Origin: Candidatus Hinthialibacter antarcticus
GTDB taxonomy: Bacteria > Hinthialibacterota > Hinthialibacteria > Hinthialibacterales > Hinthialibacteraceae
DNA length: 64,000 nt
Assembly: GCA_030765645.1 (NCBI GenBank)
Contig: JAVCCE010000010.1
Coordinates: 1 to 64,000 of the forward strand
Reading direction: 5' to 3'
Shown: piece after piece, positions 1-64,000 of the stretch
Layout: each line of letters begins with the position of its first letter
How positions within the stretch are numbered: the first letter of the stretch is position 1
Notes under the pieces: generated by a model
Told to the model about the DNA's origin: nothing
The model's input: only the letters and a program-made list of their open reading frames with translations
The model's database searches: none
Translations under genes and position numbers: made by a program

Positions 1-361
1 CATTCATAGTCACCTCCTGAGAGTTTTCAGCCGCTTTGCGCGTTCGAGTTCCAAGATAGACGCCAATCAATAATGAAATCGTGATGCCAGACAGAAACAG
101 TCCCTTCAAAAACGCATTGGAACGCTCCAGTTGGATGATCTGCTCGGTATTCTGGTTGATCTTTGCTGATAGGGTCTTGAATTGAGACTCAAGCACGGTC
201 AATAGTTGTTGGATTTGTGTGGTGATGGTGGTGGATTGGTGGTCGTTTTGCGGGATATCGTTGGTGGGTTGCTTGCTGCCGCATGAAGTGAGACAAATGA
301 GACAGAAGATCAGTAAAAATGCTCGAAAACTACGGAAATCGGGTGGTCGAAAGACGTTCAT
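1..361 (-). CDS. Small coiled-coil lipoprotein (partial at window edge)
   Basis: Reading frame on the minus strand opening with ATG at 361, ten bases after an AGGAGG. It stays open to the window edge (120 codons visible). Residues 14-27 form a short hydrophobic signal ending in a lipobox-like Leu-Thr-Ser-Cys, so I infer an outer- or inner-membrane lipoprotein. Then come a Gln/Thr-rich linker, a probable coiled coil (about residues 45-80, rich in Gln, Leu, Glu, Asn) and a second hydrophobic segment (about 86-104) followed by Arg/Lys. A lipid anchor plus a later membrane segment is unusual. A second AGGAGG followed by ATG lies at positions 3-16, so the next gene probably starts at or just beyond the window edge and may overlap this frame. 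Family not recognised. Confidence 0.55.
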   Translation of the reverse strand, partial: MNVFRPPDFRSFRAFLLIFCLICLTSCGSKQPTNDIPQNDHQSTTITTQIQQLLTVLESQFKTLSAKINQNTEQIIQLERSNAFLKGLFLSGITISLLIGVYLGTRTRKAAENSQEVTMN

Positions 362-673
362 TCATACATAACCTCCTGAGGATGGAATGAGTGGTTAGGG
401 TTTAATATTATATAGTGGAGAGCGAAATTAAATCATGTAATGCTAAAATGCTACATCTGATTGGTGTATTCTCATATATCAATTTATCAGTTCAAAATTA
501 GATTAACGGATCCTCAGCAAGACACTCTCCCTTATTTAAATTACGAATAATATTTTGACCGACTTTAATTCCAAGCACGTCTTATAAATGTATTTTACTT
601 ATGCTTTTTATATAAAGCATAAGATTTGTCATTTCATAATTCTCAATCTAAATCTCTTTGAAGGGGAGAAAAT
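362..673. other. Intergenic region, divergent upstream regions
   Basis: A 312-base AT-rich gap between the minus-strand lipoprotein and the plus-strand giant protein, so it should hold two divergent promoters. TTGACC at 555-560 is followed by a TATAAA-like box at 583-588, but the 22-base spacing is too long for a confident sigma70 call. The only clear structure is the inverted repeat at 599-622, listed separately. I see no gene or RNA here. Confidence 0.5.
599..622. promoter_or_regulatory. 9-bp perfect inverted repeat upstream of giant secreted protein
   Basis: TTATGCTTT and AAAGCATAA are exact reverse complements separated by six bases (TTATAT), ending about 50 bases before the ATG at 674. 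It could be an operator or a 5' UTR hairpin. There is no T-run, so it is not a terminator. Confidence 0.4.
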
Positions 674-2275
674 ATGTATATTTGTAATTATTTAAAAGCC
701 AGGAATGCTCATTGTTATTTGCTTTTTCTAATTAGCTCGATAATGCTGTGTACACAAAGTGTTGAGGGACAAAATCTCAAAGAATACATTTTCTTTTCTG
801 TTTATAATAATGGTGTATATGACAGTATCTGGAGAATGAATCCAGATGGTACGAATAAACAAATAGTTTTTGAAGAACCTGGAGTAAAGATTTTTTTCTA
901 TAATATTTCACCAGATGGAGAGAAAATTGTAATTGCCAAAGAAACTGAATTATGGACTTACGATATTGATGGAACTAACCCTCAATTGATAGACACAACA
1001 GATTCACTACCTTTTCTTAGTCCTAGATGGTCGCCAGATTCTCAAAAAATACTTTATGTTATCGGGAGTTCTGGTTCTAATCGAAAATTTTCTTTAATTA
1101 ATGCTGATGGTACAAACAAGGTCATGACATCAGTATTCGGACATCGTCAATCATTCACACGAGATGGTAACCATGTAATATACCTTGGTCCTACTAATTC
1201 AAATTCCAATAATTATGATATTTGGATTTGTGATTATGATGGAACAACGCTTTCAAACGCAGTAAACCTCTCTCCAGGTTCTCCATATGAAAGTACCTCT
1301 ACAAAAGGACAAGCAATCTCTGCCGATGGAGTCGTGCTAGATTATTTATGGCCTTCAAACACTATTGCTACGCGGCAACTTATCGAAAATAATGGAGTAT
1401 TCAGTTTAGGACCGCGCATCAATCTCTTTGGTGCGACAACTTATGATGCATCTTGGTCATACAACGATCAGAAAATTGTGTTAAATAGGGGCTATGACAT
1501 TTTCATAGCAAATCCAGATGGAAGTGGTCTTGTGAATTTAACGAACAGTCCAGAGAGAGAAAATGGAGCTTTATATGTCCTAACAAAAAATCTTGATTTA
1601 GATCAAGAAAATAATGAACCAATCATTATAGATATTCCTAATTTACCCGCTAATGCAAAACCACTGGAAATGGTTAAAATTCCGGCTGGCACTTTTATGA
1701 TGGGAAGCCCTGAAGACGAACTAGATCGTAATGCTTCTCGTGAGAGCCCACTTCACAATGTCACAATAAGTCAAGATTTTTATATGGGTATCTATGAAAT
1801 AACCCAAGCGCAGTGGGAAGCCGTGATGGGGAATAATCCATCGATCAATGGTGGTAATCCAAACCATCCTGTTGAAAATATTTCATGGAATGATAGTCAG
1901 GAGTTCATTGAGAATCTGAACGAATTTGGGCAAGGGACTTTCCGTTTGCCTACTGAAGCAGAATGGGAATATGCATGTCGTGCTGGTACGACGACTCGGT
2001 ATTATTGGGGGGATGACTTAACTTATTCAGAGATCAATGATTACGCATGGTTTAGTGGAAATGCGTCGATACCTCAAGTGGTTGGAATTAAAATCCCTAA
2101 TTCCTATGGATTATATGACATGGCAGGCAACATTACTGAATGGTGTATTGATGGATTGCAAGCATATCTTGATGGAGACCAAATTGATCCTGTTCAAGAC
2201 CTATCTGGAACTGTTCCATGTGTAAGAGGTGGTTCGATTAAAAGTTTAGCGGAATATTGCCGCTCTGCTCAATGA
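674..2275 (+). CDS. Secreted beta-propeller + FGE-sulfatase (SUMF1) protein, ends at in-frame TGA
   Basis: The protein starts with a signal peptide (about residues 1-33). Residues 35-310 hold TolB/PD40-like propeller repeats, each with an SPDG or NPDG turn and an IWI/DIFIANPDG strand. From residue 333 there is a formylglycine-generating-enzyme/SUMF1 domain: IPAGTFMMGS, then EITQAQWEAVMG, RLPTEAEWEYACRAG and GLYDMAGNITEWC. The frame stops at TGA 2273-2275 right after CRSAQ. The usual SUMF1 ending (NLGFRVVR) follows in the same frame after that TGA, so the domain is cut about 13 residues short. An upstream AAGGGGAG at 661-668 supports the start. The protein probably acts outside the cytoplasm. 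In bacteria this domain is often structural or ligand-binding rather than a true sulfatase activator. Read together with the next entry. Confidence 0.8.
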   Translation: MYICNYLKARNAHCYLLFLISSIMLCTQSVEGQNLKEYIFFSVYNNGVYDSIWRMNPDGTNKQIVFEEPGVKIFFYNISPDGEKIVIAKETELWTYDIDGTNPQLIDTTDSLPFLSPRWSPDSQKILYVIGSSGSNRKFSLINADGTNKVMTSVFGHRQSFTRDGNHVIYLGPTNSNSNNYDIWICDYDGTTLSNAVNLSPGSPYESTSTKGQAISADGVVLDYLWPSNTIATRQLIENNGVFSLGPRINLFGATTYDASWSYNDQKIVLNRGYDIFIANPDGSGLVNLTNSPERENGALYVLTKNLDLDQENNEPIIIDIPNLPANAKPLEMVKIPAGTFMMGSPEDELDRNASRESPLHNVTISQDFYMGIYEITQAQWEAVMGNNPSINGGNPNHPVENISWNDSQEFIENLNEFGQGTFRLPTEAEWEYACRAGTTTRYYWGDDLTYSEINDYAWFSGNASIPQVVGIKIPNSYGLYDMAGNITEWCIDGLQAYLDGDQIDPVQDLSGTVPCVRGGSIKSLAEYCRSAQ

Positions 2276-2503
2276 ACAGGTTTCAATTCGCCAGCTTACA
2301 ATCTTGGTTTTCGGGTTGTTCGACTAATCAATGTTAATCAATCAAACAATTCTCCAACAGCTGACGCTGGAGAAAACCAAACAATCGAAGCGAATCGCAT
2401 TGTTGGTGCAGACGGCATCTTATTAGATGGAAGCGGTTCAAACGATCCTGATAATGATCCATTAACGTACGAATGGTCTGGTGCATTCGGTACAGTCTCA
2501 GGA

Positions 2504-4651
2504 GTGACTGCTGAAGTCAGTCTGAATATTGGAATGTCAAATGCAACGCTTACTGTGTCGGATGGTCAAGCGTCAGATCAAGGGAGCGTTATTGTCTATG
2601 TGAAAGACACGACTCCACCAGCGCTTGAAGACCTTGAAAACATCACCGTAAACGCAGCTGACAGTTCGGGAGCTATTATTTTCTACCCAACTCCAGCAGC
2701 ATCGGATATCGCTGATCCTTCACCAATTGTTTCAGCAACTCCAACTTCTGGTTCGTTGTTTCCGTTCGGCGATACGGTAGTGTATTACTCAGCAACTGAT
2801 TTTTCTGGTAATGTTTCTTCAGCATCTTTTGTGGTAAGCGTTTTTGATCAAATTCCACCACAAATCACATGCCAAGGAAATATTGTCGTTGAAGCCGAAA
2901 GCGAGTTTGGAACAGTAGTATACTATCCAACACCTGAAGCAATGGATAATGTTGATCCATCTCCAATTGTTGAATGCAACCCACCATCTGGTTCTCTAAT
3001 CCCGGTTGGAAGCACTATCGTTAATTGCACAGCGACCGATTCTAGTGGAAACGCATCGAATTGCTCGTTTATTGTTAGCGTCACAGATACGACTTCACCA
3101 GACATTAATTGTCCTGGAAATATTTATGCAGAAGCAATTGATAGCAATGGTGCGGTTGTTGAATATTCAGTAGAAGCAACCGACATAGTTGACCAGGATG
3201 TGGATGTTGTCTGCATTCCTCCATCGGGTTCAGTATTTCCAATAGGACATAACATAGTGACTTGCACTGCCACTGATGACTATGGGAACTCATCTGAATG
3301 TTCATTTGATATTTATGTTGACGATACGACTCCTCCAATCATTCAATGCTTAAATGATATAAGTGTTGAAGCAATGAGTTCAGATGGAGCAGTAGTTGAA
3401 TTTGTGGTGTCTGCATCAGATACGGTTGATTCTGAGGTTGATGTAAATTGTACACCTCCTTCGGGTTCTGTTTTCTCGCTTGGTGATACATTAGTCCAGT
3501 GTATTGCTTCAGATGATGCAGGGAATTCATCTACATGCACTTTTGTCGTTAACGTAACGGATACCACTCCACCAATTATTGTTTGCCCTGGTGAACTAAT
3601 CGTTGTAGAAGCAGTTGATGAGAATGGTGCAATTGTTAATTACTTGGTGACTGCAAGTGATATCGTTGACCAGGATGTTGAACTAATCTGTGATCCACCA
3701 TCAGTATCCGAATTTCCACTTGGACAAACAACTGTTTCATGCATCGCAATCGATAATTCCGGTAACAGCACGATATGCGAATTTGTTGTTAATGTGATTG
3801 ATACAACTTCACCTGTCATTTTGTGTCCAAGCGACATATACGTAGAAGCAACCGGATATGAAGGTTCAGTTGTCGAGTTTGTTGTTTTAGCATCAGATAC
3901 AGTTGATCAAGAAGTAGACGTGAGTTGTAATTCGCAAACAGGTTCCGTATTCCCACTGGGAGAAACTGTAGTTCAATGTATAGCAACTGATGACTATGGA
4001 AATAATTCTACATGTTCATTTGTTATAACCGTCATTGATACAACACTACCTGAGATTGATTGCCCCGAAAATATAAGCGTTGAAGCGACCAGCCCTGATG
4101 GTGTGGTTGTTGAATTCACAGTTGTGGCGACAGATTCAGTTGATCAGAATGTCGATATCGTTTGCAACCCTGTTTCGGGTTCTGTTTTCTCAATTGGACA
4201 AACAACAGTTACATGTATAGCGGTTGATGATTTCGGCAACCAAGCAATATGTTCATTTGTTGTTAAAGTTACAGACACAACTCCTCCACAAATCAATGAC
4301 GCTGTTCCTGACCCTGCTGAAATTTGGCCGCCAAACAATAAGATGATTCCTGTCACAATTTCTGTTGACGCCTTCGACACTGCTTCTGAGACTGTAAATT
4401 GCCAAATCATCTCCGTGACAAGTGATGAAGAAATTACTGAAGATGACTGGGAAATCACAGGTGATCTTACTCTACTCGTTCGAGCAGACCGCGACGGTAA
4501 CGGTGATGGACGTGTTTACTTTATTCTTGTTGAATGCACCGACGAATATGGAAACGCTTCACAAGAAGTAGTTGAAGTTACGATAGCGCACGACCAAAGT
4601 GGTAAATCGAATAAGAAAGATAAAAAACCAGCAAAACCACCTAAGAAATAA
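2504..4651 (+). CDS. C-terminal half of the giant protein: PKD-like and seven HYR domains
   Basis: This is the same reading frame as the preceding gene. The frame is open without a stop from 2276 to 4651; the first possible start codon after the TGA is GTG 2504, which lies inside a domain and has no good ribosome site. Residues encoded from 2276 complete the SUMF1 domain and form a PKD-like domain (AGENQTIEA, DGSGSNDPDNDPLTY). Seven hyalin-type HYR modules of about 79 residues follow, each opening with DTTPP-like residues and carrying two Cys from the second module on. The end is a WPPNNK-containing domain and a Lys/Pro-rich tail. HYR and PKD modules are extracellular adhesion folds. The fragment lacks its own signal peptide, so it makes sense only as part of one 1,325-codon protein: either TGA is read through or the gene is a recent pseudogene. 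Confidence 0.7.
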   Translation: MTAEVSLNIGMSNATLTVSDGQASDQGSVIVYVKDTTPPALEDLENITVNAADSSGAIIFYPTPAASDIADPSPIVSATPTSGSLFPFGDTVVYYSATDFSGNVSSASFVVSVFDQIPPQITCQGNIVVEAESEFGTVVYYPTPEAMDNVDPSPIVECNPPSGSLIPVGSTIVNCTATDSSGNASNCSFIVSVTDTTSPDINCPGNIYAEAIDSNGAVVEYSVEATDIVDQDVDVVCIPPSGSVFPIGHNIVTCTATDDYGNSSECSFDIYVDDTTPPIIQCLNDISVEAMSSDGAVVEFVVSASDTVDSEVDVNCTPPSGSVFSLGDTLVQCIASDDAGNSSTCTFVVNVTDTTPPIIVCPGELIVVEAVDENGAIVNYLVTASDIVDQDVELICDPPSVSEFPLGQTTVSCIAIDNSGNSTICEFVVNVIDTTSPVILCPSDIYVEATGYEGSVVEFVVLASDTVDQEVDVSCNSQTGSVFPLGETVVQCIATDDYGNNSTCSFVITVIDTTLPEIDCPENISVEATSPDGVVVEFTVVATDSVDQNVDIVCNPVSGSVFSIGQTTVTCIAVDDFGNQAICSFVVKVTDTTPPQINDAVPDPAEIWPPNNKMIPVTISVDAFDTASETVNCQIISVTSDEEITEDDWEITGDLTLLVRADRDGNGDGRVYFILVECTDEYGNASQEVVEVTIAHDQSGKSNKKDKKPAKPPKK
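2606..4273 (+). repeat. Seven tandem HYR-encoding repeats (about 238 bp each)
   Basis: The DNA encoding the HYR modules repeats with a period near 238 bp. Each unit begins with codons for Asp-Thr-Thr-Pro/Ser-Pro, and ends with Cys-x-Phe-x-Val-x-Val. Units 3-7 are closest to each other and share VDQ/VDS-x-VD and GSVFPLG signatures. Such arrays tend to change copy number by recombination. Confidence 0.8.
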
Positions 4652-4672
4652 TAGATAACTGACATCGTTTAG

Positions 4673-4710
4673 AATGGGGATTCGAGATTATTCGAGTCCC
4701 CATTTTTTTT
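4673..4710 (+). terminator. Rho-independent terminator after HYR protein
   Basis: A 14-bp stem (AATGGGGATTCGAG with its partner ending CCCCATT, two G-U pairs), a four-base loop, then eight T's. It lies 21 bases after the stop codon. Confidence 0.85.
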
Positions 4711-4808
4711 GCATGGTTTTATTTCGACCCTACCATAACTATATATATTCAATTCCAACCACCCGTATTCCCACCCAAATCACCCAACCCAATGAAGGAG
4801 ACGTGCGC

Positions 4809-5279
4809 ATGAACGATCAACCGGATACAAGTGTGTCGAAAGCGATGCAAGAAAGTTTGAAAAATTATTTGAAAGAATTATGGAACGCTCTGTGGATTGT
4901 TGTCTGGGGAGTTCTTTGGTATCAGTACTACGAAAATGTGAATCCATACAATCAAGCAGATCAACTCATACTCGCCATCGTCAGTCTATTTGTGCTGATG
5001 AATTTTCTGCGTGAGTGCAGCGTTCGCATCGACAACATATTCTTTATGTCAGGGACGTGGTTGATGCTGATTTTTGGAGCGTTGTTGCCAAATCAGTCGT
5101 ATGAATGGATTCAACCAGTGCTTGGATATGCCGCGATACTGTTTCTGTTTCGCATATTCGCATCGAGAAAAGATTTTATGGATGATTTTCTGAAAGACGC
5201 TCGAACTGATGAATCTAAAAATGATTCAAACGGTGATGATAAAAACGGCAAAGACAAGATGAGTGAGTCGAAGTTGTAA
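4809..5279 (+). CDS. Small multi-pass membrane protein, unknown function
   Basis: 156 residues. The ATG at 4809 is chosen because GAAGGAG lies just upstream; the frame is open further upstream, but that would run through the preceding terminator. There are four probable membrane segments (about residues 21-38, 46-62, 71-86, 93-108) after a short polar N-terminus, and a strongly charged Asp/Asn/Lys tail. No family recognised. Flanked by terminators on both sides, so it is probably monocistronic. Confidence 0.65.
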   Translation: MNDQPDTSVSKAMQESLKNYLKELWNALWIVVWGVLWYQYYENVNPYNQADQLILAIVSLFVLMNFLRECSVRIDNIFFMSGTWLMLIFGALLPNQSYEWIQPVLGYAAILFLFRIFASRKDFMDDFLKDARTDESKNDSNGDDKNGKDKMSESKL

Positions 5280-5290
5280 ACGGCGCTGAA

Positions 5291-5315
5291 AGAGGGCTGA
5301 ATGGCTCTCTTTTTT
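5291..5315 (+). terminator. Rho-independent terminator
   Basis: AGAGGGC, loop TGAAT, then GGCTCTCT (one G-U pair) followed by a T-run. It begins 12 bases after the stop codon of the small membrane protein. Confidence 0.75.
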
Positions 5316-5354
5316 GATTTAAAACGGTGCTAAGTCGTCATATTTTTCATCCTT

Positions 5355-5428
5355 AACCTTCGTAATATCTGCACATTACACCCAATTCTTCAACCTTCGT
5401 AATATCTGCACATTACACCCAATTCTTC
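5355..5428. repeat. Perfect 37-bp tandem duplication
   Basis: Units 5355-5391 and 5392-5428 are identical (starting AACCTTCGTAATATCTGCAC and ending CCCAATTCTTC). I find no further copy in the window. There are only two units and no spacer, so it is not CRISPR; it looks like a recent slippage or recombination duplication in non-coding DNA. Confidence 0.85.
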
Positions 5429-5594
5429 GGCGCGCCGAATCACTTTTTTGCAAGTATCTGATCGATTCTCTTCTTCAAACTCATCATTTCTTTGTTCTCA
5501 TATACTTACAGCTCTTTCTCACTGGTTTAGTTAAAACCATCTGATGAATGTTAACGAATCGATAACATACGAATCAAAAACTTAAAATTTCTAT

Positions 5595-5623
5595 TTGACA
5601 GTTACAATAACTTGAGATAACGT
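5595..5623 (+). promoter_or_regulatory. Candidate sigma70 promoter of blaI-like gene
   Basis: A consensus TTGACA at 5595-5600, 17 bases, then TAACGT at 5618-5623 as a weak -10. The palindrome 5615-5634 overlaps the -10 and presumed start of transcription, as expected for autorepression. Confidence 0.5.
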
Positions 5624-5634
5624 GTTAGTTATCT
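5615..5634. promoter_or_regulatory. Palindromic operator candidate for the BlaI-like repressor
   Basis: AGATAAC, six bases (GTGTTA), GTTATCT: a perfect 7-bp dyad. The stretch 5624-5640 matches 15 of 17 bases of 9495-9511 upstream of the LolA-like gene, so both may be sites for the same regulator. Published BlaI/MecI operators have TACA/TGTA half-sites; this is a different sequence, so binding is inference. Confidence 0.5.
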
Positions 5635-5648
5635 AGCAGGAGGGTGTA

Positions 5649-6035
5649 ATGGTACGTCCAAAATTTCCGATTCTAAGCGAGTGGGAGCAGACTCTTCTTC
5701 AATTGATATGGGAGAGAAACGCTGCGACTGCGAATGACATCGTAGAAGACTTGTCAACAAAACAAATCCACCGAAGCAACTCAGCCATTCGGACGACTCT
5801 CAGTTCACTAGAAAAAAAGGGATATCTAAAGCACCGGATACAAGATAACACCTATATATACTATGCGACGGTTTCAAACGAAGACGTTGAAAATGATGCG
5901 TTAGATTATGTAAAAAAAGTGTTTTTTAATGGGTCTTTGCATTCCATGTTACTTCGTTTAGTCAATAAAGATGAGATCACACCAGAGCAAATTCTTGAAC
6001 TTAAAAACCAATTAGAGGAAGTTGATAAAAACTGA
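5649..6035 (+). CDS. blaI: BlaI/MecI-family transcriptional repressor
   Basis: 128 residues, the usual size for BlaI/MecI/CopY repressors. The N-terminal winged helix is recognisable: ILSEWEQTLLQLIWER (about residues 8-23), the recognition helix SNSAIRTTLSSLEKKGYL (about 43-60) and a wing with YIYYATVS. The C-terminal helices should dimerise. AGGAGGG lies six bases before the ATG. Its stop TGA overlaps the ATG of the downstream M56 protease by one base, the classic repressor/antirepressor pair. In known systems the protease senses a cell-wall signal and causes repressor cleavage. Whether beta-lactams are the signal here cannot be told; no beta-lactamase is nearby. The palindrome over its promoter suggests autorepression. 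Confidence 0.85.
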   Translation: MVRPKFPILSEWEQTLLQLIWERNAATANDIVEDLSTKQIHRSNSAIRTTLSSLEKKGYLKHRIQDNTYIYYATVSNEDVENDALDYVKKVFFNGSLHSMLLRLVNKDEITPEQILELKNQLEEVDKN

Positions 6036-8218
6036 TGCAGAACTATACACTTGGTTTTGACATACTGTTATCGATTGTCCTACATTGGGCGCTGGCATCC
6101 ATTGTATTCATATCGATAAACGAATGGCTTATTGGTAATTCACAACGAAGCGAGTCTCTACAACCATTAATTTGTTTGCAATCATGCATAACAATTCTTT
6201 TCTTTTTCCCTATTTTCTATAGCATTTTTCCATTTAAGATCACGAAAGAAATAATAGTATACAGTCATTTGAGTAATTGGTTTCCGTATTTATATTATTC
6301 CTTTATTACTCTTTTTTTCATTCGCTTTACCTTTAATTTCAGTTCATACATACTGATACGGTTCGATTGGTTTCGGAAACGTAATTTTAATACAATCCAT
6401 TCTCCTGCCTGGTTGTTGAATTTGGTTGAAGAAGAAAAAAAACGTTTAGACATCAATAAGCCAATCCAAGTCGTCGTCATTGACGGCATCGGGTCTCCAG
6501 CGGTAATTAATGGCTTCAAGGCGATTATTTTTATGCCTGCGCAGATTGTAAGCCAATGGGCTATTAGCGATATTAAACCTATCATCATCCATGAACTCGT
6601 ACATGTTCGCAATCGTGATCATTTCTTTTTAGGCATGATTGATTTCATACAAACCATATTATGGTTTTTCCCAGGCGTATATTGGTTAAAGCGCCGGTTT
6701 TACCAAGCCAGTGAGTTTGTTTGTGATGATGCTGCTGCCAGCGCATGTGAAGATAAAAAAGAATATGCAAAAATTCTATTTCGTATTTATGAAATTGCGC
6801 AATTTGACTCAAATAAAAACGCCGTATGCGCTTTTGCCAATCCTAACTATAGCGTCCATTCGCGTATTCAACGGCTTCTTTCAAATACAGATCATAAAGC
6901 GCCGCTTTCATTTTTCTCTAAAGCCGCTACAACTCTGCCTCTCGTCGTTCTCATGTTTTTCCTCTGCTCAATTCATATAGAGATCGTTTATTCACAAAAC
7001 CCAGACATCCCTATTGAATTGATTCAAACAGAGACCATTGAACCGGCATTTCAACAGTATCAAACTCCAACGCCAGAGGCCGTCTTGACCTCATTCGCCC
7101 AGTCAAATTCACAGGCCGTTGTCGCTGGTTCAAGGGCATGGATTTGGGAAGAAGAGGATGTGGAGGAAGCCGGACCATTTTTCAGCATCGCCAGCGGTTG
7201 GTCATTTGATCCTAGCGTTATGGAGGCTCAACAAACTGGCGAAATACAACTTCCGAACGAATATGTGCTCACTGAATCCTCGATTACTCCACTGAAGAAT
7301 ATAGTGGAGTATCGAATTCAAAAATCCACTGATGATTTACTCATAATCAGCGGCGAGTATAAAAACCTTCGCCCCTTGATTGATCTACCGGATGTTACTG
7401 ATCTCAAGCAGTATATTGGCGCGAATCTATTTGACGCATCCAGTTCAAACAATCCAGAACTCGTCGCAACTCTTCCCCTCCGAACAGATTACAGTGGAGA
7501 TATTTATTGGGTTCTTGGCGTTGCGGTGGTTAACAGAGAATTAATACTCGTCGATGTAGACGTGCAAGATGAATTTGAATCGTACCATCGTATTTTTGCG
7601 TATGACGTTTCGGACGCGCGGGCCCCCAAATTGAAGTGGGTTATGGATAACCCCATGACTTTACTTTATGACGCAATGCTCGACGAGCATGACAACGACA
7701 TTTTATATTTGGCTGGAGATGATTTGCTTGTATGCCAATTGACGGAGACAAGTTGTAAACCAATCAAGAAGTTGCAATTTGAAAATACTGCTTGTTTCTT
7801 TTTTGCATTGTTGCCGTTTGAATCGGGAATTGCCGCTATTGTACAAGAAAAAATATCCGATCCGTTTGATTTGCCCTATCCTCCGTCGGAACTCTGTTTT
7901 ATACCTCTTTACCCGAATACCGTTGCGAAAAATGTTACGTTCCTTCCATTCATTGGAGACGATCAGTTAAGTTCTCACATATTATTGGGGACATTTCGCA
8001 ACGGAAACCGCATAATTGCAGTAACGACCCACGAGGCCTTCGTTATGGAAGTGGTTGATGACGTCCCTCGTGAAGTCGGCGTATTCCCAACGGGCAATAA
8101 AAGTTTGGTTCCTTTTAACGTTGGCGGCTATTACTTCATTGGTCGCGAACCGACTCATGTCTATGACGATCATATCTTCTCACCAGAACAAACCATTCAA
8201 AATTGGATGGGATACTAG
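6035..8218 (+). CDS. M56 (BlaR1-type) membrane protease with large atypical sensor region
   Basis: 727 residues. The N-terminal part has several membrane segments and the M56 zinc-protease signature: HELVH at residues 186-190 and a downstream ExxCDD (SEFVCDD, near residue 227). A last membrane segment lies near 295-315. The rest (about 320-727) should be extracytoplasmic. It is not the penicillin-binding domain of true BlaR1, as I see no SxxK/SxN/KTG set. It has strand-turn repeats with LVIVD-propeller flavour (for example IFAYDVSDARAPKLKWVM). I infer that a signal sensed by this domain activates the protease against the BlaI-like repressor. The ATG overlaps the repressor stop by one base. 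The last 45 bases of the gene lie in the duplicated segment that also includes the following pseudopilin. Confidence 0.8.
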   Translation: MQNYTLGFDILLSIVLHWALASIVFISINEWLIGNSQRSESLQPLICLQSCITILFFFPIFYSIFPFKITKEIIVYSHLSNWFPYLYYSFITLFFIRFTFNFSSYILIRFDWFRKRNFNTIHSPAWLLNLVEEEKKRLDINKPIQVVVIDGIGSPAVINGFKAIIFMPAQIVSQWAISDIKPIIIHELVHVRNRDHFFLGMIDFIQTILWFFPGVYWLKRRFYQASEFVCDDAAASACEDKKEYAKILFRIYEIAQFDSNKNAVCAFANPNYSVHSRIQRLLSNTDHKAPLSFFSKAATTLPLVVLMFFLCSIHIEIVYSQNPDIPIELIQTETIEPAFQQYQTPTPEAVLTSFAQSNSQAVVAGSRAWIWEEEDVEEAGPFFSIASGWSFDPSVMEAQQTGEIQLPNEYVLTESSITPLKNIVEYRIQKSTDDLLIISGEYKNLRPLIDLPDVTDLKQYIGANLFDASSSNNPELVATLPLRTDYSGDIYWVLGVAVVNRELILVDVDVQDEFESYHRIFAYDVSDARAPKLKWVMDNPMTLLYDAMLDEHDNDILYLAGDDLLVCQLTETSCKPIKKLQFENTACFFFALLPFESGIAAIVQEKISDPFDLPYPPSELCFIPLYPNTVAKNVTFLPFIGDDQLSSHILLGTFRNGNRIIAVTTHEAFVMEVVDDVPREVGVFPTGNKSLVPFNVGGYYFIGREPTHVYDDHIFSPEQTIQNWMGY

Positions 8219-8229
8219 GAAGAACCGTC

Positions 8230-8790
8230 ATGCAGAGAAAATCTGACGCATATTCATTGATTGAACTTCTCGTTGCCGTGGCAATCATTGGGATATTGAC
8301 AACAATCTCCGTCCAGCAACTTGGCATGGCCAAAGTAAGAGCCGAAGTTGCCCGCGTACAATCGGATTTTCACAACCTAGGCGTCGCAATCAATTCATAC
8401 AAAGTCGATTCGGGCAGCTATCCAGCAACGAAATTGGCTAAGGTTTCACTGGCTTCAAACTATGTTCAAGCCATGTTCGAACTCACGACTCCCACTGCGT
8501 ATATAAACCAATTGCCTGATAGCCCCTGGCTTGGTAAAAACCTGCATCTCCATGTACTTTACAGAGCGCAACGGAATTATGAACGTACAAATCGTTATAA
8601 CGAAAATTGGGGTTTCACCTATGACTACACCTATTGGATAGGGGCTTCTGTGCTTCACATTCCAATGCAGACAATACCAAACTGGACATTAACAAGCCAT
8701 GGTCCGACCGGCATTGGTTCCACTGGGACTCCTTACGATTCATCAAATGGAACCTTAAGTAACGGTTGGATCTTTCACCATGATTATTGA
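8230..8790 (+). CDS. Type II secretion-like pseudopilin, copy 1 of tandem pair
   Basis: 186 residues from ATG 8230 (GGAAGAA upstream; 11 bases after the M56 gene, so probably cotranscribed). A short basic leader (MQRKSDAY) precedes the prepilin N-terminus SLIELLVAVAIIGILTTISV with Glu at mature position 5; the residue before cleavage appears to be Tyr or Ala rather than the usual Gly, which is atypical. The C-terminal part has LTTPTAYINQLPDSPW and ends SSNGTLSNGW plus a short tail. This LTTPTAYI...SNG-x-x-SxG pattern recurs in the other pseudopilins of this window. Role: minor pseudopilin of a secretion or surface apparatus whose ATPase and secretin are not in this window. Confidence 0.75.
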   Translation: MQRKSDAYSLIELLVAVAIIGILTTISVQQLGMAKVRAEVARVQSDFHNLGVAINSYKVDSGSYPATKLAKVSLASNYVQAMFELTTPTAYINQLPDSPWLGKNLHLHVLYRAQRNYERTNRYNENWGFTYDYTYWIGASVLHIPMQTIPNWTLTSHGPTGIGSTGTPYDSSNGTLSNGWIFHHDY

Positions 8791-8881
8791 GTATGTATGC
8801 AGGGATTCTTGTTTTTGAGAAACTTATCTTCTCACCAGAACAAACGCTTCAAAATTGGATAGGATACTAGGAAGAACGGTC

Positions 8882-9442
8882 ATGCAGAGAAAATCTGACG
8901 CATATTCATTGATTGAACTTCTCGTTGTTGTTGCAATCATTGGGATATTAACAACGGTCTCCGTTCGGCAACTTGGCATGGCCAAAATAAGAGCTGAAGT
9001 TGCCCGCGTACAATCGGATTTTCACAACGTCGGTGTCGCAATCAATCTCTACAAAGTCGACTCGGGCAGCTATCCAGCAACTAAATTGGCTAAGGTTTCA
9101 GCGGCTTCAAACTATGTCCAAGCCATGTTCGAACTAACGACTCCCACTGCGTATATAAACCAATTGCCTGATAGCCCCTGGCTTGGTAAAAACCTGCATC
9201 TCAATGTACTTTACTATGCGCAACGGTTTTATGAACGTTCAAATCGTTATAACGAAGACTGGGATTTCAGCTATGACTATACCTATTACACCAAGGATGC
9301 CATGCTCCACATTCCAATGCAGACAAAACCAAACTGGTCATTAACAAGCCATGGTCCGACCGGCATTGGTTCCTCTGCGACTCATTACAATTCATCAAAT
9401 GGAACATTAAGTAACGGTGCGGTCTTTCACCATGATTACTAA
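8882..9442 (+). CDS. Type II secretion-like pseudopilin, copy 2 of tandem pair
   Basis: 186 residues, very similar to the preceding gene along its whole length, including the same basic leader (MQRKSDAY), the SLIELLVVVAIIGILTT helix and the SNGTLSNG end. The substitutions cluster in the second half (residues 140-160 and the tail), where the domain is probably exposed. Its 5' flank repeats the 3' end of the M56 gene, so it arose by direct duplication. As in copy 1, the prepilin cleavage site lacks a clear Gly before the hydrophobic helix. Confidence 0.75.
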   Translation: MQRKSDAYSLIELLVVVAIIGILTTVSVRQLGMAKIRAEVARVQSDFHNVGVAINLYKVDSGSYPATKLAKVSAASNYVQAMFELTTPTAYINQLPDSPWLGKNLHLNVLYYAQRFYERSNRYNEDWDFSYDYTYYTKDAMLHIPMQTKPNWSLTSHGPTGIGSSATHYNSSNGTLSNGAVFHHDY

Positions 9443-9494
9443 ACAAAAATACGGAATTTATACTTTATTCACGCGAATTTTTTTAACCCGCAAT

Positions 9495-9508
9495 GCTAGT
9501 TAACTAGC
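9495..9508. promoter_or_regulatory. Perfect 14-bp palindrome, second candidate BlaI-type operator
   Basis: GCTAGTTAACTAGC is fully self-complementary. With the following CAGG it matches 15/17 bases of 5624-5640 in front of the BlaI-like gene. It lies about 100 bases before the LolA-like gene at 9604. Confidence 0.5.
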
Positions 9509-9603
9509 AGGAAGGAGGGGAATGGGAGGAATTCCAGATGCAAGTGAATGTACTGGTGGACACGGAAATTCTTGTTTCTAACAAAAAAGATTGGAGAAAA
9601 GAG

Positions 9604-10500
9604 ATGTTCATTTCAAGCGCAAAAAAACTTACTTATCTGACGGCAATCACGATTGCATGTTTTGTTGTCTTCGCCCAAACCGCAGCGGCGGAAGAAGCAA
9701 GTCCAATACAAAGCGGCGACGTGGTTTTTCATTCGCTGTATACATGTGATTTACTGCCCGCTTTTACTGGAGACAGCACTGCTTCTTTTATCGCGCATAC
9801 AAAACAAAAAAAGACGCAGGTTACTTACCAGCGTTTTATCCATGCAATCTTTGACGGCGACCAAAGCTGGATCGAAGAAACAGTTGAAGCGGATGGTCAA
9901 TTCTTTTCGTCGCCAGTCAGCACGACCTACATATATGACGGAGAATTTTTAGCCATTCTTGACAATGTATTAGGTACATTTGCGAAGAAGCCGCAGAGCC
10001 GACCTTATAGTCAAACTACATACGCTAGAAATCAACTCCATCCTTTGTACGGCGGCTACAATGCGCAAACCATATATACCATGATTGCTTCGGTGAAAAA
10101 TGATTCAGGCTTATTGCCCGGCATCACTCTCGAAAGAAACGGTTTCGTTACGACGGCTTCAGCGATTTATCCAGATTCTGAAGAAACGATAATCTTAGCC
10201 AGCATTGAATGGGACCAGGACTCGGAAGCATTGTTCAAAAAAGCAAGGTTCTTCGTTCCTTCGTCAAAAGCTGCTGTCGAAATAACGAACTCTACCTTCA
10301 AAGATTTAAACGGTGTCCGTTTCCCTGAATCGATCCAAATCCGCCTTCGTTTTGCTGACACGTTAGACGAATTTGACAATGGGCGGTTTATATCCGACCA
10401 GGTATTAACTGTTGTAAGCGCAAACTTCAATCAGGAGATACCACAAGATACGTTTTCAGTAGACGTTCCGGCTGGTTACGCCGTTGCATTTCAAAGATAG
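9604..10500 (+). CDS. LolA-like secreted protein (outer-membrane lipoprotein-sorting fold)
   Basis: 298 residues. ATG 9604 is preferred because it gives a clean signal peptide (MFISSAKKLTYLTAITIACF, then AQTAAA cleavage) and has GGAG seven bases upstream; an in-frame ATG at 9538, also behind a GGAGG, would add 22 polar residues. The mature part reads like the concave beta-sheet of LolA/LolB-type or related planctomycete proteins: a DGDQSWIE strand, YIYDGEFL, and a C-terminal LNGVRFPESIQIR...NQEIPQDTFSVDVPAG ending. Probable role: periplasmic lipid, lipoprotein or envelope-stress factor; substrate unknown. The palindrome at 9495 suggests control by the BlaI-like repressor. Confidence 0.6.
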   Translation: MFISSAKKLTYLTAITIACFVVFAQTAAAEEASPIQSGDVVFHSLYTCDLLPAFTGDSTASFIAHTKQKKTQVTYQRFIHAIFDGDQSWIEETVEADGQFFSSPVSTTYIYDGEFLAILDNVLGTFAKKPQSRPYSQTTYARNQLHPLYGGYNAQTIYTMIASVKNDSGLLPGITLERNGFVTTASAIYPDSEETIILASIEWDQDSEALFKKARFFVPSSKAAVEITNSTFKDLNGVRFPESIQIRLRFADTLDEFDNGRFISDQVLTVVSANFNQEIPQDTFSVDVPAGYAVAFQR

Positions 10501-10534
10501 TACAACTAAAGCCTATAGGGACTCGACATTTATA

Positions 10535-10573
10535 GAGTGTGGGGACTTGAATTTGTCCTCACACTCCCTTTTT
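10535..10573 (+). terminator. Rho-independent terminator
   Basis: GAGTGTGGGGAC and GTCCTCACACTC form a 12-bp stem (one G-U) around an eight-base loop, followed by CCTTTTT. It lies 34 bases after the LolA-like gene. Confidence 0.85.
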
Positions 10574-10631
10574 CTATTGTATATTTAGCATGAGAAATGT
10601 CTTGAACTGTGCAATTGAACACCAACAAACC

Positions 10632-11381
10632 ATGTGTGGACGATTTACGTTATTTTCTAAGCTTGATTTGATCAAAATCCTCTATCAGTATCTGGATGAG
10701 ACGGGACAGAACGAGCATGTCCCTTCGCCGGAGGAATGGGAAGAAATCGTCCGGCGGCATACGTCGTACAACATCGCACCGTCGCAAGAAGCGCTGGTTA
10801 TCCGCAACGGAGATAACAACGGCGAAAAGCAATTGGCCTCGCTCAAGTGGGGGCTGGTTCCCGCCTGGGCGAAAGACCTCAAACAAGCCCGCAAACCCAT
10901 CAACGCCCGCGCCGAGACCGTCGCTGAGTCGGGCATGTTTCGCGGCGCCTTCAAAAGCCGCCGCTGCCTGGTTCCGTCGTCGGGGTTCTATGAATGGAAA
11001 AAGTTAGACGCCAAGACCAAACAGCCGCACTTCATCCGCATGAAGAGCGAGGAGCCGTTGCTATTCGCTGGATTATGGGAACGCTGGAGACGCGAAGACG
11101 ACGAATTGCAAACCTTCACCATCATCACCACCGAACCGAATGAAGTGATGGCGCCGATTCACAACCGCATGCCAGTCATCTTAAATCAGAAAGAGTGCAA
11201 GCAATGGCTTGATCCAGACGCCAACGACAGCGCGGCGTTGAAAGCGCTGCTCAAGCCCTACCCTGCTGATGAGATGGAAGCCTACCCCGTCAATCCAGCG
11301 GTGAACTCACCGAGAAATAATCAACCCGAATGTACTACGCCCTTTGAGCCCCAAAATAGATCCGATGAACGATTGTTTTAG
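10632..11381 (+). CDS. yedK: SRAP-domain protein (YedK/HMCES), abasic-site DNA-protein crosslinker
   Basis: 249 residues. The start at ATG 10632 gives Met-Cys-Gly-Arg-Phe, and Cys2 (exposed after Met removal) is the catalytic nucleophile that makes a thiazolidine with abasic sites in single-stranded DNA. Other family motifs are present: YNIAPSQ, WGLVPAWAKD, INARAET (catalytic Asn), CLVPSSGFYEW (Glu) and HNRMPVIL (catalytic His). Length matches the family. It has its own terminator upstream and stands apart from its neighbours. It is the first gene of the GC-richer part of the window. Confidence 0.95.
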   Translation: MCGRFTLFSKLDLIKILYQYLDETGQNEHVPSPEEWEEIVRRHTSYNIAPSQEALVIRNGDNNGEKQLASLKWGLVPAWAKDLKQARKPINARAETVAESGMFRGAFKSRRCLVPSSGFYEWKKLDAKTKQPHFIRMKSEEPLLFAGLWERWRREDDELQTFTIITTEPNEVMAPIHNRMPVILNQKECKQWLDPDANDSAALKALLKPYPADEMEAYPVNPAVNSPRNNQPECTTPFEPQNRSDERLF

Positions 11382-11570
11382 CTGATCGTAATAGTAATTT
11401 ATCCTTGTTTCAAATAGACATAATTCGCCTGTTTACACTGATTAAATGAAACGCTTATGATACAATAATTAGTATAAAACATTGCCTGTTTCGTTCCGTA
11501 CTTATACATTCGTTGTATTACGGAGATACAGACAATACACATCTCGTTTAAGCAAAGGGGTAAATGCAAT

Positions 11571-13076
11571 ATGAAGAAAGTTTTGATCGCATCTTTGGTA
11601 TTACTCGTGAGCATGGCTATGGCAACAGTCGGTTACACACAAGCGGAACCTGTTGCTTGGGCAGATTTTGAAGTAGACGTAAATGGCTGGTGGACAGAAG
11701 AGCACGCAATTGGAATGATCTGGTCAGAAGAAGGCGCCGGTCCCGGCTCTTTTGGTTCAATCGCAACCTTGATTGACCCAAATCAACCAGATGATGACAG
11801 CCCGGAATCAAAAGTCGCTGGAAACTTACCCGAAGGCATCAACATTGCTGATTATGAGTATGTTTCCTTTTACTACAAATGCGACAGTGACGCCTACACA
11901 GGCAACACCATGTTCCTCATGCCAATGGTTGGCGGCGGAGCATCAGGCGCTGGAGCGTCACACTCCGGCACTATGATTGGCGACGGAGAATGGCATTACG
12001 AAGAGTACCATATATCCGAATTTTCGAACTGGTGGGGCGAGTGGAGTTGGGATGCAACTGATACGCTCGTGATCGGCGTTTGGGAAACCAATGACCGCGG
12101 CGAATGCGAAATGTTTTATGACCACGTGATGTTGTTTAACACTCCTGGCGACGGCGTTTTGCTTGCGCAAGAAGGTGCGCCCGAAATTACCCAAACCGTC
12201 CCTGCATCTGGCGCACAACTTTCAGCATTGAGCGAAATTACCATTTCATTCAATCAAGCAGTCGAAGGCGTCGCCGACGATGGAAGCAACCTATTGGTCA
12301 ATGGTCAGCCTGCGACTTCAGTCACAACTTCCAACAATCGTATTTTTGTCTTCACCGGTTTCCCTGAACCAACGGGAGACACCGCAGACATTGAAGTCGT
12401 TGCTGGCGATATCAAAACAGCGAACGGCGATGCGTTTGCGGGTTATTCTTTCAGCATTGGCCTTTATTCAGCCAAGTCATACACCGCCCCATTCGCGGCC
12501 GTTGCGCCAACCATGGACGGCGTCATTGACAGCGGCGAATACGCTGGCGACATGGTGAATAGTTGGAAAGACAGTCTGGGCGCTCAAGACCCCGAAAGCG
12601 ATACCGATTGGAACGCAGAGTGGACAGCGACGCATGACGCAAATTATGTGTATGTAGCGTTCCGCGCTGCGGATGATGTTCGTGAAACGGCGGCTGACGC
12701 TTGGGCGCAAGACAATGTCGAATTCTTCATTGACGGCCCCAACTTGAAAGACGGAACCGGAAATCAGTTCCGCGCCAATTGGGACGGAACGGAATGGACG
12801 ACTTCCGCTAACGAAAATTGGGAATTCACTGTCGGCGACACTGGCGACGGTTGGATTGTAGAAGCGCGCTTTGAAAAGTCGGTCTTAGATATTCCGGCGG
12901 ATGGAAGCATCGGCTTCAATATTCAACCCAGCGACAACGACGACGGAACCCGTGGAACGTATCATTTCTGGGAAGATTCTCCCGCAAATAATAACCCCTG
13001 GGACAACGCCGCTTCATGGGGCAACATGGTTCTTGTTCCTGGAACGTCAAACGTCACGGACTGGAGCCTCAATTAA
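11571..13076 (+). CDS. Secreted protein with N-terminal jelly-roll-like, Ig-like and CBM9 domains
   Basis: 501 residues with a signal peptide (MKKVLIASLVLLVSMAMATVGYTQA). Residues 28-195 look like a beta-sandwich binding domain (WADFEVDVNGWW, SFYYKCDSD, FYDHVMLF). About 203-300 is an Ig-like Big_5-type domain (VPASGAQLSALSEITISFNQAV). About 308-480 is a family 9 carbohydrate-binding/DOMON-like domain (PTMDGVIDSGEY, DANYVYVAFRA, DNVEFFIDG). No catalytic domain is visible. I infer a secreted polysaccharide-binding protein. Both ends are clear: AAAGGGG before ATG 11571 and a strong terminator after the gene. Confidence 0.75.
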   Translation: MKKVLIASLVLLVSMAMATVGYTQAEPVAWADFEVDVNGWWTEEHAIGMIWSEEGAGPGSFGSIATLIDPNQPDDDSPESKVAGNLPEGINIADYEYVSFYYKCDSDAYTGNTMFLMPMVGGGASGAGASHSGTMIGDGEWHYEEYHISEFSNWWGEWSWDATDTLVIGVWETNDRGECEMFYDHVMLFNTPGDGVLLAQEGAPEITQTVPASGAQLSALSEITISFNQAVEGVADDGSNLLVNGQPATSVTTSNNRIFVFTGFPEPTGDTADIEVVAGDIKTANGDAFAGYSFSIGLYSAKSYTAPFAAVAPTMDGVIDSGEYAGDMVNSWKDSLGAQDPESDTDWNAEWTATHDANYVYVAFRAADDVRETAADAWAQDNVEFFIDGPNLKDGTGNQFRANWDGTEWTTSANENWEFTVGDTGDGWIVEARFEKSVLDIPADGSIGFNIQPSDNDDGTRGTYHFWEDSPANNNPWDNAASWGNMVLVPGTSNVTDWSLN

Positions 13077-13113
13077 TCTATCAATGCTGTAATCCGAGAG
13101 GAAATCGAATACG

Positions 13114-13146
13114 AGCCCCGAAGGCGCATGCTTTCGGGGCTTTTTT
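13114..13146 (+). terminator. Rho-independent terminator
   Basis: AGCCCCGAA pairs with TTCGGGGCT around a short GC-containing loop, followed by a six-T run. It lies 38 bases after the CBM9 protein gene. Confidence 0.85.
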
Positions 13147-13184
13147 CATGGATCAACCCATTCTTTTATTTTAGATATATGCGC

Positions 13185-13213
13185 TTGACATCAAGTACAA
13201 ATTTCTTTAACAA
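13185..13213 (+). promoter_or_regulatory. Candidate promoter of the FG-GAP lipoprotein gene
   Basis: A consensus TTGACA at 13185-13190, then 17 bases and TAACAA at 13208-13213. The -10 is weak. It would give a leader of about 115 bases. Confidence 0.3.
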
Positions 13214-13334
13214 TATTGTCATATACTCGCTTCATTGCATTAAAATGAAGCACATAACGGCAAAACTTTTGCGTCGGATAGGGGAGACGCGGAAGAAGCC
13301 GCCATCATCGCGTTTCACAAAACAGGGGGATAAA

Positions 13335-16300
13335 ATGAAAAACCGCTTTCTCACGCAAATAATATGTATCGTCATATTTTCATTAATCGCTTGCAGTGGC
13401 CAGGTTTCATTTAGCGAAGAAGGCGGCGTAAAGATCGGCCCCCGGCCGGGCGAAGACAACCCCTATGGAGCGCCCAGCCGCTGGACGCTGTATCGCGATG
13501 ATGAACTCGCATTGTTTTCATTCAACTCAAATGATGATGAACACAAACTTCAATCCGACAAAGTGTATGTCAATGAAAACACTGACGATCTGAAGATTCA
13601 TGACGGCCACCGCGCGGACGACTTCTTTCATTGGGACGAAATAAACCATCCCGGTAAGTACGCGGCGGCGGCAGGGCGGTTTAACGTCGAATCTGACGAA
13701 GTGGCGACCGCCCACTATGTCGACGACACGCGCTGGCGAGTCAGTTTTTTTAACAATGATTTGATGCGTGTTCGCAATGTGATTTTTGAAGACGCTGGCG
13801 AAGGACTATTAGACATCGTCGCGGGTGACTTTATTGCCGTGGCGGATGACGACGAACAATTTGAAGATGAGATCATCGTCGCGCGCGCCTACAAAGACGG
13901 CTCGTCTTATTCATTGGCCTTCACGGTTTTCAACCAACTCTTAAACCCACTGCTGCAACAGGCGCCTATCGAATTAGATACAGGCGGCGGCGCGGAGCCG
14001 ATTGGCATCAAAGCAGACAAAGGCGACTTTAACAATGACGGAATCACCGACCTGGTCATTGTCGTCGCGCTGAAAGAAAAAGGCATTGTCATCTACCCGT
14101 TTTCATTCAGCGACAATTACACAACCATTACCGCCTGGGACAAACACACTCACACCCATAGTCACAATGTCTCCTCCGTTTATTTTGACTTGGCGGTTGG
14201 CGATTTTAACGGCGACAACTTAGACGATATCGCCGTGTCGTATGAAAACCTGCGCATCTACTCAACAGTTAGCGACGACACAACTGTCTTTGAATATCAA
14301 AGTTCGATTGATTACCCACCAGACGTTATGTATTCTGCTCAAATTGTCTCGGGCCTGTTTCATTATGAACCAGACTTGGGGTATGACGTGAACAGAAGCC
14401 AGATCGGCTTGGTCTATAGTTCTCCTTCGGCAAACAATCGTGATCGATATTCTGTTCAACTGTACCGGGTTTACAAAAACTTTGAATTGCATGAATTCGA
14501 TACCAACTATGGATCTCATTATGAGTTCAATCAAAATGAAGTGTGGGCAAACCAGTTTTCCTGTTCTGCAGGCAACTTCATTTTTCATGATGACCCTGAT
14601 CAGCCCCCCAACCTGTCAGAGATTTGTTTAAGTATTCCAGGGATATTTTCCGCATTGACGGTTCTGTTCAAAATCAATGATGACAAGGTCGAAGTCTTTG
14701 ACAGCGCGACAGAACGCGAAAGCGGCTTCGGGCCTGTGGTTTGCGTTGCCTATGACTCAGACGGCGACGCGCTCAAACTGGGCGCCCCCGCCCATTTGGT
14801 TACAGACAATTTTATTTCGCTCGACACGGCGATGATGGAGCCGCCCAAGCATGTTGATTATCTGCCTCTCAATCCCGAAGAATGGCACAGCGGCTCCGAC
14901 CATTGGGGCGTGATAAACGTCAATAGTTACCCTGACTTTAATGTTGACTATGTGAACGAAGACGAGACTAGCGGGTCGATTGCTTCATCTGAGCAATCAT
15001 CTCGCTCATGGGCATGGTCGTGGAGCGCAAAGTATTCAGAATCACTGCGAACTGGCCCGAAAAGTGATAACACAACGGTTTCGATAAGCGCCGCTTATAA
15101 AATGTCTGGCAGCAAGGCGCGTTCGCAGAAAAACTGGGACGAGCATTATCAAGAAACTCAAAAAACCATTTCGATGAAAACCAATGAAGACGACATGCTT
15201 CAGGGCAATTTTCAGCTCATTGATATTTGGCGATACCCCATTCTCAACCAAACGGATGAAGACGGCGCCTATCTTTATCAAGACGTGTTTCTTCCCGGCC
15301 CAAAATATTCATTTATCGGCGGGGGCCTTGGCCATGAGTTTTATCAACCCCGTCATGTGAACCATAATCTTCTGACCTACCCGCGTTTTTCTGAGTCGTT
15401 CCCTAGCGGAGTCGGCGCCTATTCTGTCATCGAGAAAAAAGATGATAGCGATAAAATTATTGAACAAGATGCGTCGCGTCCGTGGAACGATTTAAACCAC
15501 ATTGATTATTCGCCCAATGATGTGGATGTCCATGTATCATTTAATGATGCAGAAAAAACAGGATATTCAATTTCACACAATCATTCGTTCAATCACGATG
15601 TCGATTTTCACGCTAAAATTTCTTTGAAAGAAGACGTTGGAGTCGAAGCGGCGAAGCAATCGCTGGCCCTCTCGTTTAGTTCAAAATGGCGGCATCATTG
15701 GGGCGACAACACCACCAAGAAATACGAACAATCAAACACCAAGAGCGTTAAAATCCTTCAACCTGATATTCCGCTTCCTGACCCGGGCTGGGGATTCGGC
15801 TACGTTCCCGCCGTATTTGTATCGTCATCGGGCGGCGCCTGGAAGACAAAGTTTGCCATAGATCAAAACACTCTAGGCGATCGTTGGAGAAACTATTACG
15901 GCGGACGGCCTGATCTAGGCCTGGCGCTGCCTCACCGCTTTCACGCCAGCCGGGCTGACAAAGCGTCGTTTGACCGCTGGTCGCTAGTCACTGAGACTGA
16001 ACGCATGGCGATGCGCGGCGGCTTTTTGTATGAAATGGGCGACGACGATGAGGAAGAAATTCACAACGGCGCGGGCATCGAAGAAGGCGACGTGGTCATC
16101 GCGGCGGCGCGGGTGTATAACCTGTGTCTCTCTCAAGAGGCCGGACCGTTCATGGTTCGATTTGAAGCGGCGTTATTTGATGTAGCCACCGCCTTCGAAG
16201 TTGAAGGCGAGCGCATATTGATTGGCGAAACGGTTATCGAAAATCTGAATCCGCTTGAGATGCAAGAAGCCTCGGTCGAGTGGGATACGACTGGGTTTGG

Positions 16301-16928
16301 CCTTGAAGAAGAAGATGCGAGTCTTGTTTGGCGTATCTATGTCACGGTTGACCCTTATGATGAAGTCGCGGGCGAGATTCATGAATGGAAAGACGAAACA
16401 AACATTGGCGTCGAAGGCTGGACGGATGAACACGGACGGCTTTATCACGGCAACAACGAAGGTTACTTTCCTCACCACGACGGGTATTTCGTCGGCAAGC
16501 AATTATCTCAAGTAACCCTACCAGGGCCTTTGCAAGCGTATAAACACGATGAGTCGCTTGCCATCCAGTATGAGCAACAACTTCTTACCAGCGGAGAGAT
16601 TCGCGTCCCGCTAGGCAAAAAATATAAACTACGCACACACCTTCAATGCGAAAAGGCCGATCTCAACCGTATTGGTTATGTCGTATTCCATGACAAGGAC
16701 CCTGGTCAAACGAATGAAGTGATCGCCGTCCAAACGATCCGAAGCTTGAAAAAAGACAATTACGCTTGGGCGACATGGGAGCCCGTTGAAAAAGGCGAGT
16801 ACGCATTATGGTCGGTATTTTTAGAAGATTCTGACGACCCCAACCCAGGCGACGCCAGTGATGTGTTGCATGTGACAGTTTACGATCCGAATGATACGGC
16901 AATCGAGCAATGGGCATTGTTTGAATAA
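13335..16928 (+). CDS. Large FG-GAP/VCBS-repeat lipoprotein
   Basis: 1,197 residues from ATG 13335, chosen for the AGGGGG upstream and because it gives a proper signal with lipobox (FSLIACSGQ, Cys near residue 18). About residues 120-310 carry FG-GAP-type repeats with calcium-loop signatures: GDFNNDGITDLVI and GDFNGDNLDDIAV. The middle (about 560-900) is rich in His, Trp and Ser and resembles no family I know; it has paired WSWSAKYS and SKWRHHWG motifs that read like amphipathic strands. The C-terminal third has beta-rich segments with ILIGETVIENLNP. Likely a surface-anchored adhesin or polysaccharide-binding protein, perhaps with a pore-like central part. Monocistronic: a promoter candidate upstream and a bidirectional terminator downstream. 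Confidence 0.7.
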   Translation: MKNRFLTQIICIVIFSLIACSGQVSFSEEGGVKIGPRPGEDNPYGAPSRWTLYRDDELALFSFNSNDDEHKLQSDKVYVNENTDDLKIHDGHRADDFFHWDEINHPGKYAAAAGRFNVESDEVATAHYVDDTRWRVSFFNNDLMRVRNVIFEDAGEGLLDIVAGDFIAVADDDEQFEDEIIVARAYKDGSSYSLAFTVFNQLLNPLLQQAPIELDTGGGAEPIGIKADKGDFNNDGITDLVIVVALKEKGIVIYPFSFSDNYTTITAWDKHTHTHSHNVSSVYFDLAVGDFNGDNLDDIAVSYENLRIYSTVSDDTTVFEYQSSIDYPPDVMYSAQIVSGLFHYEPDLGYDVNRSQIGLVYSSPSANNRDRYSVQLYRVYKNFELHEFDTNYGSHYEFNQNEVWANQFSCSAGNFIFHDDPDQPPNLSEICLSIPGIFSALTVLFKINDDKVEVFDSATERESGFGPVVCVAYDSDGDALKLGAPAHLVTDNFISLDTAMMEPPKHVDYLPLNPEEWHSGSDHWGVINVNSYPDFNVDYVNEDETSGSIASSEQSSRSWAWSWSAKYSESLRTGPKSDNTTVSISAAYKMSGSKARSQKNWDEHYQETQKTISMKTNEDDMLQGNFQLIDIWRYPILNQTDEDGAYLYQDVFLPGPKYSFIGGGLGHEFYQPRHVNHNLLTYPRFSESFPSGVGAYSVIEKKDDSDKIIEQDASRPWNDLNHIDYSPNDVDVHVSFNDAEKTGYSISHNHSFNHDVDFHAKISLKEDVGVEAAKQSLALSFSSKWRHHWGDNTTKKYEQSNTKSVKILQPDIPLPDPGWGFGYVPAVFVSSSGGAWKTKFAIDQNTLGDRWRNYYGGRPDLGLALPHRFHASRADKASFDRWSLVTETERMAMRGGFLYEMGDDDEEEIHNGAGIEEGDVVIAAARVYNLCLSQEAGPFMVRFEAALFDVATAFEVEGERILIGETVIENLNPLEMQEASVEWDTTGFGLEEEDASLVWRIYVTVDPYDEVAGEIHEWKDETNIGVEGWTDEHGRLYHGNNEGYFPHHDGYFVGKQLSQVTLPGPLQAYKHDESLAIQYEQQLLTSGEIRVPLGKKYKLRTHLQCEKADLNRIGYVVFHDKDPGQTNEVIAVQTIRSLKKDNYAWATWEPVEKGEYALWSVFLEDSDDPNPGDASDVLHVTVYDPNDTAIEQWALFE

Positions 16929-16949
16929 TCATTGAGTCTCGTGAATAAA

Positions 16950-16984
16950 AAACCGCCCTTGAACGGATCGGTCAGGGGCGGTTT
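16950..16984. terminator. Bidirectional terminator between convergent genes
   Basis: AAACCGCCC and GGGCGGTTT form a 9-bp stem. Read on the minus strand the stem is followed by a run of T's, so it should serve the pseudopilin at 17010; on the plus strand the T-run is short. Confidence 0.75.
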
Positions 16985-17009
16985 AATTCTTGCTTTTGCC
17001 ATGACATTT

Positions 17010-17666
17010 TTAACCGCGAACAACGATGTCTCCACCGCTGACAACGCCATTGGATGTGTCATACGGCAAGCCGCGGGTGTCCCCGGCTTGTGATTGCACG
17101 GTGCCGATTTTCCCGTCAGGGCCGATGCTAAATATGGCGAACTCCCCTGTCTTCAATGCTTGAATTCCCATCGCTAGCGCATTGGTGTTCCCAAAGCGGT
17201 ACAGGCCAATGTTATGGTCTTCACCTGGATCTTCGGGATCATTATCAAAATAAATATATGCTTTCCCTCGTTCATCGGCGCCGAAACCAATATTTGTATC
17301 AATATTATTTTCGAAAGGATCAATCGGAATCGAAGAAAGATACGCAATCGGTGATGTTAATGGAGCATAAACATTTTCTAGAGTGGTTGAGGGAGGCGCA
17401 TGACCGACCCGGCCAAAAACGTCTTCCCAGCGTTTTTTGCCCCAGTCGCTGTCATCATCCCAAAAATCCAGCAACAATGCGTTCTTGTCGAGTTGCATCA
17501 TCTTGATCGCAGTCGCTGTGGTTCTTACATCGGCTTGAGTCCGGGCGATTTTGGCTCGCATTTGCGCATTCAAAAAATTGGGCACGGCAATCGCAGCGAG
17601 AATTCCAATAATGGCGACGACGATCAATAATTCAATTAAAGTAAAACCACTTCTGTTAAGCCTCAT
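17010..17666 (-). CDS. Type II secretion-like pseudopilin (GspG-type N-terminus)
   Basis: 218 residues from ATG 17666 (GAGGAG just upstream). Classic prepilin start: leader MRLNRSG, then FTLIELLIVVAIIGILAAIAVPNFLNAQ with Gly before and Glu5 after the cleavage site. The long helix continues with MRAKIARTQADVR. The C-terminal domain has LTSPIAYLSSIPIDPF, a GPDGKIGT loop and ends DTSNGVVSGGDIV. The same SNG-x-x-SxGD ending recurs in the pseudopilin at 31512. Export needs a prepilin peptidase and assembly system encoded elsewhere. It stands alone between a bidirectional terminator and a divergent gene. Confidence 0.85.
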   Translation of the reverse strand: MRLNRSGFTLIELLIVVAIIGILAAIAVPNFLNAQMRAKIARTQADVRTTATAIKMMQLDKNALLLDFWDDDSDWGKKRWEDVFGRVGHAPPSTTLENVYAPLTSPIAYLSSIPIDPFENNIDTNIGFGADERGKAYIYFDNDPEDPGEDHNIGLYRFGNTNALAMGIQALKTGEFAIFSIGPDGKIGTVQSQAGDTRGLPYDTSNGVVSGGDIVVRG

Positions 17667-17876
17667 CACACTCTCCTCATACATTGTTTAGTTAGTCAAA
17701 TGAAATTCAAAGTAGAACCATCCCAGCAAATTGTAGCAATACATCGATTAACTTCAAATCATTCTTTATAAAAAAATATATTTACACACACAATCAAAAA
17801 TAGCATTTAATTAAACTTCTCTTGTTATTCTCCATCAAATTCAGATAAAATAGATTTATCAACAGGGAGAAACACC

Positions 17877-18377
17877 ATGAAAAAAATTTGCGCCTGGTGT
17901 AAAAAAGAACTTGGCGTCAATTCAGCCAACTCTGAATTGATTACGCATGGTATTTGTGATTCGTGCTCAGAGACTTTTTTAAAGGGAGACCCAGAAAGTT
18001 TCCAGTCATTCCTGGATGATTTTCACTTCCCAATCATCGTAGTTGACACTGACGGCAAAGTGATGGGCGGAAATTGCCAAGCCTGCAAAATCACGGGCAA
18101 AACAATCAATCAATTTCGCGACCAAATGCTGCCAGGAGAAGCGATTGATTGCGTCCATGCGTTTGAACCCGTCGGCTGCGGAAAAACCATCCACTGCCAA
18201 TCGTGTACGATACGCCAATCTATCAACCAAACCTTTATGACGGGGCAATGCCTGCGAAACGTCCCCGCCTACAAAGACATCCGCGTTGGCGAAAACGAGC
18301 AGCCCGTGCGTTTTTTGATTACCACCGAAAAAATCAAAGACCGCGTCTTGTTGCGAATCGACGACCTACAAAACTAA
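17877..18377 (+). CDS. Zinc-ribbon plus Cys-rich PAS-like sensor domain protein
   Basis: 166 residues. Cys5/Cys8 and Cys27/Cys30 form a zinc-ribbon-like CxxC...CxxC pair at the N-terminus. A PAS-like fold follows (about 45-165: FPIIVVDTDGKVMGGN, then helices and LITTEKIKDRVLLRIDDL). It has a striking Cys/His motif: Cys67-x-x-Cys70, Cys92 and GCGKTIHCQSCTIR with Cys101, Cys107 and Cys110. Similar GCG...HC-x-x-C motifs occur in PAS domains of sensor proteins from anaerobes, where redox or metal sensing is suspected. There is no output domain, so it may act through a partner. GGGAG precedes ATG 17877. Confidence 0.6.
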   Translation: MKKICAWCKKELGVNSANSELITHGICDSCSETFLKGDPESFQSFLDDFHFPIIVVDTDGKVMGGNCQACKITGKTINQFRDQMLPGEAIDCVHAFEPVGCGKTIHCQSCTIRQSINQTFMTGQCLRNVPAYKDIRVGENEQPVRFLITTEKIKDRVLLRIDDLQN

Positions 18378-18379
18378 GC

Positions 18380-18853
18380 CTAACCGATATCTTTCACCAA
18401 GCGCATCATCATGCCGAAGTGGACGCCGTTGTGAAACAAACTGAAGCGCAGCGCATCTGAGACGCTACCTAAGACAACGCCCGTCTGGGTCGCGAACGGC
18501 TTGTCAAACGTCAAGGCCCAATCCGACTCATATTGATCGAAAACATCAATCACGTCATATCTTAATTGATCGCAAAGCGTTTCTAACGATGGGACATGTA
18601 CGTCTTTCCAATCCAGCGGCGACGTTCCGCGCCCAAACAACTGAGTATATTCACTCCAGGCGCTGACGTCTTTTCCCGCCAAGCGATCGGTCAACATTCG
18701 CGGAACCAACACCAAATGGCCGACATGCCAAAGGAGGTTGTTCTTCCAGCCATGTGGAACCACGTCAGCAACCTCAACGCGCGGCTCTACCCAATTGGCG
18801 ATACATTCGTGAATTAAAATGGTCTGGCTGCGCAATGATTTAAATTCGTTCAT
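18380..18853 (-). CDS. DinB-superfamily (YfiT-like) putative metalloenzyme
   Basis: 157 residues, four-helix DinB fold. Likely metal ligands are visible: His43 and/or His46 in LWHVGHLVLVPRML, and His141/His145 in FHNGVHFGMMM. DinB-fold proteins include thiol-dependent S-transferases; the substrate here is unknown. This is not DNA polymerase IV, which also carries the name dinB and occurs at 26142. It ends two bases from the stop of the convergent PAS gene and starts just downstream of the GH16 gene on the same strand, with which it may be cotranscribed. Confidence 0.75.
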   Translation of the reverse strand: MNEFKSLRSQTILIHECIANWVEPRVEVADVVPHGWKNNLLWHVGHLVLVPRMLTDRLAGKDVSAWSEYTQLFGRGTSPLDWKDVHVPSLETLCDQLRYDVIDVFDQYESDWALTFDKPFATQTGVVLGSVSDALRFSLFHNGVHFGMMMRLVKDIG

Positions 18854-18867
18854 GGAATATTTTGTCC

Positions 18868-19728
18868 TTAATGCGTTTTTGATTTTTCGACTTCGGCATT
18901 CTTTTGGTAAACGCGAATGTAGTCAACTTGTAGCGACTGTGGAAACACCGTTTCATCATCAGGGGCGCCGGGCCAATTGCCGCCGACCGCAAGATTCATA
19001 ATTAAATGGAACCGCTTGTCAAATGGGGCGGGAAACAGCGCCTTGTTGGTACTCCACTTCGTTTGGGTTTGGTAGAGTTCGCCGTCAACATACCAACGCA
19101 TCACGCCTTCTTCCCACTCAAGAGCAAACACATGAAATTCATCGGCGAAACTGCCCTCATCAATCGCAAACGGCTTGCCGCTGTGGACATTATCCGGCCA
19201 CGACGCGCCGTAATGCAACGTACCATGAACCTTATTTGGTTCATGCCCAAGATACTCCATAATGTCGATCTCGCCGCTGGACGCCCAACCACCGTAGGCG
19301 CTATCGGTCGGCATCATCCAAATCGCGGGCCAATAGCCCTGGCCTTTGGGCATTTTGGCGCGGGCTTCGATTTTCCCATACAGCCAATCGCCTTTGCCTT
19401 TGGTACGGATACGCGCCGAGGTGTAGTCGCGGGTTTTCTCTTTCCCGCTGCGTGTATCCACGCCTGTGAATTGCTGATGATGCGCTTCGATGAATAACAC
19501 GCCATCTTCGATGCGGACATTCTTTTCCCGCCGGGTATAGAACTGCAACTCATTGTTGCCGCCGCCAGAGACATCAAACAAGGCTTCCCACTTGTCGAGA
19601 TTCAGGCTCTCACCATCAAACTCATCGCTCCATACCAGAGACCATGACGCCTCATTTGAATCACTCTCAAAAGGCAATAAACATACAGCCGTCAACAATA
19701 TAATTGTCCGCGTCAAATATTTTCTCAT
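18868..19728 (-). CDS. Secreted glycoside hydrolase family 16 (laminarinase/beta-glucanase type)
   Basis: 286 residues from ATG 19728 (GAGGT upstream). Signal peptide about 1-24, then one GH16 domain. The catalytic signature GEIDIMEYLG gives Glu153 (nucleophile), Asp155 and Glu158 (acid/base). Family landmarks are WSDEFDG, NNELQFYT, YTSARIRTKGKGDWLYGKIEARAK, YWPAIWMMP and the C-terminal DYIRVYQ. By motif it fits the endo-beta-1,3-glucanase branch, though agarase or carrageenase-like specificities cannot be excluded. It probably acts extracellularly or in the periplasm on beta-glucans. The palindrome at 19767-19782, about 40 bases upstream, suggests repressor control, perhaps by a LacI-family regulator. 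Confidence 0.9.
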   Translation of the reverse strand: MRKYLTRTIILLTAVCLLPFESDSNEASWSLVWSDEFDGESLNLDKWEALFDVSGGGNNELQFYTRREKNVRIEDGVLFIEAHHQQFTGVDTRSGKEKTRDYTSARIRTKGKGDWLYGKIEARAKMPKGQGYWPAIWMMPTDSAYGGWASSGEIDIMEYLGHEPNKVHGTLHYGASWPDNVHSGKPFAIDEGSFADEFHVFALEWEEGVMRWYVDGELYQTQTKWSTNKALFPAPFDKRFHLIMNLAVGGNWPGAPDDETVFPQSLQVDYIRVYQKNAEVEKSKTH

Positions 19729-19766
19729 TTTATCTACCTCAAATGACATTCTTTTGGGATCATCCT

Positions 19767-19782
19767 GTAAGTGAGCACTTAC
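19767..19782. promoter_or_regulatory. 16-bp palindrome upstream of GH16 (operator candidate)
   Basis: GTAAGTGAGCACTTAC: 7-bp arms around AG. The shape and the GTGCTCAC centre on the other strand resemble LacI/GalR-family operators. Position just upstream of the GH16 start fits local control. Confidence 0.45.
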
Positions 19783-19852
19783 GTTGATGGATGACCATAA
19801 TTTTGATTACGAAAACGTATTCCAGCATATCAAAAATTGACAAACCAATTCA

Positions 19853-19932
19853 GGCATGGGTGCAACTCTGGAAGCGCCTGTGCATAAGAGCCTGAAAGCC
19901 CGCACTGAAGCGAGCTGAGTTGTACCCATGCC
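19853..19932 (+). repeat. Structured intergenic element, copy A (80 bp)
   Basis: The arms GGCATGGGTGCAACTC and GAGTTGTACCCATGCC pair over 16 positions (15 Watson-Crick, one G-U). They enclose a 48-base core shared with copies at 30433 and 40415. The core contains AGCGCCTGTGCA, an inner hairpin (GTGC...GCAC, loop CTGAAA) and TGAAGCGA. It lies between divergent genes. Confidence 0.75.
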
Positions 19933-20088
19933 GCACGCAGCGAAATCTCAATTCAATTTGTAAAAAAATACCCAGTTTTCTAAAGAACCTTGTTTCCCAA
20001 AATTTATCCGAATAAACCCATTGACTTGAAAAGTTAAAATAGGCAATGATATCATATCACATAATCTTACGGCATTTTGGAGGAAGAG

Positions 20089-20892
20089 ATGAACACCTTT
20101 GTTAAGCATCTACGATTCATGGCTATTGCGGGCGCCCTTGCCTTGCCAGCCACAGCACAAGATTTTGAGTTTTCCGTCAACGATTTGAACTACCCAACGC
20201 CAACAATCACCATCGGACAAGACTTTGTGATCGAAGCGGAGCAAGCACTGCTCATTTTCGATGAAGGCGTTGAGTTCACGCCTGAAGAAGTCTATCAAGT
20301 AAACGCAAATCCGGCGGCGAGCGGCGGCGCCGAAGTTCAATTTATTGGGACTAGCAACCAAGGCCGCTTTAACAACTGGAGCCTCACCTTCCCGTTCATC
20401 CTGACCGAAGAGACGCATGTGCAACTGATTTACGGCATCCGCTTTTTCACTGGTGAAGGCGGCGAAGGCAAAGCCTATGTCAAAATGGACAACAATGAAG
20501 ATGATTTCTGGCCGAGCACGTTTTTCGGGCTTGAAGAAGACCTCTGGGCCGAAGCCGATTTCCCTGAAGGCGACGGCGGCGGTTGGATTCAAATCAATAA
20601 TTTCAGCAATAAGCAACGAAAAACGTACGGTGAATTCTGGGGCGACAATTTAGATTTCAGAGCAATTTGGGCGGAAGGAAACTGGTTTGGAAAACAACCC
20701 GAAGTTGAAATTCTTGCCTGGACGCTGCCCGCAGGACAACATACGTTTCAAATGACCCCGCGCAGCGGCGGTACGCTGGCGTTAGATTACGTCGCGATCA
20801 TCACGTCTGAATTCGACCGCTTCCAATTTGACTTTATTCCGGCGGATGCGCAAAAATTAGAAACCTCCGTCGAATCATTTATGCTGTACTAA
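20089..20892 (+). CDS. Secreted beta-rich protein, possibly carbohydrate-binding
   Basis: 267 residues from ATG 20089, with GGAGG six bases before. Signal peptide to about residue 24 (ALALPATAQ). The mature part looks like a single jelly-roll: a FVIEAEQALLIF start as in CBM6/CBM35-like domains, aromatic strands in the middle (WPSTFFGLEEDLW, WGDNLDFRAIW) and an LPAGQHTFQMTPRSGGTLALDYVAII ending, the usual last strands of such folds. No catalytic motif. I cannot name the family with confidence; a polysaccharide-binding or surface-layer role fits the neighbouring GH16 and sialidase-like genes. Confidence 0.6.
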   Translation: MNTFVKHLRFMAIAGALALPATAQDFEFSVNDLNYPTPTITIGQDFVIEAEQALLIFDEGVEFTPEEVYQVNANPAASGGAEVQFIGTSNQGRFNNWSLTFPFILTEETHVQLIYGIRFFTGEGGEGKAYVKMDNNEDDFWPSTFFGLEEDLWAEADFPEGDGGGWIQINNFSNKQRKTYGEFWGDNLDFRAIWAEGNWFGKQPEVEILAWTLPAGQHTFQMTPRSGGTLALDYVAIITSEFDRFQFDFIPADAQKLETSVESFMLY

Positions 20893-20915
20893 CCATCGCT
20901 ACGATCTAAAATCTA

Positions 20916-20944
20916 AAGGGAAGCCGGGTTGGCTTCCCTTTTTT
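20916..20944 (+). terminator. Rho-independent terminator
   Basis: AAGGGAAGCC, loop GGGTT, GGCTTCCCTT, then T's. A perfect 10-bp stem 23 bases after the stop codon. Confidence 0.9.
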
Positions 20945-21006
20945 ACTTTATTGAAAACCAAAAATGCAGTTCAATAGTCTTATCATAATTTTGGGAGATT
21001 TAATCA

Positions 21007-22029
21007 ATGAAACAATTCATGCTTTGGATGATCGCCGTACTGTTTGTAACTGCCGCTGCGTCTGCTGCTGACCGTTTAGGAGAAAAAGCCATTTTGTTGG
21101 AAGAACTGGTTTACACGGAAGCGTCCTTCCCGTCCTGCCATGCTTCCACCATTGTTGAAGTCGAACCGCGCGTCTTCTTATGCGCCTTCTTCGGTGGAAC
21201 CGGCGAGGGCAACAACGACGTCGGCATCTGGCTGGCGCGGCGCGACGGCGACGGCTGGTCCGCGCCGAAAGAAGTCGCTCAACATAGCGGCGTCCCTTGT
21301 TGGAACCCGGTACTGTTTCAAATGCCGGACGGCGAAACGCTTCTGTTCTACAAAGCCGGCCCTAGCCCGCGCGACTGGTCAGGACTCTTGAAACGCTCAA
21401 CCGACGGCGGCAAGACATGGTCAAAAGAAGAACTTTTTCCTTCTGGAATCTTAGGCCCCATCCGCGCCAAGCCCATTCTTCTTGATGATGGAACCTTGCT
21501 GTGCGGCTCCTCTGTCGAAAGTTGGAAAACCTGGGCCTGCTGGATGGAACACACGTCCGACGCGGGAAAATCATGGAGCAAGTCAGGCCCCATTTTCGTC
21601 CCGGGACAATTAAACGGCATCATTCAGCCAACCGTTTGGAAAGACGACGACGGCAATATCCGCATGTTGGCGCGCGCGCGCGGCATGAATCGAATTGTCA
21701 AGTCCATATCGAAAGACGACGGTAAAACCTGGACGCCGGGCGAACTTACGGAACTGCCGAACCCCAGCGCGGGAATCGACGCTGTGAAGATGACTGACGG
21801 ACGCGTGGCCTTGATCTATAACCACACCGAGAGCGGACGCCACAATCTCAGCATCGCAATCTCAGCCGACGACGGCGACACCTGGAAAACAGCAGTGACG
21901 TTAGAAAACCAACCAAAGGAATATTCGTACCCGGCGATCATCCAGGGCGCAGACGGCAAATTACACGCGACATACACGTATAACCGTGAGCGGATCAAGT
22001 ATGTGATTCTGGACCCGCGCCAGATGTAG
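21007..22029 (+). CDS. Secreted BNR-repeat (sialidase-like) glycoside hydrolase family protein
   Basis: 340 residues with a signal peptide (cleavage near ASAADR, residue 21). Several Asp-box/BNR motifs mark a six-bladed sialidase-type propeller: STDGGKTW (about 128), TSDAGKSW (about 182), SKDDGKTW (about 239) and SADDGDTW (about 290). The N-terminal SCHASTIVEVEP...AFFGGTGEG strand is typical of the BNR_2 group, which in many environmental bacteria acts on sugars other than sialic acid, such as rhamnose-containing chains. GGGAG precedes ATG 21007. Its last 35 bases overlap the convergent methyltransferase gene. Confidence 0.85.
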   Translation: MKQFMLWMIAVLFVTAAASAADRLGEKAILLEELVYTEASFPSCHASTIVEVEPRVFLCAFFGGTGEGNNDVGIWLARRDGDGWSAPKEVAQHSGVPCWNPVLFQMPDGETLLFYKAGPSPRDWSGLLKRSTDGGKTWSKEELFPSGILGPIRAKPILLDDGTLLCGSSVESWKTWACWMEHTSDAGKSWSKSGPIFVPGQLNGIIQPTVWKDDDGNIRMLARARGMNRIVKSISKDDGKTWTPGELTELPNPSAGIDAVKMTDGRVALIYNHTESGRHNLSIAISADDGDTWKTAVTLENQPKEYSYPAIIQGADGKLHATYTYNRERIKYVILDPRQM

Positions 22030-22624
22030 GCGGAGACGGTTTATGCAGCACCGCGAGTACCTCGCGTCCTCCAGCGATAGGTTGGATGGTTTGAAATCCA
22101 TAAGCTTTCAACACGGGCGTTAGCGTCGATTGCGTAAAGCGCAACGGCGCTTCGCCCGAATCAAGCCGCGAAGCAAAACGCCCCAACCAACGCACAATCG
22201 CCCACTCGCTATTCGACCAGTTCCTCACGGGTTCCGTCAGAATCACGCAGCGCCGCGCTGATGCGATCATTTTTTCTATCACCGCTTTTTCGTTGGGAAT
22301 AAACTGACACAGGCTGCCCATCATTATGATGCAATCGGCGGCAGGAATTTCATCTTCCAATACATTCAATGATTGCGTTTGAATATTTCGGCGTTGCGCC
22401 CATTGCAAAAAAGTGTGATTCAAATCGCAGGCAAGATAGCGAATGTTCTTCTCTTGCAACGCATAGCGAAACACCGCGCAATCGCCCGCGCATACGTCCG
22501 TCACCGATTCGCCGGGCTGCACCCACGTTGCAACAGCGTGATAGCGTTCGTGATAGCGCCTTCCATACAACAGGCGGATACTGAGCTCATATAAGAATGG
22601 GTGCCAATAGATCGGGCTGCGCAC
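21995..22624 (-). CDS. SAM-dependent methyltransferase (class I fold)
   Basis: 209 residues, GTG start at 22624, two bases after the stop of the upstream glycosyltransferase gene. A shortened SAM-binding motif is visible: VTDVCAGDCAVFRYAL (about 41-56), an acidic strand end ACDLNH (about 64-69) and CIIMMGSLCQFI as motif IV. The end of the protein runs 35 bases into the convergent sialidase-like gene, leaving no room for a terminator between them. Position at the end of an argH-wzt-GT2 run suggests modification of a glycan or lipid, but the substrate is not visible. Confidence 0.75.
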   Translation of the reverse strand: MRSPIYWHPFLYELSIRLLYGRRYHERYHAVATWVQPGESVTDVCAGDCAVFRYALQEKNIRYLACDLNHTFLQWAQRRNIQTQSLNVLEDEIPAADCIIMMGSLCQFIPNEKAVIEKMIASARRCVILTEPVRNWSNSEWAIVRWLGRFASRLDSGEAPLRFTQSTLTPVLKAYGFQTIQPIAGGREVLAVLHKPSPPTSGAGPESHT

Positions 22625-22626
22625 GG

Positions 22627-23343
22627 TTAGCGTTCCTGAAAAAAGCGTTTGCGAAATCGCAACAATTCACGAAAGTATGCAATACTGTCGCGAACCGGCT
22701 TCACGGTTGAGGCTTTGTCCCAGCGCCGGATAAACAACGCAGGAATTTCGTTCAGTTGCAATCCATGTTTGTGACACAACGCCATGATTTCTGTGTCCCA
22801 AAACCAACCGTTCGACTGGGCTTCGTCGAGCAATGGTAAGATGCGCTCCCGCCGGAAAAATTTGTATCCGGTTTCGGTATCTTGATAAGGAAGATCCAAC
22901 ATCGACTTGACCAGCGCCCGGTATGAATTGCTGAGAATGAAGCGGAAAAACGTATCCAGGTTCCAACGAATTTCATAATGACGGTAGGCGGTCGCACCGT
23001 CGAATCCGTCTTCAAGCGCTTGCAGCATAGACGGAATGTATCGGCAGTGCACTTCAAGGTCGATGTCGAGAAACCCGACGTAGGTTCCCTCCGACAAACG
23101 AAAACCCTCGGCGACTGTACCGCCTCGCCCAATGTTCGTTTCATGCAAAACCGAACGGACGTTCTCTCGTTGTTCGGCGCTTTGCCTGGCGGTTTGAGCG
23201 CTGCCGTCGGGGCTGGCGTCGTCGATGAGGATCAATTCATACGAATAATGGACTGCGGCGAGCGTGCGTTCAATCTCTTGCAGGCTGGCTTCGAGATGAG
23301 CGCCGTCGTTATAACACGCGATGACCAGAGAGAGATCAACCAC
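22627..23343 (-). CDS. Family 2 glycosyltransferase (DPM1/GtrB-like)
   Basis: 238 residues, whole length one GT-A domain. Motifs: DLSLVIACYNDG (nucleotide-binding start), LILIDDASPDGS (first Asp pair), NIGRGGTVAEGF and GFLDIDLEVH (metal-binding DxD-like). TETGYKFFRRE and GWFWDTEIM match the dolichyl/undecaprenyl-phosphate sugar synthase group. No C-terminal membrane helices are visible, so it is the soluble form. The start ATG overlaps the end of the ABC ATPase gene by eight bases, so the two are translationally coupled. Probably makes a lipid-linked sugar for a surface glycan. Confidence 0.85.
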   Translation of the reverse strand: MVDLSLVIACYNDGAHLEASLQEIERTLAAVHYSYELILIDDASPDGSAQTARQSAEQRENVRSVLHETNIGRGGTVAEGFRLSEGTYVGFLDIDLEVHCRYIPSMLQALEDGFDGATAYRHYEIRWNLDTFFRFILSNSYRALVKSMLDLPYQDTETGYKFFRRERILPLLDEAQSNGWFWDTEIMALCHKHGLQLNEIPALFIRRWDKASTVKPVRDSIAYFRELLRFRKRFFQER

Positions 23344-24598
23344 CGCCGCCGCCTTCGATGCGGGCGCTGCACGGCAGATGTATTTTTCCGCGAAGCCCGT
23401 AGCCTTTGGCTCCCGGCTTGACCATGAAGGGGCAGAGTTCTAAGCGAAGATCAAAGCCTTCATAAAAATTAAAATTCGATCCCGGCCCTTCTTCGCGTTT
23501 GCTAAAGCCGATGCTGAGGCTATAAGCGCCGTCGAGCAGGTTCAGCGCTTCAAATTCAAATATCGTTTTCCCCGCGCCGACAATCGAATCCACGTCGCCG
23601 ACAGTTACGTCCGTTGCGACCGTTGAGAGTTCATAGCCGTCATCCGCATGAAACGCGACCCCGAAAATAGGATACGCAATCGGCTTCTCGGTCTTCCACT
23701 GCAACTCGATCCGCACCCGTTCGCCGGTTTCAAACACATAGCGTTCGTCGCCGTTCGCATCGAACATGCGGACGCTAACAATCTTCGCCTCGAACGTCCC
23801 CAGGCGGTTGCGGCGAATGATTTCCGCCGAGGGCGCCTCGCCGCGTTGGCGCGCTTCCATAAACTGATGCTGCTTATACAGCGTCACCATGTCGTAGGGA
23901 CGCCCTTCGCCCAGCATGGCGCCTTTATGGATCACCACAGCCCGGTCGCACAACGACACAATCGCGTCGAGATCATGCGAGACCACCACGATGGTTTTTC
24001 CGCTGCGGCGCAGGGCGCGAACATGTTCTTTGCATTTTCGTTGAAAGCGCTGGTCGCCCACCGCCAGAATTTCGTCAACCAGCAGGATATCAGGATCAAC
24101 ATACACACCGACGGCGAAGCCAAGCCGCAAAAACATCCCGGAGGAATAATGCTTAACGGGTGAGTCGATAAATGCTTCCAATTCGCTAAACGCGATGATG
24201 TCCGCCATGCGTTCCGCGAGCACGCGGCGGGGGATGCCCAACAATGAGCCGGAGAGAAACACATTTTCGCGGCCCGTCATGTCGGGGTGAAACCCGACTC
24301 CAACTTCCAGCAGGCTGGATACGGTTCCGTTGACCTTCAACTCGCCGCTGGTCGGCTCGGTGATGCCCGCAACCAGTTTCAGCAGCGTACTTTTGCCGGA
24401 ACCGTTGTCGCCGATCAGCCCCAGAATTTCACCGCGATGAATGTCGAGGGTCACGTCTTTGACGGCGTCAATCGCGGTCTCGGTCATCAGGCCGCGCCCG
24501 CCGCGTAAGAAGGTTTCTTTCAACGTCGATTGGCGCTCAGAGGAAAGCAAATAGCGTTTCCCGACGCTTCGCATCGAAACCGCCGGGGCGTCGCTCAC
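23336..24598 (-). CDS. wzt: Polysaccharide ABC exporter ATPase with Wzt-type C-terminal domain
   Basis: 420 residues using GTG 24598, which overlaps the argH stop (GTGA) with GGAG seven bases upstream; longer readings would lie inside argH. Residues 1-230 are an ABC ATPase of the TagH/RfbE group: Walker A GDNGSGKSTL, signature HYSSGMFLRLGFA, Walker B DILLVDEILAVGD, switch VVVSHD. Residues about 280-410 form the beta-sandwich Wzt_C domain that recognises the end of the O-antigen chain before export. The partner permease (Wzm) is not in this window, which is unusual because the two genes are nearly always adjacent. The next gene is a glycosyltransferase, consistent with O-antigen or capsule synthesis. 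Confidence 0.9.
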   Translation of the reverse strand: MSDAPAVSMRSVGKRYLLSSERQSTLKETFLRGGRGLMTETAIDAVKDVTLDIHRGEILGLIGDNGSGKSTLLKLVAGITEPTSGELKVNGTVSSLLEVGVGFHPDMTGRENVFLSGSLLGIPRRVLAERMADIIAFSELEAFIDSPVKHYSSGMFLRLGFAVGVYVDPDILLVDEILAVGDQRFQRKCKEHVRALRRSGKTIVVVSHDLDAIVSLCDRAVVIHKGAMLGEGRPYDMVTLYKQHQFMEARQRGEAPSAEIIRRNRLGTFEAKIVSVRMFDANGDERYVFETGERVRIELQWKTEKPIAYPIFGVAFHADDGYELSTVATDVTVGDVDSIVGAGKTIFEFEALNLLDGAYSLSIGFSKREEGPGSNFNFYEGFDLRLELCPFMVKPGAKGYGLRGKIHLPCSARIEGGGGG

Positions 24599-26097
24599 GC
24601 CAAGTCTCCACGCAGGCAGCGCTTTTGCGCCGCATTCAGTTTCTCTTGCTCCGTATCGGTCCATTTCGCCAACGACGAATTTTGATGCGCAAGAGCAGTC
24701 AGATGTTTTTTGAGTTGCTGGGGATGCGGCGACCCATCATGATCGCGCTGGGCAATGCACTCCTGCGGTTCGGTCAGATTATGAAATTCATCCATACTCA
24801 ACGGCTTCACGCCCGCTTCATTCAACAATTGGTTTAGACCATCGAGTTTGAAGCGTCCGCTTTTGCTTTGCCCCACGGCGTCGGACATAATTTTGTAGGT
24901 CGAGCGAAACGGCAAATCGCGGGTGCGCGCCAGTGCGTCAGCAATGTCGACCGCATTCAGAAATCCCGTCTCCGCTGCGGAGGCCATCTTGTCAGCATTG
25001 ACTTTCAGCCCGGCGATCACGTCGCCCAATAAACGCGCGGCGCCCTGCCCTTCGCGAACGGCGTCCATGAAAACGTATTTCGTCCATTGCGCGTCTTTGT
25101 TATAGCCGAAAAAATTCGACGCGTTAATCGAAAGCAGCGAAAACGCGTAGCCAAAAATCACGCTGGCTTTACCTTTGATTGCTTCTGCAAAATCCGGGTT
25201 GCGCTTTTGCGGCATGATCGAACTGCCGGTGGTGAAATCAGAAGGCAGGCTGAGATAGCCGAATTCATCCGTCGAAAATAAAATCAGCCCCTGCGACGCG
25301 GCGGCGAGGCGCTTGAGCATCAGCGCAATGCCGTGTACGAATTCCGCCTCGGCTTCACCGCGCGAATCAATCGCATCGAGGGTATTCTCTTGCACGCCGT
25401 CGAACGCCAATAGTTCCGCGACGTACTTACGGTCTATGGGCCAGGTGGTACCATACGACGCCGCCGCGCCCAGCGGGCAGGTGTTCATGCGGCGGTAGAG
25501 GTCTTGAAATCGTTGCGCGTCGCGCAAGGCGCCCTGCGCGTACGATGCGCACCAATGCCCCCAGGTGGTCAAGGTCGCTTTGCGGTGATGAGTATAGCCA
25601 GGCATGACCGTCGCCGCGTGCGTCTTTGCGCATTTCAACAGCGAGGCGACCAGTTCGTTGAGTTCCTGACAAAACGCCAGAACCCCATCGCGAATGAACA
25701 GCTTCATATCCGTCGCGATCTGATCGTTTCGACTGCGTCCGCTGTGCAAACGCCCGCCGATTTTCTCGCCGCATTTATCCGTCACATACGTTTCAATATT
25801 GATGTGAACGTCTTCCAGAGCGGGGTCGAGGCGCCATTCGCCTTTTTTCCACTCACTCTCGAGGCGCTTTAACGCGGACAATATTTTTTTCGCTTGCGGC
25901 GCGCTATAAACGCCGACCTTTTGCAAGCCCAACGCATGAGCGCGGTTGGTCCAGATATCATAGGGGACAAGCGCATGATCGGCTTCGGGCGACGCAACCA
26001 CGTCGCGCCCCGCCGCAAACGCGACGAACGCCTCGCGCGCGCTGCCTTTGCTTTCGCTATGCCACACAGGTTTAGAAGAGTTGGTTTGATTTGCCAT
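24595..26097 (-). CDS. argH: Argininosuccinate lyase
   Basis: 500 residues, slightly longer than the usual 460. Last step of arginine synthesis: argininosuccinate to arginine and fumarate, cytoplasmic tetramer. Signatures: EDVHINIE and GRLHSGRSRNDQ in the N-terminal half, PGYTHHRKA, and the superfamily loop GSSIMPQKRNP (about residue 290). No argG or other arg gene is adjacent; it sits between DNA polymerase IV and the ABC ATPase, overlapping the latter by four bases. The C-terminal 45 residues look like a charged extension. Confidence 0.95.
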   Translation of the reverse strand: MANQTNSSKPVWHSESKGSAREAFVAFAAGRDVVASPEADHALVPYDIWTNRAHALGLQKVGVYSAPQAKKILSALKRLESEWKKGEWRLDPALEDVHINIETYVTDKCGEKIGGRLHSGRSRNDQIATDMKLFIRDGVLAFCQELNELVASLLKCAKTHAATVMPGYTHHRKATLTTWGHWCASYAQGALRDAQRFQDLYRRMNTCPLGAAASYGTTWPIDRKYVAELLAFDGVQENTLDAIDSRGEAEAEFVHGIALMLKRLAAASQGLILFSTDEFGYLSLPSDFTTGSSIMPQKRNPDFAEAIKGKASVIFGYAFSLLSINASNFFGYNKDAQWTKYVFMDAVREGQGAARLLGDVIAGLKVNADKMASAAETGFLNAVDIADALARTRDLPFRSTYKIMSDAVGQSKSGRFKLDGLNQLLNEAGVKPLSMDEFHNLTEPQECIAQRDHDGSPHPQQLKKHLTALAHQNSSLAKWTDTEQEKLNAAQKRCLRGDLA

Positions 26098-26141
26098 GAT
26101 GAGCGATTATATCGCGCAGCGGCAATCCGGTCGACAGGTTG

Positions 26142-27236
26142 TCACCATAATCGTAATTGTACTTCGCGGTCCGGCAGTTCGGCGTCTACTTCATCCGGGT
26201 CATGGAACCCGGCGGAACGTACGCCCAACAAGCGCACTTTCATTCCCTGTAAGGAGAGACGGTCTAACATTCCATTGGCGATTTCCGCAATGACGCCGGC
26301 TTCATCGCTGGGCAGCCCGATGGTATTCGACCGGGTGGCGATGCGAAAATCCTCGAAGCGCACCTTGATGCCGATGGTGCGCGCTTTCAATTTTTTCTTC
26401 TTCAAGCGCTGCGAAACCATCTCCGCAAGTTCGGTCAAGATACAATTCATCTCTTCTTTATTGCTGAGATCATTCGTAAATGTTCGCTCTTGCGAAACCG
26501 ATTTCGGCGTACGGCTTGAAACGACTGGCGCGTCGTCCATGCCCTGCGCCAATTGATGCAGGCGTTCGCCGTGCTTGCGGCCTAAAAATTCTTGCAGTTC
26601 ATCAACCGCGCGTTCACGCAATTGCCCGATGGTGCGAATCTCCATCAATTTCAGGCGGTGGTCGGTTTTCGGCCCCACCCCTGGAATCACCCGCACTGGC
26701 AACGGTTCTAAAAAGTTCAGCGCTTCTTCTGGTTTGATGATGAACAGCCCGTCCGGTTTGCGATAATCAGAGGCAACTTTGGCGAGAAATTTATTTGGCC
26801 CTACGCCCACCGACGCCGTGAGATCAATTCGGTCATGGATGTCTTTTTTCAGGCGTCTGCTGATTGACAACGCATGTTGAAAATCCATCACCTGCCCGGT
26901 GAGGTCAAGATAGGCTTCATCCAGCGAAACCGGTTCAATTTTTTCGGTCAATTCACGAAAGATGACGTGGATCGCCTGGGAGGCTTCACGATAGGCGCTA
27001 AACCGGGGCGCCCGCAAGATCGCTTCAGGACATTCCCTCAAGGCTTGCGAGGTCGGCATCGCCGAACGCACGCCAAACTTTCGCGCTTCATACGACGACG
27101 CCGCCACCACGCCGCGCTCCGCAGGGCTTCCACCGACGATTACGGGTTTCCCGCGCAACTCAGGAAAATCGCGCTGTTCAACAGACGCATAAAATGCGTC
27201 CATATCGACGTGCATGATGATTCGCGTCACTGCCAT
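26142..27236 (-). CDS. dinB: DNA polymerase IV (Y-family translesion polymerase)
   Basis: 364 residues from ATG 27236. Typical Pol IV: IIMHVDMDAFYASVEQRDFPEL (first metal-binding Asp residues), YEARKFGVRSAMP, EPVSLDEAYLDLTG (catalytic Asp-Glu), SVGVGPNKFLAK, then the HhH thumb (VIPGVGPKTDHRL) and little-finger domain with SVSQERTF. There is no clear C-terminal clamp-binding peptide (QLxLF); the end is REVQLRLW, which may serve that purpose. Error-prone bypass of DNA damage in the cytoplasm. It sits in a minus-strand run with apt upstream and argH downstream, with no SOS box that I can see. Confidence 0.95.
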   Translation of the reverse strand: MAVTRIIMHVDMDAFYASVEQRDFPELRGKPVIVGGSPAERGVVAASSYEARKFGVRSAMPTSQALRECPEAILRAPRFSAYREASQAIHVIFRELTEKIEPVSLDEAYLDLTGQVMDFQHALSISRRLKKDIHDRIDLTASVGVGPNKFLAKVASDYRKPDGLFIIKPEEALNFLEPLPVRVIPGVGPKTDHRLKLMEIRTIGQLRERAVDELQEFLGRKHGERLHQLAQGMDDAPVVSSRTPKSVSQERTFTNDLSNKEEMNCILTELAEMVSQRLKKKKLKARTIGIKVRFEDFRIATRSNTIGLPSDEAGVIAEIANGMLDRLSLQGMKVRLLGVRSAGFHDPDEVDAELPDREVQLRLW

Positions 27237-27285
27237 GTCCCGCAACCCAAAATAATAATTCTATACTGTACAGCGGTTCGCGCGT

Positions 27286-27807
27286 TTATTCAGAATCGTA
27301 CGTTGTTAATGTATGCACTGGATAGGGCTGCAATTTCTCGCGCCCGTTCAAAAACGTCAGTTCAACCACGCAGGAAATCCCGGCGATGGTGCAGTCGAAT
27401 TTTTTCATCAATTGAATCGCCGCTTCCACCGTCCCGCCAGTAGCAAGCAGATCGTCAATAATGATGACCTTGTCGCCCGCTTCGATGGCGTCTTTGTGCA
27501 CCTCAATCGTCGCCTGCCCGTATTCCAGATCGTAAGATTGTTGATAGGTATCGGCGGGCAACTTGTTGGGTTTGCGTAAAACCACCATGCCCGCATTGAG
27601 CTTCAACGCCAACGGCGCGCCAAAGATAAACCCGCGCGACTCAATCGCGACGATCTTTGTGATGCCTTGATCTTTGTACGGCTCCGCCAAGGCGTCGATG
27701 GTCCAAGCCAACGCCTCGGGTTTCAACAACAGGGTTGTGATATCAATAAAATTGATTCCCGGTTTGGGAAAATCAGGCACCTGACGGAAAATAGGCTTTA
27801 AGTCCAC
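27286..27807 (-). CDS. apt: Adenine phosphoribosyltransferase
   Basis: 173 residues, normal length. Salvages adenine with PRPP to AMP. Landmarks: IFRQVPDFPKPGINFIDIT, AIESRGFIFGAPLA, LRKPNKLPADTYQQSYDLEYG flexible loop and the PRPP-binding VIIIDDLLATGGT (about 123-135). Good ribosome site (GAGGTGA) upstream of ATG 27807. Between the sigma factor and DNA polymerase IV genes on the same strand, 35-50 bases apart, so probably an operon. Confidence 0.95.
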   Translation of the reverse strand: MDLKPIFRQVPDFPKPGINFIDITTLLLKPEALAWTIDALAEPYKDQGITKIVAIESRGFIFGAPLALKLNAGMVVLRKPNKLPADTYQQSYDLEYGQATIEVHKDAIEAGDKVIIIDDLLATGGTVEAAIQLMKKFDCTIAGISCVVELTFLNGREKLQPYPVHTLTTYDSE

Positions 27808-27841
27808 AAAATCACCTCATGCTTGTATAAATTTCTGATTG

Positions 27842-28711
27842 TTAATTCTCATCAAAAAAATCGGAGATTTCTTCACCGCTTTGGGCAATCATTTCTCGAA
27901 TCGCCTGCATGCCCTCGTTCTGCAACTGACGGATGCGCTCGCGCGTGAGATTTAACTGTTCGGAAATCTCATTGATGCTCATTGGTTCGCCGTCCTCCAA
28001 ACCAAACCGCTTTTCCAAAATAAATTTTTGACGGTCATTCAGCCGCTCTATATAAGACTGCAAACGCTCATCCCGCGACAACAACGAAACTTCATAATCA
28101 GGCCGTGGAGTATATAAATCTTCAAAGCGGCTGTCGTGGTCTGAGGAACTTTCATCATCGCCTTCGAGCGACTCAATAATATTGGGCGAGAAAATCAAAT
28201 CGACGATATCTTGCGCCTGCGATTCAGACAATTCGACCTCAAGCGCTTCTTGCAGTTCCCAGGGGTGAGGGTCAGAGCCTTTGTCTTGCGCGAGTTTGTT
28301 GAACACCTGTTTTGCGCGGTAGAGGTATTCACGCTTGTGTGAAGGCAAGCGCACAATGCTGCCCTGATTGGTGACGGAACGGTTAATAAACTGACGAATC
28401 CACCAAGTGGCGTAGGTGCTGAATCGGCAATTGCGCGAGACGTCAAATTTTTCCACTGCGCGAATCAGCCCCAAATTGCCTTCCTCAATCAGGTCCATCA
28501 AGCCCAGCCCTTGGTTCTGATAGCGCTTGGCGATGTTGACCACCAAGCGCAGGTTGCTCAAGATCAATCGGCTGCGGGCTTCATCGTCGCCCGCATGGGT
28601 CTTATTGGTCAGATCAATCTCTTCTTCCGCATTTAATAAGGGATATTTCCCTAATTCGCGCAGGTAGAGACCGACTAAATGGCTGTCTGCATGATCTTCA
28701 ACAAACGACAT
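27842..28711 (-). CDS. RNA polymerase sigma factor, sigma70 family (short group 1/2 type)
   Basis: 289 residues from ATG 28711 (a GTG two codons earlier is possible). Contains a trace of region 1.2 ([22 protein letters not shown]), complete region 2 with the core-binding and -10 recognition motif ([51 protein letters not shown]), region 3, and region 4 with the helix-turn-helix ([29 protein letters not shown]). It lacks the long region 1.1, so it is either an alternative group 2 factor (RpoS-like) or a short primary factor. No anti-sigma partner is adjacent. It heads a seven-gene minus-strand run. Confidence 0.85.
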
Positions 28712-28944
28712 TGACACCTAAGCCCATTGGGGCGTTATGAAGGATGGTCTATCTTCGTTAAATCAGTTGTAATACGTATATCCGGCAAGCGCACCCGTAG
28801 GCGCATCGGTCAATGCTGATTGACGAAACTGAATCCGAATATTTTTCTAGCAACTACTATAAAACTCTATGGTTAGCATGAAATGCTGTCAAGCAGCGCT
28901 TCATTCGCTTGACATTGAGATTGAGGGCTTTTAGGGTTTCGCGC

Positions 28945-30396
28945 ATGGTGGATAAAGCACTTTCTAAATTTTCGGCGTCACTGCCCCCCTCCCAACGATG
29001 GTTTGAAATTGTCGTCGCGTCTGCAATTATTCTGCTCGGCTTGAGCATGGTGTGGTTATTTGCGTCAGAGTGGGCGCTGCTTGGGACCCTGGGCGCGTTG
29101 GTGCTCGCTATTTGCGTCTTGTTTGGGTACGAATATTTTCCGTTAGCGTTATTTGTTACGCTTCCGTTTTCCGTTGAATTTCACCTGAGCGAATCCACCC
29201 GGCTCACCTTGCCGACGGAGATGCTGATCCCGCTGCTGGTGGTCTTGTTCGCGGGCGAATGCCTCAAACGCGGCGTGATTCCCATTCGCATGTCATGGAT
29301 GAACGGCGCGGTGCTGCTTTTTTACTTTATGATGGCGGCGTCATTGTTGTATACCACCCAACCGACCGCGACGCTCAAAGCGATTATTCGTGATTCAGGC
29401 TACATTTTGGCAGGATATTATTTCATCCCCCGTTTCGTGACTAGCGAAGCGAGATTAAAGCAGCTTCTCACATTTACGCTGGCGGCGCACATCCTACTGG
29501 TTCTATACGGCCTAGGGACGCAGGCCGTCAACGGCTTGCGTATTTACGGCGACCTCGCCTACCCGTTTTTCGTCGAACACTGCATCTATGCAGCGTTTAT
29601 CACGTTGACCTTAACTTTTTTGCTTGCATTTATGCTGGAAGAAAAGCCCGGCTCCACCCACAGAACATTGATCGCGCTCACGGGCTTCGTCGGCTTCGCG
29701 GTTGTACTCACGTTTGTACGCGGCGCTTGGATCAGTATATTCTTTGTTTTGTTATTTTATTTATATCAATTTCGCCACCGCAAATCATCCGTCGATTTAA
29801 TTCTCACCCTGATCTACATCGCTCTCATCGGCGGCGTTATCGTGATCGGGACCGGCCTCGGCGCCATGCTGATGCAGCGCGTGGAAACCATCACCGACCT
29901 TCAATACGTCGCCAACTATGACCGCATTGGACGCTGGGCCGCCGCCTTTGATATCTGGCAAGACCATCTCTGGTTGGGCGCAGGCTGGGGGTCGTATCCC
30001 GACGAATATTTCAACTATCTTCGCTATGAAGACGCCTATTCCGCCAAGTTCAGAATGGGGGCGCACAACATCTATTTGGAATTATTGGCTGAAACCGGCG
30101 TGTGGGGATTATCGGTGTTTTTGCTGATGATTTACGCCTTTTTCCGCCATGCGCTGCTGCTGCAAACCCGCGCTCAAAGCCGCTTTATCCGAACCACTCT
30201 GGCAGCGCTGCAAGGCGCCATGATTACATTTATTATTCACGCCTTCATCAACAATCTAGGGCCTTCCGACAAAATCGGCATCACATTCTGGTGGATATTG
30301 GGCATGATCCCAGCGATACAATCGCTGATCGAAAAAGAAGAACTCCCTAAATCAAACACAACAAACAGCGATCTCAACCCCAATCATTCCGAGTAG
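28945..30396 (+). CDS. O-antigen ligase/polymerase-family membrane protein (Wzy_C)
   Basis: 483 residues from ATG 28945. About eleven membrane segments; the large periplasmic loop before the last helices holds the Wzy_C-type motif: RIGRWAAAFDIWQDHLWLGAGWGSYPDEYF and AHNIYLELLAETGVWGL (about 335-405), with the conserved Arg, Gly and His. In known members this domain ligates or polymerises lipid-linked glycans (WaaL, Wzy, PglL). Its exact role here is not determined, but the nearby Wzt, GT2 and methyltransferase genes, which are divergent from it, support surface-polysaccharide work. A TTGACA at 28912 suggests a promoter very close to the start. Confidence 0.8.
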   Translation: MVDKALSKFSASLPPSQRWFEIVVASAIILLGLSMVWLFASEWALLGTLGALVLAICVLFGYEYFPLALFVTLPFSVEFHLSESTRLTLPTEMLIPLLVVLFAGECLKRGVIPIRMSWMNGAVLLFYFMMAASLLYTTQPTATLKAIIRDSGYILAGYYFIPRFVTSEARLKQLLTFTLAAHILLVLYGLGTQAVNGLRIYGDLAYPFFVEHCIYAAFITLTLTFLLAFMLEEKPGSTHRTLIALTGFVGFAVVLTFVRGAWISIFFVLLFYLYQFRHRKSSVDLILTLIYIALIGGVIVIGTGLGAMLMQRVETITDLQYVANYDRIGRWAAAFDIWQDHLWLGAGWGSYPDEYFNYLRYEDAYSAKFRMGAHNIYLELLAETGVWGLSVFLLMIYAFFRHALLLQTRAQSRFIRTTLAALQGAMITFIIHAFINNLGPSDKIGITFWWILGMIPAIQSLIEKEELPKSNTTNSDLNPNHSE

Positions 30397-30432
30397 GAAA
30401 TTCAATATACCGCTAACAGGCAAACGAATTCT

Positions 30433-30512
30433 GGCATGGGTGCGACTCTGAGAGCGCCTGTGCATAAGGGCCTGAAAGCCCGCACTGAAGCGAGCAGAGT
30501 TGTACACATGCC
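30433..30512 (+). repeat. Structured intergenic element, copy B (80 bp)
   Basis: Same element as 19853, differing at a handful of positions: arms GGCATGGGTGCGACTC and GAGTTGTACACATGCC, core with an inner hairpin GTGC-ATAA-GGGC/CTGAAA/GCCCGCAC. Two of the three arm mismatches are G-U pairs on this strand. It lies between convergent genes (30396 and 30550), where a terminator would be expected. Confidence 0.75.
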
Positions 30513-30549
30513 TCTCGAAGCGTAAGTACAAATAGTTTAGAGATGTCTT

Positions 30550-31392
30550 CTAATCCTCAATCGGGCGATTAAAGAAATTGCGGCTTTGGTCGGCGAACAT
30601 CTGCGCCTCGCGCCGCGCCGCTTCGTCAAAATCATCGCCCGGAGATGCATTAATAATCGCCCGCGAGACGTTGATGACCAGGTTGTGATTCTCCGCGCCG
30701 CCTGCATACAGCACGTCTTCTAAGTCGCCGCCTTGCACCCCAACGCCCGGACATAAAATGCTCGCGTCCGGCCCCAAAATCGCGCGTACGGTTTCGAGTT
30801 CCTCTGGCGCCGTCGCGCCGACGACTGCGCCCAGGTTTCCGCTGGTGTTCCATTTACGAATTTTCTCTGCGACAACCTCATATAGCGGCTGCGTCTTTTC
30901 GCCCGGCTCCGAAACCACTTGTTTGGTTTGTAAATCCCGCCGCGACGAGTTCGACGTAAAGCAGAGAATATAACTGCCGCGCTCGGCGTATTTCCGAAAC
31001 GGCGCAATGGCGTCTTCACCCATGTACGGGTTCAATGTAACCGCGTCCGCCTCTAACTCATCAAACGCAGACATGGCGTAATACTCCGCCGTATGACCGA
31101 TGTCGCCCCATTTCACGTCAAGAATCACCGGAACCCCATACGCATGAGCAGCGTGAATGGATTGCTTGACCGCCTCGATTCCCTTCGCGCCCCGCGCGGC
31201 GTAAAACGCGTAGTTGATCTTATAACTGCAAACCAGATCATGGGTCGCATCAATCACCGCCCGGTTAAAAATCCATTGCGGCGCCGCTTCGTTCTTCACG
31301 CAAGCAGGTAGCTTTTCATAGACGGAATCAAGCCCGACGCAGAGAACGCTCTGTCGGTCTTTAATTAATTGACGAAGAGTTTGATTGTACAT
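30550..31392 (-). CDS. pyrF: Orotidine 5'-phosphate decarboxylase, type 2
   Basis: 280 residues, the length and motifs of the longer PyrF family (mycobacterial/myxobacterial type): VLCVGLDSVYEKLP, CSYKINYAFYAARGAKG, and the catalytic cluster VILDVKWGDIGHTAEYYA with Lys and two Asp. GATAPEEL and LCPGVGVQGGD form the phosphate-binding end. Last step of UMP synthesis, cytoplasmic. No other pyr gene is nearby, and it appears to be a single transcription unit. Confidence 0.95.
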   Translation of the reverse strand: MYNQTLRQLIKDRQSVLCVGLDSVYEKLPACVKNEAAPQWIFNRAVIDATHDLVCSYKINYAFYAARGAKGIEAVKQSIHAAHAYGVPVILDVKWGDIGHTAEYYAMSAFDELEADAVTLNPYMGEDAIAPFRKYAERGSYILCFTSNSSRRDLQTKQVVSEPGEKTQPLYEVVAEKIRKWNTSGNLGAVVGATAPEELETVRAILGPDASILCPGVGVQGGDLEDVLYAGGAENHNLVINVSRAIINASPGDDFDEAARREAQMFADQSRNFFNRPIED

Positions 31393-31511
31393 GTTGGCTC
31401 AATATTTCCTTTTCTATACATCATAACAGGTCGCATGGTAATATGAATTAAGATTATCACAAGTTCCCATTTTTTTAATGCGAATGCGCCTAATCTCCGG
31501 GGAGAGCCGCC

Positions 31512-32075
31512 ATGAGAAATGGATTCACGTTAATCGAATTATTAATCGTAGTCGCTATTATTGGAATTCTGGCGGCGATTGCCGTACCCAATTTCCTTAA
31601 CGCGCAAATCCGCGCCAAGATATCCCGCGTCCAGGGTGATTTTAATATGCTTCGCACCGCTCTGGAAATGTACCAGCTCGATCACAACGGCTACCCACGA
31701 TTCGTTGAGGGAGACGGCCCGGCGCGACGCCTGCCAAACACGCGGCGTTTCATCGACCTCACCACGCCGACGGCCTATATCTCCAGCCCGCCGACGGACC
31801 CCTTTGCGGTGTTTAATACGCCCGATGACTACGAACAATGGGGCAATGCGTACGATTACGTCACCGACGACACCGACAACCCGGGACGCACCTATGGCCA
31901 CCGCTGGCAGGTGAACAGTTGGGGGCCAGACCACGTCAACACTTGGCTCGCGAATTACCCCAACGATTTTTATCACACCTCCAATGGGCTAGTCAGCCAC
32001 GGCGACATCGGCATCTTCGGGCCAAAGAGCAATCGCTTTCCTGACCAATATCGTGAAGTGCTGCCGCACTGGTAA
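31512..32075 (+). CDS. Type II secretion-like pseudopilin
   Basis: 187 residues, ATG 31512 after GGGGAGAG. Leader MRNG, then FTLIELLIVVAIIGILAAIAVPNFLNAQIRAK with Glu5, as in the gene at 17010. The C-terminal domain contains LTTPTAYISSPPTDPF, YDYVTDDTDNPG, WQVNSWGPD and the ending TSNGLVSHGDIGIFGP. Despite a different middle part it keeps the LTTPTAYI and SNG-x-x-SxGD signatures of the other copies. It stands alone; the assembly machinery is elsewhere in the genome. Confidence 0.85.
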   Translation: MRNGFTLIELLIVVAIIGILAAIAVPNFLNAQIRAKISRVQGDFNMLRTALEMYQLDHNGYPRFVEGDGPARRLPNTRRFIDLTTPTAYISSPPTDPFAVFNTPDDYEQWGNAYDYVTDDTDNPGRTYGHRWQVNSWGPDHVNTWLANYPNDFYHTSNGLVSHGDIGIFGPKSNRFPDQYREVLPHW

Positions 32076-32113
32076 CCAACAGCCCACTGGACACAATGCC
32101 ATTAGGCTTTTCG

Positions 32114-32157
32114 CCCCTCTTTTTAAGGAGGGTGGCGCTGAAAGCGCCGGGGGGATC
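32114..32157. repeat. Short inverted repeat / REP-like fragment
   Basis: CCCCTCTTTTTAAGGAGGG is followed by a hairpin GGCGCT-GAA-AGCGCC (32134-32148) and GGGGGGATCC. Similar AAGGAGGGTGGCGC...GCGCCGGGGGG strings are common as intergenic repeats in environmental genomes; here only one copy is seen in the window. Confidence 0.4.
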
Positions 32158-32314
32158 CCAAAACAACAGAAACAAAGCGATACATTCAAACAATAATTCA
32201 AGGGCTGGCCTAGCCTGTGACAGACAGGTTCGTTCCAGTCAGCCTTGGCTCGGCGCCTCTTAAGTTAATGACATTGCCACTGGACAAGTTGACAATTGCA
32301 GTCAGAATTCAACC

Positions 32315-32749
32315 ATGATCTATTTAACCGAAACCGCCGCGCAAAAAGTCAAAGAGTTTCAGTCTCATCAAAACCGCCCCGACGCCGCCCTTCGTGTAGC
32401 CGTTCTTGGCGGCGATTGCGCGGGCCTGAAATATTTCATCGGCCTGGACGACTTCAGAAGCGCCGATGACGTCGTCATTCGCAGCGAGGGCGTCCGCATC
32501 TTCGCCGATTCGACCAGTGCGCCGCTTCTCGAAGGGTCTGACATCGAATGGCTTGAAGTCGATGACGACGCGGGCTTCGTCATCCTGAACCCCAACAAAG
32601 GCCGCAGCCGCGGCGGTTGCAGCAACGACGGCGACGGCGAAGGCTGCATGACCAAGGGTGACGGCAAACATTGCGTGAAATCCGAAAGCAAATGTAAAAG
32701 CTGCGCCGATTCATCCAAAGAGCCGATCCCCATTTCACTACTTGACTGA
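32315..32749 (+). CDS. IscA/HesB-like protein with Cys-rich C-terminal tail
   Basis: 144 residues. The A-type iron-sulfur carrier fold is recognisable: LTETAAQKVKEF, LRVAVLGGDCAGLKYFIGLDD and IEWLEVDDDAGFVILNPN. Cys35 is the counterpart of the first ligand Cys, in GGDCAG rather than GGCSG. The usual CGCG ending that supplies two ligands is replaced by an extended tail with Cys102, Cys111, Cys120, Cys127 and Cys130 among Gly, Asp and Lys. It may carry a cluster in a new way or bind another metal; this is inference. No isc/suf genes are adjacent. It is followed nine bases later by the DUF457 gene, probably in one operon. Confidence 0.75.
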   Translation: MIYLTETAAQKVKEFQSHQNRPDAALRVAVLGGDCAGLKYFIGLDDFRSADDVVIRSEGVRIFADSTSAPLLEGSDIEWLEVDDDAGFVILNPNKGRSRGGCSNDGDGEGCMTKGDGKHCVKSESKCKSCADSSKEPIPISLLD

Positions 32750-32757
32750 CGCGTCTC

Positions 32758-33195
32758 ATGCCGGGATACAAAACTCACATCGCCGCCTCGCTCTTGTTCT
32801 GCGGCGGGCTTTATTTTTTCCCTTTCTGGGAACCGCTCCCCATTCTGGGCAAAGCCGCCTGCGTCGCGATCTGTGTATTTTTCGGGCTATGGCCGGACGT
32901 GGACACCAAAAGCAAAGGCCAGGTGGTGTTTCTCATTCTATTTCTAATCGTGGATGGAATTTTGATCTTACGGCAGGAGTTCGAACGCGCCGCTTATTTG
33001 GGGATGCTGATTACTCTGCCGCTGTTGGCGCGCCATCGCGGCTGGACGCACCAATGGCTGGCGATGGTGTTGATTCCCGGCGGCCTCTATTTCGCTGCGG
33101 TGCACTATACCGGCGCACACCCCGGCGACCTGCTTCCCTACCTGCTCGCCGCCCTCCTCGGCTACGCCAGCCACCTCGTCGCGGATAAGTTTTAG
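32758..33195 (+). CDS. DUF457/YdjM-like membrane protein
   Basis: 145 residues, five or so membrane segments. Conserved polar residues of the family are visible: MPGYKTHIAAS (His7), LWPDVDTKSKG (Asp pair) and ARHRGWTHQWLA (HRGxTH), with SHLVADKF at the end. These are proposed metal ligands of membrane-bound hydrolases related to YdjM, which in E. coli is an SOS-regulated protein. Function here is unknown. Close spacing to the IscA-like gene suggests cotranscription. Confidence 0.75.
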   Translation: MPGYKTHIAASLLFCGGLYFFPFWEPLPILGKAACVAICVFFGLWPDVDTKSKGQVVFLILFLIVDGILILRQEFERAAYLGMLITLPLLARHRGWTHQWLAMVLIPGGLYFAAVHYTGAHPGDLLPYLLAALLGYASHLVADKF

Positions 33196-33253
33196 AGATT
33201 ACTCTTGATAGATACCGATTGTATGATACAAAGCAATAGAAAGATTTTATGAA

Positions 33254-34444
33254 ATGAGCGTAATTACGATGCCAAAAGATTACTCGCCTTTTACACCAGG
33301 AGTCCCTGTAGATCGCGAATACTTTATAGGTCGTGAAAATGAAATAACGACTTTCATCGACACGATCAGAAAATCAGTGCATAGAAAATCTTTTGAACGT
33401 ATGTTTGTGCTTGGGGAGAGAGGAATCGGAAAAAGTTCTCTATGCAAACATGCAAGTTTTGTCGCAGAGCAGCAATGTGAAATCATGAGTGTTCATGTTT
33501 CGCTAGGTGGCGTGAGCACATTAGATGAAGCCGTTAAGCGTATTTTTGATGCACTTATAAAAGATAATGTAGACAAACCTTGGTTTGGGTCAATAAAAAA
33601 GTTCTTTGGTAATCATATAAGCCAAATTGGTTTATTCGGCATAGACTTTGAATTCAACATTAGTGACCGTGATTTAAAGAAAGCAGTCCGAGAATTTATT
33701 CCAGCTTTGATGGATCTTATTCAAAAGATCAAAAACAGAAAAGGCATCCTTCTTATTTTGGATGACATTAATGGTCTAGCTGCACTTCCTGAATTTGCTC
33801 ATTGGTTAAAAAGTACAGTAGACCAAGTAGCAATAAAACAAAAACCGTTCCCTGTTACTCTCGTACTGGTTGGGTTGGCGGAACGAAGAAATCAATTAAT
33901 CTATACTCAACCATCATTAGACCGTGTTTTTGATTTAATCGACATTTTGCCTTTCGAAGAAGCCAAATCAAATGACTTTTTTTTAAATGCATTCAATACA
34001 GTCAATGTTAAAATCAAAGATGATGCTCTAAAAGTCTTATGGCAATATTCGCAAGGCTATCCGGTTTTCATGCATGAAATTGGAGATGCCGTTTTTAAAC
34101 ATGATAACGATGGAGTTATTTCATCGGAAGATGTTTATTTAGGTTCCGTTGACGCAACTCAAGTCATAGGAAAGAAATACATAGAATCAAATGTACTATC
34201 AGCAGTACATAGCCCTAAATATAAATCCATATTAAAACGTTTTAGCAAGAGAGAAATTGCATTTGCTTTCACAAGACAAGAATCTCTTGAAAAATTAAAC
34301 AATGAAGAATCTAAGGTCTTTGATAATTTTATTAGAAGAATGAAAAAGTTGAATGTAATTTGTCAAAATAATGAATTAGGCCTTGGCACATATCAATTCA
34401 CAAGTCTTCCTTATTATTTGTATTTCACTTTACATCGGAAATGA
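33254..34444 (+). CDS. AAA/STAND-like ATPase, probably horizontally acquired
   Basis: 396 residues. N-terminal GVPVDREYFIGRENEI is the typical start of AAA_16/archaeal-type ATPases. Walker A is GERGIGKSS (residues 54-62) and Walker B ILLILDDING (about 170-180). A sensor-like LVLVGLAERR follows, and the C-terminal 120 residues look like a winged-helix region (IAFAFTRQESLEKLN...FDNFIRRMKKLNVI). Related proteins act as Orc/Cdc6-like or signal-transduction ATPases, sometimes in defence modules, but no effector gene is adjacent. Codon use is clearly AT-rich compared with both neighbours, and the gene sits as a single insert between the DUF457 gene and korB. The ribosome site before ATG 33254 is weak. 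Confidence 0.75.
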   Translation: MSVITMPKDYSPFTPGVPVDREYFIGRENEITTFIDTIRKSVHRKSFERMFVLGERGIGKSSLCKHASFVAEQQCEIMSVHVSLGGVSTLDEAVKRIFDALIKDNVDKPWFGSIKKFFGNHISQIGLFGIDFEFNISDRDLKKAVREFIPALMDLIQKIKNRKGILLILDDINGLAALPEFAHWLKSTVDQVAIKQKPFPVTLVLVGLAERRNQLIYTQPSLDRVFDLIDILPFEEAKSNDFFLNAFNTVNVKIKDDALKVLWQYSQGYPVFMHEIGDAVFKHDNDGVISSEDVYLGSVDATQVIGKKYIESNVLSAVHSPKYKSILKRFSKREIAFAFTRQESLEKLNNEESKVFDNFIRRMKKLNVICQNNELGLGTYQFTSLPYYLYFTLHRK

Positions 34445-34466
34445 TATTCACTCATCTAATCAAAAA

Positions 34467-34498
34467 AAGCCGCCCCGGTTGTTTCACCAAGGCGGCTT
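34467..34498. terminator. Bidirectional terminator between AAA ATPase and korB
   Basis: AAGCCGCC and GGCGGCTT form an 8-bp stem with extra inner pairing. On the minus strand it is followed by seven T's, a strong terminator for the korAB operon; on the plus strand it can serve the ATPase gene less well. Confidence 0.8.
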
Positions 34499-34523
34499 CG
34501 TATTATATCACTTGATAAAAACC

Positions 34524-35558
34524 CTAATTTACGACCCAGGTTTCGCCGGAATGCAGCAGCGCTTTTAAGTCGCCGCCGGGTTTGTCCTGTTGCGCTTTCT
34601 CGACTTGGACGCGAACATCTTCATCATAAATCGGGCGATGCACCTGACGAAAAATCCCAACAGGGGCGGGAAACTCAGGATAATTCATCCCTGACAGCAT
34701 ATACGCCCGAGTCGGGTCCTGACGAGTGGAATCATGTACCAGCAGATCGCTTTCCGACACGCCGTTTTCACCAATGACAACGGCTTCAAGTTCATGGTCG
34801 GCATTAAGGCGAATGCCCTTCTCGCCGTCTTTGCCAAAGCGCATCGGCTGACCGTCTTCCAACTCCATCACCGTATCGGATTTCAACTTGCGGTCGGTCG
34901 CCCATTCCCAGGCGCCGTCGTTGAAGATGTTGCAATTCTGTAAGATTTCGACGAACGATGTCCCTTTGTGCCGCGCCGCCGCTTCCAGCGTCTCCGCCAG
35001 ATGTTTGGTATACACATCCACCGAACGCGCAACGAAACTCGCCTCAGCGCCCAACGCAATGCGCAACGGGTGCAGCGGGTTATCGACCGATCCGTACGGC
35101 GTCGATTTTGTTTTCTTACCGCATTCTGAGGTCGGTGAATATTGCCCCTTAGTCAGACCATAAATACGGTTGTTGAATAGCAGGATGGTTATATCCACAT
35201 TGCGGCGGATCGCGTGAATCAAGTGGTTACCGCCAATGCTGAGCGCATCGCCGTCGCCGGTAATGACGAACACATGCAACTCGGGGCGCATGATCTTTAA
35301 CCCCGTCGCAAACGCAGGCGCCCGCCCGTGGATCGAATGCAACCCGTAGGTATCCATATAATAGGGGAACCGGCTCGAGCAGCCGATGCCGGAAATAAAG
35401 GCGATGTCCTTTTTAGGAATCTGCATATTCGCCAGCGCTTTTTTCATCTGCGTCAAAATCGAATAGTCGCCGCAGCCGGGGCACCAGCGCACGTCTTGTT
35501 CTGAGCCGTAATCTTTCGGCGTTAATTTGGGTTCTTGAGGCGCGATCGCCATCGTCAT
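34524..35558 (-). CDS. korB: 2-oxoglutarate (2-oxoacid):ferredoxin oxidoreductase, beta subunit
   Basis: 344 residues. Binds thiamine diphosphate: WCPGCGDYSIL with cluster-binding Cys, GIGCSSRFPYYMDTYGLHSIHGRAPAFATGLK, and the TPP/Mg motif GDGDALSIGGNHLIHAIRRN...LFNNRIYGLTKGQYSPTS. Together with the alpha subunit it converts 2-oxoglutarate (or a similar 2-oxoacid) and CoA to the acyl-CoA, reducing ferredoxin. ATG 35558 shares its A with the korA stop codon TAA, with GAGGAG just before, so translation is coupled. Specificity for 2-oxoglutarate rather than pyruvate is inferred from the two-subunit layout. Confidence 0.9.
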   Translation of the reverse strand: MTMAIAPQEPKLTPKDYGSEQDVRWCPGCGDYSILTQMKKALANMQIPKKDIAFISGIGCSSRFPYYMDTYGLHSIHGRAPAFATGLKIMRPELHVFVITGDGDALSIGGNHLIHAIRRNVDITILLFNNRIYGLTKGQYSPTSECGKKTKSTPYGSVDNPLHPLRIALGAEASFVARSVDVYTKHLAETLEAAARHKGTSFVEILQNCNIFNDGAWEWATDRKLKSDTVMELEDGQPMRFGKDGEKGIRLNADHELEAVVIGENGVSESDLLVHDSTRQDPTRAYMLSGMNYPEFPAPVGIFRQVHRPIYDEDVRVQVEKAQQDKPGGDLKALLHSGETWVVN

Positions 35559-37429
35559 TACTCCTCTAATGCCTTCGTAATAGCAGACTGAATTTCTGAA
35601 ATCTGGAATGGACGGCCTTGGATTTTATTCAGCCCCTTGGCTTTCACCAGAAACTTGGAACGAATCAACATGCGCAATTGGCCCAGGTTGAGTTCGGGAA
35701 TCAACACATTTTTGAAGTTCGACAACACTTCGCCCAAATTTTTGGGGAACGGATTCAAATAACGCAAGTGCGCACTGGAAACCGACTTCCCTGCCTTGCG
35801 GGCGCGGTCAACGGCGGTTGTGATCGAACCGTACGTCCCGCCCCAGCCCAAGACCAACAGATCGCCGGTCTCTTTTCCGTTCACTTGCAGCGGTGGGATG
35901 TCTTCCGCAATGCCGTCGATCTTGTTCTGGCGCAACCGCACCATGAAATCGTGGTTTTCCGGGTCATAACTGACAGCGCCTGTGATGTGCTGTTTTTCCA
36001 AACCGCCCAGGCGGTGCTGCAAACCTTCCGTACCAGGGATCGCCCAGGGGCGCCCCAAACGCTCGTCGCGAATATACGGCTGGAAGCCCTTTTCCGAATT
36101 GACCTCAGTGGTGTAGTTCACTTCAATCTTCGGCAGCGATTCAACGTCAGGAATTCGCCAAGGCTCAGCGCCGTTGGCCAGATAGCCGTCAGAAAGCAGA
36201 ATCACGGGCGTCATGAACTTCAGCGCAATACGCGCCGCTTCCAACGCCATATCGAAGCAATCCGCAGGCGTCGCCGGAGCCACAATCGCTACAGGCGATT
36301 CGCCGTTACGTCCAAAAATAGATTGCAACAGGTCGGATTGCTCGGTCTTAGTTGGAAGCCCAGTGCTGGGTCCTCCGCGCTGGACGTTCACAATCACAGC
36401 GGGCAGTTCGGTCATTACGCCAAGCCCGATGGCTTCCATCTTCAACGCCAGGCCGGGGCCGCTGGTTCCGGTCACTGCCAGGCAGCCGCCAAACGAAGCG
36501 CCCAACACGGCGCACATCGCCGCGATTTCGTCTTCGGCTTGAAAGGTGGTTGCGCCGTGATTTTTATGCGCAGCGATTTCATGCAAAATATCGCTGGCAG
36601 GCGTGATTGGGTAACTTGCGTAAAACAATGGCTTATCAGAGAGTTTTGAGGCTGCGACTAAACCCAACACTACAGCGCTGTTACCGGTAACTTTGCGGTA
36701 CACGCCGGGTTTGATATCGGCTTTATCGACTTTATAAGAACTGGTAAACAATTCAGCCGTTTCGCCGTAGTGATACCCAGCCTTGAGAGCGCGCGTATTG
36801 GCTTCGAGCAGGTTTTCTTTTCCGGCGAATTTTTTCTCGATCCAGCGTGTAGTAGATTCAATGGGGCGGTTATAGACCCAAAATGCAAGCCCCAGCATGA
36901 AGAAATTTTTACAGCGGTCGCCAGACTTGCGGTCGAGTCCCAATCCTTCAATCGAATCGCGATTCAATTTCGTAAGTGGAATCGCCACAACCTGATAACT
37001 GCTGAGTGAACCATCTTCCAACGGGTTCTCTTTGTAGCCTGCTTTTTCCAAACTATCTTTGGAGAAAGATTCAGAGTTGACGACTAACAGGCCGCCGTCA
37101 ACCAATTCTATCAAATTGGCTTTCATCGCCGCCGGGTTCATAGCGAACAGCGCATCAATACCGTCGCCGGGCGTATGAATGTCCTGGCTGGCGAAATTGA
37201 TCTGAAATCCGCTGACGCCAGCGAGCGTTCCCGCCGGAGCGCGAATTTCCGCCGGAAAGTCCGGCAATGTCGCCACATCGTTACCGTGAATGACGGAGCT
37301 GGTGGTGAATTGGCTGCCCATCAGCTGCATACCGTCGCCAGAGTCGCCGGCAAAGCGCACTGTGGCGGATTCAATCGCCTGAATCTTTCGATTCAGGTTT
37401 ACGGGGTCTAAGGATTCCGCAGTAGACAT
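35558..37429 (-). CDS. korA: 2-oxoglutarate (2-oxoacid):ferredoxin oxidoreductase, fused gamma-alpha subunit
   Basis: 623 residues from ATG 37429. The gamma domain comes first (FAGDSGDGMQLMGSQFTTSSV, PAEIRAPAGTLAGVSGFQINF). The alpha domain follows from about 220 with the pyrimidine-binding YPITPASDILHE, QAEDEIAAMCAVLGASFGG, TGTSGPGLALKMEAIG and the substrate loop VNVQRGGPSTGLPTKTEQSDL. The last 150 residues are the CoA-binding region (LGWGGTYG). This fused arrangement is the common KorA form in anaerobes and reductive-TCA bacteria. No delta ferredoxin subunit gene is present, so it should use free ferredoxin. Promoter region is 37430-37706. Confidence 0.9.
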   Translation of the reverse strand: MSTAESLDPVNLNRKIQAIESATVRFAGDSGDGMQLMGSQFTTSSVIHGNDVATLPDFPAEIRAPAGTLAGVSGFQINFASQDIHTPGDGIDALFAMNPAAMKANLIELVDGGLLVVNSESFSKDSLEKAGYKENPLEDGSLSSYQVVAIPLTKLNRDSIEGLGLDRKSGDRCKNFFMLGLAFWVYNRPIESTTRWIEKKFAGKENLLEANTRALKAGYHYGETAELFTSSYKVDKADIKPGVYRKVTGNSAVVLGLVAASKLSDKPLFYASYPITPASDILHEIAAHKNHGATTFQAEDEIAAMCAVLGASFGGCLAVTGTSGPGLALKMEAIGLGVMTELPAVIVNVQRGGPSTGLPTKTEQSDLLQSIFGRNGESPVAIVAPATPADCFDMALEAARIALKFMTPVILLSDGYLANGAEPWRIPDVESLPKIEVNYTTEVNSEKGFQPYIRDERLGRPWAIPGTEGLQHRLGGLEKQHITGAVSYDPENHDFMVRLRQNKIDGIAEDIPPLQVNGKETGDLLVLGWGGTYGSITTAVDRARKAGKSVSSAHLRYLNPFPKNLGEVLSNFKNVLIPELNLGQLRMLIRSKFLVKAKGLNKIQGRPFQISEIQSAITKALEE

Positions 37430-37634
37430 TCTTTTAATTTTAACTCCAAATGCGTAGAAATTGCGCACGAACCCAAGCATTGGTCTCATACGCGTTAAAA
37501 CGGTGACTCACCTGGGGAAGGTTTCTCGTGTGAGAGGGCGATGATGATGACCGGTGGTGAACAACGCCGTTTGGTATTTCAACTACTTTATTTTCAGTAC
37601 GTTACAGAAAAAAATATGCTTCTAATACTGTATA

Positions 37635-37672
37635 GTGTATTCCACGCCGCCTAATACGCAACGTGGAACACA
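37635..37672 (-). terminator. Hairpin after hisB-like gene (weak terminator candidate)
   Basis: TTCCACG (37640-37646) and CGTGGAA (37662-37668) pair, with extra GTG/CAC pairing after a two-base bulge. It starts about 35 bases after the hisB-like stop on the minus strand. There is no T-run, so its terminator role is uncertain. Confidence 0.3.
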
Positions 37673-37706
37673 TTATATTCTATAAACTTTATAGGATATA
37701 TCAAGA

Positions 37707-38342
37707 TTACTTAGTCGATATATCAATAAATCCTGCGACGCCAACGGTATGGCCTTTGCGCCACGGGCATGGATTCAACGACGCGCGGGTCGCTTCACCA
37801 AATGCGCGGAACACCGCTTCCCAGATATGGTGGGGGTCTTCACCCGACAGAATGTCAATATGGATAGTCGCGCGGGCGCCTTGCGCGACGCCGCCTAAGA
37901 AGTTCCATAAATCCATGCAAAGCATGTCTTCAACCCGCTCTGGAATCACAACCGAGCCGCGATTAAAGTAAAAGCCGCTGCGGTATTCATACGATATTCG
38001 GGCGCGGGCGACGGCTTCGTCGATGAAACTTTCTCCAATTCCACTTGCGTTAACCCCTTGATTTTTAATCATTTGGTCAGTAACGCGCAACAGCGCCTCG
38101 CCAAAACATTGCCCTGCGTCTTCAGCGATGACGTGTTGGAGCACAAATTCTTTCATCTCGACCGAACAAGACAAATTCAAGCACGAACGCCAGGCCCATT
38201 GCTCAATCATGTGGCTGAGAAAATGAATGGTCGTGTCGATATTCCCTTTTAAGTTGGGGTCCATCTCTCCACCTTTGATGCCGGTGATGATGGTCGACTC
38301 ACGGGTTGCCCGTTGAATTGTGACTGGATCAAATTGAAACAT
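37707..38342 (-). CDS. HisB-like (imidazoleglycerol-phosphate dehydratase family) protein, divergent
   Basis: 211 residues, family length. The two-repeat IGPD fold is recognisable: HFLSHMIEQ (compare FLDHMLEQ), HVIAEDAGQCFGEAL (compare HHTVEDVGIALGEAL), FIDEAVARA (compare MDEALA) and GEDPHHIWEAVFRAF (compare GENDHHIVEAAFKAL). Several metal or substrate residues differ: one His of the first HH pair and the His of the farH-type helix are gone, and the SGR motif is RSGF. So either activity differs from true HisB or metal binding is altered. It follows the hisD-like gene by two bases, with AAAGGAAAGG before ATG 38342. No other his gene is present. I leave the symbol blank because the canonical residues are incomplete. 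Confidence 0.7.
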   Translation of the reverse strand: MFQFDPVTIQRATRESTIITGIKGGEMDPNLKGNIDTTIHFLSHMIEQWAWRSCLNLSCSVEMKEFVLQHVIAEDAGQCFGEALLRVTDQMIKNQGVNASGIGESFIDEAVARARISYEYRSGFYFNRGSVVIPERVEDMLCMDLWNFLGGVAQGARATIHIDILSGEDPHHIWEAVFRAFGEATRASLNPCPWRKGHTVGVAGFIDISTK

Positions 38343-38344
38343 AC

Positions 38345-39646
38345 TCAGCCTTTCCTTTCTGTCCGTACGGCGGCTGCGTGAGCAGGGAACCCTTCAAAAT
38401 CAGCAAATACAGCAACGTGGTCCCGCAGCGATTCGTAGCCTTCTTCGGTGACATAACTAAGCGACGTGCGCTTCATGTAATCATGCACGGTAACCACTGA
38501 TGATGTCTTCGCCCGCCCGCCAGTCGGCAGAATGGCGTTAACGCCCAGCGAATAATTGCAAATTGAAATGGGCGTAAACGGCCCCATCATAATTTCGCCT
38601 GCGTTTGTCAACTTTGTCACCAACGCCATCGGGTCTTTGGTGAGCACTTCCAAGTGCTCCGGCGCATAATCATTCGTAAACGCAATGGCTTCTTCTAATG
38701 TATCGGTCAAAACGACGCCGCCATAATTCGAAAACACCGTGGTGACGTAATCCTTTTGTTTTTCCGGCAAGGCATTTATCTTGTCAGGAAGAATCCTGAC
38801 CAGTTCATTCGCCAATTTTTCACTATGGGTCACTGCGAGCGCGGCGGAATACGGCCCATGCTCCGCTTCTATTAATAGGTCTGTCGCAACCAATTCTGGA
38901 TTGGCAAACTCATCGGCAAGAATAATAGATTCACTAGGCCCAGCGGGAGTTCCGAAGTCCATTACGCCATAAAGTATTTTCTTAGCCGCCGACGCGTAAA
39001 TGTTGCTAGGTCCAAGCATTTTAAGAACAGGGATAATCGTTTCCGTCCCCAATGCAAAGGCAGCAACCGCTTGAACGCCGCCGAAGCGGTATATTTCATC
39101 AATTCCAACAAGTTCAGCCGCGTAAAGTGAGGCGTCATCGACAGTTCCGTCAGCCTGTGGCGGCGTAACCACTGCGATGCGACCAACGCCAGCAATCTTC
39201 GCCGGGACGCCAAGCATCAACAGTACAGATGGATAGGCCGCCGTACCGCGCGGAACATAAAGCACGCAGCTTTCGATTGGAGAAACCTTCTCGCCGCACA
39301 TGAGGCCGGGGCCAACTTCGGTAAACCATAGTTCTTCGGGCATCTGGCGCTCATGAAAGGTCTTGATATTCTGATACGAAATATCAATCGCTTTTTTGAC
39401 TTTGGGATCAAGCCGGGCGCCTGCGGCTTTGATTTCTTCCTGCGTAACCCGCAGGCCGCATTGGCTCAAGTCGGCGCCGTCAAACTCTTTCGTTAGCGCC
39501 ACGATGGCTTTGTCGCCTTGCGCTTTGACGCGGTCTATAATCTCTTGCGCCTTGGGGATAAACGCATCAATATCCTGCCCGGAGCGGGCGAGTATTTTGG
39601 CCTTTTGTGAGTCAGGCGTTTGGTTCCAACGATATATAGGAATCAT
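38345..39646 (-). CDS. Histidinol dehydrogenase family protein (HisD or HisD-like)
   Basis: 433 residues from ATG 39646. NAD-dependent fold with FGTPAGPSESIILADE, LLIEAEHGPYSAA (metal/substrate His in AEH) and APEHLEV (catalytic Glu-His). The C-terminal motif reads YSLGVNAILPTGGRAKTSSVVTVHDYMKR, where true HisD has GxNHxLPTxGxAR: the His is replaced by Ala. The second metal-site Gln of AQAEH is Glu. Overall it resembles HisD paralogs, a group that also includes dehydrogenases for other amino- or sulfo-alcohols. Paired with a divergent HisB-like gene, it could be a repurposed module or simply the lineage's own variant of the histidine pathway. Confidence 0.75.
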   Translation of the reverse strand: MIPIYRWNQTPDSQKAKILARSGQDIDAFIPKAQEIIDRVKAQGDKAIVALTKEFDGADLSQCGLRVTQEEIKAAGARLDPKVKKAIDISYQNIKTFHERQMPEELWFTEVGPGLMCGEKVSPIESCVLYVPRGTAAYPSVLLMLGVPAKIAGVGRIAVVTPPQADGTVDDASLYAAELVGIDEIYRFGGVQAVAAFALGTETIIPVLKMLGPSNIYASAAKKILYGVMDFGTPAGPSESIILADEFANPELVATDLLIEAEHGPYSAALAVTHSEKLANELVRILPDKINALPEKQKDYVTTVFSNYGGVVLTDTLEEAIAFTNDYAPEHLEVLTKDPMALVTKLTNAGEIMMGPFTPISICNYSLGVNAILPTGGRAKTSSVVTVHDYMKRTSLSYVTEEGYESLRDHVAVFADFEGFPAHAAAVRTERKG

Positions 39647-39902
39647 TTTTGTATTTCTACCTTCGTTTAAGTATCGTAAAATTTTAGCATGTATCAATCA
39701 GTTACCGAGGGGCGCAAACCGGCTTAATCGTAAGAAATGGGGTTTTTCGATACACTTTCTCGATATAGACATTGTATAACCTGAATTTTTTTCATAAAAT
39801 GCCCAAACTTTTCGACGCATTCGATCATAACTGCATAGAATATCATCTTCCGAACCGAACAGCGCCGTTGAATGCGTAAATGAATCAAAAGGAGCCTTTC
39901 CA

Positions 39903-40331
39903 ATGAAGATGAAGAAATATTTATCGGCGGCAATGGGTATAGCGACGCTCGTATGTTTTGTTTTGGTCGTGAGTGGAGACTCTCAACTCTGGAGCCAGGA
40001 AAAAGAGCAACCGTCTTTTGCAAAGAATCTTCAGGTGCTGGAATTTGAAAGCAAAGAAGAATTATTTGCGTATATGCAAGAACTTCAACAAGCGCTCGGC
40101 GTCAAATGCAACTTCTGCCATGACGTGAAAAGCGGGTTCCACGTTGACAACCCCGACTTGCATAAAGAAATCGCCCGTAATTTTATGAAAATGGTGAAAG
40201 GCCTCAATGAAGGCTTCTTCAAAGACATGGATGACAAGGTAACTTGCTTTACATGCCACCAAGGCCGCAAGCACCCGGTGAATAGCCTGGCGGATTTAAA
40301 GAAACTCCAAGCAGCCGAAGCAAGCAACTAA
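39903..40331 (+). CDS. Di-haem c-type cytochrome (reaction-centre cytochrome subunit-like)
   Basis: 142 residues. An N-terminal hydrophobic segment (about 7-25) acts as signal or anchor. Two haem sites: CNFCH (69-73) and CFTCH (115-119). The spacing and the phrases LGVKCNFCHD, EIARNFMKMVKGLN and VTCFTCHQGRKHPV match the short proteins related to the photosynthetic reaction-centre cytochrome c family, found in many non-phototrophs as periplasmic electron carriers. Axial ligands could include Met95 or Met97. GGAG lies nine bases before ATG 39903. It is divergent from the hisD-like gene and has its own terminator. Confidence 0.8.
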   Translation: MKMKKYLSAAMGIATLVCFVLVVSGDSQLWSQEKEQPSFAKNLQVLEFESKEELFAYMQELQQALGVKCNFCHDVKSGFHVDNPDLHKEIARNFMKMVKGLNEGFFKDMDDKVTCFTCHQGRKHPVNSLADLKKLQAAEASN

Positions 40332-40357
40332 ACGAACACACTATATCAACCAAAAAT

Positions 40358-40381
40358 GGCCCTCAATCGAGGGCCTTTTTT
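40358..40381 (+). terminator. Rho-independent terminator after cytochrome gene
   Basis: GGCCCTC, loop AATC, GAGGGCC, then six T's. Confidence 0.9.
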
Positions 40382-40414
40382 AATGTTATGTGAATCAGCG
40401 CAAATATTTGGCCT

Positions 40415-40510
40415 ATTTATAAGGCGCGGGCGCTTCTCATTGAGCGCCTGTGCAAGAGGGCATGAAAGCCCGCACTGAAGCGAAGAGAGAAGTGCCCGCG
40501 CCTTATAAAT
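40415..40510 (+). repeat. Structured intergenic element, copy C (96 bp, different arms)
   Basis: Outer arms ATTTATAAGGCGCGGGCGCTTCTC and their partner (40487-40510) pair over 24 positions with a single G-U. The arm sequence is unrelated to copies A and B, yet the 48-base core matches them closely (GAGCGCCTGTGCA, GGGC-ATGAAA-GCCC, GCACTGAAGCGA). Conserved core plus compensating arms is the pattern of a structured element. It lies between convergent genes, right after the cytochrome terminator. Confidence 0.8.
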
Positions 40511-40526
40511 ACAGCTTGGTTCCACC

Positions 40527-41183
40527 TCATCCGGCGTATTTTATATAGCCGGTCGCGTGGCGGTTCACTGGAGTTCGACGCGTATCAGTGTCCGTGAAAT
40601 AGACTGGAGTGAACTTGAAACAAAGTTCCATATCTTCAATCATTCCATGAAGTTCTGAAATAATGGGAACAGCGGCTTCGTACATGGTTTTTCCGCCGCT
40701 GCCTTTGACTTCACTGGCGTCCATCAATTTTCCCCGTTTGAAAACAGTACCAACAGGGTTTACTTTTTTACCGCCGCCGCCGCCAGCCGCATTGCGAATG
40801 GCGCCCTGCGCACGAGATATCTTAAATCGTAGTTTATATTCTTTGTCGCCGCTTTTAAGAACAATTCCATCGTTGACTGGAACATTCCCGACGATAGCGG
40901 AAAACACGATTTGGTCGGTGAAGCGGCCTTCTAATTTGCAATCGCCAATGGTTCCCTCTAATTTGTCCGAAACGGGAAAGGTGCCAAAGGTGTTAGGGAC
41001 GGTTTTTCCTGTAAAACGTAACCGGACAGGGATGCCTTCGATCTCGCCGCGCAATCCACTGTTGTATGGGTAATTTCCTTGAAGAGTGCTGTGCCAGACG
41101 GCATAGTCCACATCGAGTTTCACATCAACTCGGCCCTTTTCACGAACAATCTCCCGCAGTTGGGACAGGCTATCAGAAGTCAT
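40527..41183 (-). CDS. Conserved-looking protein of unknown function
   Basis: 218 residues from ATG 41183 (AAAGGTGA about eight bases before); longer in-frame starts exist at 41207 and 41243. There is no signal peptide or membrane helix. Mostly short beta strands with many Gly and Lys (LRGEIEGIPVRLRFTGK, LEGRFTDQIVFSAIVGNVPV), a Gly-rich stretch (AAGGGGGKK about 133-141) that looks like a linker, and a C-terminal domain (MYEAAVPIISELHGMIEDMELCFKFTPVYF). The compact beta composition suggests a cytoplasmic binding domain. I recognise no family and see no functional clue in the neighbours. Confidence 0.6.
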   Translation of the reverse strand: MTSDSLSQLREIVREKGRVDVKLDVDYAVWHSTLQGNYPYNSGLRGEIEGIPVRLRFTGKTVPNTFGTFPVSDKLEGTIGDCKLEGRFTDQIVFSAIVGNVPVNDGIVLKSGDKEYKLRFKISRAQGAIRNAAGGGGGKKVNPVGTVFKRGKLMDASEVKGSGGKTMYEAAVPIISELHGMIEDMELCFKFTPVYFTDTDTRRTPVNRHATGYIKYAG

Positions 41184-41908
41184 CACGATTTCACCTTTCC
41201 AAAACATCACGCCTATTTCACTACGAAGCAGGCTGAGAGTCAATTCATATAACCACTTGAAAAGAAAGAATTAAGTTTAAGCATTACAGTAATCTAATTG
41301 CCGCCGAAGCGTCATATAGTCAATAACTAACTATAATATAACGACTTATAGAATTATCCCCATCATTGCGCTCAAAAATTACTTCACTTTAAAATTTACG
41401 ATTTACTCAATATTGAACAAACTTTGTGTTTTTCAAATAATCCCCGCTTTTTTGATTGACAAGTGAGGCCGCTGTTGGCATTATACAATTTAATCATCGG
41501 GGTTGAGGGACTTATGATGGTTGAGGTGTTGGCGAAACGAAGCAAGATTGATTAATAACCGTTTCTCCACACGGTCCCCGGTGAATTAACCGCAAAATTC
41601 GAATGAGAATTTTGCATTTGAATAAATTATAACGGTTCTTACCCCAAGACTAGTAAGTTAAGGGGATAGAGTTGTTTGTAATATATTTAAGGCTACTTTT
41701 TACCCGCCTTGGATCGTCTGGTCGAAGCAGTTTTTTTTCATTCCTATTTTTCTTTCAAGCCAGCCCTCGTTAGCAGATTTGGCGTAGATTTCTTTACACC
41801 AAAACTCTGCAACTTCGTCTCAAATCAACCGACAGGTCAAGGGTATTTCCTTGACAAAACCTGAGCACAAATGCTCATAAACCAAAATTCTTAAAGGAGT
41901 TAGGGACC
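41184..41908. other. Long intergenic region / probable structured 5' leader
   Basis: 725 bases, the longest gap in the window. The first 270 are AT-rich and featureless. A TTGATTGACA and TATACA pair sits at about 41454-41486. Beyond it are the closed stem 41494-41584, a 9-bp perfect hairpin GCAAAATTC/GAATTTTGC (41592-41615), and an AACCGTT/AACGGTT pair (41557-41563 with 41633-41639). A T8 run follows CAG near 41731-41738, and the ribosome site AAAGGAG lies at 41893-41899 before the coiled-coil gene. No coding frame is visible. Confidence 0.55.
41494..41584 (+). ncRNA. Candidate structured RNA (leader or small RNA)
   Basis: TCATCGGGG (41494-41502) pairs with CCCCGGTGA (41576-41584) over nine positions, one of them U-G, closing a 73-base interior. 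The stem begins about where transcription would start if the TATACA at 41481-41486 is a -10 box, so an RNA would start in a stable stem. I cannot assign it to a known riboswitch, SRP, 6S or tmRNA class. Confidence 0.3.
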
Positions 41909-43513
41909 ATGACGTCAAACCCTCAAACAACCCCTGAGGCAAAACCTGAAACAAAATCTCCCCCTTCCCCCTCTGGACTCACAGGGAAAGGCTACGCATC
42001 CGGCTTATTAATGACAGGAGTCGTCATTGTTGGCTCTTGGATGGGCATGGCGGCGTATATTGACTATCGCCTGCAAGATGTTGAAAAACACCTGGCCAAT
42101 AACCGGGAAACCATCGTGGCGCAAGTCAAAGAAGAGACTCAAAATGCAAGAGATACGCTTGTTCTTCAGACCAGCAAAAACTCTTCGATTTTAGCGCAAG
42201 GCATCTTAGAAATCACCGATAACACCAATCAGGGATTCAAAAACACAAAAGAAGCCCTGACCGCGTACCAAAGTAGTATGAATGAAAGCCAACAATCGAC
42301 CGCGACGGCATTAAAACAAGACATCGAAGCCGCGCGCCAAGCCGTTATCGAAGAATTATCGTCATCACAGCAAAAGATATCTAAAAGTTTAGTCGCCCAA
42401 TGGGATAAAACCCAAACCGTTCAGTCTCAAGCGCTCGAAACGGCGCTCGGAAATCTGCAATCATCACAAGATAAATCGACAGGAAAGATACTCGCTGCGG
42501 TCGATACCGTCGGCAGCGAAGTCAAAGGCGCAAAAAGCGCGATCAATGAAAGCCTCAATTCTTCAATGAAGTCGCTGCAAGACCTGGTCAAAAACGGCAA
42601 CATCAATCAACGCGAACAATTCACGCAACTTCTCGCCAGTCTTGGCGGCATCAACGAACAAACAGTTGGAACAAACGAAACCATCGGGAACCAGTTGCAG
42701 GGACTGGCCGAACAGGTTTCAGTCTTACACCAGAACATGAAAACCACGCAGGGTTCGCTCGACCAAGTACAAGCCTTCATGCCGGAAATTCGTAAAACCT
42801 ACGAAACGCAGTGGGCGGAATGGGTCAAATATTCAGATGAAAATGTGGGACAACTCGCCTCGAACATCTCTGAGATTCATGGGCGCATCAATGAAATGAA
42901 CAAAGGACTCGAAGCAGCGTCCGATTCGATGATGAACGCCCTGTACGTCAATTCACAAGGGCTCGAAGGTACCCGCGTTGACCTCAAGTCTGATCTGGTC
43001 ATCTCCCACGAAGAGACCTCGGCCCAGCTGCAAGACCTATCGCAATCCCTGCAAGCCATTTCATCCGAACTAAAGACCCTGCAAACCAAAGTCAACGACC
43101 CGGATAATTCAGCCATCGGCTTCAACGGCGATGAATCCAAAAAGCATGTAGAAACGCTCAAAACCGCCATGTCGGAATTCAGTAAAACCTTAGGCGGCGT
43201 TCGCGACAACCTGACAACCGCCCTGCTGCCCGGGCTGAAACAACTCGAGCAATCGTCCAATGATGAAAGCGTAAAAGAATCCGTCCAGTTATTGAAAAAA
43301 GCCGTAGATGATGTTGAAACGCTGATTTCAACCACCGAACAACAACGCAATTCGATTGAAGCGAGTTTGCAGAGAGGCGGCGCCATCGCCTTGGAAGACT
43401 CCGCGCTGAGTGAAAGTTCCACACAAGTTCATTCAGCGGAAAACCAAACGGAAACCATAGAGCAACATCCCGAACACCGAACAGAACACGCTTTAGGTTT
43501 TCGATTATATTGA
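41909..43513 (+). CDS. Membrane-anchored long coiled-coil protein
   Basis: 534 residues. A Pro/Thr/Ser-rich cytoplasmic N-terminus (1-25) is followed by one membrane helix (about 30-52: ASGLLMTGVVIVGSWMGMAAYI). Then about 450 residues of nearly continuous helix rich in Gln, Ser, Asn and Leu with heptad spacing (for example QDVEKHLANN, EELSSSQQKISKSL, LQDLSQSLQAISSELKTLQ). The tail is polar and His/Glu-rich. It resembles the helical part of chemoreceptors or phage-tape-measure-like proteins but has no HAMP or signalling tip. Role unknown; perhaps an envelope-spanning scaffold. AAAGGAG precedes the ATG. Confidence 0.7.
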   Translation: MTSNPQTTPEAKPETKSPPSPSGLTGKGYASGLLMTGVVIVGSWMGMAAYIDYRLQDVEKHLANNRETIVAQVKEETQNARDTLVLQTSKNSSILAQGILEITDNTNQGFKNTKEALTAYQSSMNESQQSTATALKQDIEAARQAVIEELSSSQQKISKSLVAQWDKTQTVQSQALETALGNLQSSQDKSTGKILAAVDTVGSEVKGAKSAINESLNSSMKSLQDLVKNGNINQREQFTQLLASLGGINEQTVGTNETIGNQLQGLAEQVSVLHQNMKTTQGSLDQVQAFMPEIRKTYETQWAEWVKYSDENVGQLASNISEIHGRINEMNKGLEAASDSMMNALYVNSQGLEGTRVDLKSDLVISHEETSAQLQDLSQSLQAISSELKTLQTKVNDPDNSAIGFNGDESKKHVETLKTAMSEFSKTLGGVRDNLTTALLPGLKQLEQSSNDESVKESVQLLKKAVDDVETLISTTEQQRNSIEASLQRGGAIALEDSALSESSTQVHSAENQTETIEQHPEHRTEHALGFRLY

Positions 43514-43540
43514 CGAAGAGAGATACCTAGAACAACATGG

Positions 43541-43568
43541 AAAGGCCGGCGATTCGTCGGCCTTTTTT
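43541..43568 (+). terminator. Rho-independent terminator
   Basis: AAAGGCCG and CGGCCTTT form an 8-bp stem with inner CG pairs, followed by seven T's. Confidence 0.9.
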
Positions 43569-43684
43569 TGTTACGATGAACCCCTTCCCTCGTTTATAAT
43601 CGTCTTGACGAAGCCACGGGTTGCGACCATGATGCAAAGCATCACATTTGCTCTAATTTATTTCAATAAGAGGTTTCAAGACTT

Positions 43685-44629
43685 TTGAATATTCTCATCA
43701 CAGGCTCCAGCGGACAAATCGGAACGAATCTCGGACTACGCTTACTCGAAGAAGGCCATTCCGTTCTTGGAATCGATAAGCGCCCCAATACCTGGACGAA
43801 CAAGATTCCAATGAAGCACTTGGACTTGACCACCGATTGCGGCGCCCGGCTCATCGAATTAATTAGTGGTTACGAGATTTCGCTGATCGTCCATCTGGCA
43901 GCTCATGCAAAAGTCTTTGAACTGGTGCGGGAACCTTCGCGCGCGCTCGAAAACGTCGTGATGACGTTTCACTCCGCCGAAGCGGCCCGGCAAACCGATA
44001 TCCCCATCATTTTCGCGAGTTCACGCGAAGTCTACGGAGACATCCACCGCCATCTCACCAAAGAGTCGTATGCTGATTTCGTGGTAGCGGAAAGCCCGTA
44101 TTCCGCCAGTAAAATCTCCGGCGAAGCGTTTATCTACTCCTACGCTCAATGTTACGGGATGCCGTATATCGTCTTCCGTTTTAGCAACGTGTATGGGCGT
44201 TTTGACAATGACATCGAACGCATGGAGCGGGTCACGCCGCTGTTCATTCATCGGATAATGAATGATGAACCGATCGTGATCTTCGGCAAAGAAAAGGTAT
44301 TAGACTTCACCTACGTTGATGATTGCGTCCAGGGAATCATGTTGGGAATCGAAAAATTACATAACGGAGAGGTCAAAAATCAGACGTTTAACTTAGCCTA
44401 TGGCGAAGGCAATAGTTTAGAAACACTGGCAACCCTCATCTCAAAAGCAGTCGGAAAAGAACCGGACATTACCTTCAAACCGACCCAATCCGGTGAGGTA
44501 ACCCGCTATATCGCAGATATTTCACACGCAAAAGAATTGCTTGGCTATTCTCCGAAGACGCCATTTGCAGATGGAATTTTAAAAGCAGTTGCGTGGGGCA
44601 AAAAATTCACGCCGCCTAATCCTCAATAA
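43685..44629 (+). CDS. NAD-dependent epimerase/dehydratase (NDP-sugar)
   Basis: 314 residues. Extended SDR fold: MNILITGSSGQIGTNLG (Rossmann Gly motif), LIVHLAAHAKVFE, FASSREVYGD and the catalytic SPYSASKISGE (Tyr-x-x-x-Lys), then FRFSNVYGRF and DFTYVDDCVQGI. Closest in style to UDP-glucose 4-epimerases and dTDP-sugar dehydratases; the exact sugar is not clear. The start appears to be TTG 43685, eleven bases after GAGGT; there is no ATG in frame near it. Probably supplies a sugar nucleotide for the surface polysaccharides suggested elsewhere in the window. Confidence 0.85.
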   Translation: MNILITGSSGQIGTNLGLRLLEEGHSVLGIDKRPNTWTNKIPMKHLDLTTDCGARLIELISGYEISLIVHLAAHAKVFELVREPSRALENVVMTFHSAEAARQTDIPIIFASSREVYGDIHRHLTKESYADFVVAESPYSASKISGEAFIYSYAQCYGMPYIVFRFSNVYGRFDNDIERMERVTPLFIHRIMNDEPIVIFGKEKVLDFTYVDDCVQGIMLGIEKLHNGEVKNQTFNLAYGEGNSLETLATLISKAVGKEPDITFKPTQSGEVTRYIADISHAKELLGYSPKTPFADGILKAVAWGKKFTPPNPQ

Positions 44630-44648
44630 AAAAGGACGAAACCTTTTT
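44629..44648 (+). terminator. Short AT-rich terminator candidate
   Basis: AAAAAGG, loop ACGAAA, CCTTTTT. It overlaps the stop codon of the epimerase gene. The stem has only two G-C pairs, so strength is doubtful. Confidence 0.4.
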
Positions 44649-44668
44649 CTTAACTTGACGGTTACGTC

Positions 44669-44674
44669 TATAAT
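44669..44674 (+). promoter_or_regulatory. Perfect TATAAT -10 box upstream of response regulator
   Basis: TATAAT at 44669-44674. The TTGACG at 44655 is only eight bases upstream, and the correctly spaced -35 region is poor. A leader of about 155 bases would precede the ATG at 44836. Confidence 0.35.
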
Positions 44675-44835
44675 TAGCGTGTCGATCTTTCAGCATTGCT
44701 TGCATTTTTTGTCATCGACAGCGACAAAATGAATTAAACCAATCTTTTGTATTGATATTGCTTAAAATTTCTGAGAAACTAATGTGTCAAAAAGTTGTAT
44801 AGATGAGTTATTGAATCGCGTGTTGGATTAAGCCT

Positions 44836-45765
44836 ATGAGTGAAGGTACAATTTTAATTGTCGATGACGAGCAGATGATTCGAGAACTGCTTGTCGATAT
44901 ATTGACCGCTGCGGGTAACTACCGTCTTCTGACTGCCGCAAATGGCGAAGAAGCCCTCACCGTCTTCACTAACCAGGAAGTCGATCTCGTCTTGACCGAC
45001 TTGCGGATGCCGGGCGTGACAGGTCTAGAACTGTTGGCTGAACTGCGCCGCATCAAAGAAGATGTCCCGGTGATTATTTTGACCGGGCATGGTCGCCGCG
45101 AAGACGTGATTGAAGCGCTTCGGCTTGGCGCATCCAATTTCTTGATGAAGCCGCAAGAAATCAAACTGGTTCACAAGGTCGCGTCTAAAGTGCTTCGGGT
45201 GCGACTGAAAGAACGCCTTGAGCAACAAATTTATGAGTATTTCCACTCAGAAACGCAGACCTATCAAATTCCCAATATTTTAAAATTCACATTTCCTTTG
45301 ATTGATCTGGTCACGGATAAATTGATTCGCGTTGGAATTTGCAGCAACCACGACCTGACCAATATTCGCCTCGCGCTCGATGAAGCGCTCATTAACGCAA
45401 TCATCCACGGCAACCTGGAAATTCCTTCAACCATGAAGGGAACGAGTTTAAGTGAAATCACCCAATTCAATCAATTGGTAAAAGAACGCTCAATGGCAGA
45501 ACCTTATACATCAAGAAATGTGCATCTAGAAATGGAATTGTCGCAGGAGCAAGTAAAATACGTCATTCAAGACGAGGGAAACGGCTTTGATTGGAGCCAA
45601 ATGCCCAAATCATTTGAAGACCATGAAATTTTGGCCAACCATGGACGCGGGTTGCTGCTGATTCAAGCCTTTATGGACGATGTTACATTCAACGATAAAG
45701 GCAACTGTATCACTTTAATCAAAAAGCGAGCCCCCGTGAATTCTGAAGTCGCGGTTTCATCTTGA
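44836..45765 (+). CDS. Response regulator fused to anti-sigma-type histidine-kinase-like ATPase domain
   Basis: 309 residues. REC domain at 1-120: acidic Asp10/Asp11, phospho-acceptor Asp55 in VLTDLRMPG, Thr in VIILTGHG and Lys in FLMKPQE. After a linker, about 160-305 is an HATPase_c domain of the RsbW/SpoIIAB type: RLALDEALINAIIHGNL (N-box), IQDEGNGFDW (G1) and ANHGRGLLLIQAFMD (G2). Such fusions phosphorylate anti-anti-sigma proteins or bind sigma factors directly, linking two-component input to partner switching. No STAS protein or cognate histidine kinase is adjacent. Confidence 0.85.
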   Translation: MSEGTILIVDDEQMIRELLVDILTAAGNYRLLTAANGEEALTVFTNQEVDLVLTDLRMPGVTGLELLAELRRIKEDVPVIILTGHGRREDVIEALRLGASNFLMKPQEIKLVHKVASKVLRVRLKERLEQQIYEYFHSETQTYQIPNILKFTFPLIDLVTDKLIRVGICSNHDLTNIRLALDEALINAIIHGNLEIPSTMKGTSLSEITQFNQLVKERSMAEPYTSRNVHLEMELSQEQVKYVIQDEGNGFDWSQMPKSFEDHEILANHGRGLLLIQAFMDDVTFNDKGNCITLIKKRAPVNSEVAVSS

Positions 45766-46092
45766 TCCGACAATCATTTTAAGACAGAATTACGCTCTGA
45801 TTTCATGCGGGTAAGCGTTACCTTGGTTGAATCGCGCCCGTTGCAATGACTTAGCTGGTACATACAGCATTTGTATAGTGGTTGCCATAATTATGTGCGG
45901 ATTGAGTTTCCGTATCTGTATTTATCGCTGAGCCCTTCGGGCGCGCTTTACGCACATATTTTTGACAAACGCTATAGAACCCCAAGACTATGCAATCCGG
46001 TTTTGAACCGGATACCGCTGCTTACTAAGAGGCAGACGACGCTCTGCTGATAGTGAGCCGCGCAAAAAACTTTGAGAAGTGATGAGGACGAT
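45766..46092. other. Intergenic region / leader of the gld-type ABC operon
   Basis: 327 bases. TATGTGCG (45892-45899) and CGCACATA (45951-45958) are exact complements enclosing a 51-base segment that contains GCCCTTCGGGC. TTGACA follows at 45962-45967, with a GACTAT at 18-base spacing as a weak -10. A perfect hairpin ATCCGGTT-TTG-AACCGGAT is at 45995-46013 and a smaller GCAGA/TCTGC pair just after it. These suggest a terminator-like or regulatory structure and a promoter for the gene at 46093. Confidence 0.5.
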
Positions 46093-47040
46093 ATGATTAC
46101 CGTCGAAAAACTTCGCAAAACCTTTAATCGCTTCACCGCAGTCGATGACGTGTCGTTCCGCGTTGAAGAAGGTGAAATTTTAGGTTTCTTAGGCCCCAAC
46201 GGTGCAGGAAAAACCACCACCATGCGCATCATCACCGGCTACACGCCTCCATCAGCCGGGACCGCCGTAGTCGACGGCCATGACGTGAAAAACGACCCGC
46301 TTGCGGTGCGTCAGGTCATTGGCTATCTCCCCGAAAACACGCCGCTGTATCTTGATATGGACGTGGTGGGTTTTCTAACCTTCGCGGCGAAAGTCAAAGG
46401 CATCCCATCCAGCGAACGCGACCCCGCCATCCGGGAAGCGTTAGAAGAAACCGGAACGCTCGAAGTCGCAAACCGCACCATCGGCAAATTATCAAAGGGA
46501 TTCCGCCAGCGGGTGGGCCTCGCGCAGGCGCTGTTGGGCAACCCCAAAGTGCTCATCTTAGATGAACCGACCGTCGGGCTGGATCCAAACCAGATTCGCG
46601 AAATCCGCGAGTTGATCCGCAGCATGGCGGGCAAGCGCACCGTAATTCTTTCGACCCACATTTTGCCGGAAGTCAGCATGGTGTGCGACCGGGTGGTCAT
46701 TATCAACAGAGGGCACATCGTCGCGGCGGACGCTGTGAGCGCGTTGTCGTCCCACGTGTCGCAATCCAAGTTGATTCGGCTCACAGTTGAGGCGCCTGCG
46801 ACAGAAATCAATTCGGCGTTGTCTGAAATCAAAGGCGTTCAAAATATTGAAACCATTGAGATGCCTGGCTCGCAATGTCAAGTCAACATAAAAAGCGCGA
46901 CAGACGCCGACATTCGACCGGAACTCTCCAACCGCATCGTCGGTAAAGGCTGGCAATTGTATGAAATCCGCTCGATGGACCCGACCTTGGAAGACATCTT
47001 CGTCGAAATTATCGCGAGCGATAAAGGAGGCGTACAATGA
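46093..47040 (+). CDS. gldA: ABC transporter ATPase, GldA-like
   Basis: 315 residues from ATG 46093. Walker A GPNGAGKTTTMRIITGY, Q-loop region with ENTPLY, signature LSKGFRQRVGLAQALLG, Walker B VLILDEPTVGLDP and His-switch STHILPEV. The last 90 residues form the small C-terminal domain typical of drug/gliding-type exporters. First gene of a four-gene operon with a permease, a GldG-like protein and a DUF4340 protein. In Bacteroidetes GldA/F/G are tied to gliding or secretion, but outside that phylum the operon is widespread and its cargo is unknown. It overlaps the permease by four bases. Confidence 0.85.
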   Translation: MITVEKLRKTFNRFTAVDDVSFRVEEGEILGFLGPNGAGKTTTMRIITGYTPPSAGTAVVDGHDVKNDPLAVRQVIGYLPENTPLYLDMDVVGFLTFAAKVKGIPSSERDPAIREALEETGTLEVANRTIGKLSKGFRQRVGLAQALLGNPKVLILDEPTVGLDPNQIREIRELIRSMAGKRTVILSTHILPEVSMVCDRVVIINRGHIVAADAVSALSSHVSQSKLIRLTVEAPATEINSALSEIKGVQNIETIEMPGSQCQVNIKSATDADIRPELSNRIVGKGWQLYEIRSMDPTLEDIFVEIIASDKGGVQ

Positions 47041-47840
47041 AAAATATCTTAGCTGTTTATAACCGCGAATTACGCGCCTTCTTCTTCTCTCCCCTTGCAT
47101 ACGTCTTATACGTATTGTTTCTGGGAATTTGCAGCGTGTTCTTTTTGATGTACTTCAACGCCTACTTGGGCATGAGTAACGAATACATACAAATGGCCAG
47201 TATGCAGCCGGGCATGATGCAACTGCCGAACTATACCGAAATCGTTATCTTGGGGCTGACCAACGTCATGACCTTCGTCTTGCTGTTCATCATCCCCATG
47301 CTGACCATGCGGTTGTTCGCCGAAGAAAAAAAGATGGGCACGTTAGAACTGATAATGACCTACCCCATCAAAGATTCGGAATTACTGATTGGCAAATACC
47401 TGGCGGTACTCACCGTGTACGCGGGCATGTTGGCGCTGACGTTGTTTTATCCCATCATTTCTTATTTTGTGGTTGATGTATGGGCGGGCCTTCCGCAGAC
47501 GTTTTTCCCAACCATATTCGCGGCCTATTTCGGCGTCTTTTTGATTGGCGCTGCGTTTTTGTCGTTTGGGTTATTTGCATCTTCGCTGACGGAAAACCAA
47601 ATCATCGCCGGCTTGACCTCGTTCGCCGTGTTGCTGGTGATGTGGATGATTGGTTTTGTTGATGAAATTCAGCCGGGATTCATCGGACAAATTTGCAACG
47701 AAATTTCCGTCTTCTCGCATTTTGAACAATTCAGCAAGGGCGTCATTGATACGCGGCACGCCGCCTACTATGTTTTGTTCTCAGCCTTTTTCTTATTCTT
47801 CACATTGCGCGTGTTGGATTCCAACCGCTGGAGAGGATAA
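47037..47840 (+). CDS. gldF: ABC-2 type permease, GldF-like
   Basis: 267 residues with six membrane segments. Starts at the ATGA overlap with the ATPase gene. Landmarks are NRELRAFFFSPLAYVLY, MRLFAEEKKMGTLELIMTYPIKDSELLIGKYLA (coupling-helix region typical of ABC-2 proteins) and FFLFFTLRVLDSNRWRG at the end. It forms the transmembrane part of the exporter with the upstream ATPase. Four bases separate it from the GldG-like gene. Confidence 0.85.
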   Translation: MKNILAVYNRELRAFFFSPLAYVLYVLFLGICSVFFLMYFNAYLGMSNEYIQMASMQPGMMQLPNYTEIVILGLTNVMTFVLLFIIPMLTMRLFAEEKKMGTLELIMTYPIKDSELLIGKYLAVLTVYAGMLALTLFYPIISYFVVDVWAGLPQTFFPTIFAAYFGVFLIGAAFLSFGLFASSLTENQIIAGLTSFAVLLVMWMIGFVDEIQPGFIGQICNEISVFSHFEQFSKGVIDTRHAAYYVLFSAFFLFFTLRVLDSNRWRG

Positions 47841-47844
47841 ATCG

Positions 47845-49470
47845 ATGCAATCGAAAAACACCATTATCGCCTACATCGGGCTGGCGATTGTATTCGTCGG
47901 CTTCATCCAATGGGGCATCTATATGCAGATCGACGCCTACTCAGGCGTTTCGTTGGGCGTCGGCGCCTTATTGTTGCTGGTCTACATCGCTCAAAACACA
48001 TCGTTCTTAATCACGAAACTCACGGGACGCAGCGCCGCAGAGGGCGCCAACTTGGCGGTTTCCGTTTTTGTTTTCTTGGCGATTGCCATTTTCGCTTACT
48101 TGTTGTTGAAGCAACACAACGTCAAGTTTGATTTTACCAAAGAGAAAAAATTCACGCTGGCTTCGCAAACAGTCCAACTCGTACAGAATTTGAAAGAAGA
48201 CATCCTGGTGCAGTACCTCGCCAGTCCAAACTCCCCTGCTCCAGCAGAACAAGCGCGGGTAAAAGATTTATTGGCGTTGTATTCTGAATTTTCAAGTAAG
48301 TTCACCTTTGAAGTCGTTGACCCGCAAAGCGCGCCCGAAAAAGTACGGGGACTGAACCCGGACCGATACGGCCCGGTCTATGTTCGGCTGGGCGAGCAGC
48401 ATGAAAAGGTTGATCCGGTCAATGAAGAGAACCTCACCAACGCATTGATAAAAATCAATCAGGGCGCCAGCCGTTTGGTGTATTTCACCAGCGGACACGG
48501 CGAACCGTCAATCGAAGACCAAGAGAACAGCGGCCTCCTTGGCATGAAGACCAAGTTGGAAGACCAGGGCTTTGAAGTGAAAGCAATAGCCTTGTACGAA
48601 CAAGACGATATCCCTGACGACTGCGCGGCGATTATTATTGCGGGGCCGCAGCGCCCCTTCCTGGCGAATGAAGTCGAAGCCATCAAGCGCTTTCTCGACA
48701 AAGGCGGCGACGCCATGTTTCTCATTGATCCTGAAACGCAAAGCGGGCTGGAAAGCATGATTCGCGACAACCTGGGTCTTGTGTTAGGCAATGACTACGT
48801 CGTTGAGAACAACGCCTTCATGCGGGCGCTCAGCGTGTCGCCGATCCACCCGATGATGTCGAAAATTGAAGAACACCCCATCATGGACGCCTACAAAGGC
48901 CAAGCGCAGGCGATCATGTTCCCCAAGGCGCGCAGCATTACGCTTTCTGATGATGTGCCAGCAGAGTTGGAGATTACCGAACTGATTAAAACCAGCGAAA
49001 ACAGCTGGGCCGAAACCAACATCAAAGACCTGTTTGATCCAAGCAAGGGAACGGCGGGATTTGATGACGGCGAAGATATCATGGGGCCAATCACGCTAGC
49101 GGCAGCGGCGTCAAAAGCCGTTGAAATCGAAAGCGCAACCGAGCCGTCTGAAACGGACGAACCGGAGACGGACGAGAATGTTGAAATGAAAGATGAGGCG
49201 CCGCAGATGCGAGTGGTTGTATTCGGCGATTCTGATTTCATCATAAACAAGAACTACCTCACCAGTTCTGATTTGCTCATCAATTCGGTCAACTGGATGG
49301 TCCAACAAGAAGACATGATTTCCATTCGCCCCAAAGACGATTCCGGTACGCCGATTGTTCTTGATGCGGAAAAAGCCAACGTAATCTTCTACATGACGCT
49401 GATCGTCTTCCCATTGATGGTCGCATTGTTCGGCTTCTTCATGGTCATGTGGAAACGGGTGCGCGGATAA
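47845..49470 (+). CDS. gldG: GldG-like ABC-associated membrane protein
   Basis: 541 residues from ATG 47845 (GAGAGGATAA upstream). Membrane segments near 8-30, 34-52, 63-90 and a last one near 510-532 flank a large extracytoplasmic part. That part matches the ABC-type-uncharacterised auxiliary domain: FTLASQTVQLVQNLKEDILVQYL, DPQSAPEKV, LTNALIKINQG, YFTSGHGEPSIED and VVFGDSDFIINKNYL. A Glu/Thr-rich acidic insert occurs near 425-450. Acts with GldA/F-type proteins, probably in export or envelope organisation. Confidence 0.85.
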   Translation: MQSKNTIIAYIGLAIVFVGFIQWGIYMQIDAYSGVSLGVGALLLLVYIAQNTSFLITKLTGRSAAEGANLAVSVFVFLAIAIFAYLLLKQHNVKFDFTKEKKFTLASQTVQLVQNLKEDILVQYLASPNSPAPAEQARVKDLLALYSEFSSKFTFEVVDPQSAPEKVRGLNPDRYGPVYVRLGEQHEKVDPVNEENLTNALIKINQGASRLVYFTSGHGEPSIEDQENSGLLGMKTKLEDQGFEVKAIALYEQDDIPDDCAAIIIAGPQRPFLANEVEAIKRFLDKGGDAMFLIDPETQSGLESMIRDNLGLVLGNDYVVENNAFMRALSVSPIHPMMSKIEEHPIMDAYKGQAQAIMFPKARSITLSDDVPAELEITELIKTSENSWAETNIKDLFDPSKGTAGFDDGEDIMGPITLAAAASKAVEIESATEPSETDEPETDENVEMKDEAPQMRVVVFGDSDFIINKNYLTSSDLLINSVNWMVQQEDMISIRPKDDSGTPIVLDAEKANVIFYMTLIVFPLMVALFGFFMVMWKRVRG

Positions 49471-49488
49471 CACCGAGCGAGGGAAACC

Positions 49489-50913
49489 ATGAAAAAAAGC
49501 AAACTGATTCAAACGCTGGTTCTGGTCGCGGTTCTCGCCGTGATCGCAGGCGTTTATTTTCTAGACGATCAAAATGTTAAGAAACAAGCGGAGCAGGAAG
49601 AAAAAGACAAAGAACTGTTCACGCTTGAAAAAGACGCCGTACAGTCAATCACCGTCGTCAACGCACACGGAACCTTCAAGGCCATCAAAGACGGCGACGT
49701 ATGGAAGATGACCGAACCGTTTGACGCCATCGGCGACAAAAGCCTGTGGGATAATTTGGCGAATAATTTCACCGCCAGCAAACGCCAACGGCTGATCGCG
49801 GAACAAGCGGAAGACGTTTCGGCCTTTGGGCTGAGCGCCCCGCCCATTCAAGTGACCATCGCAGGCGAAAACGACGAAAACGCGACCACGATGCTCATTG
49901 GCGACGAGGCGCCGCTGGCGGGAAAACATTACGCCCTCATTAAAGGCAGCAGCGATGTGGTCACGGTCGGCAGTAGTTTGCAATCCACCGCAGACAAGAC
50001 CTTGTTCCAGCTTCGCGATAAAGCCGTGGTCGGGTTTGAAACCGATGACGTTCAGCGCATCGAAGTGCAATGCGACCCCATCGCCTATACGGTCGAGCGC
50101 TCAGGCGACAACAAATGGGTGCTGACCGAGCCGATGCAAGGGCTGGCCGATGAATCAACCCTGCGGACCTTCTTGAACACCATCAAGGGCGCAGAAATTA
50201 AACAGTTCATCGACGAAGCCCCTGATATGTTGGCCTCGTACGGGCTGTCCGAACCCGCGACCAAAGTTGTCTTTTGGACCGGCAAACCCGGCGACCCGGC
50301 GGGATGGTCAGCGCGGGCTTTGCATCTGGGCGCTACGGGCCTGACCGAAAACATCTATGCCATGCGCGACGGCGAAAATAATGTCTTCGCCATTTCTCCC
50401 AATGAGTTTAATGACATGCCGACCTCATGGGGCGATCTACGCAAATTCAAAATTTCCAACATGCGCTCCTGGGGCGTCAAGCGTTTCTCAGTGGCGTCCG
50501 CTGGCGAGATCATTTTAGAAGCCAGCAATGAAGCGAGCGATTGGATCATCCAACAGCCCGAACAAGGCAAGGCGGATTACTCTGCGGTGTCGGATGTGGT
50601 GCGCGGAATTGTCGAATTAGAAGCGACCCGTTTTGTTGAAGGCGCAACTGCTGAGTATCATTTGGACAAGCCCGATTTGGTGATCTCGCTTTTCGGAGAA
50701 GACGGCGAAGAAGAAACCATTTTGTTATCGAATTCCGTCGGCAGCGACGACCCGTCCGTTCGCAGCATGTATTACGGTGCGCGTCAGGACCCGCTTGAAA
50801 TCTACGCGATCTCCAGCGGTGCGATCCGTTTGTTGATGGATAAAATCGGCCAGGTGAAAGTCACAAGCCCTTCAGACGAGAATGAAGTGGAAACGATTGA
50901 GGATACTCAATAA
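49489..50913 (+). CDS. DUF4340 membrane-anchored periplasmic protein
   Basis: 474 residues. A single N-terminal membrane helix (about 7-25), then repeated beta-rich modules: FTLEKDAVQSITVVNAHGTFKAIKDGDVWKMTEPF followed by LSAPPIQVTI, YTVERSGDNKWVLTEP, and LSEPATKVVF. The W-x-(M/L)-T-E-P and YGLS-x-P turns repeat as in other DUF4340 proteins. It is almost always the last gene of gldA-F-G-like operons, as here (18 bases after gldG), and may be the substrate-facing or assembly part. The gene is followed by a large inverted repeat. Confidence 0.85.
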   Translation: MKKSKLIQTLVLVAVLAVIAGVYFLDDQNVKKQAEQEEKDKELFTLEKDAVQSITVVNAHGTFKAIKDGDVWKMTEPFDAIGDKSLWDNLANNFTASKRQRLIAEQAEDVSAFGLSAPPIQVTIAGENDENATTMLIGDEAPLAGKHYALIKGSSDVVTVGSSLQSTADKTLFQLRDKAVVGFETDDVQRIEVQCDPIAYTVERSGDNKWVLTEPMQGLADESTLRTFLNTIKGAEIKQFIDEAPDMLASYGLSEPATKVVFWTGKPGDPAGWSARALHLGATGLTENIYAMRDGENNVFAISPNEFNDMPTSWGDLRKFKISNMRSWGVKRFSVASAGEIILEASNEASDWIIQQPEQGKADYSAVSDVVRGIVELEATRFVEGATAEYHLDKPDLVISLFGEDGEEETILLSNSVGSDDPSVRSMYYGARQDPLEIYAISSGAIRLLMDKIGQVKVTSPSDENEVETIEDTQ

Positions 50914-50950
50914 GTTCAAGTGATTTCATACAAGTGAAAAACGATATTTT

Positions 50951-51028
50951 GGGGAGGGCGAACCTCCTGGTGAGCCGAATCGATAGTATTACTCCTCTTC
51001 GCGGCTCGTCAGGAGACTCGCCCTCCCC
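50951..51028. repeat. 78-bp imperfect inverted repeat (likely terminator or REP-like)
   Basis: The 27-base arms GGGGAGGGCGAACCTCCTGG... and their near-complement ending in CGCCCTCCCC agree at 23 of 27 positions, around a 24-base centre. It lies between convergent genes and could terminate both. GGAGGGCGA...CTCCTG...GAGCC strings are widespread intergenic repeats in environmental bacteria, so mobility is also possible. Confidence 0.7.
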
Positions 51029-51045
51029 TCGTTTTACCTATTCGC

Positions 51046-52050
51046 CTAGTTCAATTCCCAATCTTCAACTGCGACCGGCTCTGATGCGACTGAACCCGCG
51101 TTGAGTCCGTCAGCCCCTAATCCCATCGCAGGCGAATTGGGCTGCAAGTTAAAATCGAGGTCAACGGCAAGCGTCTCTATCGTTGCGTTCACAAAAATAG
51201 GGTCAGCGTTTATTGAGGCTTGAATGTCAACCACGCCGCCTTCGGCGATCTGCACTTCGCCGTTGCTGCCTGCATCCCATAAGACGGAATTGCGAATCGT
51301 CAGATTTCCCGCAACGATATCAAAGTCATTGTTCTCTTCCCCATCGGTTGCAAGAAAGATGGAATTGGTGATAGAAATTTGCGGGCCGATATTCGGCGCG
51401 GCGTCGGGGTCGTCCACTTGAATTTGCACCAAGTTGGGATGAGAGAAAAAGTCGCAATGGTCAAGTTCAATATACGTCGTATCGCGAACATCGACTGCGT
51501 CGTTGGATGAGACGAATGGGTAGTCTGCTGTTAAAGCAAACACGCAATGCTTAATTTGCATAGGCGTCTCTGCCGAGCCGACGGTGCGCCCGCCAGTTGA
51601 TTTCAGCGCCGTGCTGCAATTAATAAACCACACGTTTTCAAAAATCACTTCTTGGTTTGACGGAGAACTAACGTCGCCTGTCCGCAAGTCGGTGGCGCGG
51701 TCGATCACGTTTATAATGGTCAGATTGCGAAACACCACACCGCCGCGAATGCTGAGCGCGCGCCCGTCGCCAGCGGGGTCATTTGAATATGTCATGAAGT
51801 CCAATACCGTCGCGTCGGCGCCCATCCCGCTGCCGGAGCCTTCAATGATGAGATTGGTATTTGCATTGAAGCGCAGTTGAACGCCCATGTCATACACGCC
51901 CGGCGCAAGTTTGAAGATCGTATCCTGCGAGCTGCCGATCAAATCTTTGAGAATTCCCGCGTCTTCGGGCACGAGTTCTTCGATGGTTTGCGCTTGAATA
52001 ACAGCGGAAAACAAGCAAATGCCAATGAATAAAAAAATGCAGCGTTTCAT
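51046..52050 (-). CDS. Secreted right-handed beta-helix protein
   Basis: 334 residues from ATG 52050 (GGGAG upstream). Signal peptide to about residue 20 (FSAVIQAQ). The rest has parallel beta-helix periodicity: TIFKLAPGVYDMG, LIIEGSGSGMGADATVLDF, VVFRNLTIINV, IFENVWFINCSTAL, IKHCVFALTADYPF and IELDHCDFFSHPN, with repeated Asn/Cys ladders. Similar folds occur in pectate-lyase-like enzymes and surface proteins; I see no catalytic Asp/Arg set that would fix an activity. It ends with VEDWELN. Convergent with the DUF4340 gene across the inverted repeat. Confidence 0.7.
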   Translation of the reverse strand: MKRCIFLFIGICLFSAVIQAQTIEELVPEDAGILKDLIGSSQDTIFKLAPGVYDMGVQLRFNANTNLIIEGSGSGMGADATVLDFMTYSNDPAGDGRALSIRGGVVFRNLTIINVIDRATDLRTGDVSSPSNQEVIFENVWFINCSTALKSTGGRTVGSAETPMQIKHCVFALTADYPFVSSNDAVDVRDTTYIELDHCDFFSHPNLVQIQVDDPDAAPNIGPQISITNSIFLATDGEENNDFDIVAGNLTIRNSVLWDAGSNGEVQIAEGGVVDIQASINADPIFVNATIETLAVDLDFNLQPNSPAMGLGADGLNAGSVASEPVAVEDWELN

Positions 52051-52128
52051 CTGTTTTCTCCCTTTGCGTCTGAGTTTCTGAGTCAAGGTTACAATCAAAA
52101 GAGGGGAATGAAAACGGGAAATTTCTAT

Positions 52129-52938
52129 CTACAACTTTGCCCCGCAATACTTGCAATGGACTGCGTCAAAATCATGTCCTTCGGCGCCGCACTCCAAACA
52201 CGCTTGCGTGGATATTTTTTTTGGATTCACGGAAATTAATTCTGCAGTGACGATTCCAGTCGGGACGGCGATCATGCCATATCCCAACACCATAATAAAC
52301 ATGGCGACCGTCTGACCGAATGGCGTCTGCGGCGAGATGTCGCCATACCCCACCGTCGTCAGCGTCACCACCGCCCAATAGACGCTGCGGGGGATGCTGG
52401 TGAATCCATTTTCTTCGCCTTCAATCAGGTGCATGAACGAACCAATAATAACGACGACAATAGCGACAGTATAAATAAACACAGCGATTTTGCGCCGACT
52501 GGCGCGCAAGGCTTTGATTAACAAATCGGCTTCACGGATGTACTGCGCTAATTTCAAAACACGGAATATCCGCAACACGCGCAAGACCCGAACCACCAGC
52601 ATAAAACGCGCGCCGGGGAGAAATTGATCGAGATAGGTCGGCAAAATTGCGATCAAATCAACGATGCCGTAAAAACTAAACGCATATCGCAACGGGCGCC
52701 CGATGCACGCCAAGCGCAAGACATACTCAACCGTAAACAAAATGGTAAACACCCACTCGGCGGCGTAGAGATAGGGGCCGTACACCTCACGAATCTCTTT
52801 TACGCTTTCGAGCATGACCGCGATCACGCTCGCCAGAATGCAAGCGATCAACACAACGTCAAACGCTTTACCGATTTTCGTATCGGCTTCAAATATAATT
52901 TCGTGGAGGCGATGGCGCCAACTGCGGTTCTCAGTCAT
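52129..52938 (-). CDS. Voltage-gated potassium channel with C-terminal zinc ribbon
   Basis: 269 residues, six membrane segments. The S4 voltage sensor carries Arg at 111, 117, 120, 123 and 126, mostly every third position (RFMLVVRVLRVLRIFRVLKL). The pore has TVGYGD at 195-200, the K+ selectivity filter, followed by S6. The cytoplasmic tail ends in a small zinc ribbon, Cys247-x-x-Cys250 and Cys262-x-x-Cys265, in place of a RCK domain. Similar zinc-ribbon tails occur in other bacterial ion channels; their job is unknown. Monocistronic by spacing. Confidence 0.9.
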   Translation of the reverse strand: MTENRSWRHRLHEIIFEADTKIGKAFDVVLIACILASVIAVMLESVKEIREVYGPYLYAAEWVFTILFTVEYVLRLACIGRPLRYAFSFYGIVDLIAILPTYLDQFLPGARFMLVVRVLRVLRIFRVLKLAQYIREADLLIKALRASRRKIAVFIYTVAIVVVIIGSFMHLIEGEENGFTSIPRSVYWAVVTLTTVGYGDISPQTPFGQTVAMFIMVLGYGMIAVPTGIVTAELISVNPKKISTQACLECGAEGHDFDAVHCKYCGAKL

Positions 52939-53139
52939 TCAATGCTCTCTATCAACTCAAACGCGTCACTTGCCATTCATCATAAAACGTAACAACCCCA
53001 AATGGGAAGCGGTAATCTTCGCATTGCCCTGATTCTATTCAGAATAACGGATAAACTAGACATACATTGATGCGATCAATACCGAATCAACCCTGTACGC
53101 ACTTTAATGCCGTACTTTTCACGGTTACAATTCAATCTC

Positions 53140-53145
53140 TATAAT
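53140..53145 (+). promoter_or_regulatory. TATAAT -10 box upstream of radical SAM gene
   Basis: TATAAT at 53140-53145, 34 bases before ATG 53179. The -35 (TTTCAC at 53117) is weak. The spacing gives a leader of about 27 bases. Confidence 0.35.
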
Positions 53146-53178
53146 TTCAGTAAACTTTATAAAAAGAGCGAATATACA

Positions 53179-55743
53179 ATGGAATTGAAGTCTGTTCAAA
53201 AACCGGTCCGTTATATTGGCAGCGAGTGGAACGCCGTCACCTCCAAACCCGAAGCCAAACTTCGCTTCGCCTTTAGTTACCCCGACGTGTATGAAGTCGG
53301 CATGTCGTTTTTGGGGCTGCAAATTCTCTATGGCCTGATGAATGAAAACCCCGACTTCTGGTGCGAGCGCGTATTTGCGCCGTGGCCTGATCTCGAAAAA
53401 CAAATTCGCGATGAAGGCTCCGTTCTCGGCACCGTCGAGAGCGGGACCGCGCTGAATGAAATGGATATCATCGGCTTTTCGCTTCAACACGAGATGCTCT
53501 ATACCAATGTATTGACCATGCTCGATCTGGGCGGCGTCCCCATGTTCGCCAAAGACCGCACGAACGCTGACCCGCTCATTATTGCGGGCGGCCCCTGCGC
53601 GTTTAATCCCATGCCGATGGTTGATTTTATCGACTGTTTTGTGGTTGGCGAAGGCGAAGACGTGATTCTCGAATTGTCGCAGCGCTATCTTGAACTCAAA
53701 GAATCCAACGCCAGCCGCGATGAGATTTTACGCGCATTTGGACGCATCGAAGGCGTGTTCGTCCCGACGCTGTATGAATATGAAACCAACCGTTTTGACG
53801 AGACATTTCCGTCTAAACCAAAATATGACGACGTGCCGGATGTTGTTCATAAACGCCTCGTCAAAGATTTTGAAACCTCTTATTATCCGACAAAACAAAT
53901 AGTGCCCAATACGCAAATTGTCCATCACCGCCTGGCGCTGGAAGTCATGCGCGGCTGCCCCGGCGGGTGCCGTTTCTGCCAGGCGGGGTACACGGACCGT
54001 CCGGTGCGAGAACGTTCGCCCGAGCGCTTGATGAAAGACGCGCAAGAAGGCCTTCGGGACACAGGCTTCAACGAAATCGGCCTGCTGTCGCTTTCAACGG
54101 CGGACTACACCCAACTGCCGAAATTATGCAGCGGCATGATTCAAGAATACTACCCGCAGCGGGTTTCGCTGTCGCTGCCTTCGTTGCGCATCGACGCCTT
54201 CCCCGCCCGCGTAACCCAGGAGATCGGCAAAGTCAGAAATTCGGGATTGACCTTCGCGCCCGAAGCGGGAACGGAACGATTGCGCTGGGCGGTCAATAAA
54301 CTCATTTATGACGCAGAGATTTACGCGAAAGTGCGCGAGTCGGTCTCGGTCAACCAAGACACGGTCAAATTTTATTTCATGGTGGGGCTGCCGACCGAAA
54401 CAGACGAAGACTTGCAGGGCATTGTTGATATGGTAAAAAATATCAAAGGGATCCTTCGCGAAAGCGGCAATAAGCGGGCGACCATTCATGTCGGTTTGTC
54501 GCCGTTCGTTCCCAAGCCGCATACCGCATACCAATGGTATGGTCAGGTAACGAAAGATGAGATCGAACGCCGCGTTCGCTTTGTCACATCGAGATTAAAA
54601 GAGCGCGGCGTCAAAACCAACTGGCATGATCCCGAAAAAAGTTTGGTCGAAGGCGCCCTGGCGCGCGGCGACGCGAAAGTCGGCCAAGCCGTAAAATTTG
54701 TCTACGACAAAGGCGCCCGCTTTGATGAGTGGGGCGAACATTTTCGCGTTGATTTATGGAAAGAAGCCTTCGAAGCCATCGGACGCCCGATTCAAGATTA
54801 CGCGGCGCGTGAGTATGAAAAAGATGACCTGTTACCGTGGGGCGCAGTCTCGATACGCATTAGTACCCGCTATCTGTGGCGCGAATGGGAAAAGACGTTC
54901 CGTGAAAAAGAGAGCCGCCACTGCGGAAATGAAATGTGCCGCGTGTGTAAAGTCTGCGACGGCGACGACGTAATTACCGTCCACGCGCCGGAGGCCGACG
55001 CCGCTCCATCTTCAAAATACAACATGGAACACGACCTCGCCAAAGAACTCAGCACCACCAAAGAAGAAGCAACGCCTGAAAGTACGGAGCGCTTCCGTTA
55101 CCGATTTCGTTTTCAGAAGATGGGGCCGATTCGCTTCGCAGGGCATCGGGATTTAATCGTGCTGTTTGATTCGATTCTACGCCGCGCAGGCGTACAACTG
55201 GCGTTTAGCGAAGGCTTTAGTCCTCACCCAAAAATTACGTACGCGTCCGCCTTGTCGGTCGGAATCGAAAGCCGGGGCGAATATGTAGAGATCATGACCG
55301 TCCGTGAATATGAGGCAGACGATTTGCCGCGACACTTAAACGGGTTCTGCCCCAGCGGCATTCAATTTGACCGGGCGGAAGCGATTGCAACGGGCCGCCC
55401 CAAAATCACGGCTGAAACCCACGCGTTTGAATTTGAATTAAATTGCACCGGCGCCGCCCCTGAACAGGAAAGCAAAATTCACGATGTCTTATCGCATCCC
55501 GAATGGCTGGAAACGCTAAACTTAATTGACGCCTCGGCGGTGGTTTCCAGCCCGGGAAATTTTGTCTTGCATTATCGCACCAAGGTCATCAACGGCGGTC
55601 AGTTCACCAAGCCCGAAGCCGTCATGACGGCGCTGTCTGAAGCCATCGCCTCAGAACTGACGTTGTTGCATATCACTCGCGCTGAGATGTACGCCTTGAC
55701 GGAATCAGGACACTATGTACCGTTAATTCAACCAACTCATTAA
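53179..55743 (+). CDS. Radical SAM protein fused to DUF2344 domain (TIGR03960 + TIGR03936 type)
   Basis: 854 residues from ATG 53179. The N-terminal B12-binding-like domain (YPDVYEVGMSFLGLQILYGLM) is followed by a radical SAM core with Cys260, Cys264 and Cys267 in RGCPGGCRFCQAG. From about 650 comes a second part with YRFRFQKMGPIRFAGHRDLIVLFDSILRRAGVQLAFSEGFSPHPKITYA, the DUF2344 domain, found separately in many bacteria. A linker region with CGNEMCRVCKVC may bind a further cluster or zinc. The pair is usually next to RNase G, as here (gap of about 20 bases), so a role in RNA or ribosome-related modification is suspected but unproven. Confidence 0.9.
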   Translation: MELKSVQKPVRYIGSEWNAVTSKPEAKLRFAFSYPDVYEVGMSFLGLQILYGLMNENPDFWCERVFAPWPDLEKQIRDEGSVLGTVESGTALNEMDIIGFSLQHEMLYTNVLTMLDLGGVPMFAKDRTNADPLIIAGGPCAFNPMPMVDFIDCFVVGEGEDVILELSQRYLELKESNASRDEILRAFGRIEGVFVPTLYEYETNRFDETFPSKPKYDDVPDVVHKRLVKDFETSYYPTKQIVPNTQIVHHRLALEVMRGCPGGCRFCQAGYTDRPVRERSPERLMKDAQEGLRDTGFNEIGLLSLSTADYTQLPKLCSGMIQEYYPQRVSLSLPSLRIDAFPARVTQEIGKVRNSGLTFAPEAGTERLRWAVNKLIYDAEIYAKVRESVSVNQDTVKFYFMVGLPTETDEDLQGIVDMVKNIKGILRESGNKRATIHVGLSPFVPKPHTAYQWYGQVTKDEIERRVRFVTSRLKERGVKTNWHDPEKSLVEGALARGDAKVGQAVKFVYDKGARFDEWGEHFRVDLWKEAFEAIGRPIQDYAAREYEKDDLLPWGAVSIRISTRYLWREWEKTFREKESRHCGNEMCRVCKVCDGDDVITVHAPEADAAPSSKYNMEHDLAKELSTTKEEATPESTERFRYRFRFQKMGPIRFAGHRDLIVLFDSILRRAGVQLAFSEGFSPHPKITYASALSVGIESRGEYVEIMTVREYEADDLPRHLNGFCPSGIQFDRAEAIATGRPKITAETHAFEFELNCTGAAPEQESKIHDVLSHPEWLETLNLIDASAVVSSPGNFVLHYRTKVINGGQFTKPEAVMTALSEAIASELTLLHITRAEMYALTESGHYVPLIQPTH

Positions 55744-55766
55744 CCAATTTGAAGTTGAAAGCCCTC

Positions 55767-57281
55767 ATGCAACGGCAAATCATTGTCAGTGCGGACGATT
55801 ATGAAGTACGAATCGCTGTACTGGAAAATTCAAAACTGGCAGAGTACGCCGTAGAGCGCCGCGATGAGAAACGCATCGTCGGCAACATCTATAAAGGCGT
55901 CGTCACGTCTATCATCCCAGGCATTGAAGCCGCGTTTATTGATATCGGCCTTGCGCGAAATGCCTTTTTATATGTTAACGATTTGTATCCCCAGATGGAT
56001 GAATTCGGCTATTTTTCCGAAGACGAGTCGGGATATGACGACGATGAGAATTCCGATGAACCCAAGCCGGAACTGCCGCCGCTTAACATCAGCGATCTGC
56101 TACAAGAACATCAGGAAATTCTCGTCCAACTCTATAAAGAACCCATCGGCGCCAAGGGCAGCCGCGTTACCACCAACATTTCTCTGCCGGGACGCTATAC
56201 CGTCTTGCTGCCCTGTACCAGCCATATCGGCGTGTCGCGCCGCATCGAAGATTTAGACAAGCGCGAAGAACTCAAAGAAACGGTTGCCGGGTTGTTGCCT
56301 GACTCAATGGGCGGCATCGTCCGCACCGCTGGTCACGACGCCAGCGAAGAGGATTTCAAAAAAGATATTGATTCGCTCTGTGAAGAATGGGAGCGCATTG
56401 ACCGCAAAAGCCAATCATCGGGCGCGCCGTCGCTGGTGCATCAAGCGCCGGGCATGGTGTATTTGTTGATCCTTGATTTAATCAGCGAAGGGATTGATGA
56501 ACTGATTGTCGACGACCCCGCGCTGTATACCGAAGTGGTTGAATATGTCAAAATGCGCGCCCCGACCACCGTTCACCGCATTACGTTTTATGACGATTCC
56601 ACCCCGGTGTTTCGCACCTATGGGCTGGAAAGCGATATCAACAATTTACGCAGCCGCAAAGTGTGGTTGAAATGCGGCGGCTATATCGTCATTGATGAAA
56701 CCGAAGCCATGACCGTCGTCGACGTGAACACCGGACGCTATCTCGGCAAACACAATCTCGAAGAAACCGTCTATAAAACCAACTTAGACGCCGCCAGCGA
56801 AATTGTCCGGCAGCTGAGGCTGCGCGACATCGGCGGCATCATCATCATTGATTTCATCGACATGAAAGAGAAAGAACATCAAGACCACCTGATGTCTCAT
56901 CTCGAAGAACACTTGGTGCGCGACCGCACCCGTACGCATTTGTATCCACTCACCGACCTCGGCTTGCTACAGATGACGCGTAAGCGCGTGCGTAAAAGTT
57001 TGAACAAATCATTGACCCAGCCCTGCCCCTATTGCAAACGCGAAGGCTCTATTCTTTCGACCGACACGATGATTGTTAAAATTTTCCGCACCTTTGAAGA
57101 AATCTGCAATGAAGAAGACGCCAAGAGCGTCACCTTGCGCGTCCATCCACGCATTGCAAAAAAAATACTCGAAGGCAAAGCCGAACAACTCGCTTCGCTC
57201 GAAGAACGCTACGGCGCCGCCTTGAAGATTCTACCGGGCGAAGACCTCCACTTTGAACAAATCGTTGAGGAAATTTCATGA
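55767..57281 (+). CDS. rng: Ribonuclease G/E family endoribonuclease
   Basis: 504 residues from ATG 55767 (TTG 55749 would add six residues). S1-like RNA-binding part: RIVGNIYKGVVTSIIPGIEAAFIDIGLARNAFLYVNDLYP, with an acidic insert (about 85-110). Catalytic DNase I-like region: VDVNTGRYLGKHNLEETVYKTNLDAASEIVRQLRLRDIGGIIIIDFIDM, with the two metal-binding Asp. The zinc link is CPYCKREG. No RNase E-type C-terminal scaffold, so RNase G by size. Processes rRNA and turns over mRNA in the cytoplasm. Its TGA overlaps the murQ ATG (ATGA). Confidence 0.9.
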   Translation: MQRQIIVSADDYEVRIAVLENSKLAEYAVERRDEKRIVGNIYKGVVTSIIPGIEAAFIDIGLARNAFLYVNDLYPQMDEFGYFSEDESGYDDDENSDEPKPELPPLNISDLLQEHQEILVQLYKEPIGAKGSRVTTNISLPGRYTVLLPCTSHIGVSRRIEDLDKREELKETVAGLLPDSMGGIVRTAGHDASEEDFKKDIDSLCEEWERIDRKSQSSGAPSLVHQAPGMVYLLILDLISEGIDELIVDDPALYTEVVEYVKMRAPTTVHRITFYDDSTPVFRTYGLESDINNLRSRKVWLKCGGYIVIDETEAMTVVDVNTGRYLGKHNLEETVYKTNLDAASEIVRQLRLRDIGGIIIIDFIDMKEKEHQDHLMSHLEEHLVRDRTRTHLYPLTDLGLLQMTRKRVRKSLNKSLTQPCPYCKREGSILSTDTMIVKIFRTFEEICNEEDAKSVTLRVHPRIAKKILEGKAEQLASLEERYGAALKILPGEDLHFEQIVEEIS

Positions 57282-58192
57282 AGCGAACGCCGGAAACGAT
57301 GGCATCGCTGTTGACTGAGCAACGCAACCCCCGTTCAGAACACATCGACAGAATGTCCACGCGCGAAATTCTACAAATCATCCATGAAGAAGATAAAATC
57401 GCCGTGCAAGCGGTTGAACAAGCGCTTCCCCAAATTGAGCAGGCGGTTGAGTTTATTGTTGCCGCATTTCAAAACGGCGGGCGTTTGTTCTATTTCGGCG
57501 CTGGAACCAGCGGGCGCCTCGGCGTGTTGGACGCGTCGGAATGTCCACCGACCTTTGGGGTCGATCCCACCATGGTACAGGGAGTCATCGCGGGTGGTTG
57601 GGACGCTCTGCGCCGCGCCGTCGAACGGGCGGAAGACAACCCCGGGGACGGCGCCAAAGCGGTCATCGAACACAACATCGGCGAGAATGACGTTGCGGTT
57701 GGAATCGCAGCCTCCGGGCTTACGCCGTTTGTGCATGGCGCGTTGGATGAAGCCAAACAACGCGGCGCCAAAACCGCATTCGTCACCTGCCACTCCAACC
57801 CCGACCACATGCCAAATGTTGATGTGGTAATTCCATTGCTGGTCGGGCCTGAAGTCGTAACCGGCTCCACACGCATGAAAGCGGGCACCGTCACCAAACT
57901 GGCGTTGAATATGCTCACCACCACCGCCATGATTCGCATTGGCAAGGTCTATCGAAACTTAATGGTTGACCTCACCGCCACCAATTTTAAACTGGAAGAT
58001 CGCTCGCGTCGAATCATTTCCATGCTGACGGATTTATCTTATGACGAGGCCGAAGCGCTCATCAAACAGGCCAACGGTCGGCTTAAAACGGCGCTGGTCA
58101 TGCACTATTTAGGCATCAGCCGCGAAGAGGCCGAACAACAAATTACGAATCGCAACGGTCGAATCCAAGATGTGATCTCAACAAACCAATGA
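57278..58192 (+). CDS. murQ: N-acetylmuramic acid 6-phosphate etherase
   Basis: 304 residues, normal length. SIS-domain enzyme that cleaves the lactyl ether of MurNAc-6-phosphate to GlcNAc-6-phosphate and lactate in cell-wall recycling. Signatures: LLTEQRNPRSEHIDRMS, GGRLFYFGAGTSGRLGVLDASECPPTFG, and GPEVVTGSTRMKAGTVTKLALNMLTT. The C-terminal helices hold the AEALIKQANGRLKTALVM motif. Overlaps the rng stop by four bases, so coupled to it; no other recycling genes (anmK, nagZ) are nearby. Confidence 0.95.
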   Translation: MKRTPETMASLLTEQRNPRSEHIDRMSTREILQIIHEEDKIAVQAVEQALPQIEQAVEFIVAAFQNGGRLFYFGAGTSGRLGVLDASECPPTFGVDPTMVQGVIAGGWDALRRAVERAEDNPGDGAKAVIEHNIGENDVAVGIAASGLTPFVHGALDEAKQRGAKTAFVTCHSNPDHMPNVDVVIPLLVGPEVVTGSTRMKAGTVTKLALNMLTTTAMIRIGKVYRNLMVDLTATNFKLEDRSRRIISMLTDLSYDEAEALIKQANGRLKTALVMHYLGISREEAEQQITNRNGRIQDVISTNQ

Positions 58193-58261
58193 ATGATTTT
58201 CCCAGGCTTCATCTCGAATCCGCATTCATTCATAATACCTAAGTTTTGCAAATTTAGGTTA

Positions 58262-58290
58262 TTGTAAAAACGAATTTCTCGTGGTATAAT
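58262..58290 (+). promoter_or_regulatory. Strong sigma70-type promoter
   Basis: TTGTAA at 58262-58267, exactly 17 bases, then TATAAT at 58285-58290. Transcription would start near 58297, about 20 bases before the ATG at 58319. The leader shows no clear ribosome-binding site. Confidence 0.7.
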
Positions 58291-58318
58291 TCTAAAACTA
58301 TTTTAATACTATTCAAAA

Positions 58319-58804
58319 ATGGACAAGAGACAATTATACAAAAACATCGCCCTGATGAAGCAGCGCATTTTTGCATTGACTGCTTGTTTGGGCTTTGGCT
58401 TAGTGGTGTTCGGAACCATCCTTGGCAATGGGATGAATTTTAATATCCTATTGAGAAATTCTATATTTGGTTTGTTGGGATTTGGCGTTCTCGGTTATTT
58501 ATGGGGTATGTACTACGAACGCGTCGTCGAGCCGGCGCTGATGGAGTCACACAGAAATGAATCCCAACGCCGTATGGAAGAGCTCAAGGGAAACCCCAAC
58601 CAACGCTTTCTTTCAGATATGAGCGTGGATGAGGTTCAACCCAATATGATTTCCATCTCTGCCGTACACAACAAGGATGGGGCTTTATTGGTGCGAGAAG
58701 GCGCTAAACTAACGGAACGTATGATTCAAAACTTGCGAGCCAACAGCATCGCATCCATCAAAGTCGAAGCGCAACATCGCCAAGTCTCAACTGATGATTA
58801 TTAA
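58319..58804 (+). CDS. Small membrane protein next to FliA-type sigma factor
   Basis: 161 residues. Two membrane helices (about 17-34 and 44-64: FALTACLGFGLVVFGTILG, IFGLLGFGVLGYLWGMYYE). A charged linker follows and a C-terminal segment VHNKDGALLVREGAKLTERMIQNLRANSIASIKVEA. That last pattern (G-x-LL-x-x-G-x-x-LT-x-x-x-x-x-L) resembles the small domain seen before HD-GYP regions and in flagellar-associated proteins. Function unknown. It has its own promoter and lies 55 bases before the sigma factor, so the two may be cotranscribed. Confidence 0.65.
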   Translation: MDKRQLYKNIALMKQRIFALTACLGFGLVVFGTILGNGMNFNILLRNSIFGLLGFGVLGYLWGMYYERVVEPALMESHRNESQRRMEELKGNPNQRFLSDMSVDEVQPNMISISAVHNKDGALLVREGAKLTERMIQNLRANSIASIKVEAQHRQVSTDDY

Positions 58805-58859
58805 ACAAATTGTTGTACACTAGATGTTGTTGAACTGAACGCTGAATTAGGATCCGCCG

Positions 58860-59672
58860 ATGCGCTATTACGATGTCATCCGCGAGAAAATTTCTTCGGA
58901 AGAAGAAACGCGCTTGTGGGTTGAATACACAAAAAATAACGACTTCGACGCGCGCGAAAAACTCGCGGAAAAGTATATCCACCTCGTCAAATACGTCATT
59001 AACCGTATGCTGAGCGTTTCGCACATCGAAAGCGAAGTGCTCGATTATGATGATTTATATTCCTGCGGCGTGATGGGGCTTCTCTCCGCCATTGATAATT
59101 TTGATCCATTACGCGAAGTCAAATTCGTCACTTACGCCATTCCACGAATCAAAGGTTCGGTCATTGATGAACTGCGTTCAGTGGATTGGATTCCCCGCTC
59201 GTTGCGGCAACAGGTCAACAAGATGCAACATGCCTTTGTTGACCTTGAAAAAGAACTACAACGCCCCGCCAATGAAACCGAATTAGCCGAAAAACTCGAA
59301 GTTGACGTTCGGGAGCTGCATAAACTGCTCCATCATGCGAGCCGCGCCGCTCTGCTCTCGTTGGATGAAGTCTTACGGATTTCCGACGACGGCACCGCAA
59401 CCCGCGCTGACGTAACGCCCTCGCCGCGCATCGACGACCCGCGCGACCAGATTCAAAAAGACGAGATTATTGAACTGCTGACCCAAGCCATTGAAAATTT
59501 GCCTGATAAAGAACGACTTGTCGTCGTTATGTACTATAATGATGAGTTGACCTTACGCGAAATTGGCGAAGTCCTCGGCGTAACCGAATCGCGCGTGTGC
59601 CAGTTGCATACCAAGGCCATGTTGAGACTTCGGGGCAAACTGACCGCTTGGCAGCAAGATATGACGGTGTAG
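58860..59672 (+). CDS. fliA: FliA/WhiG-type RNA polymerase sigma factor (sigma28)
   Basis: 270 residues. Region 2: LAEKYIHLVKYVINRMLSV, DLYSCGVMGLLSAIDNFDPLREVKFVTYAIPRIKGSVIDELRSVDWIPRSLRQ, the family's hallmark. Region 3 has NETELAEKLEVDVRELHKLL. Region 4 is LPDKERLVVVMYYNDELTLREIGEVLGVTESRVCQLHTKAMLRLRGKL. In known systems it directs flagellar, chemotaxis or, in some phyla, developmental genes. No flagellar structural gene is present here, but the two small downstream genes resemble proteins that sit next to fliA elsewhere. Confidence 0.9.
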   Translation: MRYYDVIREKISSEEETRLWVEYTKNNDFDAREKLAEKYIHLVKYVINRMLSVSHIESEVLDYDDLYSCGVMGLLSAIDNFDPLREVKFVTYAIPRIKGSVIDELRSVDWIPRSLRQQVNKMQHAFVDLEKELQRPANETELAEKLEVDVRELHKLLHHASRAALLSLDEVLRISDDGTATRADVTPSPRIDDPRDQIQKDEIIELLTQAIENLPDKERLVVVMYYNDELTLREIGEVLGVTESRVCQLHTKAMLRLRGKLTAWQQDMTV

Positions 59673-59710
59673 CCGCGCGGCAATGATTGATCGAAATGGG
59701 GGTAGGCGCG

Positions 59711-60034
59711 ATGAGACTCGTTGACCTGCAAAACCAGATCGCGAACGTCCTACTCAATCAACAATTCGGCCAGGCGTCTTCGAACCATGGCACGGCGACG
59801 CCTTCCGCCTTGAACCAGGCGTTTCAAGAAGAAGTTCGCGAAGAGAACGAGACCGTCCAAGAAGGCGAAGAGACAGACGAAAAAGACGGAATTCGCGAAG
59901 AAGATGAAAACCGCAACTCACGACGCGAACTGCGCATGCGCCGCCGCGCCGCGCTGGAAGAGGAAGAAGAAGAGCAAGAAAAAAAGCGCGTCAAAGATGG
60001 AATTCATGGAAATTATCTTGACGTAGAAGGCTAG
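59711..60034 (+). CDS. Small highly charged protein downstream of fliA
   Basis: 107 residues from ATG 59711, with GGGGGTAGG upstream. The first 45 residues are ordinary (MRLVDLQNQIANVLLNQQFGQ). Then a long run of Glu, Asp, Arg and Lys (about 48-98) forms a predicted charged helix, with a short hydrophobic-polar end. Low complexity makes family assignment impossible. Position between fliA and a DUF2802-like gene in the same direction suggests a small accessory of that cluster. Confidence 0.55.
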   Translation: MRLVDLQNQIANVLLNQQFGQASSNHGTATPSALNQAFQEEVREENETVQEGEETDEKDGIREEDENRNSRRELRMRRRAALEEEEEEQEKKRVKDGIHGNYLDVEG

Positions 60035-60086
60035 ACCAGTAAGATTTCTTCATATTATTTTTTTAGTGTGTGTTTGAGGGATTATC

Positions 60087-60605
60087 ATGACGTTGATTGA
60101 GGGAGTTCTGCTCCTGCTTACCCTTGGTTTGTTCTTGTGGGTGTTTCAACTCCGGCAGCAGATGCGCGAGTTGTTGCGCGAGAAAGAAAGCCAGCCTGAA
60201 ATCCAAAAAACTCTCACCGCGCGAGATGTCGAAATCCTACAAAACACATTGGCCGATCTTGTATCCAATATTGAATATTATACAGAGTCTCAATTGCAAA
60301 GAATTAATTTACAGAGCGAAGCCGTACGCACCATCAGCCGCCGCGTGACGGAACGGCTGGAAATCGCGCAGGCGTCATTGAATGAAACCCTGGCCGAACG
60401 AAACGAAGAAGCGCCGCCGGTGGTTCCCGTCCAACCTACAACCACGGCGCGGATCACTCCTCTGCCGCCGCGTGAATTGGGCGGCAAACACCGCGACAAA
60501 GACCGCATCATTGAACTGCATCGCCAAGGCTGGCAGACCGATCAAATCGCCAAAGAGTTACGCCTCAACAAAGGCGAAGTACAATTGATTGTAAATCTTG
60601 CATAA
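60087..60605 (+). CDS. DUF2802/DUF6115-like membrane protein with helix-turn-helix tail
   Basis: 172 residues. An N-terminal membrane helix (about 2-20), a coiled-coil stretch (about 25-105), a Pro/Thr linker (110-130), then DRIIELHRQGWQTDQIAKELRLNKGEVQLIVNLA, a small HTH-like domain at the end. Proteins of this design are common beside flagellar or fliA-type genes in several phyla; their function is unknown. Starts 53 bases after the preceding small gene. Confidence 0.65.
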   Translation: MTLIEGVLLLLTLGLFLWVFQLRQQMRELLREKESQPEIQKTLTARDVEILQNTLADLVSNIEYYTESQLQRINLQSEAVRTISRRVTERLEIAQASLNETLAERNEEAPPVVPVQPTTTARITPLPPRELGGKHRDKDRIIELHRQGWQTDQIAKELRLNKGEVQLIVNLA

Positions 60606-60686
60606 TTCCCTCCTTGGCTGGTTCAATTGAAACAACACTCTATAATGAAAGTAACGCAAGATCATACTGCTGAAGACTGATTAACC

Positions 60687-61790
60687 ATGTCAACCCATCA
60701 TATAGACCAGATCGAAGAAAAAATCCGTAGCGGCGAGCGCATCAACGACGACGAAGCGCTGTTTCTTTATCACACGCCAAACGTCCATGCGCTAGGCCGG
60801 ATGGCTGAGATTGTGCGGCAACGTTGGAACGGCAACAAAGCCTATTACATCGTCAACCGCCACATCAACTACAGCAATATCTGCGTGGATGATTGCAAGT
60901 TCTGCGCCTTCGCGCGCAAGCCCGGCGAAGACGAAGGCTTTGAATATTCGATCAAGGAAATGTTGCAACGCGCCGATGAAGGTGTTGAACAAGGCGCAAT
61001 CGAATTTCACATCGTCGGCGGCCTGCACCCCGACTTGCCCTATTCGTACTACATCGAAACGCTGCAAGCCTTGAAAGAACGACACCCGCAAGTTCATTTA
61101 AAATGCTATACAGCGGTTGAAATTTCACACCTCGCCCGGTTAAGCAAGAAGAATATTAAAGAAGTGCTTGAGGATTTAATCCAAGCGGGTTTGGGTTCCC
61201 TGCCCGGCGGCGGCGCGGAGATGTTTTCCGAGCGGGTGCGCGACAAAATGTGCCCCGACAAGTTATATGTAGACGAATGGCTGGACGTACACCGCACCGC
61301 GCATGCTCTTGGTTTGCGCAGCAACGCCACCATGCTGTACGGTCACGTTGAACAACCCGAAGAAATTATCGACCACTTGGCCCATCTGCGACCATTACAA
61401 GATGAGACACAGGGCTTCATGACGTTCATCCCGCTGCATTTTCAACCAAAAAACACGCGCCTGACCGGCGTGTTAGGAACCGGGATGAAAGACTTGCGCG
61501 TTCATGCCGTCTCACGCATTTATCTCGACAACTTTCCGCACATCAAATCGTACTGGACCATGCTCGGCGTAAAATCCGCCCAGGTGATGCTGCGCTTCGG
61601 CGCCGACGACTTCGACGGTACCGTCATCGACGAAAAAATCGTCCACATGGCCGGGTCGTCATCTCCCAAAATGTTAACCGTCTCTATGATTCGCCAGCTG
61701 ATCGAAGAAGCCGGACGCGAACCGGTCGAACGGGACACGCTGTTCAATCCCGTCGACCGCAACACGCCCCTGCCTGCGGTTGTGGCATAA
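60687..61790 (+). CDS. mqnE: Aminodeoxyfutalosine synthase (menaquinone, futalosine pathway)
   Basis: 367 residues. Radical SAM enzyme joining 3-[(1-carboxyvinyl)oxy]benzoate with SAM-derived adenosyl radical to give aminodeoxyfutalosine. Cluster Cys66, Cys70 and Cys73 in NICVDDCKFCAF. Other family phrases: GAIEFHIVGGLHPDLPYSYYIETLQALK, GLGSLPGGGAEMFSERVRDKMCPDK, FIPLHFQPKNTRL and AGSSSPKMLTVSMIRQLIEEAGREPVERDTLF. Length is normal. MqnC is similar but has other motifs. The partner genes (mqnA, B, C, D) are not in this window. Confidence 0.9.
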   Translation: MSTHHIDQIEEKIRSGERINDDEALFLYHTPNVHALGRMAEIVRQRWNGNKAYYIVNRHINYSNICVDDCKFCAFARKPGEDEGFEYSIKEMLQRADEGVEQGAIEFHIVGGLHPDLPYSYYIETLQALKERHPQVHLKCYTAVEISHLARLSKKNIKEVLEDLIQAGLGSLPGGGAEMFSERVRDKMCPDKLYVDEWLDVHRTAHALGLRSNATMLYGHVEQPEEIIDHLAHLRPLQDETQGFMTFIPLHFQPKNTRLTGVLGTGMKDLRVHAVSRIYLDNFPHIKSYWTMLGVKSAQVMLRFGADDFDGTVIDEKIVHMAGSSSPKMLTVSMIRQLIEEAGREPVERDTLFNPVDRNTPLPAVVA

Positions 61791-61804
61791 AGAAATAATC
61801 CTTA

Positions 61805-63139
61805 ATGACGAATATTCCCTCCGAATGGAAAAACATCGACGTCATCTTATTTGATATGGACGGCGTCATCACTAGCGAAGAAGCCTACTGGGACGCAGCG
61901 GGCCTCACCATTCGCGAACTGCTAGAAAGCCCCGGTTTTCTCGGCCTCAACCCGACCCAATACACGCCCGTCGTTGATCTGTTTTATCAGCGGCTGAGTA
62001 AATCGTCGCGGATGGAATGGCGCAAATACCTGCCCGACAAATTAATCGGCGCCTGCAAATCGCGCGGGATCAATAACAATTGGGACCTCACCTACCTGAT
62101 TGCAGGTATCTACCTCGCCCCGATTTTTTCGCCGCTGTTCAACTATTTCTCGGTGGCGCACGACGGTTCTAAAGGCGCGTCCACTCAATCCAACGACGCT
62201 GACGCCGTCAAAGACATGAATCGGATTGATGAAGCGCTTTTGCAAGAGACTATTTCTCCCATCTGGAACCGGCTGCTTGAATTAAACAGCAAAGGGCAAC
62301 AATTAGACCTCTTGCGCACTCAAGACATGCACCTGTGGGGCGACTATTTCCGAACGCTGGGCCGAAATATTGTTCCGATTAATAAACCAGAAAAACTCAT
62401 TGCTGAAGAAATTGGGCTTGAGGCGCGCGGGCTTGAATTGCTCAACGCAATCAACAACCTCGTGATTGGCGACAACAAAAACCGTGCTCCCTGGTTTGAC
62501 CGTTCCTCGCCCCTGTGGCATGACTGCCGCGCATTGTTTCAAGGCTGGTATCTGGGAGAAGCGCTCTACGAAACCACCTACCAGGAACCGCTTGCCTATC
62601 GTCCCAAGCCGGGTTTGATCCATCAAGAAGAGCCGCTGCTTGGTCGCCAGGCGACGCACAAATGCTTGTCGCAATTGAAAGAGGCCGGCTACACGCTGGG
62701 CGTTGCAACCGGACGCCCCCGCAACGAAATCCTCACGCCGTTACAACGCTGGGAGATGCTCGATTATTTCGGCGAAGGCCGGATATCAACTCACGACGAA
62801 GCCGAGAAAGCCGAAGCCGAACTCAAATCACTTGGCGCACATCACCAACTCAGTAAGCCGCATCCCTACATTTTTCTCCGCGCGCGCTATCCAGAAAAAT
62901 CACCCTTGCAACTGGTCGAAATGACAGACGCGCCGCCGGAGGAACTCAAACGGACCCTCATTGTCGGCGACGCGCAAGCGGATATCTGGGCCGCACAAAA
63001 AATACACGCGCCTTGCGCCGCAGTCATGACTGGCGCCGCAGGCAAAGCCGACCCGCAAGGATTACGCGACTCGAAGCCGGATGCAATTTTTGATAACGTA
63101 ATTGACCTGACAGAACAACTAATACGTCTTAAGAAATAA
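61805..63139 (+). CDS. HAD-superfamily hydrolase with large cap
   Basis: 444 residues. HAD motif I is ILFDMDGVITSEE (about 13-25, nucleophile Asp and second Asp). Motif II is TLGVATGRPRNEIL. The late motif is LIVGDAQADIWAAQKIHAPCAAVMTG (acidic pair). The long stretch between (about 60-270) is a large helical cap insert of unusual size, so a special substrate is likely. Known relatives are phosphatases of small sugars or nucleotides, but the specific reaction is unknown. Only 15 bases after mqnE, so the two may be cotranscribed. Confidence 0.8.
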   Translation: MTNIPSEWKNIDVILFDMDGVITSEEAYWDAAGLTIRELLESPGFLGLNPTQYTPVVDLFYQRLSKSSRMEWRKYLPDKLIGACKSRGINNNWDLTYLIAGIYLAPIFSPLFNYFSVAHDGSKGASTQSNDADAVKDMNRIDEALLQETISPIWNRLLELNSKGQQLDLLRTQDMHLWGDYFRTLGRNIVPINKPEKLIAEEIGLEARGLELLNAINNLVIGDNKNRAPWFDRSSPLWHDCRALFQGWYLGEALYETTYQEPLAYRPKPGLIHQEEPLLGRQATHKCLSQLKEAGYTLGVATGRPRNEILTPLQRWEMLDYFGEGRISTHDEAEKAEAELKSLGAHHQLSKPHPYIFLRARYPEKSPLQLVEMTDAPPEELKRTLIVGDAQADIWAAQKIHAPCAAVMTGAAGKADPQGLRDSKPDAIFDNVIDLTEQLIRLKK

Positions 63140-63243
63140 TTGCCGATTTCATTCCCTCTTGTAACCGAGACGTATTGGACTTATGCTTATAATATAATTA
63201 AAGTTAACTAAAATTATTTTAAAAGATAATATTCCATGAAATC

Positions 63244-63264
63244 ATAAACTATGTTATAGTTTAT
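63244..63264. promoter_or_regulatory. 21-bp palindrome over the promoter of the Rrf2 gene
   Basis: ATAAACTAT, GTT, ATAGTTTAT: perfect 9-bp arms. The right arm contains TATAGT, a good -10 box at 63255-63260, with a TTCCAT 17 bases upstream as weak -35. An autoregulatory site for the Rrf2 protein is likely. Confidence 0.6.
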
Positions 63265-63302
63265 ATAGGTAAGTTCCGGCACTCTGCAGAGGTGAAGACA
63301 TC

Positions 63303-63755
63303 ATGAGAATTTCAGCAAAAGGCGAGTATGCCATATTAGCAATGCTCGATCTCGCCCAGTCGTATGACACAGAAGACGTAAGAACGCTCGAAGAAATTTC
63401 TACCGAGCAATCAGTCCCCCACCCATTCCTGGTTCAGATACTATTAGAATTAAAACGGTCTGGCTTAGTCGAAAGCCGACGCGGCGCTGGCGGCGGATAT
63501 CGCATGGCGCGCCATCCAAGAGACATCTCATTGGGCGAAGTCGTAACTCTGATTGATGGGCCGTTGCTTCCATTTAAATGTAACGATAATGGTCAAGGTA
63601 AAGAGAAAGCGGCCTGTGCGCATAAGACAGGCTGTGTTCTTCGTTCAGTCTGGAGCGATGTCCGGGACGCAATTGAAGGCGTAATCGACGGCGTCTCATT
63701 TGAAGAACTCGCGCGGCGCCAAGAGAATATGAACTCGCCAATGTATTATATATAA
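63303..63755 (+). CDS. Rrf2-family transcriptional regulator (IscR/CymR-like)
   Basis: 150 residues. Winged helix at the N-terminus: MRISAKGEYAILAMLDLA, EEISTEQSVPHPFLVQILLELKRSGLVESRRGAGGGYRMAR. A C-terminal dimer helix follows. Three cysteines (93, 105 and 111) in FKCNDNGQGK...CAHKTGC fit the spacing of iron-sulfur Rrf2 sensors such as IscR, where they ligate a [2Fe-2S] cluster; this points to redox or iron-sulfur/sulfur sensing. The downstream gene is cysC-like, so sulfate assimilation is a plausible target. The palindrome 63244-63264 overlaps its own promoter. Confidence 0.9.
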   Translation: MRISAKGEYAILAMLDLAQSYDTEDVRTLEEISTEQSVPHPFLVQILLELKRSGLVESRRGAGGGYRMARHPRDISLGEVVTLIDGPLLPFKCNDNGQGKEKAACAHKTGCVLRSVWSDVRDAIEGVIDGVSFEELARRQENMNSPMYYI

Positions 63756-63799
63756 GACCTATTAAGTCTAGACAAATCATAAGATTAATTAAGAATTCG

Positions 63800-63847
63800 C
63801 CCGGTGTTGGAAATTGTACTTCCTCACCGGGTTTTTTGATTGCTTGA
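63800..63847 (+). terminator. Rho-independent terminator after Rrf2 gene
   Basis: CCCGGTG and CACCGGG pair (7 bp) around a 28-base loop that contains a smaller GGAA/TTCC pairing, followed by six T's. Confidence 0.8.
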
Positions 63848-63931
63848 CGATTTCTATATAGCAGGTAGACTATTCATTCCCCGCCCTATCACTGGGTTTC
63901 CAAATCACACTGAAAGGATTTACTGTTTCTA

Positions 63932-64000
63932 ATGAGTGCAAGCGAACGTCCATGCAAATATGAAGGATTTACCCTCTGGTTCACAGGTTTATCAGGAGCC
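63932..64000 (+). CDS. cysC: Adenylylsulfate kinase (cysC or cysNC), partial at window edge
   Basis: Only 23 codons are visible before the window ends. The peptide begins MSASERPCKYEGFTLWFTGLSGA, and FTLWFTGLSGA is the start of the P-loop of APS kinases, whose next residues would be GKTT or GKST. Could also be the kinase end of a bifunctional CysNC, but the short N-terminal segment before the P-loop fits a stand-alone cysC. AAAGGA lies 13 bases before the ATG, a long spacing. A TTGACG and TAGACT pair near 63852-63879 is a weak promoter candidate. Confidence 0.75.
   Translation, partial: MSASERPCKYEGFTLWFTGLSGA

Follow-up and report, generated by a model that had tools for sequence, protein, structure and literature searches.

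Intergenic palindromic repeats are usually regarded as neutral or selfish. The repeats of the REP/RAYT system are defined in part by a GTAG or CGTC tag that stays unpaired at one of their ends (PMC3733652), and transcripts of Correia and ERIC elements can affect neighbouring mRNA, e.g., through cleavage by RNase III (PMC2649163, PMC10969869). An ISL3-type transposon has been described with an 11-bp terminal repeat, GGGTCTTCGGA, and an 8-bp duplication (PMC9782665), duplications of this length being usual for ISL3 elements. The element analysed here, an imperfect hairpin of ~80 bp, seems to have had two histories in one genome, as an old element at gene ends and as the cargo of a newer MITE. 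Transposition, with its random positions, and function, with its biased positions and slowly changing core, could thus be compared in a single genome.

Hairpins of the window and their copies in the genome

The window, i.e., the whole 64-kb stretch of DNA analysed, contains three hairpins with a near-identical core and one orientation, at positions 19853–19932 (A), 30433–30512 (B) and 40423–40502 (C). Their positions had been correctly given by an earlier sequence-only reading, as had their gene contexts: B and C lie between convergent gene ends and A between divergent genes. The fold z-scores relative to shuffled sequences are −3.9, −5.1 and −9.3 for A, B and C, respectively, and the pairing of hairpin C reaches further out, to 40414–40511. 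The core corresponds to positions 19874–19912 (plus strand) in A and 40444–40482 (plus strand) in C. The arms of C had been described as unrelated to those of A and B; this view has to be abandoned, since the scheme GGC.nGGG..GC..CTC is common to all three, and the arms of C share 63% identity with those of the MITE type and 76% with those of the free-standing type described below.

Searching the 5.15-Mb genome with the core pattern (at most three mismatches) yielded 242 copies, 127 on one strand and 115 on the other, which is far above chance; the reversed core pattern, used as a control, had no match in the same genome. The assembly breaks at MITE/hairpin copies and at ISL3 copies, which form many contig ends (e.g., C16, C20, C37, C61 and C69), so that the true number of copies is probably above 242. 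Approximately 2.4 Mb of the genome were read and 187 copies were extracted from this part. It also contains half hairpins (26 right-only and 11 left-only remnants), some of which are contig ends. Direct tandem copies 130–230 bp apart are present in L063 (7410/7545), L069 (1698/1877), L112 (5524/5747) and L090 (3333/3561), some resulting from segment duplication and others being adjacent MITEs; inverted tandem copies were never seen.

Outside this genome, two covariance models detected no copy in 13 other genomes of the small phylum, so that the search suggested by the sequence-only reading succeeded in the genome itself (by core pattern) and failed among relatives. A GTDB-wide search with the core pattern produced 11 scattered single matches, armless and mostly due to chance (records of the present genome may be absent there), and a search of IMG/VR revealed no copy. 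No Rfam model matched at the gathering score; the weak matches are to long-hairpin miRNA models, on both strands. Judging from sequence comparison, the family is composed of two layers: ISL3-derived MITE copies, which are the majority, and older free-standing copies.

Two further repeats were noticed in the window, a 300-bp direct repeat (8152–8451 and 8804–9103, 89% identical) covering the starts of two adjacent 195-codon frames, and an intergenic 37-nt unit in two tandem copies (5350–5423).

MITE copies and the ISL3 insertion sequence

Copy A and most other copies are almost certainly MITEs derived from an ISL3-family element. Most copies have in common ~95 bp to the left and 60–87 bp to the right of the hairpin, with consensus termini GGTTCATCCGG...CGGAAGAACC and a total length that is usually 190–265 bp. 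According to a crude gene caller made in the analysis, no predicted gene overlaps any copy, and the MITE is apparently non-coding. Many MITE copies are flanked by clear 8-bp AT-rich direct repeats (e.g., taaagtaa, caaataaa and agaattga), and they show no bias of orientation or position relative to genes (26 same, 18 opposite, 22 convergent and 21 divergent).

Copy A is a complete MITE of 233 bp (19757–19989, plus strand) with the termini GGATCATCCTG...CTAAAGAACC and a degenerate target duplication, 93% and 88% identical to the consensus in its left and right flanks; its hairpin (plus strand) bears the type-1 arms GGCATGGGTGCAACTC and GAGTTGTACCCATGCC. Copy B (30386–30525, plus strand) combines an intact hairpin, on the same strand, with a decayed MITE flank whose termini are no longer recognisable; it is 80% identical to copy A across 140 nt and its flanks are near background identity. 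At copy C neither MITE flanks nor MITE ends were found and flank identity equals background, so that C, having no remaining MITE feature in its sequence, is not assigned to the MITE copies.

The ISL3 transposase was seen in the genome only as fragments, three of them at contig ends. Its C-terminus (PF01610, E 1.6e-20) runs into GGTTCATCCGGTAAATGAGTACC..., and in the three contig-end fragments it is followed by GGTTCATCCGGTAAATGAGTACCTACATTGATGGATGGCC (reverse complement) as the terminal sequence. Over the first 50 bases, this IS end and the left end of the MITE are identical at 47 positions (47/50), a comparison that covers the end near the transposase C-terminus, the IS being cut by contig ends. 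The sequence-only reading had named a match to a known IS end as an outcome that would speak against it, and the match present here is that of the MITE left end; the proposed search for a transposase-linked copy led to a MITE-like end beside the ISL3 transposase C-terminus, but not to support for mobilisation by a RAYT. The mobility suspected earlier is thus real, as indicated by the TIRs, the 8-bp target duplications and the parental IS end, but it belongs to the ISL3-derived DNA MITE and not to the hairpin itself.

IS1595, suggested as the MITE parent by the 8-bp duplication, was rejected in favour of ISL3, no IS1595 transposase being present in the genome. Three genes encode RAYTs (REP-associated tyrosine transposases), in L162, L163 and L164, with different repeats around each; the L164 gene is split up into frames that overlap. 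A mobilisation of the hairpin by RAYTs is not supported. A match to a REP family, also considered earlier, was not found: the hairpin has no tag, measures ~80 bp and is conserved at its apex. Another repeat, which has ends GCAATGTCATTGACTTAAG and an internal sequence resembling that beside the RAYT gene of L162, is inserted within several of the hairpins (L088, L118, L182, L196, L202, L212 and L216) and may target extruded hairpins; 39 of its ends were seen in the 2.4 Mb, and the window has such an end in another context (32259–32277).

Pairing, core and gene-end position of the hairpin

Covariation of the arms, which had been proposed from three copies, was confirmed on a larger set. Among 25 diverse copies, 89% of the cells in a 29-pair structure are paired and both sides have changed in 14 of the 29 pairs, compared with a mean of 6 after shuffling (none of 500 shuffles was as high), and partners slid by 1–3 columns pair in only 27–47%. 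The signal is stronger among 25 free-standing copies than in this diverse set. The accompanying argument that mismatches are G-U rather than A-C fails genome-wide: the apparent excess of G-U comes from column 13, a single inherited G-U position, and outside this column the arms of 134 copies have 64 G-U and about 65 A-C, with 11 G-U and 12 A-C in 26 free-standing copies. The deduction of an RNA strand from a G-U bias was consequently dropped. Gene context, i.e., antisense gene ends and a T-rich tract on the gene strand, suggests that the sense strand is probably the minus strand of the window, opposite to the earlier proposal.

The hairpin core is very probably constrained beyond its surroundings, on the evidence of copies within one genome. 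Between close MITE pairs, divergence amounts to 15.6% in the flank, 11.7% in the arms, 8.4% in the bulge and loop and 2.9% in the core strands, so that, even between close copies, the rate of change in the core is about one fifth of that in the flanks beside it. When copies are grouped by flank decay, core identity goes from 0.99 to 0.94 while the flanks reach background, and the arms remain paired though their letters change. This is not an ascertainment bias due to finding copies through their core, since a search with the MITE flanks only still finds it intact in 103 of 113 matches, including 19 of the 20 weakest flank matches; those without an intact core are mostly explained by deletions or insertions. 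Transposition of the MITE should not require the hairpin, and the slow core therefore points to selection on the hairpin itself, suggesting that it does something in place.

Approximately 26 free-standing copies, C among them, are present in the 2.4 Mb, corresponding by extrapolation to ~55 in the genome. They exhibit a second arm type, GGCTTGGGGGCGTCTCTGTGA...AAGAGAGACGTACCCAAGCC, with a mean likeness of 74% in the arms and 94% in the core strands, and no two have common flanks, tandem duplicates excepted. This set is the older of the two. Its helices extend outward from the conserved GGC/GCC ends by a mean of 2.8 further pairs, versus 1.1 in MITE copies, and these extensions are made of copy-specific bases (88 Watson–Crick, 4 G-U and 7 A-C).

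Based on the crude gene calls, the gene on the 3′ side, on the other strand, ends toward the element in 23 of 27 free-standing copies versus 40 of 87 MITE copies (Fisher p 3e-4), and for 15 of the 21 full-length cases the stop codon is 12–64 nt away from the hairpin, the median distance being 32 nt. The T share on the gene strand at the five bases past the hairpin is 77, 46, 62, 69 and 50%. At least five T among the eight bases directly past the hairpin occur in 42% of free-standing copies versus a background of 8% (p 5e-7), and the T-rich tail is commoner on the gene strand than on the opposite strand (p 0.002). With respect to the features of intrinsic terminators, the median position past the stop fits, and a T-rich tract is present on the gene strand in 13 of 26 copies. 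On the gene strand, the element folds into a compact rod composed of CGCUU/AGGCG, a CR bulge, GUGC/GCAC, a bulge of 4–5 nt and GGGC/GCCC with a small loop. A 5′ leader or riboswitch was rejected, there being no association with start codons or orientation.

Copy C (40414–40511, minus strand) is of this type-2 kind, and its arms pair 9 bp past the GGC/GCC ends. The gene ending toward it (40527–41207, minus strand, in the crude gene calls) has its stop codon 24 nt from the hairpin, so that C would fall in the 3′ untranslated region of this gene. An ordinary bidirectional intrinsic terminator (40358–40375, either strand) is located ~40 bp past the hairpin; C itself thus need not terminate transcription at its own locus.

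Origin of the hairpin family and comparison with known systems

The best reading, to which we assign a probability of about 0.5, is that an ISL3 MITE took up a cis-acting gene-end hairpin and multiplied it. The older type-2 copies, including C, lie just downstream of genes and, if transcribed on the gene strand (the minus strand of the window at C), could act as cis-acting 3′-end hairpins that end or bound transcripts, or protect or process their 3′ ends. The arms would need only to pair, and the two fixed core strands of ~10 nt would probably be read by a protein or an RNase. One version of the hairpin would have become enclosed in an ISL3-family insertion sequence shortened by deletion, and the ISL3 transposase, recognising the GGTTCATCCGG ends in trans, would have scattered this MITE to intergenic AT-rich sites, giving rise to A, B and most copies.

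For the free-standing copies, we consider a gene-end role to be evenly balanced between true and false. Half of them have no clear T-tract, C has its own terminator nearby, and G-U and A-C are equally frequent, unlike in a typical RNA helix. The main difficulty is that MITE copies have no position bias and yet a constrained core, which a 3′-end role alone does not explain. The earlier idea of a functional RNA or RNA-like mobile element accordingly keeps the support of the core constraint and of the gene 3′-end position of the oldest copies, and loses that of the G-U argument.

The family could instead be purely selfish DNA without any host role, the older copies being dead mobile families (REP-like, with a lost RAYT or another ssDNA transposase), the core being kept for mobility and the gene-end position reflecting survival where insertion harms little. 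The presence of hundreds of copies between the genes of a single genome speaks for such DNA; REPs prefer intergenic space and REPINs also show compensatory changes (PMC3116915). Of the three RAYT genes, a decayed one, with other repeats at its sides, is followed after ~0.5 kb by two free-standing copies, but by our own estimate this nearness is close to chance at the present copy density, and the repeats belonging to the RAYTs are of other kinds (24 and 28 matches for those of two RAYTs). Moreover, neither a GTAG/CGTC tag nor a common flanking tetranucleotide was found in the free-standing copies, which also lack common flanks, and they are oriented at gene ends. The core is constrained as well in MITE copies, whose movement relies on the ISL3 ends and should be possible without it. 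We regard a purely selfish origin as unlikely.

The equal numbers of G-U and A-C could also reflect an element acting at the DNA level during replication or in nucleoid organisation, as a cruciform or as a hairpin of single-stranded DNA, with arms that would be re-paired by template-switch (quasipalindrome) repair and not by RNA selection. Such template copying would yield arm extensions that are copy-specific and almost only Watson–Crick, as observed; the constraint is independent of gene context, and the repeated insertion of the GCAATGTCATTGACTTAAG repeat within hairpins hints at extrusion. Nevertheless, the orientation bias at gene ends and the one-sided T-tract of free-standing copies are transcript-like, and template switching does not explain the fixed core, making this explanation doubtful. 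Gene conversion among the many copies could keep the core, their most uniform part, unchanged without selection on single copies. Its tracts would, however, repeatedly have to end at the core edge, leaving different complementary arms; the loops within the core vary more than the core strands, and copies with identical core variants largely lack common arms or flanks. We thus consider gene conversion highly improbable.

Returning to the captured gene-end hairpin, a wider proposal is possible, and we put it forward tentatively: a structured core of ~20 nt would be under purifying selection in place at ~240 sites dispersed over one genome and read in cis by a host factor, as an RNA 3′ end or as DNA, a transposon having spread the signal, i.e., an unrecognised regulatory or architectural hairpin. 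A core that is read in cis would represent a portable 3′-end signal in a barely studied phylum.

In common with IS-derived MITEs, the MITE copies are short and apparently non-coding, with IS-like terminal repeats, 8-bp AT-rich duplications and a high copy number, but they differ in holding an internal structured hairpin with a core more conserved than the transposon ends and flanks. REP/REPIN sequences associated with RAYTs similarly comprise hundreds of intergenic hairpins per genome with compensatory arm changes (PMC3116915). In contrast to these, the present element has no GTAG/CGTC tag, is about 80 bp long instead of 20–40, forms a single hairpin and not an inverted doublet, and is organised inside out, with a conserved apex and variable outer arms; the RAYTs of the genome have other repeats. 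Functionally, the family may be likened to small mobile hairpins of the Correia/ERIC type and to terminator-like repeats such as SPRITE. Correia elements (CREE/NEMIS) and ERIC are likewise small, mobile and intergenic, and their transcripts form long hairpins, but their sequences are unrelated and their terminal repeats make up the hairpin, whereas here it is an internal module that also occurs on its own, outside the transposon. In Streptococcus pneumoniae, an unrelated organism, SPRITE is a dispersed repeat that looks like a rho-independent terminator (PMC10969869); it is likened here by description and not by sequence.
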